A stretch of 64,000 nucleotides of DNA from contig NZ_CP063356.1 of assembly GCF_001866075.3 (NCBI RefSeq), positions 1,292,164-1,356,163 on the forward strand, read 5' to 3'. The translations under genes were made by a program, and so were the position numbers. This DNA comes from Anaerobacillus isosaccharinicus. Lineage in GTDB: Bacteria > Bacillota > Bacilli > Bacillales > Anaerobacillaceae. The notes below the pieces were generated by a model, which worked only from the letters and a program-made list of their open reading frames with translations, was not told where the DNA came from and did not search any database. The stretch's first letter is position 1; each line of letters starts with the position of its first letter. Below, one piece after another: positions 1 to 64,000 of this stretch.

Positions 1-502
1 CGTGACGTTCACGTTTTAATATAGCTACGACAATATCTTCAATGTTTTTATTCTTTGCTTTTGCGACTGCTTGAAGGTTTTCGAGAACTGTAAAATCAAG
101 GCTAACCTTTCCAACAGATTCAGGACCTACAGCTATTTTATCCATATACATATCCGGTGCATGAAGTAAGTTGCCATGATCAGCAACTGCTAAAACTGCT
201 AAAGCATTCCACTCACCACAAGCAACAATGTTCGTTCCTTCTAAAGGATCTACTGCAACGTCTAATCGTGGTCCATAACCGTTTCCAAGCTTCTCACCTA
301 TGTATAACATTGGAGCTTCATCCATTTCTCCTTCACCAATGACAACAGTGCCTTTCATTGGGATCGTATCAAACACGTCTCGCATCGCTTGTGTTGCTGC
401 ATCATCTGCGTTATCTTTATCTCCTCTTCCCATCCAACGACCAGATGCGATCGCAGCCGCTTCCACAACACGAACAAGTTCCATTGTTAAACTTCTCTCC
501 AT
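1..502 (-). CDS. glpX: Fructose-1,6-bisphosphatase class II (partial, C-terminus outside window)
   Basis: Reverse-strand reading from the ATG at 502 gives an N-terminal GlpX sequence ([20 protein letters not shown]) with the metal and substrate motifs [11 protein letters not shown] and [11 protein letters not shown]. GlpX hydrolyses fructose-1,6-bisphosphate in gluconeogenesis. The gene runs off the left edge, so only about 167 residues are visible. A GGGGGAG ribosome site precedes the start. murA2 lies immediately upstream, the order seen in B. subtilis (murAB-glpX-rho); the gap between them is filled by a heptad inverted repeat. Confidence 0.93.
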
Positions 503-520
503 TACTACTCCCCCATTCTC

Positions 521-620
521 TAATGTAGAATGTAAAATGTAGAATTTAGAATGATTTTAGCAACACTTCGAAGCTAAACCCACTCGAATTCTACATTCTA
601 CATTCTGAATTCTACATTTT
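521..620. repeat. Heptad inverted repeat, copy 1
   Basis: The left arm is built of TGTAGAA/TGTAAAA units and the right arm of their complements (TTCTACA), with CTTCGAAGC in the centre. It spans the whole gap from the murA2 stop codon (619-621) to just before the glpX ribosome site. The stop-proximal arm contains a GAATTC variant that gives the element a direction. Confidence 0.85.
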
Positions 621-1908
621 AAGCGTTTTCCACTTCTTTCATTTCTTCGGCATTCATTTTTTCTCGCCAGATTTTTGCTCCGAGTCCGATTAATTTTTCT
701 TCTAAGTTTTCGTAACCGCGGTCGATATGTTCGATACCTGAGATTTCAGTAATTCCCTCTGCCATAAGTCCAGCTACAACAAGTGCTGCACCAGCTCGTA
801 GGTCGCTCGCTCTAACTTTTGAGCCTTGTAGCTGAGTCGTGCCACCATTAATGATTGCAGATCTGCCTTCTACTTTTACGCTGGCACCCATTCTTCTTAA
901 TTCATCTATATGTTTAAATCTTGCGTTATAGATCGTATCCGTCACAATACTTGTGCAACTTGCTTTTGTTAATAGCGAAGTAAATGGTTGTTGTAAATCT
1001 GTTGGGAAACCTGGATATACTAAAGTTTTAATATCAACACCTTTTAAGTTTCCAGTTTGGTAAATATAAATTTGATCATCGTTCGTCTCAATGTGAACGC
1101 CCATCTCACGAAGTTTCGCAATTAAAGATTCTAAGTGGTCTGGAATGACATTATCAATTAACACTTGTTTTCCCATGGCAGCTGCCATAATCATATAAGT
1201 TCCTGCTTCAATACGATCAGGAATAATCGAGTGGCGACAACCGTGCAGTGAATCTACACCATCAATTCGAATCTCATTTGTGCCAGCACCTTTTATCTGA
1301 GCCCCCATGCTTGTTAATAAAGTTGCAACATCAATAATTTCTGGTTCTTTTGCTGCATTTTCAATCACAGTTCTGCCTTTGGCTTTAACTGCAGCTAACA
1401 TAATATTGATTGTTGCACCTACACTAACAACATCTAAGTAAATTTTTGCCCCACGTAATTCGTCAGCACGTAAATAAATAGCACCTTGTTCATTGGTAAC
1501 TTTTGCTCCAAGGGCTTGGAAACCTTTAATATGTTGATCAATCGGTCTAGGACCTAAATTACAACCACCTGGTAAACCAATAACCGCTTTTTTAAATTTA
1601 CCAAGCATTGCTCCCATTAAATAATAAGAAGCACGCAATTTTTTAACTCGACCATTAGGTAATGGCATAGCAAACATATTTTCAGGATAAACAGTTAAAG
1701 AATCACCGTTTAAAGCTGTTTTCCCTCCAATTTCTTCAAGAAGTTCACTAAGTAACTGTACGTCAGAGATTTGGGGTAAATTGTCAATAGTCACCTCGGA
1801 ATCGGCTAATATAGCAGCTGGAATGAGTGCCACTGCGCTATTTTTAGCTCCACCTATGTTTACTCTTCCCTCTAGAGGATAACCGCCCTCAATTAATAAC
1901 TTTTCCAT
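619..1908 (-). CDS. murA2: UDP-N-acetylglucosamine 1-carboxyvinyltransferase (MurA paralogue 2)
   Basis: This 429-residue protein has the EPSP-synthase-like double-barrel pattern of MurA. It transfers enolpyruvate from PEP to UDP-GlcNAc, the first committed step of peptidoglycan synthesis, in the cytosol. Visible marks are the N-terminal [13 protein letters not shown], the catalytic-cysteine loop [13 protein letters not shown] near residue 117 and the FPTDLQQP segment. Low-GC Gram-positives usually carry two MurA enzymes; its place between tal and glpX matches the second one (MurAB/MurZ) of B. subtilis. The TAA stop is directly joined to a heptad inverted repeat. Confidence 0.95.
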
Positions 1909-2061
1909 AACAGCTTCCCTTCTTTTTAATACTCTCAGAATTAAATCTGGACAACATTAAACGAACTATTTTATTTAAATTCATTTCGAAAATAGCATTC
2001 TTGATGTTTTTTACCATTATAACCATAATGATTGAAAACAGTCTTAAAAAATACAAAATTG

Positions 2062-2153
2062 TTTGGAGTGTAGAGTGTAGAGTTCATGAAAGCTCTGCTA
2101 CGAAGCAGCACTTTCTTTACTCTAGACTCTAAACTATACACTCTACACTCCAA
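2062..2153. repeat. Heptad inverted repeat, TGTAGAG variant, copy 2
   Basis: The left arm carries GTGTAGAGTGTAGAGTT and the right arm carries ACTCTA, ACTCTAAAC and ACACTCTACACTCC. Both arms therefore use the G-containing unit, around a core GCTACGAAGCAGC. It lies in the murA2-tal gap. Confidence 0.75.
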
Positions 2154-2175
2154 AAGCACCTAAAGGGTGCTTTTG

Positions 2176-2424
2176 GCTTTTCTTTGTCTAGCTTCAGCTC
2201 CCAGCTCCTCGGGGTCAAATAACCTGCAAGATAAAAAGTCAAAATCTCACTTTTTTTCTTACAGAACATTTACCTGTCGGAGCTAGGCAGGTCGCCTACG
2301 CTTTTCTTTGTCTAGCTTCAGCTCCCAGCTCCTCGGGATCAAATAACCTGCAAGATAAAAAGTCAAAATCTCACTTTTTTCTTACAGAACATTTACCTGT
2401 CGGAGCTAGGCAGGTCGCCTACGC
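2176..2424. repeat. Two tandem copies of a 124-bp intergenic repeat
   Basis: Copy 1 is 2176-2299 and copy 2 is 2300-2424. Each begins GCTTTTCTTTGTCTAGCTTC and ends GGCAGGTCGCCTACGC, and the copies differ at only a few bases. Within each copy AGCTCCCAGCTCC near the start can pair imperfectly with GTCGGAGCTAGGC near the end, so each may fold as a long hairpin. Similar TGTCTAGCT...CGCCTACGC elements are familiar to me from other Bacillaceae intergenic regions. Together with copy 2 of the heptad repeat this accounts for most of the 549-bp murA2-tal gap; the remainder (1909-2061) shows nothing. Confidence 0.9.
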
Positions 2425-2458
2425 ATTTCTTATTATACCATTATTTCTGGTTATTCCG

Positions 2459-3100
2459 TTATTTTTGGTTATTCCAATCTTCTAGGAATTTCTCTATTCC
2501 TTGATCGGTCAGTGGGTGTTTTACTAGTTGGTTAATGACTTTAAAGGGAATTGTGGCGATATGGGCACCCTTCATGGCGGCTTCATGAACATGCATAGGG
2601 TGGCGAACTGAGGCTGCAATAATTTCAGTTTCAATGTTATGGATAAAAAACATTTCTGCAATTTCGGAAACTAGGTCAAGGCCATTTTGGCCGATGTCAT
2701 CAAGTCTACCAATGAATGGCGAGACATATGTTGCACCTGCTCTCGCTGCGAGTAATGCTTGAACAGCTGAAAAGACAAGGGTGACATTTGTTTTAATACC
2801 TATATCTGTAAAAGCTCTGACTGCTTTTAATCCTTCGGTTGTCATCGGGACCTTCACCGTAATATTTGGTGCAATCGCCGCCAGTTCCTTTCCTTCTTTA
2901 AACATTCCTTCAAAATCAAGGGCTATTACTTCAGCACTTACTGACCCAGAAACAACCGCTGTTATTTCTTTTAATCTTGTATGAAAGTCTACCCCTTCTT
3001 TTGCAACTAAAGAGGGATTTGTTGTCACACCGGCTAGAATTCCATATTCGTTTGCCTCTTTAATTTCTGTTAAGTTTGCTGTATCAATAAAGAATTTCAT
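2459..3100 (-). CDS. tal: Transaldolase / fructose-6-phosphate aldolase family (short TalC type)
   Basis: A 213-residue TIM-barrel aldolase of the short transaldolase class. The N-terminus [19 protein letters not shown] and the Schiff-base lysine segment ITVKVPMT (near residue 83) are typical, as is [11 protein letters not shown]. It would exchange dihydroxyacetone units in the non-oxidative pentose phosphate pathway, or act as a fructose-6-phosphate aldolase; the sequence alone does not decide. It lies next to fbaA as in B. subtilis (ywjH). A near-copy of its last 17 bases (TTATTTcTGGTTATTCC) is repeated directly downstream at 2442-2458, apparently a small tandem duplication. Confidence 0.93.
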
Positions 3101-3441
3101 TAATCATCACCCCTACAATTTTTAGACAAAAGTTTGTTAATTTAATGAATTTCACAATTTCACTTTTTTGCGCCATTATCGTACATAATAATTGTGTGTG
3201 TAAAGTTTTTCGCAACTAGATATGGTTTAATTCGGCTCAATGGTAGAAATTATAAAAATCACTCATTTACAATATTCAATTGTTTTAGGCTAATTCCTTT
3301 TATAAGTTGTCGCCGTTTTTCGTCATTCTTTGTAACACAACGTTTACACTCGTGTCGAAGCAACAATGTTTCCCTTAACTACTCGGAAATTTTAAAAGAA
3401 AGTTGGTCTCAAGTATAAGACCAACTTTCAAAAAGACACTA
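3101..3441. other. tal-fbaA spacer
   Basis: 341 bp with no gene that I can support. It holds the fbaA terminator at its right edge and AT-rich sequence that should include the tal promoter; I see no clear operator. Confidence 0.5.
3398..3429 (-). terminator. fbaA rho-independent terminator
   Basis: A perfect 12-bp stem (GAAAGTTGGTCT with AGACCAACTTTC) and 8-base loop, followed on the minus strand by TTTTAAAATTT. It lies 12 bp downstream of the fbaA stop. Confidence 0.85.
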
Positions 3442-4299
3442 TTAAGCTTTATTTGAAGATCCAAATTCACGCATTTTGCCAATTACTGTTTGCTTGATTG
3501 TTTCACGAGCTGGCCCTAAGTATTTACGTGGATCATAAACGTCAGGATCAGCTGCTAGTACTTCACGAACAGTTTTTGCAGATGTAATTTGGTTTTCAGT
3601 ATTTACGTTAATTTTTGCTGTTCCGAAAGAAATAGCTTTTTTAATATCAGCTGTTGGAATTCCAGTACCACCATGAAGTACTAGAGGAACACCTGTGCTG
3701 TTAAGGATTTCTTCCATTTCTTTAAATCCTAAGTTAGGCTCACCTTTATAAGGACCGTGAACTGAACCTAAAGCAGGTGCTAGGCAGTCAATCCCTGTAC
3801 GCTTAACTAACTCTTCGCACTCTTTTGGGTCTGCATAAATGACGCCATCAGCAATGATGTCGTCTTCTTGTCCACCAACAGTTCCTAATTCTGCTTCAAC
3901 AGATACACCGTGGAAATGGGCAAGCTCAACAACTTTTGAAGTGATCTCAATGTTCTCTTCAAAAGAATGGTGTGATGCATCAATCATTACTGAAGTAAAT
4001 CCAGCATGAATTGCTTCAGCACATTTTTGGTAGCTTGAACCATGATCTAGGTGAATAGCAACTGGAACAGTAACTTTATACTCTTCCATAAGCGCTTCAG
4101 TTAATTTTACAATTGTTTTAAAACCGCCCATATAACGTGCTGCACCTTCTGATACACCTAAAATAACTGGTGAGTTTTCTTCTTGTGCCGCTTGTAGAAT
4201 CGCTTGTGTAAATTCAAGATTGTTAAGGTTAAACTGTCCTACAGCATATCCTTCACTTTTTGCTTTTTCTAACATTTCTTTCATTGAAACTAAAGGCAT
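3442..4299 (-). CDS. fbaA: Class II fructose-1,6-bisphosphate aldolase
   Basis: A 285-residue zinc-dependent aldolase that cleaves fructose-1,6-bisphosphate to DHAP and glyceraldehyde-3-phosphate. Zinc and substrate motifs are HLDHGSS, the [14 protein letters not shown] loop, VHGPYKGEP and LHGGTGIP. I chose the start at [10 protein letters not shown] because AAGGAGG lies 9 bases upstream and B. subtilis FbaA starts there; a longer frame would add 11 residues without a ribosome site. It has its own terminator. The order spo0F-fbaA-tal is conserved in Bacillus. Confidence 0.96.
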
Positions 4300-4572
4300 T
4301 GGTAATTTCCTCCTTTTAATTAAAACGCTCATGTTTAGGTACCTTTTTCTTGAATAAAAACTCTTCGAAAGTAGCTTTACTCTTAAATTTTAACCATAAG
4401 TACATAGAAATTATGTATAAAAGGACTACTCATTTCTTTAAATGAGCTATAGCTAACTTTACTAAAGAATTTATTCGAGTTGTACAGACCTATTATAGCA
4501 TAACAAGAAAAAAAATCACGAAAATATCTTGACAAATCACATAACATTGATGTAAGCGTTTGCTCTATTTTT

Positions 4573-4935
4573 TTATACACATAGTTGTTTCTTAATAACG
4601 GAGCGTACCTCATCAATATCAAAAGGTTTAGCAAAATGGGTAATAGCCCCTAATTTCATCGCTTCATTGATCATGTCTAACTCACCATACGCCGTCATCA
4701 TGATGACTTCAATACTTGAATTGTATTCTTTTAATCTTCTAAGTATTTCTAAGCCATCCATTCCTGGAATTTTCATGTCAAGAATAACTAGGTCAGGTAA
4801 ATTGGACTCAACAATACTCAACGCCTGAACACCACTCGCCGCTTGATATGTTTCATATCCGTCTTTTTGAAATATTTCATTTAATAACACACGAATTCCG
4901 AATTGGTCATCAACAATTAGGATTTTCTTCTTCAT
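4573..4935 (-). CDS. spo0F: Sporulation phosphorelay response regulator
   Basis: A 120-residue stand-alone receiver domain. It shows the acidic pocket DD (residues 9-10), the phospho-acceptor Asp in [12 protein letters not shown] (near 54), a conserved MMTAYGE segment and the lysine in FAKPFD (near 104). Spo0F relays phosphate from sporulation histidine kinases to Spo0B and so to Spo0A. Its place between fbaA and pyrG matches B. subtilis. The ywjG (DUF2529) gene found between spo0F and pyrG in B. subtilis is absent here. The 273-bp gap to fbaA contains nothing I recognise. Confidence 0.95.
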
Positions 4936-5042
4936 AAATCCACCACCTTCACGATTTTTACGAACTTCTACCTAACATAATAATTCTTTTTTAATAACCA
5001 TTTCTCCTTCTATTTTCAAAAAAATACTTTTTATTGAAAAGA

Positions 5043-6715
<1,673 letters not shown>

Positions 6716-6944
6716 GTAAGTTTTTATCAGAAGTCTTTTTAAAAAGAATAAAATAGATTAGTGCTTCTTACTTTTACCGCTCTTGTTCATAATCTACCTC
6801 AAAAAATTGGTTTCCACTTTTATACTTTCCAATCTTATGAATTTCATCATTCAATTTCAACACCAATGAGATTAACAGCTAAATCATTTCAACTAGATGT
6901 ACCTTAATAGGCTGAGAAAAAGACGGAATTCACTTTATAAAACA

Positions 6945-6996
6945 AAAAAACAAAAGCCACTGCCCCAATTTTAACGGGGGCGAACTTTTGTTTTTT
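6945..6996 (-). promoter_or_regulatory. pyrG leader attenuator hairpin
   Basis: On the minus strand, AAAAAACAAAAG...GCCCCC, a short loop, then GGGGC...CTTTTGTTTTTT make a terminator with a T-run. It lies about 99-150 nt downstream of a promoter whose expected start is GGGC. In B. subtilis pyrG, low CTP causes repeated G addition at a GGGC start, and the poly-G 5' end pairs with the C-rich arm of the terminator to prevent termination. The C-run in the 5' arm here would serve that role. The mechanism is inferred from this arrangement. Confidence 0.75.
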
Positions 6997-7090
6997 ACTT
7001 TAAGTATTAAGAAATAGCTAATCCAAGTTGATGGATACACATATTTTCTAATAATTAATTTAAGTTCTATTAATTTTGCTTATAAGAAAA

Positions 7091-7131
7091 GCCCAAAAAG
7101 AATTTTATCCTAGACAAGCGATAATTGTCAA
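7091..7131 (-). promoter_or_regulatory. pyrG promoter with GGGC start site
   Basis: -35 TTGACA (7131-7126), 18-bp spacer, -10 TAAAAT (7107-7102), and 7 bases later GGGC (7094-7091), the initiation sequence used for reiterative transcription in Bacillus pyrG. It lies between the rpoE stop and the attenuator, so it serves pyrG and not rpoE. Confidence 0.8.
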
Positions 7132-7176
7132 GATGAGAATTTAAGGAAGCAGAAAAGTAAGATTAGAAGTCATAGA

Positions 7177-7716
7177 CTAAAGCAAATCGTCTTCGTCATC
7201 TTCTTCTAATTCAGGTTCCTCTTCATCATCCGCGTCTACATCATCGTCATCTAAATCAATGTCGACGTCTTCATCGTCGTCTTCATCGCTAACAAGTTCA
7301 TCTAGTTCATCCTCTAGATCTTCAAACTCATCATCTAGTTCTTCTTCTAGATCATCAAAGTCCTCATCTAAATCGGTATCTAGATCATCATCGTCACCTT
7401 TCTTCTTAGCCTTCTTGCGTTTAACCGTTTGCGTTACTTCCTCTTCAGCCTGCTCGTATGGGTACCATGTTCTTAAGCCCCAACGATTTTCACCAAGACA
7501 AATAAAACGGCCGTCAACATTTAAGTCTGTATATAGGTAAGCGATGCGATCCAATACCTCGTTCTCAGACATCCCCTTTATTTCTGCAACTCTCTTAACT
7601 AAATCGCCATATACAAAAGGTTGCTTTTCATCTTGCATTAGTTCAAAAGCAATTTCCACCATGGACATTTCTTTGATTTCTTCTGGCGTGTACTCATTTA
7701 GCGTCAAAGTAGACAC
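7177..7716 (-). CDS. rpoE: RNA polymerase delta subunit
   Basis: A 179-residue protein. Residues 1-90 are the folded HARE-HTH domain (EEIKEMSMVEIAFELM, the NVDGRFICLGENRWGLRTWYP strand). Residues from about 105 are almost entirely Asp and Glu, the disordered tail that displaces nucleic acid from RNA polymerase. A short lysine stretch (VKRKKAKKKG) separates the parts. Delta speeds enzyme recycling and promoter selectivity in Firmicutes. The start is preceded by AAAGGATGTG. Its usual neighbour pyrG follows. Confidence 0.95.
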   Translation of the reverse strand: MSTLTLNEYTPEEIKEMSMVEIAFELMQDEKQPFVYGDLVKRVAEIKGMSENEVLDRIAYLYTDLNVDGRFICLGENRWGLRTWYPYEQAEEEVTQTVKRKKAKKKGDDDDLDTDLDEDFDDLEEELDDEFEDLEDELDELVSDEDDDEDVDIDLDDDDVDADDEEEPELEEDDEDDLL

Positions 7717-7894
7717 ATCCTTTCAATGAACATTGATCATTATTTATATTAATAAATTGACTTACCAAGTTGACAAGAACCTTATCCTATCAAGCAAAAT
7801 TTGAATGCTAGGACACTAAAACACATTAAGGAAAATCATACCTTTCATTATAAACATAAATGAAAACAATATGCTAGTCCAGTTAAAAAAAATT

Positions 7895-7984
7895 ATAGAA
7901 TGCAGAATTCAGAATGTAGAATTAGTGAGGTTTCTCGCTTCGAAGCATTCTCCCAAACCATTCTACATTTTACATTCTACATTA
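7895..7984. repeat. Heptad inverted repeat, copy 4
   Basis: The left arm contains GAATTCAGAATGTAGAATT, the core is CGCTTCGAAGCATT and the right arm is ATTCTACATTTTACATTCT. The GAATTC arm lies on the rpoE side, so this copy is reversed relative to those at 521 and 11329. Confidence 0.82.
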
Positions 7985-8030
7985 AAAAAAGGAAGAGCTG
8001 AGAACTACGTGTAAGTAGTCCCCAACTCCG
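7984..8030 (-). terminator. icmF terminator
   Basis: On the minus strand, GGAGTTGGGGACTAC, a 6-base loop, then GTAGTTCTCAGCTCTTCC is followed by seven T. It begins 11 bp after the icmF stop. Confidence 0.85.
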
Positions 8031-8040
8031 AAGAGAGAAG

Positions 8041-11000
8041 TTACATATTCCGACGGTATTGCCCACCTACTTGGTAAAGTGCTTGGGTGATTTGGCCAAG
8101 GGAGGCTACTTTAACTGTTTCCATTAATTCTTCAAAGACGTTCCCGTTAGACATAGACGTTTGTTGTAAACGTTTAAGGGCTGTCTCGACTTGATCTTTG
8201 TTACGATCTTGGAATGAACGTAAATTTATAATTTGCTGTTCTTTCTCTTCTTTTGTAGCACGTGCGATTTCCATGGTAAATTCTTCCTCAGTAGGTGCGT
8301 TTGGATTTAAATATGTGTTAACACCGATGATTGGAAGTTCGCCACTATGCTTCTTCATCTCGTAGAACATTGACTCTTCTTGAATTTTTCCACGTTGATA
8401 CTGTGTTTCCATCGAACCTAAAACGCCACCACGGTCACTAATTTTTTCAAGCTCTTGCAGCACCGCTTCTTCTACTAGATCCGTTAATTCGTCAATAATA
8501 TAGGAACCTTGAAGCGAATTCTCATTTTTTGCTAATCCAAGCTCTTTTGTAATAATCATTTGAATGGCCATCGCACGACGTACTGATTCCTCAGTTGGTG
8601 TTGTAACAGCCTCATCATAAGCATTTGTATGCAATGAATTACAATTATCATAAATCGCCATCAACGCTTGTAATGTAGTACGAATGTCATTAAAATCAAC
8701 TTCTTGAGCATGAAGGGAGCGACCAGAAGTTTGAATATGGTACTTTAATTTCTGACTACGGTCATTACCTTTGTATTTATTTTTCATTACCGTCGACCAA
8801 ATTCTTCTTGCTACACGGCCGATAACTGTATATTCTGCATCAAGGCCATTTGAGAAGAAGAACGAAAGGTTTGGAGCAAAGTCATCAATTTTCATCCCAC
8901 GACTTAAGTAATACTCGATATACGTAAATCCATTTGACAATGTAAAGGCTAACTGGCTGATTGGGTTCGCACCTGCCTCAGCTATATGGTAGCCCGAAAT
9001 CGAAACAGAATAATAGTTACGTACATTATGGTCAATAAAGTACTGCTGGATATCACCCATCATACGTAAGGCAAATTCTGTCGAGAAGATACATGTATTT
9101 TGACCTTGGTCTTCTTTTAAAATATCGGCTTGAACTGTACCACGAACGTTTGCCAGAGTAAGAGCTTTAATCTTGTTACGCTCTTCATCTGTAGCTTGAC
9201 GATTATTTTCCACTTCAAACTTTTCAATTTGTTGATCTATAGCGGTATTCATAAACATCGCAAGAATGATTGGTGCTGGACCATTGATCGTCATTGAAAC
9301 AGATGTAGAAGGAGCGCATAAATCAAAACCAGCATAAAGCTTCTTCATATCCTCTAATGTACAAACACTTACACCACTCTCACCAACTTTACCGTAGATG
9401 TCTGGCCGATAGTCTGGATCTTCTCCGTAAAGTGTTACAGAGTCAAAAGCTGTACTTAAACGCTTCGCATCATCATCTTTTGATAAGTAGTGGAATCTCC
9501 TATTTGTACGCTCAGGTGTACCTTCACCAGCAAATTGCCGCTTCGGATCTTCGCCTTGACGTTTGAACGGGAATACACCAGCTGTATAAGGGAATTCTCC
9601 TGGCACGTTTTCTTTAAAGCACCAGCGAATAATTTCTCCCCAATCATCAAATTTCGGTAGCGATACCTTTGGAATTTTTATGCCGGACAAGCTAGTCGTC
9701 GTTAACTGTGTACGAATTTCTTTATCACGGATTTTTGTTACTAACTCTTCTTTTGAGTAGTTTTCTTTTAATGTTGGCCATCTTTCGATAATCACTTTTG
9801 TCTCAGGATGTAATTTTTCTTCAAAATAAGTTTTCACCTTTTCTAGTTCAAGGAGAACTGACTCAGGTGCTTCATTACTACTACTCATCGACTGAAGTGC
9901 TTCGATTGTACCTTTGATTTGGTATAGCTTTCTAGCAACCGTTACTTGTTCTTCTGAAAACTCTTTATAACTACGAATCGTCGAAACGATTTCAAATAAG
10001 TATTGAGAACGTTCTGGAGGGATAATCATGTTATTTTTGACAACGTTTTTTGTCGTTTCTAACGTTGTCTGCCAATCTAGTTCGAACTTCTCGTTAATTT
10101 TATTAATTAGAGCTACAAAAAGTGTATTCGTTCCAGGATCATTAAATTGACTAGCAATCGTTCCATACACTGGCATGAGGTCTGTATCGACATCAAAAAG
10201 AGTACGGCTACGTTGATATTGCTTCTTTACATCACGGAGAGCATCTTCAGAACCTTTTCGCTCAAATTTATTAATACAAATTAAATCTGCATAATCAATC
10301 ATATCAATTTTTTCAAGCTGGGACGGCGCTCCAAATTCACTCGTCATCACATACATAGAAATATCAACGACGTCGACAATCGCTGCGTCTCCTTGGCCAA
10401 TTCCGCTCGTCTCAACGAGAATTAAATCAAAGCCTGCCGCTTTTACAACTTGGATTGCATCGCGAATCCCTTGAGAAATCTCCATTCTCGAACCACGTGT
10501 TGCAAGCGAGCGCATAAATACTCTTGGCGAATTAATTGAATTCATGCGAATACGGTCACCAAGAAGAGCCCCACCTGTTTTTTGTTTCGTTGGGTCAATC
10601 GAAATAATCGCCACTGTTTTTTCAGCGAATTCATATAAAAATCGACGAACTAATTCATCAGTTAATGAACTTTTTCCAGCTCCACCAGTTCCAGTGATCC
10701 CGATAACAGGAACATCTAGTGCCAATGCTTTTATTTGTTCAAAGGCAGCTTCAGCAGTTGTAGCGATTTCTTGATTATCAAGCTCTTGTTTTTCTGCTAG
10801 TGTAATTAATTTTGAGATTGCTTGAACATTCTTCTCTCTTAGTTGCTCAATTTCATTTGTTACTGTTTTAACAGTTGGGAAGTCACACTCCTCCATCATC
10901 ATGTTAATCATACCTTGGAGTCCTTGTGTTCTTCCATCTTCAGGAGAAAAAATTCGGGCAATTCCGTACTCATGTAGCTCTTTAATTTCAGTAGGAATAA

Positions 11001-11313
11001 TAACTCCACCACCTCCACCGTAGATACGGATGTGGGAAGCTCCTTGTTCTTTTAAAAGGTCGTACATATACTTAAAGTATTCCACATGACCGCCTTGATA
11101 AGAAGAAAGAGCGATCCCCTGGACATCCTCTTGAATCGCAGCATGAACAACTTCTTCTGCAGAGCGGTTGTGACCTAAATGAATAACTTCAGCTCCACTA
11201 GCTTGTAGCATTCTTCTCATAATATTAATAGATGCATCATGACCGTCAAACAAACTAGATGCAGTTACAAAGCGTACATGATTTTTCGGTCGATAAGTAT
11301 GAACGTTTTCCAT
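8041..11313 (-). CDS. icmF: Fused isobutyryl-CoA mutase with G-protein chaperone
   Basis: A 1,090-residue, coenzyme B12-dependent acyl-CoA mutase. Domains in order: cobalamin-binding ([27 protein letters not shown]; residues about 15-150); a MeaI-type GTPase chaperone (P-loop [10 protein letters not shown] near 210, [17 protein letters not shown]); a linker; and the substrate-binding TIM barrel ([31 protein letters not shown]). IcmF interconverts isobutyryl-CoA and n-butyryl-CoA, and some members also act on isovaleryl-/pivalyl-CoA. I chose MENVHTY as the start because GGAGGA lies 7 bases before it. It heads toward rpoE in a block of fatty-acid-degradation genes, suggesting use of branched short-chain acids. 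Confidence 0.95.
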
Positions 11314-11328
11314 CGAATCATCCTCCAT

Positions 11329-11430
11329 TTAAAATGTAGAATGTAAAATGTAGAATGTAGAATAATTTGAGGGGAAAGCTTCGAAGCATCCCTTGCTCAA
11401 TTTTACATTTTACATTCTGAATTCTACATT
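11329..11430. repeat. Heptad inverted repeat, copy 5
   Basis: The left arm has four TGTARAA units, the core is AAAGCTTCGAAGCATC, and the right arm is TTTTACATTTTACATTC then GAATTCTACATT. It fills the gap from the icmF ribosome site to the TetR gene and overlaps the last codons of that gene: the TAG stop of the TetR gene lies inside the repeat. Confidence 0.88.
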
Positions 11431-12053
11431 GGTTTTTTTAAGAGTCCTTCTAAAATCAATTTTGTTTGTAATTGAATGTATTCGTCTAGGGTGTAGTTTT
11501 TTTGAATTGCCCAGCGTCTAAAGGTCCACATATGGGATTGGACGAGGATGTTGTGTGCTGCTAGTTTTATTTCTTGGTCTGTTAATTGTAGATGACCTTG
11601 GCTAGCGCACTCTTGAATGACTTGTTCGATCATTTCAGTCATATCCATTTCTTTCTGTAAAACGTATGCTAACGCTTCTTTTGGAAGCGACTTAGATTCT
11701 TGGTACATAACTAACACTTCATCTTGTAAGTCATCGATTACTTTAAAAAGAGCTGCTATTGCTGATTTTAAGCTTTCGATCCCCTCGGCATCATGCGTAA
11801 GGCGTTTTTTTAATTTTTCACTAACTTCGTCATAAATTGCGTCGCATACTAGATAAAGAATATCTTCTTTAGAGCCAATGTACTCATAAAGAGTTCCAAT
11901 ACTAAAACCAGATTCTTTTGCTACTTCTCTCGTCGTTGTTCTATGGAAACCTTTTTCTTTAAAAAGGGTTACTGCCGCCTTTATCATTTGTTCTCTTCTC
12001 TTTTTAACTAACTGCTGATCCTTGACCATTGAAGGCACTTTCTTCTTTTTCAA
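11424..12053 (-). CDS. TetR/AcrR-family transcriptional regulator (acyl-CoA catabolism)
   Basis: 209 residues. The N-terminal helix-turn-helix is complete (AAVTLFKEKGFHRTTTREVAKESGFSIGTLYEYIGSKEDIL, residues 27-67); the C-terminal part is a helical ligand domain of the kind found in FadR-like regulators. A TTG start follows a GGGGAG site at 9-11 bases. Standing between icmF and acyl-CoA dehydrogenase genes, it is the likely regulator of this block, probably sensing an acyl-CoA; this is inference from position. Its final Met codon and TAG stop come from the adjoining heptad repeat. Confidence 0.88.
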   Translation of the reverse strand: MKKKKVPSMVKDQQLVKKRREQMIKAAVTLFKEKGFHRTTTREVAKESGFSIGTLYEYIGSKEDILYLVCDAIYDEVSEKLKKRLTHDAEGIESLKSAIAALFKVIDDLQDEVLVMYQESKSLPKEALAYVLQKEMDMTEMIEQVIQECASQGHLQLTDQEIKLAAHNILVQSHMWTFRRWAIQKNYTLDEYIQLQTKLILEGLLKKPM

Positions 12054-12076
12054 CGACTAATACACTCCCCTGTCTT

Positions 12077-12175
12077 AATGTAGAATGTAAAATGTAGAAT
12101 GTGGAATGATGTAAGCTGTTGCTCCGAAGCAATGCTCACAACAATTCTACACTTTACATTCTGAATTCTACATTC
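12077..12175. repeat. Heptad inverted repeat, copy 6
   Basis: The left arm is AATGTAGAATGTAAAATGTA, the core TTGCTCCGAAGCAA and the right arm ATTCTACACTTTACATTC plus GAATTCTACATT. It fills the gap between the acdA stop (12179-12181) and the TetR ribosome site. Confidence 0.88.
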
Positions 12176-12178
12176 ATT

Positions 12179-13321
12179 TTAGTCTGCTAGAAGCATTTTG
12201 GAAATAACGAGTCTTTGAATTTCATTTGTTCCTTCGTAGATTTGTGTAATTTTTGCATCTCTCATGTATCGTTCAACTGGATAATCTTTTGTATATCCAT
12301 AGCCACCGAATACTTGAACTGCTTCAATTGCTACTTCCATGGCTGTGTCACCAGCAAATAATTTTGACATTGCTGATTCTTTTCCGTATGGCAGGTTTTC
12401 GCTTTCGCGCCATGCTGCTTGATACGTTAATAATCTTGATGCTTCAATTTTTGTTGCCATATCGGCAATTTTAAACGCCAATCCTTGTTGTGCTGCAATT
12501 GGCTTACCAAACTGTTTTCTCTCTTTAGCATATCCAACGGCTGCATCAAGAGCCCCTTGAGCGATTCCAACAGCTTGTGCCGCTATTCCGTTACGTCCAC
12601 CATCTAACGTCATCATCGCAATTTTAAAGCCTTCTCCTTCTTTTCCGAGAAGATTTTCTTTTGGGACACGGCAGTTATCAAAGATAATTTCTAATGTTGG
12701 CGATGAACGAATTCCTAATTTCTTTTCTTTTTTACCGAAAGAAAATCCTGGTGTGCCTTTTTCAACGATAAATGCACTTACGCCTTTATGTTTTAATTCT
12801 GGTTGTGTCACTGCAAATACGACATAAATTTCAGCGTCGCCACCGTTTGTAATAAAGATTTTTGAACCATCTATAATATAGTCATCGCCATCTTTTCTGG
12901 CTATTGTTTTCATGGCGGAAACGTCAGATCCTGCACCAGACTCTGTTAAGCCATATGCCCCTAGTTTTTTTCCTTCTGCCATTGGTCGTAAAAACTTTTG
13001 TTTTTGCTCTTCTGTACCGAATTTATAAACAGGCCAGCCAGCCAACGATGTATGTGCTGACAGCGTAACGCCTACTGAAGCACATACGCGAGAAAGTTCT
13101 TCTACCGCAATTGCATAAGATAAATAGTCGCCACCAATTCCACCGTACTCTTCTGGCCAAGGAATCCCCGTTAAGCCTAGTTCGCCCATCATATCGAAAA
13201 TACCACGGTCAAAGCGCTCTTCTTCGTCACGTTCAGCAGCTGTTGGTGCAACTTCATTTTTTGCAAAATCGCGAACCATTTTTCTAATCATTTCTTGTTC
13301 TTCAGTTAATAAAAAATTCAT
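12179..13321 (-). CDS. acdA: Acyl-CoA dehydrogenase (short-chain type)
   Basis: A 380-residue FAD enzyme introducing a 2,3-double bond in acyl-CoA. Visible are the flavin-binding [11 protein letters not shown] and [15 protein letters not shown] segments, the [20 protein letters not shown] signature, and the catalytic glutamate in [10 protein letters not shown] near residue 364. A GGGGGAATAAAA site precedes the ATG. It lies in tandem with a similar gene (13429-14571); the two clearly differ in sequence, which suggests different acyl chains. Electrons would pass through ETF and FadF to menaquinone. B. subtilis has an acdA in the same chromosomal place. Confidence 0.93.
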
Positions 13322-13428
13322 TTTTATTCCCCCTAAGGTTTTCTATTCATACGTGTTAAAAGAGAGGATAATCAAAGCCAACGAAGAGATTGGCAAGCTT
13401 GATTACCTGACTTTTTGAACATCCTCTA

Positions 13429-14571
13429 TTAATCTCTTAACAAATGCTTACTAATGACAATTCTCTGTATCTCGCTTGTACCTTCGTAAATTTCACAAAT
13501 TTTTGCATCACGGAAATAACGTTCAACCGGATAATCTTTTGTATAACCGTAGCCTCCAAATACTTGGATGGCTTCCGTAGCAACTTCCATTGCTGCACGT
13601 GAAGCAAATAATTTCGCCATTGATGCTTCTTGACCGCACGGTAATCCTTTCTGGCGGAGTGCTGCTGCACGATAGACTAATAGTTTTGCAGCCTCTACTT
13701 TTGTCGCCATATCGGCTAATTTAAAACCTAATCCTTGTTGCATTCCAATTGGTTTACCAAATTGCTGTCGTTCTTTCGCATAGCCGATGGCACTTTCTAA
13801 TGCCGCTTCAGCAATCCCTAATGATTGAGCAGCAATACCAATTCTTCCTACATCTAAGTTAGACATTAGAATTTTGAATCCTTCTCCTTCTTCACCAAGG
13901 AGGTTACTAACAGGTACACGAACATCTTCAAAAATCAACTCACAAGTGTTGGAACCGTGTAGACCCATCTTGTGTTCCTTTTTTCCTACTGAAAACCCCG
14001 GTGTGTCTTTCTCCACAATAAAAACAGAGATCCCTTTTACACCAGCACTTGGATCTGTTTTTGCTGAAACAATATACGTGTCTGCTTCACCAGCATTTGT
14101 AATAAAGATTTTCGACCCATTTATAACGTAATGGTCGCCATCTTTCACTGCACTCGTACGGATGCTAGCAGCATCACTTCCTGCACCAGGTTCAGTAATG
14201 GCAAATGCACCTAAATACTCTCCAGTTGCTAATTTCGGAACATACTTCTGTTTTTGCTCCTCAGTTCCAAAGTAAAGAATTGGGTTCGTACCAACTGATG
14301 TGTGCACCGAGAGAATGACACCTACTGTTGCACTCACCTTCGATAATTCGTGAATAGCAATGATATAGGATGTGAAATCCATATCAGACCCACCATATTC
14401 TTCTGAAATCGGAATACCTAAAAGGCCAAGGTCACCCATTTGTTTGATTATTTCCTTAGGGAAGCGATCTGTTTCTTCCATTTCTGCAACCATTGGCGCA
14501 ATTTGCTCTTGGGCAAAATCGCGTACCATTTTCCGCATCATTTCTTGTTCTTCCGTAAAACGTAACTCCAT
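13429..14571 (-). CDS. Acyl-CoA dehydrogenase (butyryl-CoA-like)
   Basis: 380 residues from MELRFTEEQEMM. The start is the ATG at 14571, after AAGGGAG at nine bases; a TTG three codons earlier is less likely. Motifs: [48 protein letters not shown] and catalytic IYEGTSEIQR. The neighbouring 3-hydroxybutyryl-CoA dehydrogenase and thiolase suggest butyryl-CoA or a similar short chain. The 107-bp gap to acdA carries no heptad repeat, unlike the other junctions of this block. Confidence 0.92.
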   Translation of the reverse strand: MELRFTEEQEMMRKMVRDFAQEQIAPMVAEMEETDRFPKEIIKQMGDLGLLGIPISEEYGGSDMDFTSYIIAIHELSKVSATVGVILSVHTSVGTNPILYFGTEEQKQKYVPKLATGEYLGAFAITEPGAGSDAASIRTSAVKDGDHYVINGSKIFITNAGEADTYIVSAKTDPSAGVKGISVFIVEKDTPGFSVGKKEHKMGLHGSNTCELIFEDVRVPVSNLLGEEGEGFKILMSNLDVGRIGIAAQSLGIAEAALESAIGYAKERQQFGKPIGMQQGLGFKLADMATKVEAAKLLVYRAAALRQKGLPCGQEASMAKLFASRAAMEVATEAIQVFGGYGYTKDYPVERYFRDAKICEIYEGTSEIQRIVISKHLLRD

Positions 14572-14590
14572 CCCCGTCAACTCCCTTTTT

Positions 14591-14694
14591 AAATGTAGAA
14601 TGTAAAGTGTAGAATGTATAATTTTTGAAAGCGACGCTTCGGAGCTATGCCAAAGACAAAGACATTTTACATTCTACATTCTGAATTCTACATT
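14591..14694. repeat. Heptad inverted repeat, copy 7
   Basis: The left arm is AAATGTAGAATGTAAAGTGT, the core GACGCTTCGGAGCTATGCC and the right arm ACATTTTACATTCTACATTC plus GAATTCTACATT. It ends on the base before the TAA stop of the hydroxybutyryl-CoA dehydrogenase and begins just before the ribosome site of the next gene. Confidence 0.88.
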
Positions 14695-15543
14695 TTAGTA
14701 TTGATAAAACCCTCTGCCTGTCTTCTTGCCTAGCCAGCCGGCTTTTACATATTTTCTAAGTAATGGGCACGGACGATATTTGTCATCACCAAAGCCCTCT
14801 TGAAGTGTTTCCATAATGTATAGACAAGTATCTAACCCGATGAAATCGGCTAGTGTTAGTGGTCCCATTGGATGGTTCATTCCTAATTTCATCACTTCAT
14901 CGATAGCTTCAGGTGTTGCAACACCTTCATACACTGTGTAGATCGCTTCATTGATCATTGGCATCAAAATACGGTTTGAAACAAAACCTGGGAAATCATT
15001 TACTTCTACCGGGGTTTTATTTAATTTATGAGACATTTCTTCAATCACTTCATACACTTCATCAGAAGTCGCTAAGCCGCGAATTACTTCAATAAGCTTC
15101 ATAACTGGAACTGGATTCATGAAATGCATACCAATTACTTTTTCAGGACGCTTCGTCACAGCCGCAATTTCGGTGATTGGCAGCGATGATGTATTCGTAG
15201 CTAAAATAGCGTGAGCTGGTGCTATTTCATCTAATTGTGTAAAGATTTTCGATTTAATTTCCATGTTTTCAACAGCTGCTTCAATGACCAAATCGACTTC
15301 GCTTGCATCTTCAAGTTGTACAGAAGCTGTAATTTGATTTAAAATTGCATCCCGATCACCTTCTGATAGCCTACCTTTTTCAACTTGACGGTTTAAATTT
15401 TTATTAATAATCCCTAAGCCACGGTCAACAAACTCATCTTTTATATCATTTAGAAATACTTCATAACCTGCTTCGGCACATACTTGAGCAATACCTGACC
15501 CCATTTGCCCTGCACCAATAACCATTACCTTTTTAATATCCAT
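14695..15543 (-). CDS. hbd: 3-hydroxybutyryl-CoA dehydrogenase
   Basis: 282 residues. An N-terminal Rossmann domain ([21 protein letters not shown]) binds NAD, followed by ATNTSSLPI, the catalytic histidine segment [15 protein letters not shown] and the C-terminal dimer domain [20 protein letters not shown]. It oxidises 3-hydroxybutyryl-CoA to acetoacetyl-CoA. Start chosen at MDIKKVM, with GGGGGAAG 5 bases upstream. It stands between acyl-CoA dehydrogenase and thiolase genes. No enoyl-CoA hydratase lies in this block; one occurs at 40689. Confidence 0.95.
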
Positions 15544-15566
15544 GTCCGCTTCCCCCACTTTTTTTA

Positions 15567-15626
15567 AATGTAGAATGTAAAATGTAGAATTTTATTTTGC
15601 TTGTTATGCTTCGAAGCAAAACCATA
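15567..15626. repeat. Partial heptad repeat, copy 8
   Basis: The arm AAATGTAGAATGTAAAATGT and the core ATGCTTCGAAGCAAAA are present, but the right arm is replaced by unrelated sequence: a decayed or truncated copy. Confidence 0.65.
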
Positions 15627-15736
15627 ATTAACTTTCATATACAACATAAGCTCTAACTTTTTTAATTATTAACCTTTTAGTCTCGAAGCTTATCAGCCCC
15701 GACCTAATTCGTCAGTCATAATTCATCATTGTATTT

Positions 15737-16915
15737 TTAAACTTCAATCATAATCGCATCGCCTTGGCCGCCGCCGCTACATATCGACGCAATACCGATG
15801 CCGCCGCCACGGCGTTTTAATTCATAGGCCAATGTTAAGACGATTCTCGCTCCACTAGCTCCAATTGGGTGACCTAGTGCAACAGCGCCACCATTTACAT
15901 TGACTTTGTTTGGATCTAGCCCTGAGATTTTTTCGCTTGCTAGAGCAACTGCTGCAAACGCCTCATTCACTTCAAATAAATCAATTTCTTCTACCGATTT
16001 CCCTGTTTTTTCTAAAAGTTTATTTATCACTAAGCCTGGTGTTTTCGGGAAGTTTTCTGGCTCAATTGATATCGTTGTATGTCCGATAATCGTTGCTAAA
16101 ATGTCTTTCCCTTCTTTTTGCGCTCGTTCTTCAGACATAAGAACGACTGCACACGCACCATCATTAACACCTGGGGCATTTCCTGCTGTAATTGTCCCTG
16201 TAGAATCAAATACTGGTGCAAGTTTTGATAGTCTCTCAATTGATGTGTCTGCTCTAGGTGACTCGTCTTGAGTAACGACAATTGGATCTCCTTTTCTTAC
16301 TGGTATAGAGACCGGTACAATTTCTTCGGCTAGTCGACCAGCTTCAATGGCTGCAATCGCATTTTGATGACTGCGCAATGCCAATTGATCTTGCTCTTCT
16401 CTTGTTATCTCTAATTCTTTTGCTACACCATTTCCGTAAGAACCCATATGTGTACCTTTAAAAGAACAAGTAAGCCCATCGTGTACCATTAAGTCGTGAA
16501 CTTTTCCGTCGCCCATTCTAAAGCCAAATCGAGCCTTTGACATAAAATAAGGAGCACTACTCATTGATTCCATTCCGCCAGCAACGATTACTTCTGCATC
16601 ATTAGCTCTAATCAGTTGATCCCCCATCGTAATACTTCTCATTCCAGAAGCACAAACCTTATTAATCGTTTCAGTTGGAACACTCCACGGTAAACCACCA
16701 AGGCTAGCCGCTTGCCTAGAAGGAATTTGTCCTTGCCCTCCTTGTAGAACCATTCCTAAAATACATTCGTCAACTTCTGAAGCGTTTACATTTCCTCGTA
16801 CTAGCGCTTCTTTAATAGCGAAACCACCTAGTTCTACAGCCTTTAGATTACTAAGGCTACCTCCCATTTTTCCAAAAGGTGTTCTTGCTCCACTTACGAT
16901 TACAGTTCTTGTCAT
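15737..16915 (-). CDS. Acetyl-CoA acetyltransferase (thiolase)
   Basis: 392 residues with the thiolase triad: nucleophilic Cys in [10 protein letters not shown] (near 88), His in [14 protein letters not shown] (near 348) and second Cys in CSGGGQGDA near the C-terminus. It cleaves acetoacetyl-CoA to two acetyl-CoA, or runs in reverse. The start MTRTVIV follows GGGGGAA. A 14-bp palindrome at 16950-16963 lies just upstream. It completes the route acyl-CoA dehydrogenase, hydroxyacyl-CoA dehydrogenase, thiolase of this block. Confidence 0.95.
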
Positions 16916-16933
16916 CTCAATTTCCCCCTTCAT

Positions 16934-17168
16934 AAATGAATACTTCGATTGAACGCTCGCTCAGACATTAAGCATTGGAAAAATTAGCTTACCTCCAAAT
17001 TAAAGGATAAGCCGTTGCTTTCTTTTATTTTATGGTTCTTAAACAATCTAGGGAGCTAAATCGATAGTCCCTAAATATAGTTTTACTAAATTTGGTTGTG
17101 CGCCCAATTATAGGGCGCACTTTATATTTTTAATTTTACAACATTCTTAATTTTCTTTCTATTGTTTT
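16934..17168. other. Hairpin in the fadF-thiolase spacer
   Basis: The spacer holds a perfect hairpin at 17098-17120 (GTGCGCCC / GGGCGCAC). T-rich sequence follows it only in the plus direction, so on the fadF strand it looks more like a processing or stabilising hairpin than a standard terminator. Confidence 0.5.
16950..16963. promoter_or_regulatory. Candidate TetR-type operator before thiolase
   Basis: TGAACGCTCGCTCA is a 14-bp dyad with one mismatch (TGAACG / CGCTCA, centre CT). It shares the layout TGA-N3-CT-N3-TCA with the dyad at 19344-19357 upstream of fadF. This may be the site of the TetR regulator of this block; not proven. Confidence 0.5.
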
Positions 17169-19262
17169 CTATGAAACTAGGTCTTTTTTTATTAAAGATT
17201 TTTCCAAAATCTCGACAATGTCTAATGTTTGGATTTTTTCATCGACTTCTTTAGCTTTCGTACCGTCGCTTAACATTGTTAAGCAGTATGGACAGCCACT
17301 ACTAATAACAGTTGGATTTACTTCAAGTGCTTGTTCGGTTCTGGCCACATTGACTCTCGTTCCAGCATGTTCTTCCATCCACATTAAGCCTCCACCTGCA
17401 CCACAGCACATACCGTCTGCACGGTTACGTTCCATTTCAACTAACTTTACGCCTGGAATCGCTCGTAAAACATTTCTTGGCGCTTCATAAACTTCGTTGT
17501 AGCGACCTAAGTAACAAGAGTCGTGGAAAGTTACGGTTTCGTTTACTTCGTATTGAGGCTTAAGTTTTCCTTCTTCAATCCACTTCGCTAATAGTTCTGT
17601 ATGGTGGTAAACCTCTGCCTCTAAACCGAATTCAGGGTATTCATTTTTAAACGTATTGTAAGCGTGAGGGTCAATCGTAACGATTTTCTTCACGTTATGT
17701 TTTTGGAACAATTCAATATTTGACGTGACAAGCTCTTGGAATAAAAACTCATTTCCAATTCGGCGTGGCGTGTCGCCTGAATTCTTCTCTTTATTTCCAA
17801 GAATGGCAAACTTAATGCCTGCTTCATTCATCACTCGAGCAAATGATTGAGCTACCTTTTGACTACGGTTATCATATGCCCCCATTGAGCCAACGAAGAA
17901 TAAAAATTCAATTTCTTCCCCTGCTTTTTCCATTTCCTTTACAGTAGGAACATGAATATCTTCGCGCATTTCTTTCCAGTTTTCGCGTTCTTTACGATTA
18001 ATCCCCCAAGGGTTTCCTTGGCGTTCGATATTTGTAATGGCACGTTGCGCATCGGCATCTAGCTTACCTTCTGTAAGAACTAAGTAACGGCGCATATCAA
18101 TAATTTTATCAACATGCTCATTCATGACCGGACATTGATCTTCACAGTTTCGGCAAGTTGTACATGCCCAAATCTCTTCTTCCGTAATAACATCACCAAT
18201 CATTGAAACATCGTAGCCTGCTGCTGCTTCTTGACCACCAACACCCTGCATTGCTAACTGGTTTGCCTTCGTATTATTAAAGGCGAAAGCTGGTAACCAT
18301 GGCTTTTGTGACGTAACAACTGCACCTTTTTCTGTTAAATGGTCACGTAATTTTACAATTAAATCCATTGGTGATAGTAGTTTTCCTGTTCCTGCTGCAG
18401 GACAAACATTCGTACAGCGACCACACTCCACACAGGAGTATAAATCTAAAAGTTGTTTTTGGTTGAAATCTTCAATTTTATTTACACCAAAAACTTCTTG
18501 CTCTTCATTTTCAAAATTAATTGAAGCAAGTTGCCCGACTTTATGCGTTCTACCTAAGTAAACGTTTGCAGGACCAGCTATTAAGTGAGCATGTTTTGAT
18601 TGTGGAATATACACTAAAAATGTTAGTAAAAATAACAGATGGCTCCACCAGAAAATAAAGAACAAAACTCCTGCTGCTGTTGAACCTAAACCACCTGCGA
18701 TTGTTGCAATCGAAGCAGCCACTGGCTCCGCCCAAGAAATGCTTTTTTCAAGCCAAATGATTTCCATTCCTTTTGCAAGTAATTTCGAAATCATTAAGCC
18801 ACCAATAAAAATGAGCACGAGTCCTGATTTAAAATTACGTTTTAAGCGAACAAGCTTCTCGACATAACGGCGGTGAAATGCCCAAACTACAGCAATAATG
18901 ATCATCAACACGACGATTTCTTGGAAAAATGTAAAAATCGGATATAGTGGTCCTAGTGGGATATGTGATCCTGTTGCAAGACCCTTCCAAATTAAATCGA
19001 TGGCACCAAGCTGTACTAAAAGAAATCCATAAAAAAGCATGACGTGGATTATTCCGCTTTTTTTATCTTTCATAAGCTTCTTTTGCCCAAAGACATTCAC
19101 TAACACAGCATCAATTCGTTCTTTCGTTGTATTATTCCATTCCGCTTTTTTTCCTAATTTAATAAATTCATAGCGAGTTTTGACTAACGTAATAAATAAA
19201 TACGCTGCATAACCTGTAACAACTAAAAATAATGCCCAGTTTACATATAGAAAAGTATCCAT
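17169..19262 (-). CDS. fadF: FadF: membrane iron-sulfur oxidoreductase of fatty-acid oxidation
   Basis: A 697-residue protein. The first ~230 residues hold about six membrane segments like a NarI/HdrE cytochrome-type domain. Two 4Fe-4S clusters follow (CVECGRCTNVCPAAGTGK near 280 and CTTCRNCEDQCPV near 370). Two cysteine-rich CCG domains occupy the C-terminus (HDSCYLGRYNE; MCCGAGGGLMW; CPYC). FadF is thought to move electrons from reduced ETF of acyl-CoA dehydrogenases to menaquinone at the membrane. Start at MDTFLYV with AGGGAG 8 bases upstream. A palindrome overlaps the promoter region. In B. subtilis the gene lies in fadF-acdA-rpoE. Confidence 0.92.
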   Translation of the reverse strand: MDTFLYVNWALFLVVTGYAAYLFITLVKTRYEFIKLGKKAEWNNTTKERIDAVLVNVFGQKKLMKDKKSGIIHVMLFYGFLLVQLGAIDLIWKGLATGSHIPLGPLYPIFTFFQEIVVLMIIIAVVWAFHRRYVEKLVRLKRNFKSGLVLIFIGGLMISKLLAKGMEIIWLEKSISWAEPVAASIATIAGGLGSTAAGVLFFIFWWSHLLFLLTFLVYIPQSKHAHLIAGPANVYLGRTHKVGQLASINFENEEQEVFGVNKIEDFNQKQLLDLYSCVECGRCTNVCPAAGTGKLLSPMDLIVKLRDHLTEKGAVVTSQKPWLPAFAFNNTKANQLAMQGVGGQEAAAGYDVSMIGDVITEEEIWACTTCRNCEDQCPVMNEHVDKIIDMRRYLVLTEGKLDADAQRAITNIERQGNPWGINRKERENWKEMREDIHVPTVKEMEKAGEEIEFLFFVGSMGAYDNRSQKVAQSFARVMNEAGIKFAILGNKEKNSGDTPRRIGNEFLFQELVTSNIELFQKHNVKKIVTIDPHAYNTFKNEYPEFGLEAEVYHHTELLAKWIEEGKLKPQYEVNETVTFHDSCYLGRYNEVYEAPRNVLRAIPGVKLVEMERNRADGMCCGAGGGLMWMEEHAGTRVNVARTEQALEVNPTVISSGCPYCLTMLSDGTKAKEVDEKIQTLDIVEILEKSLIKKDLVS

Positions 19263-19322
19263 TACAACGACTCCCTTCATTTCACATGAGATTAAATTCT
19301 GAAAATACTAAATTTATTTTTT

Positions 19323-19357
19323 ATTATAACATAAATTCTTTTGTGAATGAGCATTCA
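19323..19357 (-). promoter_or_regulatory. fadF promoter with overlapping palindromic operator
   Basis: An extended -10 (TGTTATAAT; hexamer at 19328-19323) lies upstream of fadF. The perfect dyad TGAATG-AG-CATTCA (19344-19357) overlaps the -35 region. Bacillus FadR sites have TGAATGA/TCATTCA half-sites with wider spacing, so a FadR-like TetR regulator is plausible but the shorter spacing differs. Confidence 0.65.
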
Positions 19358-19453
19358 GTCGACTTTTTTTAAAAAAATTTTTTTCTACAATATTTACAAC
19401 TTCTTCTTTCAATTTGGACAAACTAATGTGAAACCTTAATGAGGAGTGCTCAC

Positions 19454-20647
19454 ATGTTACTTATGACGATTTTTGCGATTATATTACTACTTATTATTTG
19501 GATGTGGATAGATTTTAAATTAGGTATTAAAAAACAGCGCAGTGAAGCAAATCGTTTTGTGCAGGAAATTCGGAACGGCCAATGTGAAATGCTCACCACG
19601 GGACATGACCTTTTTAAAAAGCTAATCACAGATATTAATAATGCAGAGAAAAATATTCATGTTCTTTTTTATATTTTTCGCGATGACCATATTGGTACAC
19701 AAGTGTTAAAAGCTCTCAAGGAAAAGGCTATTGAAGGCGTTGAGGTGCGCCTTCTTGTTGATCGCGTCGGCTGTCACATTTCAAAAAAAATGAGAAATGA
19801 GCTAAAGAAAGTCGGTGTCCGATTTGCTCACTCTCACCCACCAAAATTCCCCTATTTGTTTTTTACATTAAATCGCCGAAACCATCGGAAAATTACCGTG
19901 ATTGATGGACATATTGGCTATATTGGCGGGTACAATGTCGGGGACGAATACTTGGGAAGAGATCCTAAGTTTGGAGATTGGCGTGATATTCACCTTCGTA
20001 TTGTGGGAGACGGGTGCCAAGATTTACAAGAGCAGTTTTTACAAGACTGGGTGGTGGCGACTAGAGAGAAGATTGATGCTAACAACTATTATCCACCATT
20101 AGCAAAAGGACTTCACCAACTTAAGATTGTCCCATCTGATGGTACCTTTTTAGAAGAAGCTTTTATTAATTTTATTAAAGAAGCAAAAGACTCCATTTAC
20201 ATTGGAACGCCATATTTCATCCCTGGTAATGCCATTAAAGAAGAACTAATTGCTGCTGCAAAACGGGGCGTCGATGTTAAATTAATTGTTCCAAAACAAG
20301 GGGATCATCCTTTCGTGAGGGAAGCCGCCTTTCCTTACTTTCAACCGCTTCTAGAAGCTGGTTGCACAATTCACCGCTATTACCGTGGCTTTTATCATGC
20401 AAAAACAATCGTCATTGATAAAGAAATTTGTGACATCGGAACTGCCAACGTGGATCGCCGCAGCTTTCATATTAATCATGAGATTAACTGCTTAATTTTT
20501 AACAAGGAATTCATTAAAGATGTTATTGCTGTAATGGATCACGATATCTCTATTTCAGAACAACTAACCATGGTCCAACTGAAAAAACGATCTTTCTTCC
20601 ATAAAAGTAAAGAAAAAATCGCCACTGTATTTGCGCCTCTGCTTTGA
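19454..20647 (+). CDS. cls: Cardiolipin synthase / phospholipase D family
   Basis: 397 residues. One N-terminal membrane segment (MLLMTIFAIILLLIIWMWI) is followed by two HKD motifs: HRKITVIDGHIGYIGGYN (near 150) and HAKTIVIDKEICDIGTANVD (near 315). The enzyme joins phosphatidylglycerol molecules to cardiolipin at the membrane. It is shorter than ClsA, and position and size match B. subtilis YwjE/ClsB. Start chosen at 19454 because AGGAGTG lies 5 bases upstream; an in-frame ATG at 19439 overlaps that site. Its TGA stop is directly joined to a heptad repeat. Confidence 0.9.
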   Translation: MLLMTIFAIILLLIIWMWIDFKLGIKKQRSEANRFVQEIRNGQCEMLTTGHDLFKKLITDINNAEKNIHVLFYIFRDDHIGTQVLKALKEKAIEGVEVRLLVDRVGCHISKKMRNELKKVGVRFAHSHPPKFPYLFFTLNRRNHRKITVIDGHIGYIGGYNVGDEYLGRDPKFGDWRDIHLRIVGDGCQDLQEQFLQDWVVATREKIDANNYYPPLAKGLHQLKIVPSDGTFLEEAFINFIKEAKDSIYIGTPYFIPGNAIKEELIAAAKRGVDVKLIVPKQGDHPFVREAAFPYFQPLLEAGCTIHRYYRGFYHAKTIVIDKEICDIGTANVDRRSFHINHEINCLIFNKEFIKDVIAVMDHDISISEQLTMVQLKKRSFFHKSKEKIATVFAPLL

Positions 20648-20700
20648 AATGTAGAATTTGTGAGAGTGTTGCTTCGAGGCTCTCTCTATACATTTTTGTT
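20648..20700. repeat. Degenerate heptad repeat, copy 9
   Basis: AAATGTAGAATTTG immediately after the cls stop, a core TTGCTTCGAGGC and a short arm TATACATTTTTG; a shortened copy. Confidence 0.55.
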
Positions 20701-20823
20701 TCCACCGTGAACGTTCTATGATAAGATAAATACAATAACATATATTTCTAAATTTAAATTTATTGCTGTCATCCCTTTTGGGTGGCAGCATTTCGTCATT
20801 TTTAGGGGTAATGAGTTTGATTG

Positions 20824-20848
20824 CTTTTCTCAATTACACTGAGAAAAG
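20824..20848. promoter_or_regulatory. 25-bp dyad before the metal ATPase
   Basis: Perfect 9-bp arms CTTTTCTCA / TGAGAAAAG around a 7-bp centre, 42 bp before the ATPase start. Possibly an operator. It does not match the PerR box. A second hairpin, GCTGTCATCCC/GGGTGGCAGC, lies at 20764-20788. Confidence 0.45.
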
Positions 20849-20890
20849 GCATAAGACTCGCAGTATCTAGACAAACAAGGAGATGACAAA

Positions 20891-22810
20891 ATGGGAGAGA
20901 ATATTGGGTTAGCTAGAGAAAAAGAACAGCCATTAGAAACAGAAAAGTCTTTATTTGAAGAACATCAGGAATTAATATTCGCTATAGTTGGTGGGGTCTT
21001 TTTAGCAATTGGGGTTCTGCTACAATATTTTGATATGCAAGCTTTTGCGATTGCCTCCTTTTTAGGATCCTATATTGTCGGGGGGTATTTCAAAGCTAAA
21101 GAAGGCTTTACCGATTTAATTGTAGAACGTTCTTTAAATGTAGAGCTATTAATGATTTTAGCCGCCATTGGTGCTGCAATTATCGGCTACTGGACTGAAG
21201 GTGCGATCCTCATCTTCATTTTTTCACTAAGTGGCGCTTTAGAAACTTACACGTTAAATAAAAGCCACCGTGAGATATCCGCTTTGATGGAACTGCAACC
21301 AGAGGAAGCGACCGTTCTTTCTGGCGGAGTAGAGAAAGTGATTGCTGTTACTGCCTTACAAGTCGGCGATCACGTGTTAGTAAAGCCAGGTGAACGAATT
21401 CCTACCGATGGAAAAATCATTAAAGGCCAAACAACGATCGATGAAGCTGCCATTACTGGAGAATCGATGCCTGTGATCAAAAAATTGGATGATAACGTCT
21501 TTTCAGGAACGGTGAACATGAACGGAGCCATCACTGTATCCGTAACAAAAACAAATGACGAAACACTATTCCAAAAAATCATTGAGCTTGTACAAACAGC
21601 AAAAGATGAAAAATCTCCTTCGCAACTTTTCATTGAAAAATTTGAAAGTACTTATGTAAAAGGGGTTTTAATTGTCGTCACTTTAATGATGTTTGCACCT
21701 CATTATTTACTAGGCTGGACTTGGACTGAAACATTTTATCGCGCCATGGTTATGCTCGTTGTCGCATCTCCTTGTGCCTTGGTCGCATCAATCATGCCAG
21801 CAACATTATCAGCGATCTCCAATGGAGCCAGGAACGGAATTCTATTTAAAGGTGGTGTTCACCTCGAAGCGTTAAGCTCGATTAAAGCCATTGCCCTAGA
21901 TAAAACTGGGACTTTGACAAAGGGTACACCAGAAGTAACAAATGTTCTTTTAAGAGACGGTGTCTCTGAGCAGGAATTCCTTTATGCAGTAGCGTCAATT
22001 GAGAGTCATTCTACTCATCCGCTAGCCGAAGCGATTGTTAGCTTCGCAAAAAAACAGGATCTTACAATGCTCACGCAACCTGATGATGTAGAGGATATTA
22101 CCGGCTGGGGAATTACAGCTGCCCTTAATGGGAAAAAATATAAGATTGGAAAAAGAAGCTTTATCGGTGATGACGTCGCAGATGATTTTTATAAAAAAGA
22201 AGCAGAGGATTTATCTACCTCTGGGAAAACATTAGTCTACGTTTCAGATTCTGAAGGTATTTATGGAATTATTGCACTTCAAGATACAGTTCGCGACGTC
22301 GCGATTGAAGCGATCCGCCGCTTCCATGAAGCAGGAATTTACTCTATCATGATTACTGGTGACCATGAAAAAACAGCTCAAGCCATTGCCAAGGAAACAA
22401 ACATTGATGAATATATCGCAAATTGCTTACCTGAAACGAAGGTAGAAGAAATTAAGGAATTAAAGAAACGATATGGTTCTGTGGCCATGGTCGGTGACGG
22501 TATTAATGATGCCCCAGCACTAGCCGTCTCTAATGTCGGCATTGCCATGGGAACTGGGACAGATGTTGCTATCGAAACAGCTGATATTGTTTTAGTAAAA
22601 AATGATTTATCAAAAATTGCTAAAGCTATCAAACTATCAAAACGCATGAATAAAATTATTAAACAAAATATCGTTTTCTCACTATCTATTATCGTTCTTT
22701 TGATCATTGGTAATTTCCTACAACAAGTTTCACTTCCATTAGGAGTCATCGGACACGAAGGCAGCACGATTTTGGTCATCCTAAACGGGCTTAGGCTTTT
22801 ACGAGGTTAA
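20891..22810 (+). CDS. P1B-type metal-transporting ATPase (PfeT/ZosA-like, P1B-4)
   Basis: 639 residues, with no N-terminal metal-binding domain. Motifs: TGES (phosphatase), SPCALVAS in the membrane metal site (SPC rather than CPC), DKTGTLTKG with the phosphorylated Asp, STHPLAEA (HP), GDGINDAPAL, and C-terminal HEGSTILVILNGLRLL. The SPC plus HEG(S/G)T pair defines the P1B-4 group, which exports Fe(II), Co or Zn; B. subtilis PfeT (formerly ZosA) exports Fe(II). The true metal cannot be read from sequence. Ribosome site AAGGAGATGACAAA. A 25-bp dyad lies upstream. The TAA stop is shared with the start of a heptad repeat. Confidence 0.9.
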   Translation: MGENIGLAREKEQPLETEKSLFEEHQELIFAIVGGVFLAIGVLLQYFDMQAFAIASFLGSYIVGGYFKAKEGFTDLIVERSLNVELLMILAAIGAAIIGYWTEGAILIFIFSLSGALETYTLNKSHREISALMELQPEEATVLSGGVEKVIAVTALQVGDHVLVKPGERIPTDGKIIKGQTTIDEAAITGESMPVIKKLDDNVFSGTVNMNGAITVSVTKTNDETLFQKIIELVQTAKDEKSPSQLFIEKFESTYVKGVLIVVTLMMFAPHYLLGWTWTETFYRAMVMLVVASPCALVASIMPATLSAISNGARNGILFKGGVHLEALSSIKAIALDKTGTLTKGTPEVTNVLLRDGVSEQEFLYAVASIESHSTHPLAEAIVSFAKKQDLTMLTQPDDVEDITGWGITAALNGKKYKIGKRSFIGDDVADDFYKKEAEDLSTSGKTLVYVSDSEGIYGIIALQDTVRDVAIEAIRRFHEAGIYSIMITGDHEKTAQAIAKETNIDEYIANCLPETKVEEIKELKKRYGSVAMVGDGINDAPALAVSNVGIAMGTGTDVAIETADIVLVKNDLSKIAKAIKLSKRMNKIIKQNIVFSLSIIVLLIIGNFLQQVSLPLGVIGHEGSTILVILNGLRLLRG

Positions 22811-22927
22811 TGTAGAATTTAGAATGCAGAATGTAAAATGGTGTTTGTAATGCTTCGGAGCTTTAAGAGCAAAAGACCTCGAAGCATTACATTCAATTAA
22901 TCATTTTACATTTTACATTCTACATTT
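22808..22927. repeat. Heptad inverted repeat, copy 10 (long, between convergent genes)
   Basis: The left arm is TAATGTAGAATTTAGAATGC..., there are two cores (GCTTCGGAGC and CCTCGAAGC), and the right arm is CATTTTACATTTTACATTC. It starts on the stop codon of the ATPase gene and runs into the 3' end of the convergent hydrolase gene, supplying the last codons and stop of that gene. Confidence 0.85.
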
Positions 22928-23692
22928 TCTTTTAACGAAATTATAAATAATCCTATTCAACTCATTGTAATGTTTGGTAGGGATTTGGTGTTTGGCTCCT
23001 GAGATGTATACAATGTCGACGTCTGTTGGAACATTTTCTAAAAAGATTTCTTGATAATGGTGAACGTAGTGATCGTTAGCTCCGTACACCAGTAATAGTG
23101 GAACGGTTAGTTGATGAAGGCGATCTGTTGATTTGTAGTGAAGACCTTCGTTGTACATATGACGTAAAACTTCCGGATCTGTTTTTTTTACGTAATCTTC
23201 TAATTCTAGTTCATAAATTTTTGACCTTGTATGAGCAGTTGCTAATACAAAAGACATTAGTTTCATAAGTTTAAACTGAGCGGCATAAATTCCTAAGCGA
23301 AATTCATTCCTTAATAGAAAACTATTTACTTCAGGAAAACCACCACAAAGAATGACACCACTTACACGATCCGGATAGGATAACGCAAATTCTTGGGCAA
23401 TAGATCCTCCGTTAGAGTACCCACAAACAACAACCTTATCTGCGCCCACTTCATCTACTACCGCTAATAAATCTTCCACAATAAGTGACATTGTAATTTT
23501 TTCTGCTTTATTTTCACTTCTACCATTTCCCCGTAAATCTACTGTAATCATCTGAAAGTGATCTGCTAATGGACGCTGTCTTTTAAATGTAACATGACCC
23601 ATAGCAGGAGGATGAATGAACATAATAGGTGTTCCTTCACCGTAAGTTTCATAGTAAATTTCGGTTGTATCAGGGTGATTTGCAAAAGGCAT
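22913..23692 (-). CDS. Alpha/beta-fold hydrolase
   Basis: 259 residues from MPFANHPD. The fold marks are MFIHPPAMGH (oxyanion region), the nucleophile elbow GYSNGGS (serine near 97), the acid in YGANDHYV and the histidine in GAKHQIP near the C-terminus. The substrate cannot be told from sequence. The last residues (CRM and the stop) are encoded by the heptad repeat, so the original C-terminus may have been altered. An upstream GTG would add six residues; the GGTGG before the ATG is a weak ribosome site. Confidence 0.8.
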   Translation of the reverse strand: MPFANHPDTTEIYYETYGEGTPIMFIHPPAMGHVTFKRQRPLADHFQMITVDLRGNGRSENKAEKITMSLIVEDLLAVVDEVGADKVVVCGYSNGGSIAQEFALSYPDRVSGVILCGGFPEVNSFLLRNEFRLGIYAAQFKLMKLMSFVLATAHTRSKIYELELEDYVKKTDPEVLRHMYNEGLHYKSTDRLHQLTVPLLLVYGANDHYVHHYQEIFLENVPTDVDIVYISGAKHQIPTKHYNELNRIIYNFVKRKCRM

Positions 23693-23784
23693 GATTATGT
23701 ACACCACCAATATAAATTTTTCATATTGGTATTGTTTACCTAGATTAAGAATTTATGCTTTATTTTTGTAAAGTACGCTTTTTA

Positions 23785-23955
23785 CTATTTTGTAATTAGA
23801 GGGATTAGCATTTCAAATACTTTGTAACCTAGAAAAATTCCGATAATGCCCATAATCCCAGATAAAACTGGTGGTGCTGGAATTGGTAAACGAAGAAAAG
23901 CAAAAATAAATCCAACAATTAATCCTGCTAATAATGCCATAAAAATTTCATTCAT
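23785..23955 (-). CDS. XapX-domain (DUF1427) small membrane protein
   Basis: A 56-residue protein with two hydrophobic helices. The sequence MNEIFMALLAGLIVGFIFAF is followed by LRLPIPAPPVLSGIMGIIGI, and the P-x-P-x-P-P turn between helices is the XapX signature. GAGGAAGTG precedes the ATG. It is a separate gene between the hydrolase and argS. The family has no firmly established function; the XapX name comes from a protein near xanthosine genes in Proteobacteria. Confidence 0.88.
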   Translation of the reverse strand: MNEIFMALLAGLIVGFIFAFLRLPIPAPPVLSGIMGIIGIFLGYKVFEMLIPLITK

Positions 23956-24092
23956 GAATTTCACTTCCTCATAATTTACTTTCTCTAAATTTTCTCCGCT
24001 GAGAAAATTCCATTTTTATTGTAAGACGTCTGATGTCAGACAACTATATAAAAAATAATCGGAGTGAAAAAATCACTCCGATTGAGTAGATG

Positions 24093-25763
24093 CTACATTT
24101 TTTCTGGCGCGGTAACACCAATTAAAGTTAATGCATTATGAAGCGTTTGTTGAACTGCCTTCATTAAAGCTAGGCGAGCTTTACTTTTTTCTTTGTCATC
24201 TTGATCAAGAACTTTCTCTGCATTGTAAAAAGAGTGGAGTGCAGCAGCTAGCTCGTAGATATAATTTGTAATGCGGTGTGGTATTTGCTTGTTAGCTGCC
24301 TCTGATACTGCTTCAGGGAACTCACCTAATTTTTTCAGTAAGTCGAATTCTTTCTCACTCTCCACTAATGAGAAGTCTGCATCAGTGCTAATTGTTAATC
24401 CCATTTGTTCACCTTGTCTTAAAATACTACAAACACGAGCATGAGCATATTGGGCATAAAATACTGGATTTTCATTCGATTTAGATACAGCTAAGTCCAT
24501 GTCAAAATCTAATTGTGTATCAGCACTGCGCATGGCGAAGAAATAACGCGTTGCATCAATACCAACCTCTTCCATTAGGTCGCGCAATGTAACGGCATTC
24601 CCTGTACGCTTACTCATTTTTACTTTTTCACCGTTTTGATATAAAGAAACCATTTGAATAATTCCTACATCCAATTGATCTTTGTTGTAGCCTAGCGCTT
24701 GAATTGCTGCTTTCATTCTTGGAATATAACCATGGTGGTCGGCACCCCAAATATTAATTAGCTTCTCAAAGCCTCTTTCTAATTTGTCACGGTGATAGGC
24801 AATGTCTGGTGTTAAGTAGGTGTAAGAACCATCATTTTTAATAAGTACACGGTCTTTATCGTCGCCGTAAACTGTCGACTGGAACCAAGTTGCCCCGTCT
24901 TTTTCGTAGGTTTCACCTTTTTCTTTCAGAAGCTCAAGTGTTTCAATTACTTTTCCATTTGTATAAAGTGACGTTTCTGAAAACCAATGGTCGAATTCAA
25001 CACGGAACTCTTTTAAATCATTTTTTAATTTTTCAAGTTCTTTCTTTAAGCCATAGTCACGGAAAAATGCAAGTCGCTCTTCTTCTGGATCCTGAACAAA
25101 ACGATCGCCAAATTCATCTGCTAACTCTTTACCAAAGCCAATAATATCTTCGCCATGGTATCCGCCCTCAGGCATTTCGCCTTCAAGTCCTAATGCTTGC
25201 ATATATCTTGCTTGAAGCGAGAGTCCAAGATTATTAATTTGGTTTCCCGCATCATTAATATAATATTCTCTAGAGACATCAAAGCCAGCTTTTGCGAGGA
25301 TATTGCACAGCGAGTCACCAACTGCAGCACCACGAGCATGTCCAAGATGTAAACTTCCTGTTGGATTTGCAGATACGAACTCGACTTGAACCTTTTTACC
25401 GTTCCCTACATTTGTTTGTCCGTAGTTATTACCTGATGTTAAAATAGCTGGAATTAAGTCAGTAAGATAGCTATTATCCATATAGAAATTAACAAAACCA
25501 GGTCCAGCAATATCAATTTTAGAAATTGATGCTTTATTTTTATCAAACTGTGCAACTAATTCTTCAGCAATTTGACGAGGTGCTTTTTTCGCTACACGAG
25601 CAAGCTGCATTGCAGCATTCGTTGCGTAATCACCATTTGCCTTATCTTTTGGAATTTCTAAAACGATTTCTGGTATTTGCTCCTTTGAAGCTAGCCCGGC
25701 TTTTTCGATTGAAGCGATAATTTCTTGCTTCAAATTTTCTTTTACTTGCTCAACAGTATTCAT
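24093..25763 (-). CDS. argS: Arginyl-tRNA synthetase
   Basis: A 556-residue class I synthetase. It has an N-terminal Add-1 domain, the HIGH-type signature [16 protein letters not shown] (near 130), the KMSK-type site [14 protein letters not shown] (near 385) and a C-terminal helical DALR anticodon domain. It charges tRNA-Arg. The start overlaps the stop of the upstream DUF1934 gene by four bases (ATGA), which indicates translational coupling; the same pair (ywiB-argS) is found in B. subtilis. Confidence 0.97.
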
Positions 25764-26203
25764 TCATTTTTCCTCCTAAAATTAATCGTTACTTTATAAT
25801 CGCCTGCAAATTCAGACTGCATATGTAATTGATAAGAGAGCTGAACGTTTCCTAACGCTTCATCTTCTTTAATATCAACGTGGCATTTTCTTGTTTGTGT
25901 AGTCATCAGCATTGTCGCAAACTTGCTCCGATAAACACCTTCCGTCTTTTCTCCTTGTATAAAGAGCTGCTTCATCGAGACTGCACCTTGACGAATGACT
26001 GTTACGGTACTATTTTCACCAATTTTTATAATTTGATTGACCGGGCCGACATCTTGATTTTCCTCTAGAAATTGAAGATAAAGACCACTAGCTTTTCGAA
26101 ACAGCCGTCCCTCAGTGGATAGATCGATGACTTGCTTTTGATCACCGTCAGTAATCTGTGTTTTCATTGCGACAGAAACTAAAGTCCCCTCTTGATTAGC
26201 CAT
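25760..26203 (-). CDS. ywiB: DUF1934 protein (YwiB-like)
   Basis: A 147-residue protein of the DUF1934 family with a predicted beta-barrel (lipocalin-like) fold: alternating polar and hydrophobic strands such as [18 protein letters not shown] and [23 protein letters not shown]. Function is unknown. The ORF overlaps argS by 4 bp. A ribosome site AAAAGGATGA precedes the ATG. Confidence 0.85.
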
Positions 26204-26234
26204 TGTACTTCATCCTTTTAGACAATATGTTTAC

Positions 26235-26285
26235 TGGACGTGGACTTTTTGATGGAAATGTCCACGCGTGGGGTCAGACCCCACT
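26235..26285. repeat. GTGGACA / GGGGTCAGACCCC repeat, copy a
   Basis: TGGACGTGGAC...GTCCACG makes a hairpin, followed by the 13-bp near-palindrome GGGGTCAGACCCC. Related units occur at 36723-36787 and 51574-51745. Confidence 0.8.
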
Positions 26286-26328
26286 GAGAGTTTGCTACAA
26301 AATAAGCTTTCACCATTATACAACATAG

Positions 26329-26404
26329 AAAAAAGAGTTTAAAGTTAGAATGTCGGCTACGAAGCACTGCTTTCACAACTCTACACTCTACACTCTAAAC
26401 TCTA
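26329..26404. repeat. Heptad repeat, TGTAGAG variant, copy 11
   Basis: The right arm has three units (ACTCTACACTCTACACTCTA), the core is GGCTACGAAGCACTGC, and the left arm is a decayed GAGTTTAAAGTT. It lies between ywiB and speB. Confidence 0.7.
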
Positions 26405-26411
26405 CCGTTTA

Positions 26412-27284
26412 TTATTTAACCCAACCTAGTAAGATTTCACGAACAAATTTACTAGCCGCAATTTGTGTTTGCTCTGAAGGGTCGTAGGCGGGTGCTACTT
26501 CAACAATATCAGCACCTACGATATTCATCTTTGTATCAGCAATTAAATGGATCGCTTGTAATAGCTCTTTTGATGTAATTCCGCCAGCTTCAGCCGTTCC
26601 TGTTCCTGGTGCAGCTGATGGGTCTAGTACATCGATATCAATAGTCACGTAAACATTTTTCCCAGCAAGCTTCGGTAACACTTGTTTAAGTGGCTCAGCA
26701 ACATCAAATTTTGCCATATACATCCCAGACTCGCGGGCATATTGGAATTCTTCTCTCATTCCAGATCGGATCCCGAACGAATAAATTTTCTCAGGTCCTA
26801 ACAATTCACACGCTTTACGGATTGGTGTCGAGTGGCTTAGTGGTTCGCCCTCATAATGCTCGCGTAAATCTGCATGAGCGTCGATGTGAATAATGACAAG
26901 ATCATCATACTTTTTATTTAAAGCTTTAAAAATAGGCCATGAAACTAAGTGCTCGCCGCCAAGACCTAACGGAAACTTGCCGTCAGCTAAAAGCTTGTCC
27001 ACAAACTCCTCAATCATATCAATGCTTCTTTGTGCATTACCAAATGGAAGTGGGATATCACCAGCATCAAAATAGTTTACGTCTTCTAAGTGACGGTCTA
27101 AATAAGGACTATATTCTTCTAAGCCTAATGATACTTCACGAATTCTAGCTGGGCCAAAACGAGAGCCTGGGCGAAAACTTACCGTGAAATCCATTGGCAT
27201 TCCATAAATAACTGCCTTACTTTCTTCATATGTGCTATTTGTTCCAATAAATACATTACCTGAATATGCTTCATCAAATCTCAT
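26412..27284 (-). CDS. speB: Agmatinase (ureohydrolase family)
   Basis: A 290-residue manganese enzyme that hydrolyses agmatine to putrescine and urea. Metal-site motifs: GGEHLVSWP, HIDAHADLREHY and TIDIDVLDPSAAPGTGT. The AAGGGG site lies 9 bases before the ATG. It follows speE by 13 bp, so the two form a spermidine operon: putrescine made by SpeB is aminopropylated by SpeE. Confidence 0.95.
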   Translation of the reverse strand: MRFDEAYSGNVFIGTNSTYEESKAVIYGMPMDFTVSFRPGSRFGPARIREVSLGLEEYSPYLDRHLEDVNYFDAGDIPLPFGNAQRSIDMIEEFVDKLLADGKFPLGLGGEHLVSWPIFKALNKKYDDLVIIHIDAHADLREHYEGEPLSHSTPIRKACELLGPEKIYSFGIRSGMREEFQYARESGMYMAKFDVAEPLKQVLPKLAGKNVYVTIDIDVLDPSAAPGTGTAEAGGITSKELLQAIHLIADTKMNIVGADIVEVAPAYDPSEQTQIAASKFVREILLGWVK

Positions 27285-27297
27285 ATTAAACAGCCCC

Positions 27298-28125
27298 TTA
27301 CTTAATTAAATCTTGAACGAACTTCGGTAAGGCAAACGCTGCTTTATGAAGCTCTTTTGTATAGTACTTTGTATCAATTTCATGGAAACGCTCTTCTTCA
27401 ACTTCAAGTGGATCATATTTTTTCGAGCCAATTGTAAATGTCCAAAGTCCACTTGGGTACGTTGGGATATTAGCTGTGTAAAGTCTTGTAATAGGGAATA
27501 CTTCTTTCACGTCTCTTTGTACATTTGTAATTAAATGACTGTGGAACCAAGGGTTATCCGTTTGCGCAACGAAAACACCATCTTCTTTAAGAGCTTTTGC
27601 AATTCCTTCATAGAACCCTTTTGTAAATAGGTTTACTGCAGGTCCTACAGGCTCTGTAGAATCAACCATAATGACATCATAAACAGCTTCACTTTTAGCA
27701 ATATGCATAAAACCATCATCAACTTGAACGTCAACACGAGGATCATCTAATGCGCCTGCAATGCTAGGTAAATATTTTTTTGAATACTCGATAACTTTTC
27801 CGTCGATTTCTACTAGCGTAGCTTTTTCAACTGATGGATGCTTTAAAACTTCGCGAATTACGCCACCGTCCCCGCCACCAACGACAAGAACATTTTTCGG
27901 ATTAGGATGAGTAAATAATGGTACGTGAGCGACCATTTCATGATAAACAAACTCGTCTTTTTCCGTTGTCATAACCATTCCATCTAAAATAAGCATGTTA
28001 CCAAACTCAGCAGTTTCAACCATATCTAGCTTTTGAAAATCTGTTTGCTCTGTATGTAACGTACGTTTAATTTCCGCCGTAATTCCAAAATGCTCTGTTT
28101 GCTTTTCAGTAAACCAAATTCCCAC
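27298..28125 (-). CDS. speE: Spermidine synthase
   Basis: A 275-residue aminopropyltransferase with a Rossmann-like fold. Visible are the [20 protein letters not shown] strand pair, [16 protein letters not shown] (decarboxylated SAM site), [26 protein letters not shown] and [13 protein letters not shown]. It makes spermidine from putrescine and decarboxylated SAM. GTG start with GAGGTGA 6 bases upstream. The leader contains an intrinsic terminator between the proposed promoter and the gene, so expression may be attenuated. Confidence 0.96.
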
Positions 28126-28204
28126 TTCAAATCACCTCTATAATTATTTTTCCTTCTTTATCATTCCCTAAATGTGGAACAATAAAGCTTTTTTTGTTTA
28201 ACAA

Positions 28205-28300
28205 TAAAAAACTCGGAATTAGCACCGAGTCCTTGGTTACTATCATTATTTTTCCATGTGCACTACAAAAAAAGTATATCTGACTTTTTTTAAAAATCAA
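28205..28300 (-). promoter_or_regulatory. speE promoter and leader terminator
   Basis: -35 TTGATT (28300-28295), 16-bp spacer, -10 TATACT (28278-28273). Some 40 nt after the expected start comes ACTCGG-TGCTAATT-CCGAGT (28230-28211) followed by TTTTTTATT, a short terminator lying about 80 nt before the speE GTG. As the neighbouring gene is divergent, this terminator can only act on the speE transcript. No known riboswitch consensus was recognised. Confidence 0.65.
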
Positions 28301-28399
28301 GGAAAAATTTACATCGACTTTCTATTCCACTTTTCCAAGTATAAAAAAGGAAGTTAAATCCAAGAATGGAGTTATGAAGAAAGTAGTTCCAAAAAGCTG

Positions 28400-28471
28400 A
28401 ATGGAGAATTAGTGCAAGTAAAGCTCTGGTGATTTGCTTTCACCATTTTACATTTTACATTTTACATTTAA
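28400..28471. repeat. Heptad repeat, copy 12 (degenerate left arm)
   Basis: The right arm has four TTTTACA-type units ending next to the pbpG ribosome site; the left side keeps only GAATGGAGAATT and the core lacks TTCGAA. Confidence 0.6.
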
Positions 28472-28486
28472 GTAGGGGTGGATACG

Positions 28487-30571
28487 ATGGAAGTCATCAC
28501 TAGAAAAAAATATCATAGAAAAATCGGTCTAATTAGAAGGCTTATCAGGCTAACATTAGTCTTGGCAATTCTACTAATGGGTAGCGTTGTAGGGCTATTA
28601 AGCTATGCAAAAATGCAAGGACCGCCACCTTTACAAGTACAACAAACAACTGTTTTTTACGGAAGTGACGAATCGATCATTGGTCAGCGTGTTGTTGGGC
28701 AAAACCGACATTGGATCTCATTAAGTGAGATCGATCCTGCAGTGATTGAAGCTACGGTTGCCATCGAGGATCGAAAATTCCACCGACATTACGGCTTTGA
28801 TTTTATTAGAATTGGTTCTGCAGTTTTAAAAAATGTTCAACAAGGAACAAAGGCTCAAGGTGCGAGTACGATTACCCAGCAATATGCGAGAAATTTATTT
28901 TTAAGTCATGACAAAACATGGCAACGAAAAATCAATGAAGCCATTTACGCACTTCGACTTGAAATGAACTATACAAAAGAACAAATCTTAGAAGGTTACT
29001 TAAATACGATCTATTATGGCCATGGTGCCTATGGTATAGAGGCTGCAGCGAATTATTATTTTCAAAAAAGTGCTAGTGAGTTAAACATTGCCGAAGCATC
29101 GATGCTTGCTGGAATTCCGAAGGGCCCATTATATTATTCACCGATCCGCAATTATGATCGAGCGAAGAGTAGACAACAACAGGTTCTTAACGCGATGGCT
29201 AATGAAGGCTATATTACTAATCTTGAAGCAAATGACTATTATAATACCCCACTAAATTTAGAGCACGATACTGTGAATTCTGTCGCTGTTGGGCCCTATT
29301 TTCAAGAGGTCGTATATCAAATTTTAACAGATGACTATGGATTAGACCCACAACTAATCGAAGCTGGTGGATTGCAAATTTACACGACGCTTGATCCTAC
29401 TATGCAGGCAAAAGCAGAGAAGTGGGTAGAAGAAGAGCTTAAAGGCACAGAGTTACAAACAGCCCTTGTTGCTATCGATCCTCGTAGCGGCGATGTGAGA
29501 GCAATGGTTGGTGGCCGAAACTATCTAGAAAGTCAATTTAACCGGGCAACACAAGCACGAAGAATGCCGGGGTCGGCGATGAAACCGATCTTATATTATG
29601 CGGCCTTAGAAAATGGCTTTACGCCTGCGACACCGTTAACTAGTGAGGAAACAACTTTTATCTACGATGATGGCAGAGAAACATATGCCCCAAGCAATTT
29701 TAATAATAAATATGCGAATGATTTTATGACACTGGCTAAGGCAATGGCTTTATCTGATAATATCTATGCCATGAAAACTCATTTTTTTCTAGGATTTGAC
29801 CAAATGACGAACACAGCAGAAAGACTCGGCATTACGAGTACCTTAGCTGAAATTCCATCATTAGCACTTGGAACAAAGCTCGTTGGTGTTTTAGAATTAA
29901 CGAACAGCTATAGCGCTTTTGCCAACGGTGGAAAAAAAGTCGAACCACGCTTTATTACGAAAGTTGTCGATCGTGATGGAAAAGTTTTGCTTGAGCAGGA
30001 GCCTGTTGTAGAGCAGATCCTAGACCCTAATTTAGCTTATATCATGACCGATTTGATGACGGGTATGTTCGACTTAAATCTGAGCAGCAGTCATAGTGAG
30101 GTTACTGGTAGAAGCATTGTTCACCTTGTTAACCGGCCAGTCGCTGGAAAAAGTGGTACAACTGTTTCCGATAGTTGGATGATTGGCTATACACCACAAT
30201 TACTTACAGGTGTATGGGTAGGACATGACCAAGCAAACCTCCAAAGAGGCGAAGGCCAATACGCGAAACGAATTTGGGCGAAGTTCATTGAGGATGCCTT
30301 AGAAGACAAGCTAAGACTGCCATTTCCTAAACCTTCAAATGTTGTAGCAATGGCTATTAATCCCGATAATGGTCGCCTTGCAACTGATGCTTGCCCCGTG
30401 CAGCATGTTAGTTATTTTGTGAAAGGCACCGAACCAGTCGAATATTGCCAAGTGCATATCGATAATCCGAGTTCAGTTTCCGAAATCCAAAAGGAAATTG
30501 CCGAAATAGAAGAAGCAAAAAAGGAAAAATTAATGAAGCGCTTTATTAAGTGGTTTAGTGGTGGGGAATAA
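28487..30571 (+). CDS. pbpG: Penicillin-binding protein 1A family (PbpG-like)
   Basis: A 694-residue bifunctional class A PBP. It has a short cytoplasmic tail, one membrane helix (LTLVLAILLMGSVVGLLSYA), a GT51 glycosyltransferase domain (EDRKFHRHYGFD; GASTITQQYARNLFL) and a transpeptidase domain with SxxK in PGSAMKPI (near 364), SDN in LSDNIYA and KSGT in AGKSGTTVSDSW. It builds and crosslinks peptidoglycan outside the membrane. Position matches B. subtilis pbpG (ywhE), a sigma-G-dependent spore wall enzyme. Start at the ATG 9 bases after an in-frame GTG, with AGGGGTGG before it. Confidence 0.93.
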   Translation: MEVITRKKYHRKIGLIRRLIRLTLVLAILLMGSVVGLLSYAKMQGPPPLQVQQTTVFYGSDESIIGQRVVGQNRHWISLSEIDPAVIEATVAIEDRKFHRHYGFDFIRIGSAVLKNVQQGTKAQGASTITQQYARNLFLSHDKTWQRKINEAIYALRLEMNYTKEQILEGYLNTIYYGHGAYGIEAAANYYFQKSASELNIAEASMLAGIPKGPLYYSPIRNYDRAKSRQQQVLNAMANEGYITNLEANDYYNTPLNLEHDTVNSVAVGPYFQEVVYQILTDDYGLDPQLIEAGGLQIYTTLDPTMQAKAEKWVEEELKGTELQTALVAIDPRSGDVRAMVGGRNYLESQFNRATQARRMPGSAMKPILYYAALENGFTPATPLTSEETTFIYDDGRETYAPSNFNNKYANDFMTLAKAMALSDNIYAMKTHFFLGFDQMTNTAERLGITSTLAEIPSLALGTKLVGVLELTNSYSAFANGGKKVEPRFITKVVDRDGKVLLEQEPVVEQILDPNLAYIMTDLMTGMFDLNLSSSHSEVTGRSIVHLVNRPVAGKSGTTVSDSWMIGYTPQLLTGVWVGHDQANLQRGEGQYAKRIWAKFIEDALEDKLRLPFPKPSNVVAMAINPDNGRLATDACPVQHVSYFVKGTEPVEYCQVHIDNPSSVSEIQKEIAEIEEAKKEKLMKRFIKWFSGGE

Positions 30572-30598
30572 GGATACTTTACTAGCATAATAAAAAAG

Positions 30599-30632
30599 AG
30601 GCTTACCTTGAGTAGAGGTAGCCCCTTTTTTT
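30599..30632 (+). terminator. pbpG terminator
   Basis: GGCTtACCT, 5-base loop, AgAGGTAGCC and a run of seven T, 28 bp after the pbpG stop. Confidence 0.75.
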
Positions 30633-30716
30633 GTCCTAGTATAAAGAGTATTTATACTAATTCCAGTTTACTTATAGTGAAAACAAATTACAAGTTGTTC
30701 ACATTATGTTCATAAA

Positions 30717-31235
30717 TTAAATTGCTAAGTCTTTTTTTAATTGCTCTTCAGAGTTATTCCACATTTGTTCGTTAAACCCTTTTAAAAACTTACTCAAAGC
30801 TTCTTTTGATGGAGTATCCATATGTTCAACGATAATTTTTCGTTTTAATGATTTATCCATTTTGTTTACATGGTCTGGCAAACTTTTATAACCACGACGA
30901 ATTTCACGATCTACCGTCAATTCACATGCAGTTACCCCTGCATAATAAGAACCTTGCGCATTGTTATCAACGGTTACCCATATTAACCAATACGGTTTGC
31001 CATTGGGTACTTCCTCTTTGTTCGGTAAAAATTTAATACCTTTTTCTACCTCGCTACGTGCGTGCATTGCCCCCATATCAACATAAACTTCACCTGAGAG
31101 AACATCGACAAACACAGGAGTCATATTATCTAAGTTTAATGTACCAGCACCATAACCACCGTGAGTAGTAGATTCTTTTCCTAAAATATTAAAACCACTA
31201 CCTTTTTTATTGTTTTTATTATTTAACAGGTCCAC
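30717..31235 (-). CDS. ywhD: YwhD family protein
   Basis: A 172-residue conserved Bacillaceae protein; function unknown. It has the N-terminal KGSGFNILGKESTTHGGYGAG and the central VDMGAMHARSEVEKGIKFLP characteristic of YwhD. GTG start with a modest AAGGCGGG site. It stands next to pbpG and ywhB as in B. subtilis. No membrane segment or catalytic motif was recognised. Confidence 0.85.
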   Translation of the reverse strand: MDLLNNKNNKKGSGFNILGKESTTHGGYGAGTLNLDNMTPVFVDVLSGEVYVDMGAMHARSEVEKGIKFLPNKEEVPNGKPYWLIWVTVDNNAQGSYYAGVTACELTVDREIRRGYKSLPDHVNKMDKSLKRKIIVEHMDTPSKEALSKFLKGFNEQMWNNSEEQLKKDLAI

Positions 31236-31402
31236 TTGCTATCCCGCCTTTTTATATATATTTTTTTCAGTCTATCACAACAAAAGTCCCCTTTGCACGT
31301 TAGATGCTTTCTTTCTAAAATGCAGGAATTTTCTTTTCAATGTCGAATGATAATACATAGTGTATCTATTTTTCATTTATTTAAAAGGAGAGATTAACCC
31401 TT

Positions 31403-31588
31403 ATGCCATTTGTAACTGTTAAATTGTTAGAAGGACGTACTGAAGAACAAAAAAGAGCATTAGTTGAAAAAGTAACTGCTGCAGTGAGCGAAACTGCAAA
31501 TGCCCCAAAAGAAAACATCTTTGTCATGATTGAGGAAATGCCAAAAAATCATTTAGCAGTCGGTGGCGTTCTTAAAAGTGATCAATAA
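31403..31588 (+). CDS. ywhB: 2-hydroxymuconate / 4-oxalocrotonate tautomerase family
   Basis: A 61-residue tautomerase subunit. Proline follows the initiator Met (MPFVTVKLLEGRTEEQKRAL) and would be the N-terminal catalytic base; such proteins form hexamers. It corresponds to B. subtilis YwhB, whose physiological substrate is not settled. AAGGAGAGATT precedes the ATG. An IS1182-family element has inserted into the terminator hairpin 20 bp after the stop, so transcription may now read toward the element. Confidence 0.9.
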   Translation: MPFVTVKLLEGRTEEQKRALVEKVTAAVSETANAPKENIFVMIEEMPKNHLAVGGVLKSDQ

Positions 31589-31607
31589 AAAAACGGTCGA
31601 CCCCTTG

Positions 31608-33339
31608 GGGAGACTGCTGAAAAAGTCTCAATATCGCCTTCGTGAGAAAAGGAAGAGGAAACTCTTCCTTTTTTCATACGCATTATTTAGCTGGTGAAGG
31701 AAAAATGGTATTATAGAGATAGAAAATCATTAGAAAATTGGTGAAACTATGCTACCTAAAAAAGAACTAATGCTCAGTTCGTACAGTGAACTTTACGATA
31801 TACTAATCCCAGAAAATCATTTCTTGAGGAAGTTTAATAACTTAGTTGACTTTGAATTTATCTATGACGAATTAAAAGATATGTATAATGAGGCATTTGG
31901 CGCTACAGCCAAATGTCCAATTATGATGTTTAAGTTACTATTACTCAAGGTGATGTACCCAATGTCTGATCGTGATTTGATTGAGAGAGCGACGTTTGAT
32001 ATGTCATTTAAATACTTTTTAGATGTAGCACCTGAAGATAAAATGGTTCATCCAACAAGCTTAACTAAATTTAGAAAACTTCGATTACAAGACGAATCAT
32101 TATTAAATTTACTTATTAAAAAGACGGTTGAGATTGCCTTGAAAGAAGGGCTTATTAAATCCAACCAAATCATTGCGGATTCCACTCATACAAATAGTAT
32201 GTTTAACTCTAAATCACCTATTGAAATCTTGATTGAACAGTCCAAACAGTTAAGGAAGAGCGTTTATAAACAGGACGACACTTATAAAGATAAAATGCCT
32301 ACTAAGCCAAGTACGAGTGAATTAGTTGACCATATTAACTATTGTAATCAATTAGTAGATATCATTAAAAAGGACGAGCAGTTATACGTTAAAGAAGACG
32401 TAAGATTAAAAGCTCATTTATTAGAGGAGATTGTCAACGATGATATCGAACACTTAAATTCAACTGTAGAAAAAGATGCAAAAGTTGGACATAAGAGTTC
32501 AGACACATCCTTTTTTGGATACAAAACTCACATCGCTATGGTTCCAGAGCGTATTGTGACATCAGCTGTTGTTACAACAGGTGAACAGAATGACGGAAAA
32601 CAGGCAAAAGAATTAATTGAGAAATCAATTGAAAATGGAATTGAAGTGAAAGCATTCATTGGCGACGGAGCTTACTCTGAGAAAGATATGATTGAATATA
32701 CAAAAGAAAAAGAAATTAAGTTAGTATCGAAATTAAGTAAAACTGTATCAGAGGGCACTAAAAGGGCAACAGGTGAATTTGATTACAATAAGGATGCTGG
32801 GCGATATGTATGTACAGCAGGGCATATGGCAATTAAAAAAGCTTTACATGGGAAGAAAAAACACGCAACGGAAGGAACCGTATTACGAGAAACCCATTAC
32901 TTTGATATTGAGAAATGTAAGGTATGTCCACTAAGAGAAGGCTGTTATAAAGAAGGATCTGCAAGTAAAACATATACCGTAACTTTGAAGAAGGATAAAT
33001 TTCATGAGGAACACCAACTCTATCAGGAAACAGAAGAGTTCAAAGAGTTAGCGAAAAATAGGTATATGATCGAGGCTAAGAACGCAGAGCTAAAGAATCG
33101 CCATGGGTTTAAAAAAAGTCATTCCCATGGTCTCTTAGGTATGCACATACAAAGTGCAACAACCATCTTCGTAGTGAATATGAAACGAATTATCACGTTA
33201 ATGGGTTAGTAATAGCCCATTAATTTACTCTTAAAGAGCCAAAATACAAAAAAGATTAGGAAATGTGATTTGAACACTTCCTAATCTTTTTAATTTCAGT
33301 GTGAGAACTTTAAAATGCTTATAATTTCAGCAGTCTCCC
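31608..33339 (+). mobile_element. IS1182-family insertion sequence, complete
   Basis: 1,732 bp bounded by 15-bp inverted repeats GGGAGACTGCTGAAA (31608-31622; complement at 33325-33339) and flanked by the 5-bp direct repeat CCTTG (31603-31607 and 33340-33344). Internal terminators sit near both ends: GGAAGAG-GAAA-CTCTTCC-TTTTTT at 31651-31674 and AAAAAGATTAGGAA...TTCCTAATCTTTTT at 33248-33291. Intact transposase and clean ends suggest a recent or active element. Confidence 0.9.
31749..33209 (+). CDS. IS1182-family transposase
   Basis: A 486-residue DDE transposase. An N-terminal DUF772-like region (CPIMMFKLLLLKVMYPMSDRDLIERA) is followed by the first acidic residue in IIADSTHTNSMF, the second in FIGDGAYSEKDM, a cysteine cluster (CTAGHM; CKVCPLREGCYK) and the final glutamate in RYMIEAKNAELKNRHG. 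No frameshift is seen. It sits within matching inverted repeats. Confidence 0.94.
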   Translation: MLPKKELMLSSYSELYDILIPENHFLRKFNNLVDFEFIYDELKDMYNEAFGATAKCPIMMFKLLLLKVMYPMSDRDLIERATFDMSFKYFLDVAPEDKMVHPTSLTKFRKLRLQDESLLNLLIKKTVEIALKEGLIKSNQIIADSTHTNSMFNSKSPIEILIEQSKQLRKSVYKQDDTYKDKMPTKPSTSELVDHINYCNQLVDIIKKDEQLYVKEDVRLKAHLLEEIVNDDIEHLNSTVEKDAKVGHKSSDTSFFGYKTHIAMVPERIVTSAVVTTGEQNDGKQAKELIEKSIENGIEVKAFIGDGAYSEKDMIEYTKEKEIKLVSKLSKTVSEGTKRATGEFDYNKDAGRYVCTAGHMAIKKALHGKKKHATEGTVLRETHYFDIEKCKVCPLREGCYKEGSASKTYTVTLKKDKFHEEHQLYQETEEFKELAKNRYMIEAKNAELKNRHGFKKSHSHGLLGMHIQSATTIFVVNMKRIITLMG

Positions 33340-33361
33340 CCTTGGGTCGCCGTTTTTTTAT

Positions 33362-33431
33362 GGTCGAAAGACTTCGAAGCCTCACTTATACCATTCTACA
33401 TTCTACATTCTACATTCTACATTCTACATTT
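33362..33431. repeat. Heptad repeat, copy 13
   Basis: The core GACTTCGAAGCCTC is followed by five perfect TTCTACA units (CATTCTACATTCTACATTCT...), the longest uninterrupted run in the window; the left arm is missing, apparently at the IS-bearing side. It ends on the TAA stop of ywgA. Confidence 0.75.
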
Positions 33432-33939
33432 AACTAAGCTTGTCCATTTTTCTAAGTTCGTCAATATAACTAAAGGCATCTGCAATTTCATCTTCCGTGT
33501 AGTTAAGCTTTGCCTTTACCGTGTGAACTTTTTCGATCATTTCATCTTTAGTTAAATCCTCGAAAAAGAGGAGCGTAGAGACGAGCTCTAAAAAGCGGGA
33601 GCTCTTCTCGTTGATATCTAAGGTAAATTCTTTTAGTTTCGGAATATCTAAACTAGAAATTGATAAAAATTTTGTACCTTCTTCGGATAACGTATATCGA
33701 TATTGATAGTAGCCACCTTTTTTCTCCTTTGTTTCATAAACAAAGCCCAAGTTGCACATTTCCTCAATACGGAGAGTTAACTCTTCAGAATATGGCCCAT
33801 AAAAATGAAAGTTATATCGTTCTTGAAATGGGAAATTAATTTTTTTGGCGATATAAATGATTTTTTGCAGTTTTTTTCGACCAATAACTTCTCCTGCGTC
33901 ACGAATCAACGCCATAATTTTTACGTGATCATTTAACAA
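33430..33939 (-). CDS. ywgA: YwgA family protein
   Basis: 169 residues with an N-terminal winged-helix-like segment (MLNDHVKIMALIRDAGEVIG RKKLQKIIYI) and FYGPYSEELTLRIEEM. Function is unknown. It starts 11 bp after the ywfO stop, so the two are likely co-transcribed, as in B. subtilis. The stop TAA is directly followed by the heptad repeat. Confidence 0.85.
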   Translation of the reverse strand: MLNDHVKIMALIRDAGEVIGRKKLQKIIYIAKKINFPFQERYNFHFYGPYSEELTLRIEEMCNLGFVYETKEKKGGYYQYRYTLSEEGTKFLSISSLDIPKLKEFTLDINEKSSRFLELVSTLLFFEDLTKDEMIEKVHTVKAKLNYTEDEIADAFSYIDELRKMDKLS

Positions 33940-33950
33940 CCTTACTCCCC

Positions 33951-35246
33951 CTATTTAAAAAGTATCGCTTTTATTTGTCTCTTCAGCTCTCCATGTTCAG
34001 TTTCGTCATCTAGAACGTCTAATGGGAAATATAATTTATGGTCTGTACGCTTTTTCCCCGAAATGGCTTCAACAACATCCGATTCTCTTGATAGCTCACG
34101 TAAATCGCTATTTGGAGTTAATAAGAAGATGGGAATTCTCTCTCCTTCTTCACCTGGACGGTAAAAGTCGTACGGTAAATCAGACGAAGAATCGATCACT
34201 AAGTAATACTCTGGATCAATAGCTGCTTGTTTGAATAAATCGATAAGCTTTGGCCATTCATTCCATTGTTTGCTTGGATCAAATTCGACGTACTTAAACA
34301 ATTTTCTATCATTAAATCTAACACATAAGTCACTTAAAATTCGATCTTCTTCATCCTGCCAAATTTGGAAATAATACATGATTATCGCCTCATCAAGCTT
34401 TAAATAATCCTCTAAACTCAGTTTTTCATTAAATAACGAATAAAAATGAGTTGGGGCTTGTTTAAACTGATGGTTTTGTTGATATAAGTACTTTGCACGA
34501 TGCAAAATTTTACTTAAAATAACTTCGGCACTTCTTGTAACCGGGTGGAAATAAACCTGCCAGTACATTTGATAGCGACTCATAATATAATCTTCAACAG
34601 CATGCATACCACTTTGTTTAAAAACGGCTTGTTCTTCCGTTGGGCGCATGACCCTAAGGATCCGTTCCATATCAAAATGCCCATAGCTGACGCCTGTATA
34701 ATAGGCATCTCTTTGCAAATAGTCCATTCTATCGGCATCAATTTGACTTGAAATTAAACTAACAACTAGCTTATTTGAGTATGTTTTGGCAATAACATTA
34801 GATACTTTCTTAGGAAATTCTTCACTTACTTTACGAAGAACTTTATTAATCTCTGTATTTCCTAATATAATACGTCGTGTCCATTCCTCATGATCTGTAT
34901 GAAATACCTTTTCAAAGGAATGGGAAAATGGACCATGCCCAATATCATGAAGCAGAGCAGCCGATAAACAAACTAATCGTTCACTTTCATCCCAGTGCTC
35001 GCGTCCATTGAAGTTATCAATAATACGGCGCATAATTTCGTATACACCTAATGAATGATTAAACCTTGTATGTTCAGCACCGTGAAATGTTACATATGTA
35101 GTTCCTAATTGACGAATTCTTCTCAGACGCTGGAATTCTCTTGTTCCAACAAGCTCCCAAATCAACTGATCTCTAACATGAATGTATCGATGAACTGGAT
35201 CTTTAAAAACTTTTTCTTCCTCAAGTTTCCCAACTATATTTGTCAC
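33951..35246 (-). CDS. ywfO: HD-domain phosphohydrolase (YwfO-like)
   Basis: 431 residues. The HD metal motif is complete: H in HTRFNHSLGVYE, HD in LLHDIGHGPFSHSFE and a distal Asp in QIDADRMDYLQRD. The family resembles dGTPase/SAMHD1 proteins, and B. subtilis YwfO has been described as a nucleotide phosphohydrolase; the substrate here is not proven. GTG start at 35246 (VTNIVGKL) with AAGGGG 7 bases upstream, close to the B. subtilis length. Confidence 0.87.
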   Translation of the reverse strand: MTNIVGKLEEEKVFKDPVHRYIHVRDQLIWELVGTREFQRLRRIRQLGTTYVTFHGAEHTRFNHSLGVYEIMRRIIDNFNGREHWDESERLVCLSAALLHDIGHGPFSHSFEKVFHTDHEEWTRRIILGNTEINKVLRKVSEEFPKKVSNVIAKTYSNKLVVSLISSQIDADRMDYLQRDAYYTGVSYGHFDMERILRVMRPTEEQAVFKQSGMHAVEDYIMSRYQMYWQVYFHPVTRSAEVILSKILHRAKYLYQQNHQFKQAPTHFYSLFNEKLSLEDYLKLDEAIIMYYFQIWQDEEDRILSDLCVRFNDRKLFKYVEFDPSKQWNEWPKLIDLFKQAAIDPEYYLVIDSSSDLPYDFYRPGEEGERIPIFLLTPNSDLRELSRESDVVEAISGKKRTDHKLYFPLDVLDDETEHGELKRQIKAILFK

Positions 35247-35333
35247 ACCAGCACCCCTTTCAACCAACTCTACCGTTCTAAGTGTATATATATGAGTTTA
35301 TTATAAAATAAAGAGTATGATACACGCCACATA

Positions 35334-35414
35334 ATGTAGAATGTAAAATGTAGAATGTAGAATTATTGAAAGCATTGGCTTCGAAGCTTTCTGAATAAAT
35401 CTCCATTTTACATT
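35334..35414. repeat. Heptad inverted repeat, copy 14
   Basis: The left arm is TAATGTAGAATGTAAAATGT then AGAATGTAGAATT, the core GGCTTCGAAGCTTTC and the shortened right arm TCCATTTTACATT, then the A-run of the next terminator. Confidence 0.82.
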
Positions 35415-35454
35415 AAAAAAGAAGAAGTCGCCCTCAGTGTTGAAAGCGACAATC
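35415..35454 (-). terminator. DUF1450 gene terminator
   Basis: On the minus strand GTCGC...GCGAC with a 14-base loop is followed by TTCTTCTTTTTT, directly after the stop. Confidence 0.65.
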
Positions 35455-35676
35455 TTACTTTAGCTTTTTCTTTATTTTTTCAATTAGTTGGTCTTCGTTT
35501 GGGGCAGTTACTGGACGATTATTCACAAAAGCAAAGCCTTTTTTTCGACCAGGGCCACAATAGGACTGACAACCAATATGAAGTTCTGCGTTTGGATCTA
35601 AATCCTTTAACCTTGGTACAAGTGTTTTAATATTCGTCGCCTGACAAACATCGCAAATCTTGATTTCATTATTCAT
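35455..35676 (-). CDS. DUF1450 family protein
   Basis: A 73-residue protein with four cysteines: CDVC near the N-terminus and CQSYC in the middle, with [18 protein letters not shown] after it. The fold resembles thioredoxin-like [2Fe-2S]/YuzB-type proteins, but no function is established. Start ATG at 35676 after AAAGGG; a TTG two codons earlier is less likely. Confidence 0.75.
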
Positions 35677-35901
35677 GATCAAAACCCTTTCATTTTTCTA
35701 TCAAAATCTATAGATGAATGGATGATAGTACTAGAAAAAACGTAAATAAGCTACAAATTTTCTATTACTACGTTTCAATATGGAAAATCGTTATGGAATA
35801 AAGTCTAAAGAGTATTTTACACTTGTTTCTACTTGTTATGCAAATGAAAGATTTGCTATTATGAAGGGAAATTAGCAGTTTTTTTAAGGAGCTTTTAAAA
35901 A

Positions 35902-36723
35902 TTGAGTATAAATTCGATCACCAACTGGCGCTTTATTGACCAAACAACATTCGGGCCAACCTTTAGTCCCCTCATCTCCTTTGCTACGGACGATACACTT
36001 TGTTGGTCTGTAGGAGAAAAAAATTCTATCCCGGTTATCCGGACTTGGGTTCACCACCATGTTGTTATATTAGGAATACAAGACAGTCGCTTACCTTTTA
36101 TAAATGAAGGAATTAAATTTTTGCAAAGGGAAGGTTATGATGCGATTGTTCGTAATTCAGGCGGTTTAGCCGTTGTATTAGATGAAGGTATTTTAAATAT
36201 TTCATTGATTTTTAAGGAGGATAAACAAATTTCGATCAATAGCGGCTATGATGCGATGTATGAGTTAATTCAAGGAATGTTTAAAGAAGAAACGAGCGAG
36301 ATCGAGGCGAAGGAAATTGTTGGTTCGTATTGCCCCGGTAGTTATGACTTAAGTATTGCTGGGAAGAAATTTGCAGGCATCTCACAACGACGTGTCCGCG
36401 GTGGTGTTGCAGTGCAAATTTATTTATGTGTCAGTGGTAGTGGTAGTAAACGCGCTGCCTTAATTAAGGACTTTTACGAACTGGCTGTCAATGAAGCCGA
36501 AACAAAATTCACCTACCCAGTCATCGTCCCTAGCACAATGGCGTCGTTAAATGAATTGCTAGGACTCAGTTTAACCATTCAAGATGTCATGTTACGCCTG
36601 TTGAATGCTATAAAGCACGGCCCTTCCGTCACAATCGAATCGACGCAGCTAGTCTGCGGCGAACACGAACTGCTCGAAACAAACCTTGAGCGGATGAAAA
36701 AGAGAAACGAAGGGATCGGGTAG
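35902..36723 (+). CDS. lipL: Octanoyl-[GcvH]:protein N-octanoyltransferase (amidotransferase LipL)
   Basis: A 273-residue lipoate-protein-ligase-fold protein. [19 protein letters not shown] matches the lipoate ligase core, and the cysteine in [20 protein letters not shown] (near 150) is the acyl-thioester nucleophile of LipL. It moves octanoyl or lipoyl groups from GcvH to E2 subunits of 2-oxoacid dehydrogenases. TTG start after AAGGAG. Between ywfO and pta, as ywfL is in B. subtilis. The C-terminus is followed immediately by a GTGGACA-type repeat. Confidence 0.9.
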
Positions 36724-36787
36724 TGGGGTCTGACACCCTTCGTGGACATTTTCCCTAAAAGTCCATCTCAAGTGGACACGCGCGCGC
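36723..36787. repeat. GTGGACA / GGGGTCTGACACC repeat, copy b
   Basis: GTGGGGTCTGACACC, then CGTGGACATTTTCC...AAAGTCCATC...AGTGGACACG. It is the same element type as at 26235 in the other direction, starting on the lipL stop codon. Confidence 0.78.
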
Positions 36788-36840
36788 AAAAAAAGACTAA
36801 CTAAAAGGTGACTGCCACCTAGTTTAGTTAGTCTTTTTAT
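36788..36840. terminator. Bidirectional terminator between lipL and pta
   Basis: AAAAAGACTAACTAAA and TTTAGTTAGTCTTTTT form a 16-bp stem that encloses a smaller GGTG/CACC hairpin. A-run and T-run flank it, serving both convergent genes. Confidence 0.9.
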
Positions 36841-36846
36841 CAAATT

Positions 36847-37824
36847 CTATCCATTCAACCCTTGCATGGCTGTAATTAATGCTAATTTATATACGTCTTC
36901 TACGTTACAACCGCGAGAAAGATCATTTACAGGTTTGTTTAATCCTTGTAGGATCGGTCCGATTGCTTCGAATTCACCTAAACGTTGTGCAATTTTATAG
37001 CCGATGTTTCCTGCTTCTAAGCTTGGGAAGATGAACACGTTTGCTTCGCCTTTTAAAGGAGAATCTGGTGCTTTCTTAATGGCAACAGACGGCACGAATG
37101 CTGCATCAAACTGAAACTCACCATCAATAACTAAGTTTGGCGCCATTTCCTTAGCAATACGTGTAGCTTCAGATACTTTTTCAGTTTCTGGTGATACTGC
37201 AGAACCTTTTGTTGAGAAGCTTAACATTGCAACTTTTGGATCAATATCAAATACACGTGCAGTTTCAGCCGCAGCAATTGCTGTCTCCGCTAAGTCATTG
37301 CTATCAGGAGCAATATTGATGGCACAATCACCAAAGATTAACTTCTGGTCACCTTTTACCATGACGAAAACTCCAGATGTTTTGCGAATCCCAGCTTTTG
37401 TTTTAATAATTTGTAATGCAGGGCGAACTGTATCACCTGTTGAGTGAGCTGCACCACTAACGAGTCCAGCTGCTTTCCCTAGATAAACAAGCATCGTACC
37501 AAAATAGTTAACATTCAGCAATTGCTTGCGTGCATCTTCTTCAGTAACCTTACCTTTACGGCGCTCGACAAATGCCGTAACTAGTTCATCAAATTCGTGG
37601 TAATTAGCTGGATCAATGATTTCTACATGATCAAGAGTAAGGCCCAGTTCTCCTGCTTTTTTTACTACAGCTTCATTACTTCCAATCACAATTGGGTGAA
37701 GAACTTTGTTTTCACCTAATTTAATTGCTGCTTCTAATACTCTTTCATCTGTTCCTTCTGGAAAGACGATTGTTGGGAATTGACCTTTTACTTTTGCTTC
37801 AATTTGTTCGAATAAACCGCTCAT
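36847..37824 (-). CDS. pta: Phosphate acetyltransferase
   Basis: A 325-residue Pta of the short form without the N-terminal DRTGG domain. It converts acetyl-CoA and phosphate to acetyl phosphate for acetate overflow. Visible are FPEGTDERVLEAA at the start, NYFGTMLVYLGKAAGLVSGA, HSTGDTVRPALQIIKT, FGDCAINIAPDSNDLAE and MLSFSTKGSA. AGGAGG stands 5-6 bases before the ATG. Same location as in B. subtilis (ywfJ). Confidence 0.96.
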   Translation of the reverse strand: MSGLFEQIEAKVKGQFPTIVFPEGTDERVLEAAIKLGENKVLHPIVIGSNEAVVKKAGELGLTLDHVEIIDPANYHEFDELVTAFVERRKGKVTEEDARKQLLNVNYFGTMLVYLGKAAGLVSGAAHSTGDTVRPALQIIKTKAGIRKTSGVFVMVKGDQKLIFGDCAINIAPDSNDLAETAIAAAETARVFDIDPKVAMLSFSTKGSAVSPETEKVSEATRIAKEMAPNLVIDGEFQFDAAFVPSVAIKKAPDSPLKGEANVFIFPSLEAGNIGYKIAQRLGEFEAIGPILQGLNKPVNDLSRGCNVEDVYKLALITAMQGLNG

Positions 37825-38054
37825 TTTCTTCCTCCTAATTAAACATCAGATCATCATATAATCTAAGAATACTCCTTCTTTTAAGAAAAATAAACCAACT
37901 TTGAGAATGTGTACAAAGTTTAAATTTTCTGACTCATAAGTCATAGTCTTTTTTATTTTTCCCTTTAAAAATTTGATTAAAACAAATTCTGCAGATTTAT
38001 GTGCTAAAATAAGAAAAAACTAGCGTAAAATCATATGAAAACAGAGGTGATTAG

Positions 38055-38648
38055 ATGAGTCCGAAAATTGGCATGGAACCAATTCGTAGACAGCAGATTA
38101 TCGAAGCTGCTAAACATTGTATTGTCACAAAAGGTTTGCCTCACTTTTCCATTAAAGACATTGCCAAAGCTGCCAATTTAAGTACTGGTGTTATTTATCA
38201 TTATTTTGAAAATAAAGATGATTTACTTGTCGATGTTTTAAAAGATTCATTTTCGAATACAGAAAAACTCGTTAAAGAAACGGTTGATGCAGCTTCTAAT
38301 TACAACAACAAAATGAAGGCGTACTTAGAGACGGTAGCTAAAGTACCCGACGAAAACCCTGACTTTTATATAATCTTATTAAATTACTTAGCTCAAGCCC
38401 CTTATAACGAAGAATTAAAACGGATTATTTCTCGTTTTTTTCAAAATTTAGGTAGATTTATTGAAGGCATTTTGCAAATTGGCTATAAAGAAGGCGTCAT
38501 AAAAAAAATTGAAAAAGGTACTGCGGCAAATTTAATTCTATCTCAAGCAATGGGCCTTGCTTTCTATTACCTAATTTCAAATGAAAAAATCAACAAAGAT
38601 AAAATTAATCGCGATTTTGTTGAAATTTTCAAAAAATATATTGAATAA
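38055..38648 (+). CDS. TetR/AcrR-family regulator of the FadH-like pair
   Basis: 197 residues with an N-terminal helix-turn-helix (QIIEAAKHCIVTKGLPHFSI through NLSTGVIYHYFENKDDLL) and a BetI-like helical C-terminal domain. It is transcribed in the same direction as the flavin oxidoreductase and enoyl-CoA hydratase genes. A 22-bp perfect dyad lies in the 96-bp gap before the oxidoreductase and is a likely binding site. AGAGGTGATTAG precedes the ATG. Confidence 0.87.
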   Translation: MSPKIGMEPIRRQQIIEAAKHCIVTKGLPHFSIKDIAKAANLSTGVIYHYFENKDDLLVDVLKDSFSNTEKLVKETVDAASNYNNKMKAYLETVAKVPDENPDFYIILLNYLAQAPYNEELKRIISRFFQNLGRFIEGILQIGYKEGVIKKIEKGTAANLILSQAMGLAFYYLISNEKINKDKINRDFVEIFKKYIE

Positions 38649-38701
38649 ACTATGTTTTCACTTATATAATGAACTTGATAAGTTGTTAATATAGCTTTTA
38701 T

Positions 38702-38723
38702 TTATATTGACCGTTCAATATAA
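38702..38723. promoter_or_regulatory. Perfect 22-bp operator-like dyad
   Basis: Arms TTATATTGA and TCAATATAA are exact complements around CCGT. It lies 22 bp before the ATG of the FadH-like gene, where a bound repressor would block transcription. Core TTGACCGnTCAA resembles sites of TetR-type fatty-acid regulators. Confidence 0.8.
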
Positions 38724-38744
38724 AATCAATTAGGGGGTTAGTGT

Positions 38745-40673
38745 ATGTCGTATCAATTACTATTTAATCCTATTAAAATTAACGAGCTAACATTACAATC
38801 TAGAGTCATTATGGGGTCGATGCATGTAGGTTTAGAAGGTGAAGAAAACGGCCTTGAAAAGCTAATTGCTTTTTACAAGGAAAGGGCGAAAAACAAAGTT
38901 GGCTTAATCGTCACGGGTGGCGCTGCTGTCTGTCCAGAGGGGAGTGGTGGTGTTCACTTTATGTCAATCCATAAAGACGATGATGTCGAGTACTGGAAGC
39001 CGCTAACAAAAGCTGTTCATGACGTTGATGGAAAAATTGCCTTACAGCTATTTCACGCTGGCCGTTATGCTTATAAAGCATTGACAGGCTACGACGTAGT
39101 TGCACCATCTGCGATACAATCACCAATTAACCCCGATGTACCTGTTGCTTTAACAGCGGAACAGGTTGAAGCAACGGTTACTGCTTTTGGAAGCGCTGCC
39201 AAACGAGCAAAACAAGCTGGCTTTGACGCCGTAGAAATAATGGGTTCAGAAGGCTACTTAATTAACCAGTTTACTTCACCTGTTACCAATCAACGTGACG
39301 ATGAGTGGGGTGGCTCTTTTGAAAAAAGAATTCGCTTTTCTCTTGAAATTGTGAAGGCAGTTCGAGAAAATGTTGGTCCGACATTCCCGATTATTTTCCG
39401 AATGTCTGGTCTTGATCTTATTGAAAGTAGCACATCAGATGAAGAAACGAAACGCTGGGCAAAAGAATTAGAAAAAATGAGTGTTGACCTTTTAAATATC
39501 GGGATTGGTTGGCACGAATCAAAAGTTCCAACAATATCGATGAAGGTGCCGCGAAATCGTTTCGTTCCTGTGGCTACTGCCATTAAAGAAGCTGTTTCGA
39601 TTCCTGTCATTGCTAGTAATCGGATTAATAACCCTGAAGATGCTGAAAAGATACTGCAAAGCGGTGCCGCAGACATGATCTCGATGGCCCGACCATTTTT
39701 AGCAGACCCAGCGATTTTAACAAAGGCTTATGAACAAAGGTTAGAAGATATTAATACGTGTATTGCTTGTAACCAAGCTTGTTTGGATCATGTTTTCGAA
39801 TTAAAGACAGCCTCTTGTCTAGTAAACCCTGAAGCAGGTAGAGAGCTAGAGTTACAGATTGTACCAACTGAGCGAAGAAAACGAATTTTGGTTGTTGGCG
39901 CAGGACCAGGTGGCATTGAAGCTGCCCGAGTGTTGGCCTTACGTGGGCATAGCGTAACAATTGCCGACCAAGGTGATGCCATCGGCGGTCAACTAAATTT
40001 TTCTCGAATTGTCCCTGGTAAAAGTGAATTCAACGAAACGATTCGTTATTACAACACACAGCTCCGTAAGCTTAACGTCCAAGTTAGGCTAAAACATAAA
40101 ATTACAACCGACGACCCGTTAGTTCATGAGGCCGATGAGATTATTATTTCTACAGGTATTCTGCCGAGAAAACCAGATTTAATTGGAATTGATAGCGACT
40201 TTGTCGTTTCCTATAAAGATATTTTTGAAAGTAGAGTAGAGACAAAAGAAAATGTCGTCATCATTGGTGGTGGTGGTGTCGCTTGTGACTTAGCATTTTT
40301 ACTTAAAGAAAAAGGCGCCGAGAACATTACTATGCTACAACGTGGTAAAGCCTTTGCTCGTGGAATTGGGAAAACAACCCGTTGGGCGACATTAATGGAA
40401 CTTAAAATGAAGAAAATTCGGATGATAGGTGGGATTAGTGAATATAAAACGATAAAAAACAATGCTGTTTCATTTTTGCAAAATGGTGAGGAGCACTCTG
40501 TTCCCGCTGATCTAGTTGTTTATGCAAGTGGGCAACTACCGAATAACAGCTTATACGCTTCGTTAAAAGCAAAAGGAAAACAAGTCCACATAATTGGAGG
40601 AGCAAAAGATGCTAGTGAACTTGATGCAAAAAAAGCAATTTACGAAGGTGCAATCGTTGCCAGAAAAATTTAA
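38745..40673 (+). CDS. NADH:flavin oxidoreductase / 2,4-dienoyl-CoA reductase (FadH-like)
   Basis: 642 residues. Domains: an FMN-binding Old Yellow Enzyme TIM barrel (residues about 1-350, with FHAGRYAY and INQFTSPVTNQRDDEWGGS), a 4Fe-4S motif CIACNQACLD...CLVNP (near 345-370), and FAD/NAD(P) Rossmann domains (VVGAGPGGIEAARVLALRGH near 385; VVIIGGGGVACDLA near 510). 2,4-dienoyl-CoA reductase lets polyunsaturated acyl-CoA enter beta-oxidation; related enzymes reduce other enoates. Pairing with an enoyl-CoA hydratase supports acyl-CoA work, but the substrate is not certain. AGGGGG site 9 bases before the ATG. Confidence 0.87.
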   Translation: MSYQLLFNPIKINELTLQSRVIMGSMHVGLEGEENGLEKLIAFYKERAKNKVGLIVTGGAAVCPEGSGGVHFMSIHKDDDVEYWKPLTKAVHDVDGKIALQLFHAGRYAYKALTGYDVVAPSAIQSPINPDVPVALTAEQVEATVTAFGSAAKRAKQAGFDAVEIMGSEGYLINQFTSPVTNQRDDEWGGSFEKRIRFSLEIVKAVRENVGPTFPIIFRMSGLDLIESSTSDEETKRWAKELEKMSVDLLNIGIGWHESKVPTISMKVPRNRFVPVATAIKEAVSIPVIASNRINNPEDAEKILQSGAADMISMARPFLADPAILTKAYEQRLEDINTCIACNQACLDHVFELKTASCLVNPEAGRELELQIVPTERRKRILVVGAGPGGIEAARVLALRGHSVTIADQGDAIGGQLNFSRIVPGKSEFNETIRYYNTQLRKLNVQVRLKHKITTDDPLVHEADEIIISTGILPRKPDLIGIDSDFVVSYKDIFESRVETKENVVIIGGGGVACDLAFLLKEKGAENITMLQRGKAFARGIGKTTRWATLMELKMKKIRMIGGISEYKTIKNNAVSFLQNGEEHSVPADLVVYASGQLPNNSLYASLKAKGKQVHIIGGAKDASELDAKKAIYEGAIVARKI

Positions 40674-40688
40674 AGAGGAGTGGAACAA

Positions 40689-41435
40689 ATGAAAAACGGA
40701 ACAGTTATAGTAGAATGTCATGAAGGTATTGCTACAATCACCTTAAACCGTCCTGAAGTAAAAAATGCGATAAATCTTGCCATGCATAAAGATTTACAAG
40801 AAGCATTTACAACAGCGGGGAATGACCCAGCCGTGAAAGTGATTATCCTCCAAGGAAAAGATGGGGCTTTCTCAAGTGGAGCTGATTTAAAAAGCATCCC
40901 TATCGATGACTTTGCTTCGTTTGATCATGGCGATTATTTAAAAGATACGTATAATACGCTCATTGAAATTATTGAAGAGATTGATAAACCGATCATTGCC
41001 TATCTAAACGGAATTAGTGTTGGGGCTGGTTTAAGCATTGCCTTAGCATGTGATTTTCGCTACGCTCATTCAGATGCCATCTTAGGAGTGAGTTTTTTAA
41101 AGATCGCTCTCGTCCCTGATGCAGGTGCATCCTATTATCTTCCAAGAATCGTCGGCCTTCAAAAAGCACTGGAACTTTGCTTAGGTGAACCTATTACTGC
41201 AGAAGAAGCCCTATGTTGTGGATTAATTAACAGTATTGGCTGTCCTCTTGAATTTGCAAAAAAACTAACACAAGTTCCAGTTACAACCTTTGGATTAATG
41301 AAAAAGAATATGCGCAACTCGTTCGATAAATCTCTTACAGAAGTATTAAACATGGAAATCGATACCCAAAGAAAAGCAGGAAAATCGCCCGAACACATGC
41401 AAGCAATACAAGCCTTTGTGAAAAAAGTGAAGTAA
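40689..41435 (+). CDS. Enoyl-CoA hydratase/isomerase
   Basis: A 248-residue crotonase-fold protein: ITLNRPEVKNAINLAM, the oxyanion-hole loop DGAFSSGADLKSI (near 65) and NGISVGAGLSIALACDFRYA (near 105). Position 135 region reads LVPDAGASYYLPRIVG, where hydratases often carry a catalytic Glu and this one has Asp/Ala, so an isomerase or related activity is possible. It starts 15 bp after the FadH-like gene with AGAGGAG before the ATG, so the two form one operon under the upstream TetR. Confidence 0.88.
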   Translation: MKNGTVIVECHEGIATITLNRPEVKNAINLAMHKDLQEAFTTAGNDPAVKVIILQGKDGAFSSGADLKSIPIDDFASFDHGDYLKDTYNTLIEIIEEIDKPIIAYLNGISVGAGLSIALACDFRYAHSDAILGVSFLKIALVPDAGASYYLPRIVGLQKALELCLGEPITAEEALCCGLINSIGCPLEFAKKLTQVPVTTFGLMKKNMRNSFDKSLTEVLNMEIDTQRKAGKSPEHMQAIQAFVKKVK

Positions 41436-41451
41436 TTTTTCATAATTCAAA

Positions 41452-41540
41452 ATGTAGAATGTAGAATGCAAAATGGTAAAAGCTAAGCTACGAAGCATGC
41501 TAAACTAATTCTACATTCTACATTTTACATTTTGCATTCA
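41452..41540. repeat. Heptad inverted repeat, copy 15
   Basis: The left arm is AAAATGTAGAATGTAGAATG, the core AAGCTACGAAGCATGC and the right arm ATTCTACATTCTACATTTTA then CATTTTGCATT. It fills the gap before the hemQ promoter region. Confidence 0.85.
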
Positions 41541-41654
41541 TTCAATTTGGTTTTTCCCTTCGTAAATAGTATAATGAGCATAGAAATAGTAATTACCAAA
41601 AAATAATTAGTATTGTTATTATTATTAAGATTCGTTTTGAGGAGTGGGTTATCA

Positions 41655-42398
41655 ATGAGTGAAGCAGCTAAAACATTAGAAGGCTGGTATTGTTTACACG
41701 ATTTTAGAGCAATCAACTGGGAAAAGTGGAAGTACCTTTCTACAGAAGAAAGGCAATCAATTACAAATGAATTGTTAGGATTATTAGAAAAATGGGAAAC
41801 GACAGAAGCAAGAAAAGCTGGAAGTCATGCTCTTTATAGCATCGTTGGCCAAAAAGCTGATCTTTCAATTATGCTTTTACGTCCAACAATGGAAGAGCTT
41901 AACGAAATTGAAAACGCGTTTAATAAAACTCGGTTCGCTGAATACACAATTCCTACATATTCGTATGTTTCAGTAGTTGAACTAAGTAACTACCTTCCTG
42001 CAAGTGTCGACCCTAATGAAGATCCTGAAATTCAAGCACGTTTAAAACCAACTTTACCAAAATCTAAGTATATTTGCTTCTATCCAATGAATAAGCGTCG
42101 TGAAGGTAATGATAATTGGTACATGCTACCAATGGAAGAACGTAAAACTTTAATGCGCAGTCACGGGATGATCGGTAGAGGTTATGCGGGCAAGGTAAAA
42201 CAAATTATTACAGGTTCTGTAGGTTTTGATGATTGGGAATGGGGTGTAACTTTATTCTCAGATGATGTACTTCAGTTCAAAAAACTAGTTTACGAAATGC
42301 GTTTTGATGAAGTAAGTGCTCGTTACGGAGAATTCGGTTCATTCTTCGTAGGAAATCTTTTATTAAAAGAGTCAGTACCAAATTACTTACACATATAA
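41655..42398 (+). CDS. hemQ: Coproheme decarboxylase (HemQ/ChdC)
   Basis: 247 residues of the chlorite-dismutase-like fold. It decarboxylates coproheme III to heme b, the last step of the Gram-positive heme route. Visible are [13 protein letters not shown] with the catalytic tyrosine (near 145), the [24 protein letters not shown] helix-loop with the heme-ligand histidine (near 171) and the [13 protein letters not shown] strand. Start MSEAAKTL after GAGGAGTGGG; a longer frame lacks a ribosome site. Equivalent to B. subtilis ywfI. Confidence 0.95.
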
Positions 42399-42404
42399 AG
42401 AACG

Positions 42405-42433
42405 AAAGTCAGATGTTAACCATCTGACTTTTT
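42405..42433 (+). terminator. hemQ terminator
   Basis: AAAGTCAGATG, loop TTAAC, CATCTGACTTT and TT-run, directly downstream of hemQ. Confidence 0.9.
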
Positions 42434-42600
42434 AATTTCCGTTTTTAATTTCCGGTTTTCCACCTTCACTTTTCGGTCTCGGATTTTCAGTTTCCGCCTG
42501 CGATCATCGGTTTTCGATCTTTGGTTTTTCATTCTACATTCTACATTTTACATTCTACACTCTACATTCATTCTTTAAATTCATAATTCTATATTCAAAA
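42434..42600. repeat. Low-complexity TTTCCGGTTTTC tract and heptad repeat copy 16
   Basis: 42434-42526 is a pyrimidine-rich tract made of variants of TTTCGGTTTTC (TTTCCGTTTTT, TTCCGGTTTTCC, TTTTCGGTCTC, CATCGGTTTTCG). It is followed at 42527-42575 by one heptad arm (TTCTACATTCTACATTTTAC...) lacking a clear partner. It lies between hemQ and cwlJ. Confidence 0.6.
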
Positions 42601-42733
42601 TCATAGGCATAAGATAGTGAAAGAAGTAAAAGGCAAGGTATGTTGAATGCCAGAAGCTTTTTGCCAAGTTTGTAAAAATCATCTTGCTCCTTATCGTTCA
42701 TCTTGCGGCTTACATAATATAGGAGGTGAGTTA

Positions 42734-43165
42734 ATGGCAGTCATTAAAGTTAATGAAAATGACGTAAAAGTTCTAGCTCGATTAATGAGGGCTGAAGCTG
42801 AAGGTGAGGGCGATTTAGGTATGCTGATGGCAGGAAATGTCATGGTTAACCGAGTTCGTGCTAACTGTCTAGATTTTAAAGATGTAAACTCGATCGATAG
42901 AATGGCATTTCAATCGCCAGGTGGATTTGAAGCTACTCAGAAAGGTTATTTCTATCAAGGCGCTAGGGAAAGAGAAATTCGTCTCGCCCGTAAACTTATT
43001 AATGGTGAGCGACACCACCCTGCTGATTTTGCGCTCTGGTTTTTCCGTCCTGAAGCTGGGTGCCCAGCGCAATGGTGGGGACAATGGAACTCAGGAAGAT
43101 ATAAACTTCATTGCTTCTATACACCATTAGCCAGTGAATGTCCGTCAGTTTATTCAACTTATTAA
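42734..43165 (+). CDS. cwlJ: Spore cortex-lytic enzyme CwlJ
   Basis: 143 residues of the SleB/CwlJ hydrolase domain: MARLMRAEAEGEGDLGMLMAG-like N-terminus with the catalytic Glu, GNVMVNRVRANC, GFEATQKGYFYQGARERE and CPAQWWGQ. It degrades cortex muramic-lactam during germination from a position in the spore coat. I use the ATG at 42734 after AGGAGGTGA; the length then matches B. subtilis CwlJ (142). A longer frame beginning at 42647 includes the ribosome site and is unlikely. gerQ follows by 27 bp, as expected since GerQ is needed for CwlJ placement. Confidence 0.95.
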   Translation: MAVIKVNENDVKVLARLMRAEAEGEGDLGMLMAGNVMVNRVRANCLDFKDVNSIDRMAFQSPGGFEATQKGYFYQGAREREIRLARKLINGERHHPADFALWFFRPEAGCPAQWWGQWNSGRYKLHCFYTPLASECPSVYSTY

Positions 43166-43192
43166 TTGTCTTTATTATAAAGGAGTGATCTC

Positions 43193-43702
43193 ATGTTTCA
43201 ACAGCAACCATGGATGCAACAACAATACCTAACACCAACTCAACAAGGGCCTGCCTTACCTTACCAAATACCAACAGAGCAACCATTTATGCAACAACAA
43301 CCATTTTTTGGCCAACAACAAGTTCCACAGCAATTTTTACCTGGTGCCCCAATGCCTACCCCACCAGGATTTGCGCAACAGTTTCCAATGACACCGCCTC
43401 CTGAGCCTGGGATGCTTCCTCTTGAGCAATCATATATTGAAAATATTTTACGGTTAAATCGGGGCAAGGTTGGGACGTTTTACATGACTTATGAGAATAA
43501 CGTTGAATGGAATGCAAAAATCTTCAGAGGTATTGTTGAAGAGGCTGGCCGTGATCATATCATTATTAGTGATCCGCAAAATGGAAAATACTATTTGTTA
43601 CTGATGCTTAACTTAGATTATGTGGTATTTGATGAGCCGATTGAGTATGAATACCCGTTTGGTGCTGCACCTGCACCTATGGCAACGTATTCGCCGAGAT
43701 AA
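43193..43702 (+). CDS. gerQ: Spore coat protein GerQ
   Basis: 169 residues. The first ~80 are rich in Gln and Pro (MFQQQPWMQQQYLTPTQQ...), and the C-terminal domain SYIENILRLNRGKVGTFYMT through YYLLLMLNLDYVVFDEPIEYEYPFG is the conserved GerQ fold. In B. subtilis GerQ is crosslinked by transglutaminase in the coat and holds CwlJ there. AAGGAGTGATCTC precedes the ATG. Same operon as cwlJ. Confidence 0.94.
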   Translation: MFQQQPWMQQQYLTPTQQGPALPYQIPTEQPFMQQQPFFGQQQVPQQFLPGAPMPTPPGFAQQFPMTPPPEPGMLPLEQSYIENILRLNRGKVGTFYMTYENNVEWNAKIFRGIVEEAGRDHIIISDPQNGKYYLLLMLNLDYVVFDEPIEYEYPFGAAPAPMATYSPR

Positions 43703-43718
43703 CTTAATATCTAAGACA

Positions 43719-43756
43719 AAAAATGAGGCCTCTTTTAACTAGAGGACCTCATTTTC
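43719..43756. terminator. Bidirectional terminator gerQ / ywdK
   Basis: AAAAATGAGG...AGAGG-CCTCATTTT with inner TCTT/AGAG pairing forms a stem with A- and T-runs between the convergent genes. Confidence 0.85.
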
Positions 43757-43757
43757 A

Positions 43758-44138
43758 TTACAAACTTTTAAATGCGGATAGAGCTATCAACACCCAACCA
43801 ACCATAAAGAAAACTCCACCGATTGGTGTAATAGCCCCTAAGACTTTCACTCCCGAAATGCTTAATATATAAAGACTACCTGAGAAGAAAATAATCCCTA
43901 GGAACATTGCCCACCCTGCCCATGTTAGCATCGCTGGATAACCGAGACGATCTGCAACTACAGCAATAATTAAAATTGCTATTGCATGGATCATGTGATA
44001 TTGGACACCTGTTTGATAAATCTCAATCATTCTTTCCGTTAATTTACCTTGTAAGCCATGTGCACCAAATGCTCCTAGCCCAACCGCGATTAACATATTA
44101 ATACTACCGATCATTAAAAATAGCTTTAACATTAGCAA
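43758..44138 (-). CDS. ywdK: DUF423 membrane protein (YwdK-like)
   Basis: A 126-residue protein with four predicted membrane helices. The N-terminal GSINMLIAVGLGAFGAHGL is the DUF423 hallmark, followed by YHMIHAIAILIIAV. Function unknown. It keeps the B. subtilis order gerQ-ywdK. Confidence 0.88.
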   Translation of the reverse strand: MLMLKLFLMIGSINMLIAVGLGAFGAHGLQGKLTERMIEIYQTGVQYHMIHAIAILIIAVVADRLGYPAMLTWAGWAMFLGIIFFSGSLYILSISGVKVLGAITPIGGVFFMVGWVLIALSAFKSL

Positions 44139-44213
44139 CTATGCCCCTTTTGTTAGTTTCTTTCCTACTGAACTCAGAATAGCACAGTTAGTAATTGACT
44201 TCAAAAAATTGGA

Positions 44214-44516
44214 TTAACGGTTGCTTAAGTAGATTTCAAGTGCTTGTCTCATTTTTTCGGCTTCACTGCTATTATCGGCATGCACGAGAATATGGTCACC
44301 ATTTAGTTCAACTTCAACATTTTGGAAACCTTGTTTTTCTAAAAAATCAGCGACATCATGAAAGTTCTCATTTTGAGTATAAAGCGTTTTGTTACCGACA
44401 TATTTTCCCTCTACAAATACTTCATAACGATCTTCAAAAAGCTTCGTTGTATCTTGATCATTTTCCCTAAGATTAAAAAATAACGGTATACCTAAATTAC
44501 TTCGATTATTAATCAT
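44214..44516 (-). CDS. Hypothetical protein, 100 residues
   Basis: I do not recognise this protein. It is soluble, with a beta-strand-rich start (RYEVFVEGKYVGNKTLYTQ) and a C-terminal alternation (DVADFLEKQGFQNVEVELNG, DHILVHADNSSEAEKMRQAL) like a small alpha/beta ferredoxin-type fold. A good GGAGG lies 9 bases before the ATG, so it is probably expressed. It sits between ywdK and ywdI, where B. subtilis has an unrelated gene. Confidence 0.75.
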   Translation of the reverse strand: MINNRSNLGIPLFFNLRENDQDTTKLFEDRYEVFVEGKYVGNKTLYTQNENFHDVADFLEKQGFQNVEVELNGDHILVHADNSSEAEKMRQALEIYLSNR

Positions 44517-44588
44517 TGTTTAAGACCTCCAAAAGCTGATTATCATAACATACCTTAATTTGGTCTTAATTTTCCTAAATTATGAATG

Positions 44589-44843
44589 TTAAAAATCAAA
44601 TAAGCTACCGCTATCTGGCTCATCACTTACGACTGTCTTGTTTTTCTCATTGCTCATTTTTTCAATTTTCGTTTCAGTCATTGGCTTCACATCTTTTTGT
44701 GCTTCTAGAAGTAAGTCACAATATGCTTTCATACTAATTAAATCTTCTGTGAGCTTTTCCTTATCATTCGTACTAATTGCTTTTTTAACAGCTTGAACTC
44801 TTTCTTCTAGCTTTTTAATAATGACTTCTGTTCCAATATTCAT
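44589..44843 (-). CDS. ywdI: YwdI family protein (DUF5327)
   Basis: 84 residues from MNIGTEVIIKKLEERV: a charged helical N-terminal part and a polar tail ending GSLFDF. The TGAGGG site stands 5 bases before the ATG; the open frame extends 44 codons further without a plausible start. Small Bacillus protein of unknown function, lying near ung as in B. subtilis. Confidence 0.75.
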   Translation of the reverse strand: MNIGTEVIIKKLEERVQAVKKAISTNDKEKLTEDLISMKAYCDLLLEAQKDVKPMTETKIEKMSNEKNKTVVSDEPDSGSLFDF

Positions 44844-44965
44844 GATATCCCTCACTATTCTATTGCTATTCGTGGAAGATCTATTTTGCATAATTAAGTT
44901 TCGCAGTGTTCTGATAATATTTCCCACTATTATAACATTTGAGTTGATGATCGTGAAAATATAAA

Positions 44966-45000
44966 AAGAGACCAACTTAAATTTATAGTCAGTCTCTCTA
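44966..45000 (-). terminator. Terminator after the histidine kinase
   Basis: AGAGAC...GTCTCT with a long loop, followed on the minus strand by TTTTTAT. Confidence 0.6.
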
Positions 45001-45003
45001 GTC

Positions 45004-47139
45004 TTAATAAGATAAAGTTATAACAAACTTACTCCCTCTACCTTCCTCACTTGAAACCACAATCGTACCGTTCATTTCTTCAATAATTCGAAAGCTCGTT
45101 GCGAGTCCCAGACCTGTTCCTGTCTGTTTGGTTGAATAAAATGGGGTTCCAAGCTTTTCGATAGTTGTCGTATTCATCCCACAGCCCGTATCTAAAATAG
45201 AGATAGCGATTTTATTTTCCAAAGCGAGGTGTTTGGTTTTAATTGTTACTACACCATCTTCTTCTATTGCTTCAACTGCATTTTGAATAATATTGATAAA
45301 AACTTGTTGTAATTTACCTGGGTCGATCAGAACTGTTGGCAATTCCTCAAATTCTTTCTCTATATCGATTCCTTTCATCTTTAATTGCGACTTCTGAAGA
45401 ATAAGCATGTCTTCTAATAAAGAATTAATCTTCGTTTTTTTGAGTTCTTCACTAGACTTAGGATTAGATAAGTTTAATAGATCGGTAATAAAATAATTTA
45501 CACGGTCAATTTCTTTTATTATAAGATCATAATGGTTTTTTTTGACCTCTTCTTCTTTACCAAAGAGTTGAATAAAACCTCGAATGATTGCTAGCGGATT
45601 ACGAATTTCATGTGCTAAGCCAGCTGCCATTTGTCCTACTACTTTTAACTTTTCAGAACGAACTAACTCTCGTTCCATTTGCCTTTTTTCTGTAAGATCA
45701 TTAATGACAATTAACATTTCATCATGGATTTCTTCGCTTTCTATTGATGGGAGTGAAGATATACTTATAAAAAAATGATAGATGTTCTGATGAAAACTAC
45801 ATTGAAGTTCAAATTTTTTATTTTTCTCTTCACCAACAAACTCTAAAACTCTGCTCGATAAAACAAACTGCTTAAAATTATCCGATTTTTGCATAACCTC
45901 ATTAACAGTTCTGTTAACTACTTCATATCTAGGGAGATGAAATAATTTTTCACACGTACGATTAAACGTAGTAATCTTCATCGTTTTTTTATTAACTGCA
46001 ATAACACCATTATCCGTTGTTTCAATAATTAGAGTCGATTTTTTGTGGCCACGCTCTCGTTGGGCAAGCTTCTTTGTCATTGCGGTAAAAGTCTGATTTA
46101 AACGGTCGATTTCTTGATACGTTTTTTCATTTAAAGGGGTAACAGCCTTACCAGTAGCAAAATCAGAAGTAGCTGCAACTAGTCTTTCAACTGGACTAAC
46201 AATATATTTTGATAACTTAAATACAGCTATCGTTGTTAAAAATAAAACGAATCCAACTGTTAGTAAATAGTTCGTTAAGAGTTTTTGAAGTGGTAAAAAT
46301 AAAGCTCCCTTAGAAACGGAAACTCCTACAAACCAGTCTTCATCAAACCCTTCCATTTTATTAATTTTTTCATATGATAGGACAAGATCTTGATCACCGT
46401 TATAGATAATCTCTCAATTTTTACTATTAAATACTATTTCAGAACCATTCAAATTATTTTTTTCTAAATGATTTTCATTTAAAATTTTACGATGGTCAGG
46501 GTGAGCAATAAACTCTCCATTTTTGTTAATTAGAAATGCATACCCTTCTAATCCAACAATTTGATCTTGTTCTGAAAACTTGGTAAACGTCTGCCAGAGA
46601 TAGTTTAGGTCAAATAAAGGCGAGATAACACCAACTACTTCTTCACCAGATTCATTAAATACGGGAGCCGACATAACTAAAACAGGTTCATGAATAACCG
46701 GTGATAAATAAATATCAGATAAATAAATGTCTCCCTTTATTGAGGCCTGAAACCATTTTCGGTCATTTAAGTCGCTCCCAATGACTTTATCTATTGAACT
46801 AATCGAAACAATCCCATCTGGTTTGACAAAGATCGTGTCTGAATAGAAGTCATAGACATCCATAAAATGAATAAACTGTTCTTGTATTTCTTCATTTGTG
46901 GAACTAACTTCCTTAAGAATCGGATTTGTTGCTAAATGCTTTACATCCGAAATTCGCTCGTAAAGCGTTCGTTCTATTTCACTTGCTAATTCATTTGAAA
47001 ATGTTAGCAGGGATTGTTCAATGTATTTCGTAAGTTCTTGTTTTTGAGATTGATAAGATATGTAACCTAAAAATGATAGCGGAGTTAATGTAGTTAATAA
47101 GAAAAAAACTAATAGCTTAACTCTTAACGTTTTAAACAT
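45004..47139 (-). pseudogene. Sensor histidine kinase interrupted by an in-frame TGA
   Basis: One continuous frame of 711 codons with a single TGA at 46416-46414. The upstream part (241 codons) has a membrane helix (LLVFFLLTTLTPLSFLGYI) and an extracellular double-Cache sensor; the downstream part restarts in the same frame (EIIYNGDQDLVLSYE before the ATG at 46356) with the second membrane helix, HAMP, a PAS domain, HisKA (GLAHEIRNPLAIIRGF) and HATPase_c (NIIQNAVEAIEEDG, DTGCGMNT, GTGLGLATSFRI). All catalytic motifs remain. Resembles sporulation-type kinases. It may be a recent pseudogene, a read-through gene or a sequencing error; an internal ATG at 46356 could give a kinase without a complete sensor. 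Confidence 0.85.
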
Positions 47140-47318
47140 ATTGGCGCTCCTTACTGTTTCGATAGACCTATTATAGTATAAAACAGCTATGGATTGTTGT
47201 AATAATCGACATGCTTTTAATCTTTTATGCAGTTTTTTTAAAAAAAGTGAATAATTAGATGTTCTTTTAGTTTCGAGTTTTAATCTTTGTAATAACCTTC
47301 ATTTGTTGCTATATAAAA

Positions 47319-47342
47319 AAAGGCTAACTAGTAGCCTCTTTT
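47319..47342 (-). terminator. mmsB-like gene terminator
   Basis: GAGGCTAC, loop TAG, TAGCCTTTTTTT on the minus strand directly after the stop. Confidence 0.8.
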
Positions 47343-47349
47343 GAAAATT

Positions 47350-48228
47350 TTATTGATAAAATTTATACAATGCTTGCGTTCCGCTGTTTTCTTCACCGTC
47401 TTCAGCTAACTTTTCATATAATTCCTTTGCCAGCTTTAATCCTGGAGTTAATAAACCCATTTCTTCAGCACTTTCAAGAGCAATTGTCATATCTTTAATA
47501 AAGTGTTTGATATAAAAACCTGGCTCAAAATTACCATCGATCATTTTTGGCGCTAAGTTACTTAATGACCAGCTTCCCGCTGCCCCTGTTTCGATTGTCT
47601 GTAAGACCTTTTTCGGAGAAAGTCCTGCTTTTTTTGCGTAGGCGATTGCTTCACAAACTCCGATCATTCCAGTTGCTATCGCCATCTGGTTGCACATTTT
47701 TGTATAATGACCTGCCCCAGGACCACCTTGAAGAATGATGTTTTTACCCATTTTCTCAAGAACCGGTAATACTGCATGAAAGGCCTCTTCATCTCCACCT
47801 ACCATGATCGCAAGACGTGCTTCTTTAGCGCCTATATCACCACCAGAAACAGGAGCATCTAAAGCATGCATTTCTCGTTTTTTTGCTTCTTCGTAAATTT
47901 TTTGGGCTAATGACGGTTTCGAAGTTGTCATGTCGATGAAATATGTACCTTTTTTTGCATGGTTTAATAGGCCAGTTTCCCCTAAATAAACCTCTTCGAC
48001 ATCATGAGGATAACCAACGATTGTAATGATTATATCTGCTACTTCAGCTATTTCTTTTACAGTGTCTTTCCATTTGGCACCTTCTTCAATAATAGACAAA
48101 GCTTTTTCTTTTGTCCGATTGTAAACAACGACTTCATATCCAGCCTTCATTAGATGTGAAGCCATACTTTTTCCCATTACACCTATTCCAATAAAACCAA
48201 TAATCTTATTTTCTCTTTCTAATGTCAT
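47350..48228 (-). CDS. NAD(P)-dependent beta-hydroxyacid dehydrogenase (3-hydroxyisobutyrate dehydrogenase family)
   Basis: 292 residues: Rossmann start FIGIGVMGKSMASHLMKAGYEVVVYNRT, family signature DAPVSGGDIGAKEA, and catalytic lysine in GAGHYTKMCNQM (near 177). Members oxidise 3-hydroxyisobutyrate, tartronate semialdehyde or similar; the substrate cannot be fixed. With IcmF in the same genome, valine/isobutyrate breakdown is possible. AGGAGGAGAAGGC precedes the ATG. Similar to B. subtilis YkwC, which is elsewhere in that genome. Confidence 0.88.
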   Translation of the reverse strand: MTLERENKIIGFIGIGVMGKSMASHLMKAGYEVVVYNRTKEKALSIIEEGAKWKDTVKEIAEVADIIITIVGYPHDVEEVYLGETGLLNHAKKGTYFIDMTTSKPSLAQKIYEEAKKREMHALDAPVSGGDIGAKEARLAIMVGGDEEAFHAVLPVLEKMGKNIILQGGPGAGHYTKMCNQMAIATGMIGVCEAIAYAKKAGLSPKKVLQTIETGAAGSWSLSNLAPKMIDGNFEPGFYIKHFIKDMTIALESAEEMGLLTPGLKLAKELYEKLAEDGEENSGTQALYKFYQ

Positions 48229-48263
48229 GCCTTCTCCTCCTCAATTATATTTATAAATTTATG

Positions 48264-48932
48264 TTAACTCTTAGAAATTTCCCAGTCAATTTCGTTACAA
48301 TTAATGGATTTTAGAAATCGGTTTGTCTTTGAAAAAGGACGACTACCAAAGAAACCACGATGCGCAGAAAAAGGACTCGGGTGAGATGATTCAATAATTA
48401 GGTGGTGCTCTGAAGTGATTAAGGATTTTTTTTCGACTGCATGTTTGCCCCAAAGAATAAATACAATTGGTTTTTCTCGTTCGTTTAACAATGAAATCAC
48501 CTTGTCAGTAAATTGCTCCCAACCTATTCCTTTATGGGAATTAGGGCAGCCCTCTTTTACGGTAAGAACCGTATTTAACAAAAGGACTCCTTGCTTAGCC
48601 CATGATTGTAAGCTTCCATGACTGGGTGTTTGATAGCCTAAGTCCGATTCTAGCTCTTTAAAGATATTTCTTAAACTAGGAGGAATCTTAACACCTGGCT
48701 GGACAGAAAAACTTAAGCCATGTGCCTGTCCCTCGCCATGATAAGGGTCCTGCCCTAGTATGACAACTTTAGTATGTTCATATGTTGTCTCGTGAAAAGC
48801 CTGATAGATATCGGCTTTGTTTGGAAAAATTGTACTCTTTTCTTTTAGTAAGGTTTGTTGTAAATGTCTGAAATAAGGTTTTTCAAGTTCACTTTGTAGT
48901 AATTCTTGCCAGTCCTTTTTAAATGTTATCAT
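48264..48932 (-). CDS. ung: Uracil-DNA glycosylase
   Basis: A 222-residue family 1 UDG. The water-activating motif [18 protein letters not shown] (Asp near 65) and leucine-loop motif [11 protein letters not shown] near 185 are intact. It removes uracil from DNA. Near ywdI as in B. subtilis, but separated from it by the kinase and dehydrogenase genes. Confidence 0.96.
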
Positions 48933-49128
48933 AACGTTGCGTCCTTTTTGTTTTATCTTTCTTAATGAATTATATCATTCCGTATTATCGCCATTAATTA
49001 GTTTGATATGGCTCATTTATGATATTTTTGAAATTCACTCAACTACTATTATACTTTTTATTATCAGGGTAGTCATAGTAGGAAATAGGATATATTAAAT
49101 GTTAAGTATATTATGAGGGGTGTTATTG

Positions 49129-49512
49129 ATGAAAACTGTACATGTTGTTGCTGCCGTCATTAAAAATGAACGCGGTGAGTTTTTATGTGCACTACGTTCA
49201 GCTACAATGTCGATGCCTAACTTATGGGAATTTCCAGGTGGGAAAATTCAAGAAGGTGAAAACCCTGAAGACGCTTTGACACGCGAAATAAAAGAAGAAC
49301 TTAATTGCACTGTAACAGTAGGTACGCTCATTGAAGACATTGTCCACCATTACCCAAACATCATTGTTCATTTAACTACATATAAAACATCGATTATTGA
49401 GGGGACACCTAAACCCCTAGAGCATGAAAAACTAGCTTGGGTTAAAAGAGAAGACCTTCTGAAATTAGAGTGGGCTCCTGCTGACATTCCAACGGTAAGA
49501 AAACTAATGTAA
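49129..49512 (+). CDS. NUDIX hydrolase (MutT-like)
   Basis: 127 residues with a complete NUDIX box, GGKIQEGENPEDALTREIKEEL (residues about 36-57). Length and the HVVAAVIKNERGEFLCALRS start fit 8-oxo-dGTP diphosphatases, which prevent oxidative mutation; neighbouring ung also serves DNA repair. Start ATG at 49129 after GAGGGGTG; an in-frame GTG three codons before overlaps that site. Confidence 0.88.
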   Translation: MKTVHVVAAVIKNERGEFLCALRSATMSMPNLWEFPGGKIQEGENPEDALTREIKEELNCTVTVGTLIEDIVHHYPNIIVHLTTYKTSIIEGTPKPLEHEKLAWVKREDLLKLEWAPADIPTVRKLM

Positions 49513-49556
49513 AGTAAAAGTGGATTGGATTACTGGTTGAGGGTCGAAAAAGAAAT

Positions 49557-49584
49557 AGTAGTGGGCGATTAACACCCACTACCA
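49557..49584. terminator. Bidirectional terminator
   Basis: GTAGTGGG...CCCACTAC with a 9-base loop between convergent genes; T-rich in the plus direction (CATTTTCAT). Confidence 0.65.
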
Positions 49585-49600
49585 TTTTCATGCTTACCTA

Positions 49601-49951
49601 CTAGACTACGTGCTCTAGTTTCTCCTCAAGCCATTGTTTAATTTCAAGATTTTCCTTAAAGGGGACAACAACCGGTCTATAGGAACAACCAATTTTAAAT
49701 AGCTCATATTTATCCCCTATTTTTGTGACACAATAGTTTTCAAAAGGTGTTTGCAATACTTCGTCCGCCTTAAGCCCATCTGAATGATAATAGCCATTAA
49801 TTAATTTTAAATCTAATTCAGATACTTTCCAACTATACTCGTGCTCTAGTTCCTTTATAGCTTTCAAATGTTCAAGCTCGTTTTCATTGTCGTAAAGGGA
49901 GATAATCCCCATTGATTGTAAAGCAGAAGTAAGCGGATTTTGACGTTCCAT
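49601..49951 (-). CDS. Hypothetical protein, 116 residues
   Basis: Not recognised. Soluble and acidic, with an N-terminal helix (SALQSMGIISLYDNENELEH), a central ELDLKLINGYYHSDGLKADE and a C-terminal VVVPFKENLEIKQWLEEKLE. AAGGAGATG precedes the ATG. It is a single gene between a NUDIX hydrolase and glyS, with terminators on both sides. Confidence 0.7.
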   Translation of the reverse strand: MERQNPLTSALQSMGIISLYDNENELEHLKAIKELEHEYSWKVSELDLKLINGYYHSDGLKADEVLQTPFENYCVTKIGDKYELFKIGCSYRPVVVPFKENLEIKQWLEEKLEHVV

Positions 49952-50119
49952 AAAGTAAGCATCTCCTTAGGGTTATTAGATTATGGTTTTAGTTTGTTCA
50001 ACTATGAGCAAACTTTCATCTGGTTTAATTTTACTACAATTTGGTGGAGAAAAAAGGGCGGACTTTGGATAAATTTTGAATTTATCTTTACAAATTAAAG
50101 TCAAATTTGTTAAGAAAAA

Positions 50120-50157
50120 AAAGAGAACCCCCATGTCTTCTAAACAAGGGATCCTCC
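50120..50157 (-). terminator. glyS terminator
   Basis: GGAGGATCCCTTG, loop, CATGGGGGTTCTC followed by eight T on the minus strand. Confidence 0.8.
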
Positions 50158-50167
50158 AATTTTTTAT

Positions 50168-51553
50168 TTAAAACTGCATTTTCGCTTCTAAAAAACTTTT
50201 TAATTCGGTAATGGCAACACGAGTTTGCTCCATTGTGTCACGGTCTCGTACAGTTACCATGTTGTCTTCTTGTGAATCAAAATCATATGTGATACAGAAC
50301 GGCGTACCGATTTCATCATGACGACGGTAACGTTTTCCGATTGAACCTGCTTCATCATAATCAACCATGAAAGTCTTAGCTAAGGCAGCAAAAACTGCTT
50401 GTGCACCCTCAGATAATTTTTTCGATAATGGTAATACTGCAGCTTTATAAGGTGCTAGCGCTGGATGTAACTGCATCACTGTACGGCTCGTGCCGTCCTC
50501 TAATGCTTCTTCTTTATAAGCGTCGATTAGGAACGCCAGTGTCACACGGTCAGCCCCTAATGAAGGCTCGATGCAGTATGGGATAAAGCGCTCATTTGTT
50601 TCTTGATCAAGATAGTTGAAGTCCTCACCTGAAAACTCCATATGTTGTTTTAAATCGTAGTCAGTACGAGATGCAATACCCCAAAGCTCGCCCCAACCAA
50701 ACGGGAACTTATATTCGAAGTCAGTCGTTGCATTACTGTAATGGGATAACTCGTCATCAGAGTGATCACGCATTCTAACATTTTCCTTCGTCATTCCAAG
50801 TGATGTTAACCATTTGTCAGCTGTATCTTTCCAGAAATCAAACCATTTTAAGTCTTCACCAGGCTTACAGAAAAATTCAAGCTCCATTTGTTCGAATTCA
50901 CGAGTACGGAACGTAAAGTTACCTGGTGTAATTTCGTTACGGAAACTTTTCCCGATTTGGCAAATACCAAACGGTAATTTTTTACGCATCGTTCTTTGAA
51001 CATTTTTAAAATTAACGAAAATACCTTGAGCCGTTTCTGGACGAAGGAAAATTTCGTTTGTGCTTGATTCTGTTACACCTTGGAACGTTTTAAACATTAA
51101 GTTGAATTGGCGAATTGACGTGTAATCCATAGCTCCACATTCAGGACATGCAATATTGTGCTCGTGAATTAACTCTTCCATTTTTTCAAAAGAAAGACCA
51201 TCAACAACCATTTCAATCCCTTTTGCATCTAATGCATTTTCAATAATCTTGTCAGCACGGTGCCTTGCTTTACACTTCTTACAATCGATCATTGGGTCGT
51301 TAAAGTTCCCAATATGACCAGAAGCTTCCCACGTGCGAGGGTTCATTAGAATAGCTGCATCGAGTCCAACGTTGTAAGGGGATTCTTGGACAAATTTTTG
51401 CCACCAAGCTTTTTTGATGTTATTTTTTAGTTCAACACCTAGCGGACCGTAATCCCACGTATTTGCTAACCCTCCGTAAATCTCAGAACCTGGAAAGATA
51501 AACCCACGGTGCTTTGCATGCGATACGATTTGATCCATTGTTGCTTTCGTCAT
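50168..51553 (-). CDS. glyS: Glycyl-tRNA synthetase (homodimeric alpha2 type)
   Basis: A 461-residue class II synthetase of the single-chain type, not the glyQ/glyS tetramer used by B. subtilis. Motifs: [18 protein letters not shown] at the N-terminus, zinc-type cysteine pairs ([14 protein letters not shown]), class II motif 2 [17 protein letters not shown], and an anticodon-binding C-terminal domain ([15 protein letters not shown]). It charges tRNA-Gly. AAGGAGTGGG precedes the ATG. A T-box with specifier GGC controls it. The leader carries two inserted repeat elements. Confidence 0.96.
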
Positions 51554-51573
51554 TTTTACCCACTCCTTATTTA

Positions 51574-51745
51574 TGTGGTGTCAGACACCCTTTATGGACA
51601 AAACTGTTCATTTTTCCGTCTGAGGTGGACACCATTACTTTTTTGAAAAGCCGCTTTAACGAAAGTCTTCAGTGTCCACCTGACATGGAAAAACTGATGT
51701 TTTTGTCCACGAATGGGGTCAGACCCCACTAAAAAGACCCCACTA
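51574..51745. repeat. GTGGACA / GGGGTCAGACCCC repeat, copy c (two inverted units)
   Basis: One unit reads GGTGTCAGACACC...GAGGTGGACACC (51576-51633); the other, in reverse, reads GTGTCCACC...GTCCACGAATGGGGTCAGACCCC (51672-51727), followed by a short tandem AGACCCCACTAAAA. It occupies the leader between the T-box terminator and the glyS ribosome site. Confidence 0.82.
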
Positions 51746-51747
51746 AA

Positions 51748-51945
51748 AAAAACTCTCGTCTCTAGGCTTTTCTAGCCTAGGGACGAGAGTTTAGCTCCCG
51801 CGGTTCCACCCTAGTTGGTATATATTTCATATACCCACTTTATCATAAAAACTCCAGACTGCCGTTTCACATAAATTTCTTCACTAGGCTCACACCAACC
51901 CTAGCTCGCTTTGGAAGCTTGATTTAGCTACTATTCGTCTTTCAC
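51748..51945 (-). promoter_or_regulatory. T-box riboswitch of glyS (specifier GGC)
   Basis: On the minus strand: stem I start GACGAATAGTAG, the conserved GCTAGGGTTGGTGTGAGCC, specifier GGC (51863-51861) in ACGGCAGTCTGGAG, the T-box antiterminator AGGGTGGAACCGCG (51812-51799), then the terminator CTCTCGTCCCTAGGC...GCCTAGAGACGAGAG with a T-run. Uncharged tRNA-Gly(GCC) would stabilise the antiterminator and allow glyS expression. Confidence 0.95.
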
Positions 51946-51960
51946 TGTTTTGTATAGGAA

Positions 51961-52101
51961 GTTCAAAAAGTCCGGGAACAATAGGCGGCAAATCTCTTCG
52001 TCAGCTTGTTCTTCCGATACTCACGTATTGTCTCTATACGCTCCGTTTCTCAGAACTACGCTTCCTCGATCTTTTTGCCTCTTGTTGTCCTCCTTTTGAA
52101 C
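51961..52101. repeat. MITE-like unit in the glyS leader
   Basis: A 141-bp segment bounded by inverted GTTCAAAAAG and CCTTTTGAAC, extending imperfectly inward (AACAATAGGCGG with CTCTTGTTGTCC). It is GC-richer than its surroundings, has no reading frame, and lies between the glyS promoter and T-box. I believe similar units exist in other Bacillaceae, but this was not checked. Confidence 0.6.
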
Positions 52102-52128
52102 ATCTACTATTAAATTTTATTGTTGATT

Positions 52129-52157
52129 ATCATACCAAATGTTACAAGTGTCGTCAA
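52129..52157 (-). promoter_or_regulatory. glyS promoter
   Basis: -35 TTGACG (52157-52152), 17-bp spacer, -10 TATGAT (52134-52129). The transcript would begin near 52122 and run through the MITE-like unit, the T-box and copy c of the GTGGACA repeat before glyS. Confidence 0.75.
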
Positions 52158-52264
52158 ACCTATTTTCAGAAAAAAACTTAAAAATTATACATGTAGGCAA
52201 TAAATTCTCAGTACATATCCCCTTTCCTCTCGGAAAAAATAGAAAAAGAAAGGAGCTGATCTAG

Positions 52265-52405
52265 ATGGGACGAGCAAGAAAGCAAAAAACTCGTGATAAA
52301 AACAAAAATAGCTTACCTCAAACACCGAGAAAAGATATTGCAACGACTGATGAAGACTTACAATGGGCGAAAGAAATTGACGGTCGTTATGATGTAAGGG
52401 ATTAA
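52265..52405 (+). CDS. YfhD-like small basic protein
   Basis: A 46-residue protein, MGRARKQKTRDKNKNSLPQT followed by PRKDIATTDEDLQWAKEIDG and RYDVRD. The KNK-x-LPQTP motif resembles the YfhD family of small Bacillus proteins (some linked to spores), though this one is shorter. AAAGGAGCTGATCTAG is a good ribosome site. Its TAA stop forms the start of a heptad repeat. Confidence 0.72.
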   Translation: MGRARKQKTRDKNKNSLPQTPRKDIATTDEDLQWAKEIDGRYDVRD

Positions 52406-52515
52406 TGTAAAGTGTAGAGTGTAGAGTTGTGTGAGGAGCTAGAGGGTGATCTTAAACCAAATGCCCCTAATAAACATCACTCCATGAGGTTGCTTTGCGG
52501 CTGACTGACTCTACA
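52404..52515. repeat. Degenerate heptad repeat, TGTAGAG variant, copy 17
   Basis: TAATGTAAAGTGTAGAGTGT AGAGTT begins at the stop of the small gene; the opposite arm GACTCTACACTC lies at 52508-52517. The centre is longer and lacks TTCGAA. Confidence 0.6.
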
Positions 52516-52569
52516 CTCACTTACTCAATTTCCCCTCAACTAAGCAACACGTCTCACCGCCAAACGCAC

Positions 52570-53523
52570 TTACTTTAACGTTTCTAAAATTTCTTTCACT
52601 TGTCCAATTGTCGGAAGAGCAGTCATTGCACCTTTTGTTGATGCTGCAAGCGCGCCTGACACACTCGCAAAATGAACGATTTCCTTTGCATCCTCAAGTG
52701 TTAAGTTTAATAATCCTTTGCCGCGCTTTTCTAATTTGTATAAAATTCCAGATACAAATGCATCTCCAGCCCCAGTCGTGTCAATTGCATCAACCTTCAT
52801 TGCTGCGACATGAGCTTTTTCCCCATTTAAAAATAGATAGCTACCCTCTGAACCTAATGTGACGAGAATTAAAGTAATTCCATACTCCGCTAATTTAGCA
52901 ACGCCGCTATCAATTTCTTTCTCCCCTGTAATGAATTCAAGCTCTTCCTCAGAGATCTTTAACACATCAGCTTCACTAAGCATTGTAATGATTGTTTCCC
53001 GAGCAATCTCTTCATTGCTCCAAAGTCCTATCCGTAAATTCGGATCATATGAAACAATCATCCCGTTTTTCTTAGCTAGCTGAACCGCTTTTTTGGTTGC
53101 TGCTCTAGACGTTTCATTAATTAAACTTATCGATCCAAAGTGAAGTATTTTACTTATTTGAAAAACCCGTTCACTAATATCGTCTTCATGTAGCAACTGG
53201 TCCGCACTCGGGTTTATATAAAAATCAAAGCTACGTTCACCATTTTCAGCTAGTGTAACGAAAACAAAGCCCGTTTTTGCTGCTTCTGTAAAAAATAACT
53301 GGTCTGTCCAAACACCATTGTTCTTTAATGTTTGTTTTAAAAATTGACCTAAGACATCATCACCTAATTTTCCTAAAAACGTTGAACTTGCGCCAAGACG
53401 AGCAACTCCAACCGCAACATTAGCTGGCGCACCTCCTGGACTTTTTATGTAATTTAAGTTTGTACTGTCCATTGGAATAAAATCAATTAATGCCTCACCT
53501 AAACTAATAACACCTTTTTTCAA
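52570..53523 (-). CDS. PfkB-family sugar kinase (fructokinase-like)
   Basis: 317 residues, ribokinase/PfkB fold: GEALIDFIP at the start, GGAPANVAVGVARLGA (near 33), and the anion-hole/catalytic motif DTTGAGDAFVSGILY (catalytic Asp near 250). Similar to fructokinases such as B. subtilis YdjE; it would phosphorylate fructose or a related sugar. Start TTG at 53523, seven bases after AGGAGG; an upstream in-frame ATG contains that site and is rejected. No sugar transporter is nearby. Confidence 0.87.
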   Translation of the reverse strand: MKKGVISLGEALIDFIPMDSTNLNYIKSPGGAPANVAVGVARLGASSTFLGKLGDDVLGQFLKQTLKNNGVWTDQLFFTEAAKTGFVFVTLAENGERSFDFYINPSADQLLHEDDISERVFQISKILHFGSISLINETSRAATKKAVQLAKKNGMIVSYDPNLRIGLWSNEEIARETIITMLSEADVLKISEEELEFITGEKEIDSGVAKLAEYGITLILVTLGSEGSYLFLNGEKAHVAAMKVDAIDTTGAGDAFVSGILYKLEKRGKGLLNLTLEDAKEIVHFASVSGALAASTKGAMTALPTIGQVKEILETLK

Positions 53524-53574
53524 GATAGTTCCTCCTACTTTCAAAAAAATTATTTTGCGCTCCTTTAAAAAAGC

Positions 53575-53606
53575 CCTTCAATATAGTTTAGACTACATTG
53601 AAGGAC
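53575..53606 (-). terminator. Second terminator upstream of the kinase gene
   Basis: CCTTCAATGTAG...CTATATTGAAGG followed by GCTTTTTT on the minus strand. It lies between cshA and the kinase: either a back-up cshA terminator or an attenuator in the kinase leader. Confidence 0.7.
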
Positions 53607-53698
53607 TCATTATTATACTAACCTTCTACGAATAGACGAGCTTACTATATCGATTATTGTAACTGTAACATTGATAATGATCAACCTATAACAAAAAG

Positions 53699-53722
53699 AG
53701 ACGATCCAGTTGGATCGTCCTT
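53699..53722 (-). terminator. cshA terminator
   Basis: GACGATCC, AACT loop, GGATCGTC then TCTTTTTG on the minus strand, directly after the stop. Confidence 0.88.
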
Positions 53723-53726
53723 TTTA

Positions 53727-55244
53727 TTATGCATTATTTTTGTTTCTCTTTTTGAAGCTACGTTCTGCGTTGTTTCTTGCTGGACGTCCTTCTCCCTCTT
53801 TACGAGGACGACTACCGCCGCCTCCACGGTTGCGGTCACGATCTCTACCGCCACCACTTCCGCCGCCGCGGTAGCTTCCACCGCCACCTTTTTTACCATC
53901 AAACTTCGCCTTTTTAACACGAAGTGGGGCCTCACCAGTAATTTTAACAGGTGTTGTGTTCGGCTCTTTAACTAACATTTTTAATGCTGCAGCTACAAGA
54001 GTTACTGAATCAACTTCTTCTAAAAGTTGTTCTGCGCTATTTTTGTAAGCTAAAAATTCTTTTTCTTGAATTGTTTCTAAAAGTTTATCGATTGTTAAAC
54101 GTTGCTGGCCTTCAATTGCTTCTGCAAATGTTGGAACAGCAATACGACTAATTTTACGATTTGTCATTTTTTCGATTGATTTTAAATGGTCAAGTTCTCT
54201 TGGCGTCACGAACATTAGCGCTAAGCCTGTTTTTCCAGCACGTCCTGTACGTCCAATACGATGAACATAGCTCTCAGGATCTTGAGGAATATCAAAGTTG
54301 TAAACGTGAGTTACACCACTAACGTCAATACCACGTGCAGCTACGTCAGTCGCTACAAGAACCTCAATTGTTGATTCTTTAAACTTACGAATAACACTAT
54401 CACGTTTTGCTTGGTTTAAATCACCATGGATTCCTTCAGCAATATAGCCACGTTTAAGAAGTGCCTCTGAAAGCTCATCAACACGACGCTTAGTGCGTCC
54501 AAAAATAATCGCAAGATCCGGTGTATGAATATCAAGCATACGGCATAGTGCATCAAATTTTTGTTTTTCTGAAACTTCCATATATTGTTGTTCAATATTT
54601 TCTACAGTCATCTCTTTTGCTTTAACTGTAATAAATTCTGGCTCACGTAAAAACTTCTGTGCAAGTGTTTGGATGCGTTTTGGCATTGTTGCAGAGAAAA
54701 GTAATGTCTGGCGAGATGTAGGAACCTCTTTTAGGATTGTTTCAATATCTTCAACAAACCCCATGTTTAACATTTCATCTGCTTCATCAAGAACAACAAT
54801 ACTAATCGATTGTAGGTTAATTGTTTTACGACGCATATGGTCCATAAAACGACCAGGTGTTGCAACAACGATTTGTGGTCTTTGCTTAAGAGCTCTCAGC
54901 TGACGGCTGATATCTTGGCCACCGTAAATCGGTAATGCTTTTACACCTTTATATTGACCAATTTTGTTTATTTCTTCTGCGATTTGAACTGCTAATTCTC
55001 TTGTTGGTGTAAGAATAACGGATTGAATGTCTGCTTGACTAGTGTCAGCTTTCTCAATAAGTGGGATACCAAATGCTGCTGTTTTCCCTGTACCTGTTTG
55101 CGCTTGTCCAATTAAATCCTTACCTGCGATTGCCGTAGGAATCGTCTGTGCTTGAATTGGAGTTGCTTCCTCAAATCCCATATCTGATATTGCGCGAATA
55201 ATTTTTTGGTCTAAACCAAAGTCGTTAAAAGTTGCCAAATTCAT
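53727..55244 (-). CDS. cshA: DEAD-box RNA helicase CshA
   Basis: A 505-residue helicase with all motifs: Q ([13 protein letters not shown]), I (AQTGTGKT), Ia (PTRELAVQ), Ib (TPGRFMDH), II (DEAD), III (SAT), V ([14 protein letters not shown]) and VI ([13 protein letters not shown]). After the core come a dimerisation segment and a basic Gly/Arg-rich tail ([18 protein letters not shown]). CshA belongs to the Gram-positive RNA degradosome and helps ribosome assembly in the cold. A strong hairpin lies about 70-100 nt upstream of the start. Confidence 0.95.
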
Positions 55245-55315
55245 TTCTCCTTTATAAATGGTTTTTTATCCCTTCTGACGGGCGGTATAAGAGGTTGACT
55301 TTATTAAACTTCCCC

Positions 55316-55346
55316 ACTTGGTTGTTGTAAATAACAACAACCAAGT
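55316..55346. promoter_or_regulatory. 13-bp perfect hairpin upstream of cshA
   Basis: ACTTGGTTGTTGT and ACAACAACCAAGT around AAATA. It is not followed by a T-run on the cshA strand, so it is a leader stem or a DNA dyad and not a terminator. A possible cold- or helicase-responsive leader structure. Confidence 0.65.
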
Positions 55347-55948
55347 TACAAATAACTTGCCATTTTATACTTTGTAGCATTACTTTAAGTATAAAAATAG
55401 AGTGCCCAAATTCAGCGCACTTAACATGGGAGAATTTATCTCCATCCAAGTCAACCCCATAACCGCCCATTAGAAACGATTGTTTCTAACATTTCTTCCA
55501 TATAATTTCATTCATTCCCTATCTGACGATTATTTAACCATCAAATTCTAGAATGAAAGCAACTTACCTATCTTACTACTTTTTAACAATTAAAGAAAGG
55601 ATTAATTTTATTTTTTTCTAGGAGTGACTAATTTACGGAACAATTTTCTTAAGGCGTTGTAGTAAATGTACCTACAAAGTGGCAAATTTTATTGGCCTTC
55701 AACGATCACAAATAAACCTACATATCCACCATTAGAAGAAGATGTTGTGATGTTTTAGTCATTGGTAGCGGTAGTTCAGGAGCACAATGCGAATGGTTCA
55801 AATCCTAATCTTGATATATAACCAAACACGTCCGCTGCGTTAGGTTAAACGAATCAAATTTGACTCAATTCATAGTTCTCAAATTTTCACTCCTTTGAAA
55901 TTATACTGTGTTAAAATATGATCAAACTACATGGAGAGGATTTTGGCT
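55347..55948. other. cshA-PHP intergenic region
   Basis: About 600 bp of AT-rich DNA between divergent genes. It should contain the promoters of both, and holds a possible gene relic (55748-55805). No intact reading frame with a ribosome site was found. Confidence 0.5.
55748..55805 (+). pseudogene. Possible relic of an FAD/NAD-binding protein
   Basis: One frame reads CDVLVIGSGSSGAQ and then CEWFKS and stop. This resembles the start of a Rossmann dinucleotide site (VLVIGxGxxG). It has no ribosome site and no continuation. It could be chance. Confidence 0.3.
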
Positions 55949-56764
55949 ATGTTTGATTATCATGTACATTCACTGTTTAGCGCAGATTCGAAAATGAAGT
56001 TAACAGAAGCATGTGATGCTGCAATTGAAGCTGGCGTTAAGGAAATTGCCTTCACTGAACACATTGACTATTTTTATCCAAATTGTGATCTTATTTTTGA
56101 TTTTGATTATGAGGACTATGCCAAGGCCATTGATGAGGTTCAAGAACAATATAAAAACAAACTCACGGTCCTTAAAGCAGTTGAAATTGGCATTCATCCA
56201 TTTAAACACAAAGAGAATAGCATGTTTACCAAAGCTAATTATTTTGATTTTATTATTGGTTCGGTCCACCTCGCCGATGATCAAGATCTTCATAATGGGG
56301 ATTTCTTTAAGGGGAAAAATGTGAATGAGGCTGTAGAAAATTACTTTTTAACAATTAATCAGTATGTGAAAGAATTTAGTGATTTTAATGTGCTGGGCCA
56401 CCTAACCCTAATTAAACGCTACTTACATTTCGTGAATGCCCATTGGACAGAAGTTAATTGGAGAAATTATAACGAGATCATTGAAGATACGTTTAAAGCC
56501 TTAATTGAGTCTGAACGTGGCATTGAAATCAATATGTCGGGTTATCGTTATAGGATTGATTGTGCCTTACCAGACCTTCCTTTAATTAAACTTTACAAAC
56601 AATGTGGCGGCGAGGTGATCACCGTTGGGACAGATGCCCACAGCAAACACTTTGTTGGGAAACATTTAGATCTAGGGTACGACTTACTGCGCCAAGCAGG
56701 CTTTAAATATGTGACGACCTTTCGTGAGCGAAAACCAAAGTTTGTTTTGTTAAGTGACTTATAA
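55949..56764 (+). CDS. PHP-domain phosphoesterase (histidinol-phosphatase family)
   Basis: 271 residues. Metal-site motifs of the PHP fold: DYHVHSLFSADSKM at the N-terminus, AFTEHIDYF, IGSVHL, VLGHLTLIKRY and TVGTDAHS near the end. The closest named group is HisJ-type histidinol phosphatase. No histidine genes are nearby, so another phosphoester is possible. Start ATG at 55949 with GGAGAGG 9 bases upstream; an earlier ATG overlaps that site. Confidence 0.85.
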   Translation: MFDYHVHSLFSADSKMKLTEACDAAIEAGVKEIAFTEHIDYFYPNCDLIFDFDYEDYAKAIDEVQEQYKNKLTVLKAVEIGIHPFKHKENSMFTKANYFDFIIGSVHLADDQDLHNGDFFKGKNVNEAVENYFLTINQYVKEFSDFNVLGHLTLIKRYLHFVNAHWTEVNWRNYNEIIEDTFKALIESERGIEINMSGYRYRIDCALPDLPLIKLYKQCGGEVITVGTDAHSKHFVGKHLDLGYDLLRQAGFKYVTTFRERKPKFVLLSDL

Positions 56765-56808
56765 TCACTTGGTCGCGGGTTTTGGATGAAATCTTTGGTT
56801 GAACTATT

Positions 56809-56993
56809 TTTATCGGACATCAGATCCGTTATATTGAATGATTTCGCGATTTTTGAAGTTTATCGGACATGAGTTCCGCTAAATCTTCAAAATCAGAGGA
56901 AATCACCCCTTATAACCTAATATAACGTACCTCATGTCCGTTAGCTTCTGAAAAAAGCCATAATTTCAAAAATAGCGGAATCTATGTCCGATA
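56809..56993. repeat. TATCGGACAT inverted repeat cluster
   Basis: Four related arms: TATCGGACATCAGATCCGTT (56810), TATCGGACATGAGTTCCGCT (56861), and in the other direction ACGTACCTCATGTCCGTTA (56925) and TAGCGGAATCTATGTCCGAT (56973). Arm 1 pairs with arm 3 and arm 2 with arm 4, so the pairs interleave. It lies between the convergent PHP and glnS genes. Confidence 0.82.
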
Positions 56994-57013
56994 CAACATC
57001 ACAACATGCAAAA

Positions 57014-57050
57014 TAGAGTGCGAATTGCCACAACAACAATTCGCACTCTA
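57014..57050 (-). terminator. glnS terminator
   Basis: A 14-bp perfect stem, TAGAGTGCGAATTG with CAATTCGCACTCTA and a 9-base loop, 7 bp after the glnS stop. Confidence 0.88.
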
Positions 57051-57056
57051 TCTGCT

Positions 57057-58715
57057 TTATAGTTTAAACGAACTTTTAAGTGAAACAATTCGATTAAAAA
57101 CAAGTTTGCCTTCAGTCGTATACTTCGGATCAACGTTGAAATAACCGTGTCTAAAGAATTGGAATTTGTCATGGCCTTTGGATTCAGCCATATTTGGTTC
57201 GACAAATCCTTTTAAAATCTCCATTGAATTAGGATTAACTTTTTCAAGGAAGTTTTTATCTTCGCCTTCATCTCCTGCATCGTCAAGAATTAATGGCTCA
57301 TATAAGCGAAACTCAGATTCAATCGCATTTGTTGCCTCAACCCAATGAAGTGTTCCTTTTACTTTGCGTCCAGTAAAACCTGACCCACTCTTTGTTTCTG
57401 GGTCATAGGTGCAATGTAGTTCAACGACTTTTCCATTCTCATCTTTAATTACTTCTTCACATTTTATAAAATACGCATGCTTTAAACGTACTTCATTTCC
57501 CGGGAATAAGCGGAAGTATTTATTAGGTGGATTTTCCATAAAATCATCTTGTTCAATATAAATTTCACGTGAAAATGGAATTTTTCGTGAGCCCATTTCT
57601 TCATTTTCAGGGTTAATCTCCGCATCTAACCACTCAACTTGACCTTCTGGGTAGTTTGTAATAACAACTTTTAACGGTTCTAAAACAGCCATAGTCCTAG
57701 GTGCCTTCAGCTTCAAGTCTTCACGAATAAAGTGCTCCAACATTTGTTCGTCAACTGTACTAAATGCACGGGAAACACCAATTTCACGGCAAAATTGACG
57801 GATCGCTTCTGGTGTATAGCCTTTTCTTCTTAAGCCAGAAATGGTTGGCATTCTTGGGTCATCCCAGCCGTCAACAATCTTCTCATCAACGAACTGCTTA
57901 AGCTTTCTTTTACTCATAACCGTATTCGTTAAGTTTAAACGCGCAAACTCATATTGCCTTGGGGTTGATTTCATCTCACATTGTTCAACTACCCAATCAT
58001 AAAATGGACGTTGATCTTCAAACTCTAACGTACAAATCGAATGAGTCACACCTTCAATGGCATCTTCTAATGGGTGTGCAAAAGCATACATCGGATAGAT
58101 GCACCACTTATCACCAGTATTATGATGAATGGTATGAGAAATACGGTAGATAACTGGGTCACGTAAGTTAATATTTGGTGACGCCATATCTATTTTTGCA
58201 CGGAGAACTTTTTCACCATTTTTGAATTGACCATTTTTCATTTTTTCAAAAAGGTCTAAATTTTCTTCTACAGAACGATTTCTAGACGGGCTTTCCTTAC
58301 CTGGCCCAGTTAATGTTCCACGGTAAGCACGAATTTCCTCTTGGGACATATCTTCAACGTAAGCAAGTCCTTTTTTAATAAGTAAAACTGCACGATCATA
58401 CATTTCATCGAAGTAATCAGATGCAAAAAATAAGCCATCCCAATCAAATCCAAGCCATTTCACATCTTCTTTAATTGATTCAACAAACTCTACATCTTCT
58501 TTTAAAGGATTCGTGTCATCAAAACGTAAGTTAGTTTTTCCTTTATACTCATCAGCTAATTCAAAATTAAGGACGATTGATTTTGCATGTCCAATATGTA
58601 AATATCCGTTCGGTTCTGGCGGAAAGCGAGTAACAATTTGATCATATTTTCCTGCTTTTAAATCTTCAACAACTATATGTTTTATAAAGTTAGAACTACT
58701 TGATTTTTTTTCCAT
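57057..58715 (-). CDS. glnS: Glutaminyl-tRNA synthetase
   Basis: A 552-residue class I synthetase. [18 protein letters not shown] has the HIGH motif, [11 protein letters not shown] follows, [13 protein letters not shown] is the KMSKS loop (near 270), and the C-terminal half carries the two beta-barrel anticodon domains. The GlnRS-specific N-terminal arrangement and WLGFDWDG distinguish it from GluRS. Direct GlnRS is uncommon in Bacillaceae, most of which make Gln-tRNA through GatCAB; acquisition by transfer is likely. It has its own terminator. Confidence 0.94.
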
Positions 58716-58956
58716 CTACTACCTACCAACCCTTCTCCAGTCTCAGTCTCTAATTAACATTAATTGTAGTTATATCATAAAAATACAAATATATCTATGT
58801 ATGTATTGTATCTGAGTCTGTACCATAATAAACCCGTTATTTTAATTTTGAGTTCTTCCGTTTTTTGAATATAAAGGAACGATTATTTAACCTAGAAAAG
58901 TCCAACCTATTTAATAGGTCTAATACTGACCAAAACCCAGAAGGAGTGATTAAAAG

Positions 58957-59256
58957 GTGCCAATATTAGAAATTAGTGTTGTTCCAGTCGGTTCAAATAG
59001 TCCTAGCTTTAGCAGTAATGTTTCACAAGCTGTAAATATAATTAAAGAAAAGGGTCTTAACTATCAAGTAACTCCCACAGCGACGGTTATCGAAGGTAGC
59101 TTAGATGAATTAATGGAAGTAGCAAAGCAAATTCACCAAAACGAAATATCAAATGGAACCCAACGTGTCGTGACGAACATCTGCATTGATGATCGGATTG
59201 ACAAGCCAATGACTTTGGAGCATCAAGTTGAGGTGGTTGACGAGTCAACACACTAA
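58957..59256 (+). CDS. Thiamine-binding-type protein (MTH1187/YkoF-like, DUF77)
   Basis: 99 residues. PILEISVVPVGSNSPSFSSN, YQVTPTATVIEGSLDELMEV and RVVTNICIDDRIDKP match the ferredoxin-like DUF77 family, members of which bind thiamine or its precursor HMP. GTG start after AAGGAGTG. No thiamine gene is adjacent, so the ligand is not settled. A short GGGAG/CTCCC hairpin at 59262-59285 may terminate it. Confidence 0.85.
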   Translation: MPILEISVVPVGSNSPSFSSNVSQAVNIIKEKGLNYQVTPTATVIEGSLDELMEVAKQIHQNEISNGTQRVVTNICIDDRIDKPMTLEHQVEVVDESTH

Positions 59257-59386
59257 ATTTTCAGGGAGGAAACTCCCTCCTATTTAAAATTTAAAGCTGT
59301 GTACATCCCCATGCGTTTTTTTAAAACTTGGGGGACTCCATTCAACCAAAGAAGCTGCAATTCCTTTAGGATTTGAAGCTTCTTTT

Positions 59387-59983
59387 TCACAATTCTTCTT
59401 TAAGCTCTTTTGTTAAAAGAATCGCATTGAGGTTTGAACCTATTGCCTGAATAATTGCGCCTATTGTTGTAATAGGTTGACCTTCTTCTTCTCGATCATT
59501 TAATTCATAGGCTCCGCCAACCGCTTCTAATCCAGCTCCTAACGCTTGGATTGCATTTCCAACAGCATAGCCCTCTTCCCCTGCTAATCTATCAGCATAT
59601 GAACTAATTGCCGCTCCCATCGACTGGAAAACATCCCCAATTACTTCAAAAAGTACACCATCATCACCATTTTCCGGATCAAGATACTGCATATAAGCTC
59701 CAACACCTGCTACTCCTGCACCTACCCCATCAATCCAATTACCTGCAAAATTTAGGGGATCATCTGTGGTAACAGTTCCAACTAAAAGCGTTCCAATGGC
59801 CTGAAGCCCTTCACCTATAGCTACCAACTTACTATTGATATTATTAAACCCAGCCAAAGCCCGTAGTTCTCCGTATGCCGATATAATTGTACCTACAGCA
59901 TCAAGCCAGGCCCCTATTAACAACTTTTCATCATCGGTCATCTCTAACCCGAATTTTAACTCATCATTTACCGCCACCTTCAA
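59387..59983 (-). CDS. Glycine/alanine-rich repetitive protein (DUF6944-like)
   Basis: 198 residues made of about six degenerate copies of a 25-35-residue unit with a pattern like IGAWLDAVGTIISAYGELR, IGEGLQAIGTLLVG, IGNWIDGVGAGVAGVGAYMQ (with N-G-N at its start), IQALGAGLEAVGGAYEL, IQAIGSNLNAILL. Each unit is a short amphipathic helix with G-x-x-x-G-like spacing. Such repetitive proteins (I recall them as DUF6944) occur in Bacillus; function unknown. The start is unclear: TTG at 59983 or GTG at 59977, both with weak sites. Confidence 0.7.
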   Translation of the reverse strand: MKVAVNDELKFGLEMTDDEKLLIGAWLDAVGTIISAYGELRALAGFNNINSKLVAIGEGLQAIGTLLVGTVTTDDPLNFAGNWIDGVGAGVAGVGAYMQYLDPENGDDGVLFEVIGDVFQSMGAAISSYADRLAGEEGYAVGNAIQALGAGLEAVGGAYELNDREEEGQPITTIGAIIQAIGSNLNAILLTKELKEEL

Positions 59984-60130
59984 TCACACCAATCTAAAAT
60001 ATGCTTCAATAATATTCATATTCCAACCTAATACATTGAGTGAAGTCAAATGCTTATTGTTTCTTAAAAAACGGAGGAATAGCGTACAAACTATGAATAA
60101 TTCCTCTTCCCTTTCATACATCAATAAAAG

Positions 60131-61535
60131 CACTAGTGTTGCATAAAATTTGACTGAATTTTCAGTCTTAAGGTTTTTCCTGTTTAGAGCCAAAAAAGTA
60201 AATACCTAAGCAAAGGTGGCTCCATCCATTTGGCATTTATTTACAATTAAACATTAGGGACGACGACAGTTTGTTTATTATGGAACGGCTTTTCCTTCAA
60301 TTTTTCGAAGCCAGATATGTGCTGGCTTCCACAAGGCCGCTTTTAAGTAGCGACTAATTTGTAAGGTTTTTCGCTTGCTTTTCGTTTCGTGCTGAGCTAG
60401 AACATGTAGGCAAAAAACAATTAATGCGATAAACACTTGATTGTGGATTGCCCATTCGCTTTGACCGTAGAACTTTTTGATGCTGAGATGCTGTTTGATC
60501 CATTTGAAAAACAACTCAATCGCCCAACGTGACTTATACATCTCAGAAATTTCTTCAGCACTTAAATCAAACCGATTTGTGATTAAATGAAGTTCATTTC
60601 CTTTTGAATCAATTACTTTTAAAAGGCGAAAGTAGTTTTCAGCACGTTTTTGTGGTGTTCCAATTAAGATCATTTGATCCGATAAAACAGCCGAACTTTC
60701 TGGGAGTTTAAATTCGTAAACTTCCCGTATAACTGCGTTTTTACGTAGTCTAGAAAGAAAAAAGTAGCCTTCATCAGTCATGCGATCAAAGCGCTCATAA
60801 TCAAGATAACCGCGGTCAAATACATACATGCATTCTCTGTCATCTACCATGATTTCTAGTTGACCACGATCATGTTCCTTTGCCGTTGTTATCACAGCCT
60901 TTTCAGGGTAGGAAATCCCTTTTTCCATAAAAACAAGGCGCAAATGTAGCTTTACCCCCGCTTTTGTTTTGCGGAACTTTGCCCATTTGTGATTGGTTAA
61001 ATTAAGTGGCAATGTGCTTGAATCAATGATCTTTAGCGGCATGATTAGCTTGGTGTAGTGTGTTTTCGCATGGATTTTCGAGACTAAATCCAGAAAAAGC
61101 CTTTGAAATAGATCTGGATTCATGCCATTCAAACGCCGTGAGAGCTGAGAGATACTGATCGAATCAAGGTTGACACCTTTTTGAAGCTGGTCATCAAAAA
61201 GACAGTCACTCAGCGCATGAAGACTTTCTACTTCTTCGAGCTGGGCGTAGAGTAATAATTTTAAAAATGATTCCGTCGTAAGTTTTTTCGTGTAGAAATC
61301 TAATTTCAATGTTTTCACCTGATCATCAAATAATTCGAGATTTATTGGTGAAAACCATTGTCCAAATGAAGTTTTTCGTGTAATCTTATCCATGTGATTG
61401 TTCCTTTATTATTGGATTTGGACGGGATTACCACCTGACTTATCCATTATAAAGGACTTTTTTTATGCACGGAAGTAAATAATTGAACATTTTGAGTATT
61501 TTTAATAGTGGAATTTAATTAATGCAACACTAGTG
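60131..61535 (-). mobile_element. IS4-family insertion sequence, IS4Bsu1-like, complete
   Basis: 1,405 bp with 14-bp terminal inverted repeats CACTAGTGTTGCAT, flanked by a perfect 9-bp target duplication CAATAAAAG (60122-60130 and 61536-61544). The transposase frame is intact. The element sits 26 bp before the ribosome site of the coiled-coil gene at 61571 and so probably separates it from its promoter. Confidence 0.93.
60278..61393 (-). CDS. IS4-family transposase (IS4Bsu1 group)
   Basis: A 371-residue DDE transposase, very similar as I recall it to the transposase of B. subtilis IS4Bsu1 (start MDKxTRKTSFGQWFSPINL, end LRKIEGKA). First Asp in KIIDSSTLPLNL, second in YVFDRGYLDYERFD, and the Y-(2)-R-(3)-E-(6)-K signature in MYKSRWAIELFFKWIKQ. 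Intact. Confidence 0.95.
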   Translation of the reverse strand: MDKITRKTSFGQWFSPINLELFDDQVKTLKLDFYTKKLTTESFLKLLLYAQLEEVESLHALSDCLFDDQLQKGVNLDSISISQLSRRLNGMNPDLFQRLFLDLVSKIHAKTHYTKLIMPLKIIDSSTLPLNLTNHKWAKFRKTKAGVKLHLRLVFMEKGISYPEKAVITTAKEHDRGQLEIMVDDRECMYVFDRGYLDYERFDRMTDEGYFFLSRLRKNAVIREVYEFKLPESSAVLSDQMILIGTPQKRAENYFRLLKVIDSKGNELHLITNRFDLSAEEISEMYKSRWAIELFFKWIKQHLSIKKFYGQSEWAIHNQVFIALIVFCLHVLAQHETKSKRKTLQISRYLKAALWKPAHIWLRKIEGKAVP

Positions 61536-61570
61536 CAATAAAAGGAACAATTTATTTTGGGGGTAAAAAA

Positions 61571-61870
61571 ATGACTGAAGAAAGAATGATAAATATTGAA
61601 ACGCGTCTAAACAAATTGGAAAAAGATCGAAAGCACATGGTTGAACATATACATGAACTCCAAATAATTATTGAGAAGTTAAACCAGACACCACCAATTA
61701 ATCAAAATTATCAACAATCTACTAATCCAAAGGTTGAATACTTAACCATTGCTAACGAACAAATGTTTAAACAAAACCAACGCTTACGGGAATATATTGA
61801 AGACTGTATTAGAGGTGACAAAAAGCTAGACCAAAAAGGATACTTGATAGCGTTAAGTGGGGGAGAATGA
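61571..61870 (+). CDS. Coiled-coil hypothetical protein
   Basis: 99 residues. Residues 5-40 form a heptad coiled coil (MINIETRLNKLEKDRKHMVE, HIHELQIIIEKL), followed by a polar Asn/Gln linker and a second helix (QMFKQNQRLREYIEDCIRGD). Function unknown. GGGGG ribosome site. The IS4-family element lies just upstream, so expression may now depend on promoters in the element or be lost. Confidence 0.7.
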   Translation: MTEERMINIETRLNKLEKDRKHMVEHIHELQIIIEKLNQTPPINQNYQQSTNPKVEYLTIANEQMFKQNQRLREYIEDCIRGDKKLDQKGYLIALSGGE

Positions 61871-62187
61871 CATGAAAAGGTTGTCCAAACTCATGTAAAC
61901 GTCACTCCAGAACGATATTACATATATCGTTCCTGAAGTGAGCTGTCACATATGGGACAGCCTCCATGGTTATTTCTTCTTTTCTTTCTAGGCTTCTTTT
62001 TGAGGACGTTTAGAACTTCTAAAAACAGTCATGAGGATTTAGCTTAATACGTCTCCCAAAGTTACATAATTGCAGTAAACAAAAAACCAATAAGTCCAGT
62101 CTACTTGGCTGGGCTTATTGGTTTTAGTTGAGGGTAAAAATTTGCCTTATCTTTTTAACGCTCTTCAAAGAGTTTACTAGAATTTCG
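61871..62187. other. Hairpin-rich gap before the GGDEF gene
   Basis: 317 bp without a gene. Contains an imperfect 16-bp inverted repeat (CACTCCAGAACGATA / TATCGTTCCTGAAGTG, 61904-61940), a GCTGTC...GACAGC dyad (61950-61970) followed by T-rich DNA that may terminate the coiled-coil gene, and the GGDEF gene terminator. Confidence 0.6.
62081..62128 (-). terminator. GGDEF gene terminator
   Basis: AAAACCAATAAGCCCAG, loop, CTGGACTTATTGGTTTTTTG on the minus strand; 60 bp after the stop. Confidence 0.85.
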
Positions 62188-63276
62188 TTATCCACTTTGC
62201 AGTTCTTGTTTATGTATAATTCGGTTACGTCCCTGCCGTTTTGCTTCATATAAAAGCTTATCGGCGTTATCAATTAACTCGATCGGTTCCTGGTCACCAT
62301 TTTTACAGCACCCAAAACTCATCGTGATCGAAAATCTCCCTTCATGATAGTCATGGATTTCTTCAGAAACCTTTTGCTTCAAGTTTTCTAGCAGTGTCAC
62401 TACGGTATTATACTCATCAGTATAGAGGAGTATAGCAAACTCTTCCCCACCATAGCGAAAGACGGTTCCAACACTTGGTGGTGTATTCATACTAAGTATT
62501 TTAGCCACCTTTTTTAAAACGAGGTCTCCGACAACGTGACCGTATTTATCATTAATTTTCTTAAACTCATCGATATCAGCAAATACAAGATAAAAAGCGT
62601 TATTTTTCTCTTTTGCTACTCTTAGCTGCTCTTGAAAAGAACGATGATTATGTAAATTAGTAAGGTGATCCTTATTTGCCAAGTTCTCGAATACGTTTTT
62701 TTCAGTGAATAGTTTTCGCTCTCTAGAAACAACAATACCTCCTAAAAAGCCGAGCAGTAATAAAAATGCCAGTTGTGTTGAATAAGTCATATAATCAAAA
62801 GAATTTTCCATACGTCCCTGAAGGACAAAAACAACTGTATACCCTACCATAAACAAAAGTGAAGCCACCATACCACCGATAAACTTCCAATAGACAGTTA
62901 CATGCAAAATAATTAAATAAACGATCGGGATAAGCGGACTATATATTCCGCCCGTTAAAGCGATTAAAGCAAAATAAGAGATATAATCTAAAAATGGCCC
63001 ACCTTTTGTCATTGTTCTATATAATGTTGAATTTTCATGTGCCATATGTAAACAAAAATCTGATAAAGCCATATAAATAACACCAAAGATTACTAGTATT
63101 AAAAATAAGTATAAATATAAGTCCACTGGATTACTCTTATGCTGGTTGTAAAAAACAAGAATAGATAACATAAGAAAAAACCATCGTAACGAAGAGAAGA
63201 TGATTTCAAGGACATGGTCTGACTGATGAGATTGCTTTATTAGCTTTATCATTTTACTCAGCTTACTCACTCCCAT
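62188..63276 (-). CDS. Membrane-bound diguanylate cyclase (GGDEF)
   Basis: 362 residues. About six to seven membrane helices (residues 25-195), a short linker, then a GGDEF domain with substrate motifs NKDHLTNLHNHRSF, ADIDEFKKINDKYGHVVGD and active-site RYGGEEFAIL. It should make c-di-GMP from two GTP. No RxxD inhibitory site is present at the usual place before GGEEF. No EAL domain. The signal sensed by the membrane part is unknown. A longer N-terminus including MGVSKLSK is used; MIKLIKQS nine residues on is an alternative start. Confidence 0.9.
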   Translation of the reverse strand: MGVSKLSKMIKLIKQSHQSDHVLEIIFSSLRWFFLMLSILVFYNQHKSNPVDLYLYLFLILVIFGVIYMALSDFCLHMAHENSTLYRTMTKGGPFLDYISYFALIALTGGIYSPLIPIVYLIILHVTVYWKFIGGMVASLLFMVGYTVVFVLQGRMENSFDYMTYSTQLAFLLLLGFLGGIVVSRERKLFTEKNVFENLANKDHLTNLHNHRSFQEQLRVAKEKNNAFYLVFADIDEFKKINDKYGHVVGDLVLKKVAKILSMNTPPSVGTVFRYGGEEFAILLYTDEYNTVVTLLENLKQKVSEEIHDYHEGRFSITMSFGCCKNGDQEPIELIDNADKLLYEAKRQGRNRIIHKQELQSG

Positions 63277-63426
63277 CTTCCAGTATCCATCACCTAAATT
63301 ATAAGGTTATTAGCATATTTTGTAAATCAAAACGTTATCAATATTTGGAATAAAAGCCCTTTTATTGAATTCTACACAAAAAAGCCATAAGTTCAGTCAA
63401 CATGACTATACTTATGGTTAGAACTT

Positions 63427-63783
63427 TTATTTATATAGCACTTTCTCTACGTTGTACTTCGCCTTAAGTTCATTAATAATATACGTTTCGTAAATTTCTC
63501 TATAAACAGGATTTTCCTCAATACAAACCGCAATTTTAGTTACTTCTTCTCTATGGTTTTTGATGACAGATACAGTATCCTCAAAATGCTTTTTAATTCT
63601 AGGTCTTAACTTCCTAGCTTTACCTACAAATAGTAGCTCTTCATTTTTATTATAGAACATAAAAATACCACCCTTATCTCTAGGTATCAGGTGAAACTCA
63701 GTAAACCCATAAATATTACTTAACTCCGGAGAGTCCTTTTTTGTAATCGTAACATCCGGGGTTGGGATCGTTATATTAATCAC
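63427..63783 (-). CDS. Small GIY-YIG-domain protein (UvrC-N-like)
   Basis: 118 residues. The core GGIFMFYNKNEELLFVGKARKL followed by RPRIKKHFED matches the N-terminal nuclease domain of UvrC and YurQ-like proteins of Bacillus, with GIF-MFY in place of GIY and FVG in place of YIG; an Arg and a Glu of the active site (KHFED; EIYETYIINELKAKYN) seem kept. Possibly a nuclease in DNA repair; activity is unproven. Confidence 0.82.
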   Translation of the reverse strand: MINITIPTPDVTITKKDSPELSNIYGFTEFHLIPRDKGGIFMFYNKNEELLFVGKARKLRPRIKKHFEDTVSVIKNHREEVTKIAVCIEENPVYREIYETYIINELKAKYNVEKVLYK

Positions 63784-63785
63784 GT

Positions 63786-63968
63786 TTGATCACTTCCTCT
63801 TTCTATGTTGCTGAAAATACTATCACAAATCTTCATCAAATGCCATTTTGTCAGCTGATACCTCAAACTAACGGACAATGGTATTTTTTATACGGTACAG
63901 AGATTACACAACCATTTGAAATTGAAGTTGTAGAAAACCGTCTAATGAACAACAATAGCAACAGGTGA
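63786..63968 (+). CDS. Possible small hypothetical protein
   Basis: A 60-codon frame whose second half looks protein-like (QLIPQTNGQWYFLYGTEITQ then PFEIEVVENRLMNNNSNR) although no ribosome site precedes the ATG, which abuts the divergent GIY-YIG start. It may be the remains of a longer gene. Weak support. Confidence 0.3.
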   Translation: MITSSFYVAENTITNLHQMPFCQLIPQTNGQWYFLYGTEITQPFEIEVVENRLMNNNSNR

Positions 63969-64000
63969 TGTCAGGCCCCTATTTTAGTTTAATTTCTTTG

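Follow-up and report, generated by a model that had tools for sequence, protein, structure and literature searches.

Intergenic inverted repeats with heptad arms in Anaerobacillus isosaccharinicus and sister genomes

Heptad repeats in the 64-kb window

The stretch of Anaerobacillus isosaccharinicus DNA analyzed here (the window; 64,000 nucleotides of contig NZ_CP063356.1) carries between its genes about 16 inverted repeats or half-repeats built from the heptads TGTARAA or TGTAGAG, most of them centered on a core resembling GCTTCGAAGC (table 1). A full copy reads as a heptad array, a short variable linker, the 10-bp palindrome GCTTCGAAGC, a second linker, and an inverted heptad array, giving a symmetric element of ∼70–140 bp; all heptad pairs examined by eye point inward. 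The first-pass annotation had proposed a family of about 17 such repeats, and the family is real: two-unit matches to TGTARAATGTARAA with at most one mismatch number 44 in the window against 0.40 expected, and none of 100 shuffles scored as high. All eight copies it had rated as good are inverted repeats where it had placed them, with arms of 24–35 nt and 80–92% complementarity except for 35340–35414, which was called with 15-nt arms. The partial copies at 15567, 20648, 28400, 33362, and 42527 are also present (that at 20648 with a single heptad only), and the five perfect units reported near 33362 are the array at 33394–33428. To this set we add 2062–2154 and 26335–26404, both of the TGTAGAG subtype, and the half-array at 52406–52427. 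The central core, also claimed to be shared, is recognizable in most copies, but the exact 10-mer occurs in only 4 of the 16 inspected by eye; nine differ from it by one change, and those at 28400, 42525, and 52406 have no clear core. By eye, a separate terminator-like hairpin with a T-run precedes the element at 7895.

Table 1. Heptad elements in the window (window coordinates)
Coordinates	Strand	Element	Core and surroundings
522–618		Full element, TGTARAA arms	Core ACTTCGAAGC; adjoins stop codon of ORF 619–1908(−)
2062–2154		Full element, TGTAGAG subtype	Core GCTACGAAGC
7897–7984		Full element	Core GCTTCGAAGC
11333–11430		Full element	Core GCTTCGAAGC; overlaps stop codon of ORF 11424–12053(−)
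12077–12174		Full element	Core GCTCCGAAGC; within a fatty-acid-degradation-type gene run
14591–14695		Full element	Core GCTTCGGAGC
15567–15640		Left arm and core, degenerate right arm	Core GCTTCGAAGC
20648–20695		Decayed element: one heptad, linker, core	Core GCTTCGAGGC; directly behind stop codon of ORF 19439–20647(+)
22809–22927		Full element, enlarged center	Between convergent genes; overlaps TAA of ORF 20891–22810(+)
26335–26404		TGTAGAG/TTTAGAG-subtype element, weak left arm	Core GCTACGAAGC
28400–28466		Partial element, right arm TTTTACA ×3	No clear core
33362–33428		Core and a single arm of perfect TTCTACA ×5	Core ACTTCGAAGC; one base from stop codon of ORF 33430–33939(−)
35333–35414		Long left arm, short right arm	Core GCTTCGAAGC; divergent gap
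41444–41538		Full element	Core GCTACGAAGC
42525–42566	−	Half-element, tandem heptads without partner arm	
52406–52427	+	Short TGTAAAG/TGTAGAG array	No clear core

A scan for inverted repeats made irrespective of the unit, with at most 170 nt between arms and hence blind to any gene-carrying parent element, returned 22 in the window, 9 of them with period-7 arms and none, at the same cut-off, with any other arm period from 4 to 12. The 55 inverted repeats obtained from twenty local shuffles together include 3 whose arms are periodic; their periods are 4 and 8, never 7. Between copies, the arms are much alike (0.83; shuffled 0.56) and the two linkers hardly so (0.40 and 0.36; shuffled 0.30 and 0.29), indicating that the arms are maintained or renewed; this comparison and the one for near-identical copies below used elements with a core match of at least 9 of 12, which kept 62 of 73 for the arms and linkers.

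Distribution and heptad differences in the genus

The repeats are found along the chromosome and in sister species, which bears out the proposal of a widespread family. At least 86 distinct covariance-model sites are present in the genome among the matches listed, and three-unit matches reach 37.5 per 100 kb in the window versus 7.9 in the genome. We compared the window's genome (G000) with the other six of its genus, probably Anaerobacillus (G001–G006); the host group consists of alkali-loving relatives of Bacillus. The core is enriched in five of the seven genomes: counts are 74 in G000, 53 in G003, 25 in G001, 29 in G005, and 27 in G006, with 2 each in G002 and G004, and a reversed-core control gives 3, 1, 3, 10, 7, 3, and 2 in the same order. 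In 60–64 kb of each genome, the unit-agnostic scan found period-7 arms in 9/22 inverted repeats of G000, 10/19 of G003, and 4/15 of G001, and in 0/16 of G002 and 0/18 of G004. A further 79 loci from other genomes, chiefly of Bacillaceae and totaling 1.59 Mb, yielded no inverted repeat with period-7 arms. A plasmid search with one element as query and the BLAST low-complexity filter on gave no match, nor did a literature search for the heptad strings as printed text.

Elements recur in orthologous gaps far above chance, in 13/20 versus 4/54 for G003 and 10/21 versus 0/56 for G001, and the excess holds in nondivergent gaps of at least 60 nt (P = 1e-4 and 1e-5, respectively); none of 11 testable element gaps in G002 and of 4 in G004 is occupied, the G002 gap corresponding to 11333–11430 being only ∼4 nt long. 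At most of the shared sites the heptad subtype, judged by eye, is a different one: this holds for 11 of the 13 gaps common to G000 and G003 and for 7 of the 10 common to G000 and G001. The gap of 12077–12174, for instance, holds a TTATGAG version in G003 and a TTATGAA version in G001, and that of 14591–14695 a TGTAGAG version in G003. The genus has at least four heptad subtypes, and the two arms of an element carry the same one: among the 15 G003 cores for which both sides could be assigned, 14 agree, an inverted repeat not being required (Fisher 0.005 with one TGTARAA pair left out), and in 48 of 50 G000 cores, nearly all of which are of one subtype. Of the 29 G005 cores, 21 were inspected by eye, and TTTTGAG-type arms flank 14 on both sides, 3 on one side, and 4 on neither.

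We favor, at about an even chance of being right, a genus-level, non-autonomous repeat family of foldback type that acts as DNA and exchanges its heptad subtypes over time. Copies would spread or be overwritten much as REP or MITE sequences are, a putative recombinase would recognize the core and/or the arms, one subtype could take over many sites within a species, and slippage would alter the unit number; an orthologous site would then reflect either a second strike by a new copy or conversion of the arms in place. The lack of an RNA-sense bias among stem mismatches and the crowding at stop codons (see below) speak for this reading; that an arm fits its own partner no better than the arms of other copies (see below) speaks against it. 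It should be noted that the 14591 element and the element of G003 at the same site have flanks, such as CCCTTTTTAA, that look by eye like one ancestral position, which favors change in place over re-insertion. The central parts at orthologous sites are not more alike than random pairs (16 vs. 288 pairs, P = 0.31, a core match of at least 8 of 12 being required). Their likeness was therefore rejected as proof of common descent, and the result is compatible alike with re-insertion, conversion, and old decay.

Mobility had already been guessed at in the first-pass annotation, and the data fit it, but the usual marks of transposition were not found. Across 73 elements, whose edges are defined only to within a few bases, the longest word common to the two flanks averages 4.19, and 4.04 when partners are shuffled (P = 0.115), so that the target-site duplication typical of MITEs is not seen, and the best pair among the 62 copies compared reaches a likeness of 0.80, none being near-identical. 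Mobilization as a RAYT-type REP was also rejected. PF01797 (Y1_Tnp) matches occur in six of the seven genomes, including the element-free G002, and not in G005, which has the core; of the 15 matches in G000, G001, and G003, 8 were inspected with 5 kb of sequence around each, and none of these eight stretches contains a heptad element. Nor is there a RAYT-type end tag, as GTAG is internal to the TGTAGAA and TGTAGAG units and missing from the TTTTGAG and TTATGAA subtypes. One weak periodic call near the Y1 transposase genes is unrelated sequence.

Concerted evolution in place without mobility, in which stationary ancestral hairpins are reshaped by slippage along an arm and homogenized by recombination between copies until each species has a word of its own, is a tentative possibility that we consider on the whole unlikely. 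It accords with the occupation of the same gaps in three species, often placed almost identically with respect to the stop codon and the ribosome-binding site, with a series of units related by single steps (TGTAAAA, TGTAGAA, TGTAGAG, TTTAGAG, TTTTGAG, TTTTGAA, TTATGAA), and with perfect arrays that reach 18 units and suggest recent slippage; however, several subtypes stand side by side in one genome, their distribution is discordant with the species tree (the TTTTGAG type is in G003 and G005), and dozens of dispersed arms of 20–35 bp would presumably need very short homologous-recombination tracts. A bolder and rather improbable reading stresses the constant core and the exchangeable arms: either dedicated machinery or a templated process resembling that of telomeres would write sense heptads onto gene 3′ ends and around a fixed palindrome, a species could swap its word at a hundred or so sites, and the heptad arrays that follow stop codons in Xanthomonas, in other Bacillota, and on some virus-labeled contigs would all stem from one widespread process.

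Position relative to genes and readings at the RNA level

The elements lie close behind genes, and 1 of 74 falls inside an ORF. With that element and those lacking a neighboring ORF on both sides left out (68 remaining), 48 of 73 adjacent stop codons are within 15 nt of an element and 21 of 63 adjacent start codons are 16–35 nt away. This hugging of the stop codon exceeds what the available space would produce: where a tandem gap leaves 60 nt or more free, 14 of 30 elements show it and 3.5 would be expected. The gaps themselves (51 tandem, 11 convergent, and 6 divergent; n = 68) differ little in orientation from all gaps (256, 53, and 49).

A role as stop-codon cassettes was considered and rejected. 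Arms read in the entering direction close a mean of 2.30 frames versus 0.68 for their reverse complements, and all three are closed by 62 of the 116 arms that measure 21 nt or more, as opposed to 3 of their reverse complements; shuffled arms, however, close 2.00 frames, and a stop is supplied by 87% of real units (398/456) but also by 78% of random heptads matched for the C-poor composition, so that the excess is mostly one of composition.

An element of the RNA 3′ end, a transcript hairpin that protects, processes, or separates operon segments, would suit the location behind stop codons, the four copies within the gene run 8041–16933, and the predicted folding of nine window elements (10/10 folds far below shuffles, z −4.0 to −8.9). 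Its probability is nevertheless small, and the earlier suggestion of RNA processing signals is weakened, as G-U mismatches in the sense-strand stem (49) are not in excess over A-C (48) and only 7 of 73 elements are followed by a stretch of 10 nt with six or more T. An element's own arms, moreover, match no better than those of other copies (n = 53, P = 0.46; clear TGTARAA elements with both arms at least 20 nt), gap orientations are close to those of all gaps, and the testable gaps of G002 and G004 are empty. Coevolution of partner arms was rejected; an association at paired R sites (P = 0.002) appears after inverted-repeat calling had fixed the register. At the gathering score, Rfam covariance models matched none of the elements, and their one hit in the window was a T-box leader at another place. 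The first-pass annotation would have been refuted by repeats confined to this contig or by a match to a named Bacillaceae element; neither was seen. That they are intrinsic terminators, repetitive by chance, is very improbable: plain terminator-like hairpins do occur by eye in the sister gaps at 22809 (G001) and 41444 (G001, G002, and G003), with T-runs noted at 41444, but the T-run of a Rho-independent terminator follows so few elements, the 21 start codons at 16–35 nt leave space for little beyond a ribosome-binding site, and the 7895 element has, by eye, a separate terminator-like hairpin and T-run ahead of it.

Relation to known repeats

Concerted evolution of short dispersed repeats is normally discussed for eukaryotic satellites; in this genus it becomes directly testable, given strain collections, for dispersed bacterial repeats, as orthologous gaps can be set side by side in species that retain core, position, and orientation while the heptad word changes, and the core motif offers a handle for seeking the responsible protein. 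Among eukaryotic foldback-type transposons, Tetris and Tm1 reportedly have internally repetitive inverted arms; such transposons are larger than the present elements, and some have a transposase. Internally repetitive inverted arms are also described for Galileo (PMC3573991). All three are eukaryotic, and we found no evidence of kinship.

REP and BIME sequences are likewise high-copy extragenic palindromes, mainly downstream of genes and between codirectional or convergent ORFs; they are 20–40 bp long with GTAG or CGTC at one end, the GTAG type is thought to be mobilized by RAYTs, and the abstract does not mention heptad arms (Di Nocera et al. 2013; PMC3733652). The TAACTGA repeats of Beggiatoaceae are intergenic heptad arrays too; most of them immediately precede start codons, 169 sets are direct and a single one is inverted, and the observation that a forward unit places stops in all three frames was made for them earlier (MacGregor 2015; PMC4679880).

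The closest likeness is to Xanthomonas, where GGGAATC heptads form 70 inverted pairs in one genome and 75 in another (Rehm et al. 2015; PMC4692102), contrary to the first-pass statement that no element with hairpin arms of heptad minisatellites had been described. These are tandem heptads in sense orientation behind stop codons, as in the present elements (48/73 within 15 nt), and often paired inward. The Xanthomonas unit differs in being G-rich and quadruplex-forming, is the same in both species, and belongs to another phylum, and in the available part of the report no central palindrome common to the copies is mentioned; the paper also gives GGGGA(C/T)T heptads for Nostoc and describes heptameric repeats as over-represented in many bacteria, their role unexplained (PMC4692102). 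The present elements are thus a variant of an already published but unexplained kind, inverted heptad pairs. What is new is that sister species keep them in the same gaps, mostly with another heptad, and this change of word at shared sites, which lay outside the view of the first-pass annotation, suggests a little-studied process by which repeats throughout a bacterial genome are rewritten.

Arms, core and spread of the family

Inverted repeats with heptad arms around a conserved core make up a real family at the level of the genus. The window occupies positions 1292164-1356163 of a single 5.23-Mb contig of its genome (G000), and one of its proteins has its best match, among the named genomes listed, in Anaerobacillus alkalilacustris (81%), which points to a related species, probably a congener; G001–G006 are relatives belonging to this genus. 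The arms of TGTAGAA/TGTAAAA units and the central core (GCTTCGAAGC) reported in the first-pass annotation are present in the window as described there, as judged from repeat and pattern scans and from reading. We used a unit-agnostic scan, in which inverted repeats with arms at most 170 nt apart were called first and the periodicity of the arms was asked second. Period-7 arms were found in 9 of the 22 window inverted repeats and arms of any other period from 4 to 12 in none; period 7 was absent among 55 inverted repeats pooled from 20 local shuffles, and no period-7 inverted repeat was found in 79 loci (1.59 Mb) of other genomes, mostly Bacillaceae. The exact two-unit heptad pattern gave no match across 80 loci from a protein homology search.

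A covariance model built from nine window copies was run on the whole genome (G000) and gave at least 86 distinct places among the 150 hits scored out of 2349 candidates, which bears out the earlier proposal that the family extends well beyond the window. These places are clustered: the 1.5 Mb of chromosome between 3.5 and 5.0 Mb hold 2 of the 86 listed. The unit-agnostic scan called 74 elements in 444 kb of G000 sequence, made up of the window and stretches picked because they hold elements; 23 of these 74 lie outside the listed covariance-model places. A three-unit pattern with at most one mismatch matched 411 times in G000 (51 in the reversed control), 98 times in the congeneric G001 (control 2), 48 times in G003 (control 3), twice each in G004 and G005, and not at all in G002, G006 and 34 genomes from other families of the order.

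The core matched at 9 or more of 12 positions in 62 of the 73 G000 elements lying outside open reading frames (ORFs), and ten of its positions are conserved at 0.87–1.0 among those 62, which is partly an effect of the selection. Likeness across copies is 0.83 for the arms in the best register (shuffled 0.56), and 0.40 and 0.36 for the left and right linkers (shuffled 0.30 and 0.29). The largest unit number, 18 perfect units, occurs in one single-arm array.

Position relative to genes and the RNA or DNA level

ORFs were called mechanically at 90 or more amino acids, so that small genes may be missing; on these calls one of the 74 elements lies inside an ORF. The 68 elements with both neighbors lie in 51 tandem, 11 convergent and 6 divergent gaps, against 256, 53 and 49 among all gaps. 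Of 73 adjacent stop codons, 48 lie no more than 15 nt away (median 3 nt), and 27 are at or inside the edge of the arm. This closeness does not only reflect a lack of room, because the excess persists where a tandem gap leaves 60 nt or more free: there 14 of 30 elements are within 15 nt of the stop (3.5 expected). It comes mostly from the widest gaps, with 8 of 13 against 0.4 expected at 300 nt or more and 2 of 9 against 1.0 at 120–300 nt. Four stretches read by eye (L173–L176) carry long TGTAGAA arrays in which an upstream TAG or TAA seems to lie within or adjoin the first unit; these arrays look as if they might have grown out of a stop codon, the TAG/TAA perhaps being that of the gene.

The predicted hairpin energies of the elements are extreme because of the arms themselves. 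Stem mismatches in the 51 tandem-gap elements, oriented by transcription, comprised 49 G-U, 48 A-C and 78 others; this equality speaks against a selected RNA hairpin, which should favor G-U. T-runs follow 7 of 73 elements, and an element's own partner arm fits no better than the arms of other copies (16.53 vs. 16.48, P = 0.46). Left and right linkers show slightly greater complementarity within an element than when paired across elements (0.41 vs. 0.37, P = 0.03), a weak hint that they may form an inner stem.

Shared sites and changing arm words

The surprising feature of the family is that the arm word changes at shared sites. The gene order of the window is largely conserved in G001, G003 and G002, and partly in a G004 stretch. 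In G003, elements were present in 8 of 11 gaps that hold a window element versus 2 of 19 that do not, and in G001 in 6 of 11 versus 0 of 18. A second region of 60 kb, selected for its richness in G000 elements, gave 5 of 9 versus 2 of 35 (G003) and 4 of 10 versus 0 of 38 (G001); for both regions pooled, P = 1.1e-6 in G003 and 3.2e-7 in G001. When only non-divergent gaps measuring 60 nt or more in each of the two species compared were counted, the figures were 10 of 16 versus 2 of 29 (G003) and 8 of 14 versus 0 of 31 (G001). G002 had elements in 0 of 11 element gaps of the window and a single tandem array of a different unit in the second region (1 of 5 vs. 0 of 30, P = 0.14); in G004 no element was called in the 4 testable window-element gaps.

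By eye, 11 of the 13 gaps shared with G003 carry a different heptad subtype in that genome, either TTTTGAG/TTATGAG or TGTAGAG, as do 7 of the 10 shared with G001, where it is mostly TTRTGAA; the others (2 of 13 and 3 of 10) are of the same subtype or ambiguous. Simple common descent is disfavored, since the central parts at shared sites resemble each other no better than random pairs (P = 0.31). Our best guess is that the elements are mobile.

Within an element the two arms agree. When anchored on the core, without requiring an inverted repeat, both sides could be classified at 50 of 71 cores in G000 (48 concordant, 46 of these TGTARAA), 15 of 17 in G003 (14 concordant) and 2 of 11 in G001 (both concordant); arms were found at 0 of 2 cores in G002. 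By eye, the 21 of 29 G005 cores that were read had TTTTGAG/TGTTGAG/TTAAGAG-type arms on both sides in 14 cases, on one side in 3 and on neither in 4, three G001 cores had TTATGAA- or TTGTCAA-type arms, and the single G004 core read had none. The heptad subtypes are at odds with two single-gene trees, which agree on (G001,(G000,G003)) and give weak support for the root or for placing G002, G004 and G006; the second, in which the longer piece alone of a split G003 gene was used, also pairs G005 with G006.

Other repeats and RNA features in the window and at orthologous sites
Sequence	Coordinates	Strand	Feature
Window	2176-2431		Further intergenic repeat directly beside the 2062-2154 element: two tandem copies, unit ~124 nt, 98-99% alike, starting GCTTTTCTTTGTCTAGCTTCAGCTCC
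Window	26203-26412		Matching gap in A. alkalilacustris has a short GAGTTTA inverted repeat, uncalled by the scan (by eye)
Window	51776-51954	-	T-box leader (Rfam RF00230, 104.7 bits)
Window	56809-56993		Cluster without relation to heptads: 26-nt direct repeat in three copies, 69-85% alike (TATCGGACAT...), plus three inverted repeats that overlap
L146 (G001)	~2368-2972		Tandem array, long units of roughly 50 nt, where the window has a heptad element; ortholog of window gap 15559-15736 (by eye)
L147 (G001)	~15199-16104		Tandem array, long units of roughly 50 nt, where the window has a heptad element; ortholog of window gap 42399-42646 (by eye)
L001 (A. alkalilacustris)	5784-7055		Array, units roughly 50 nt around TCTTTTCGCGTACCCTAAAGCG, adjoins ortholog of window 7177-7716 (by eye)

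Wider occurrence and known heptad repeats

Three TKWWGAR units in a row were found in 20 of 398 Bacillota genomes, in several of which control matches were equally numerous. Selected loci of two of the richer genomes were read for heptad arrays. Those of G144 hold 21 arrays, with four inward and no outward pairs, and only 5 of the 21 have a stop codon on their own strand at a distance of 15 nt or less. Those of G250 hold 17 arrays (15 distinct, two seen twice) and no array pairs; measured from the preceding stop codon on the array's strand, 8 of the 17 begin at 0–14 nt and another 2 at 20–22 nt. Four consecutive TGTARAA units also occur in four stretches of three virus-labelled contigs; one virus-labelled stretch has a period-7 inverted pair with TGTAGAA/TGTAGAG arms, and another a period-7 inverted pair with TTGTTAA-type arms. 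A further observation by eye on a virus-labelled contig (L228) is of at least eight perfect TGTAAAA units running from an apparent TAA stop, followed by an A/T-rich hairpin.

The heptad strings of the element were not found in the published literature, and the matches listed on heptamer repeats or Anaerobacillus repeats held no Bacillaceae case, in searches that mostly leave aside subscription journals. Heptad repeats of TAACTGA are described for Beggiatoaceae (PMC4679880). The Anaerobacillus elements are a variant, itself new, within a little-studied class already described: the GGGAATC heptads of Xanthomonas (PMC4692102) have a very similar geometry.
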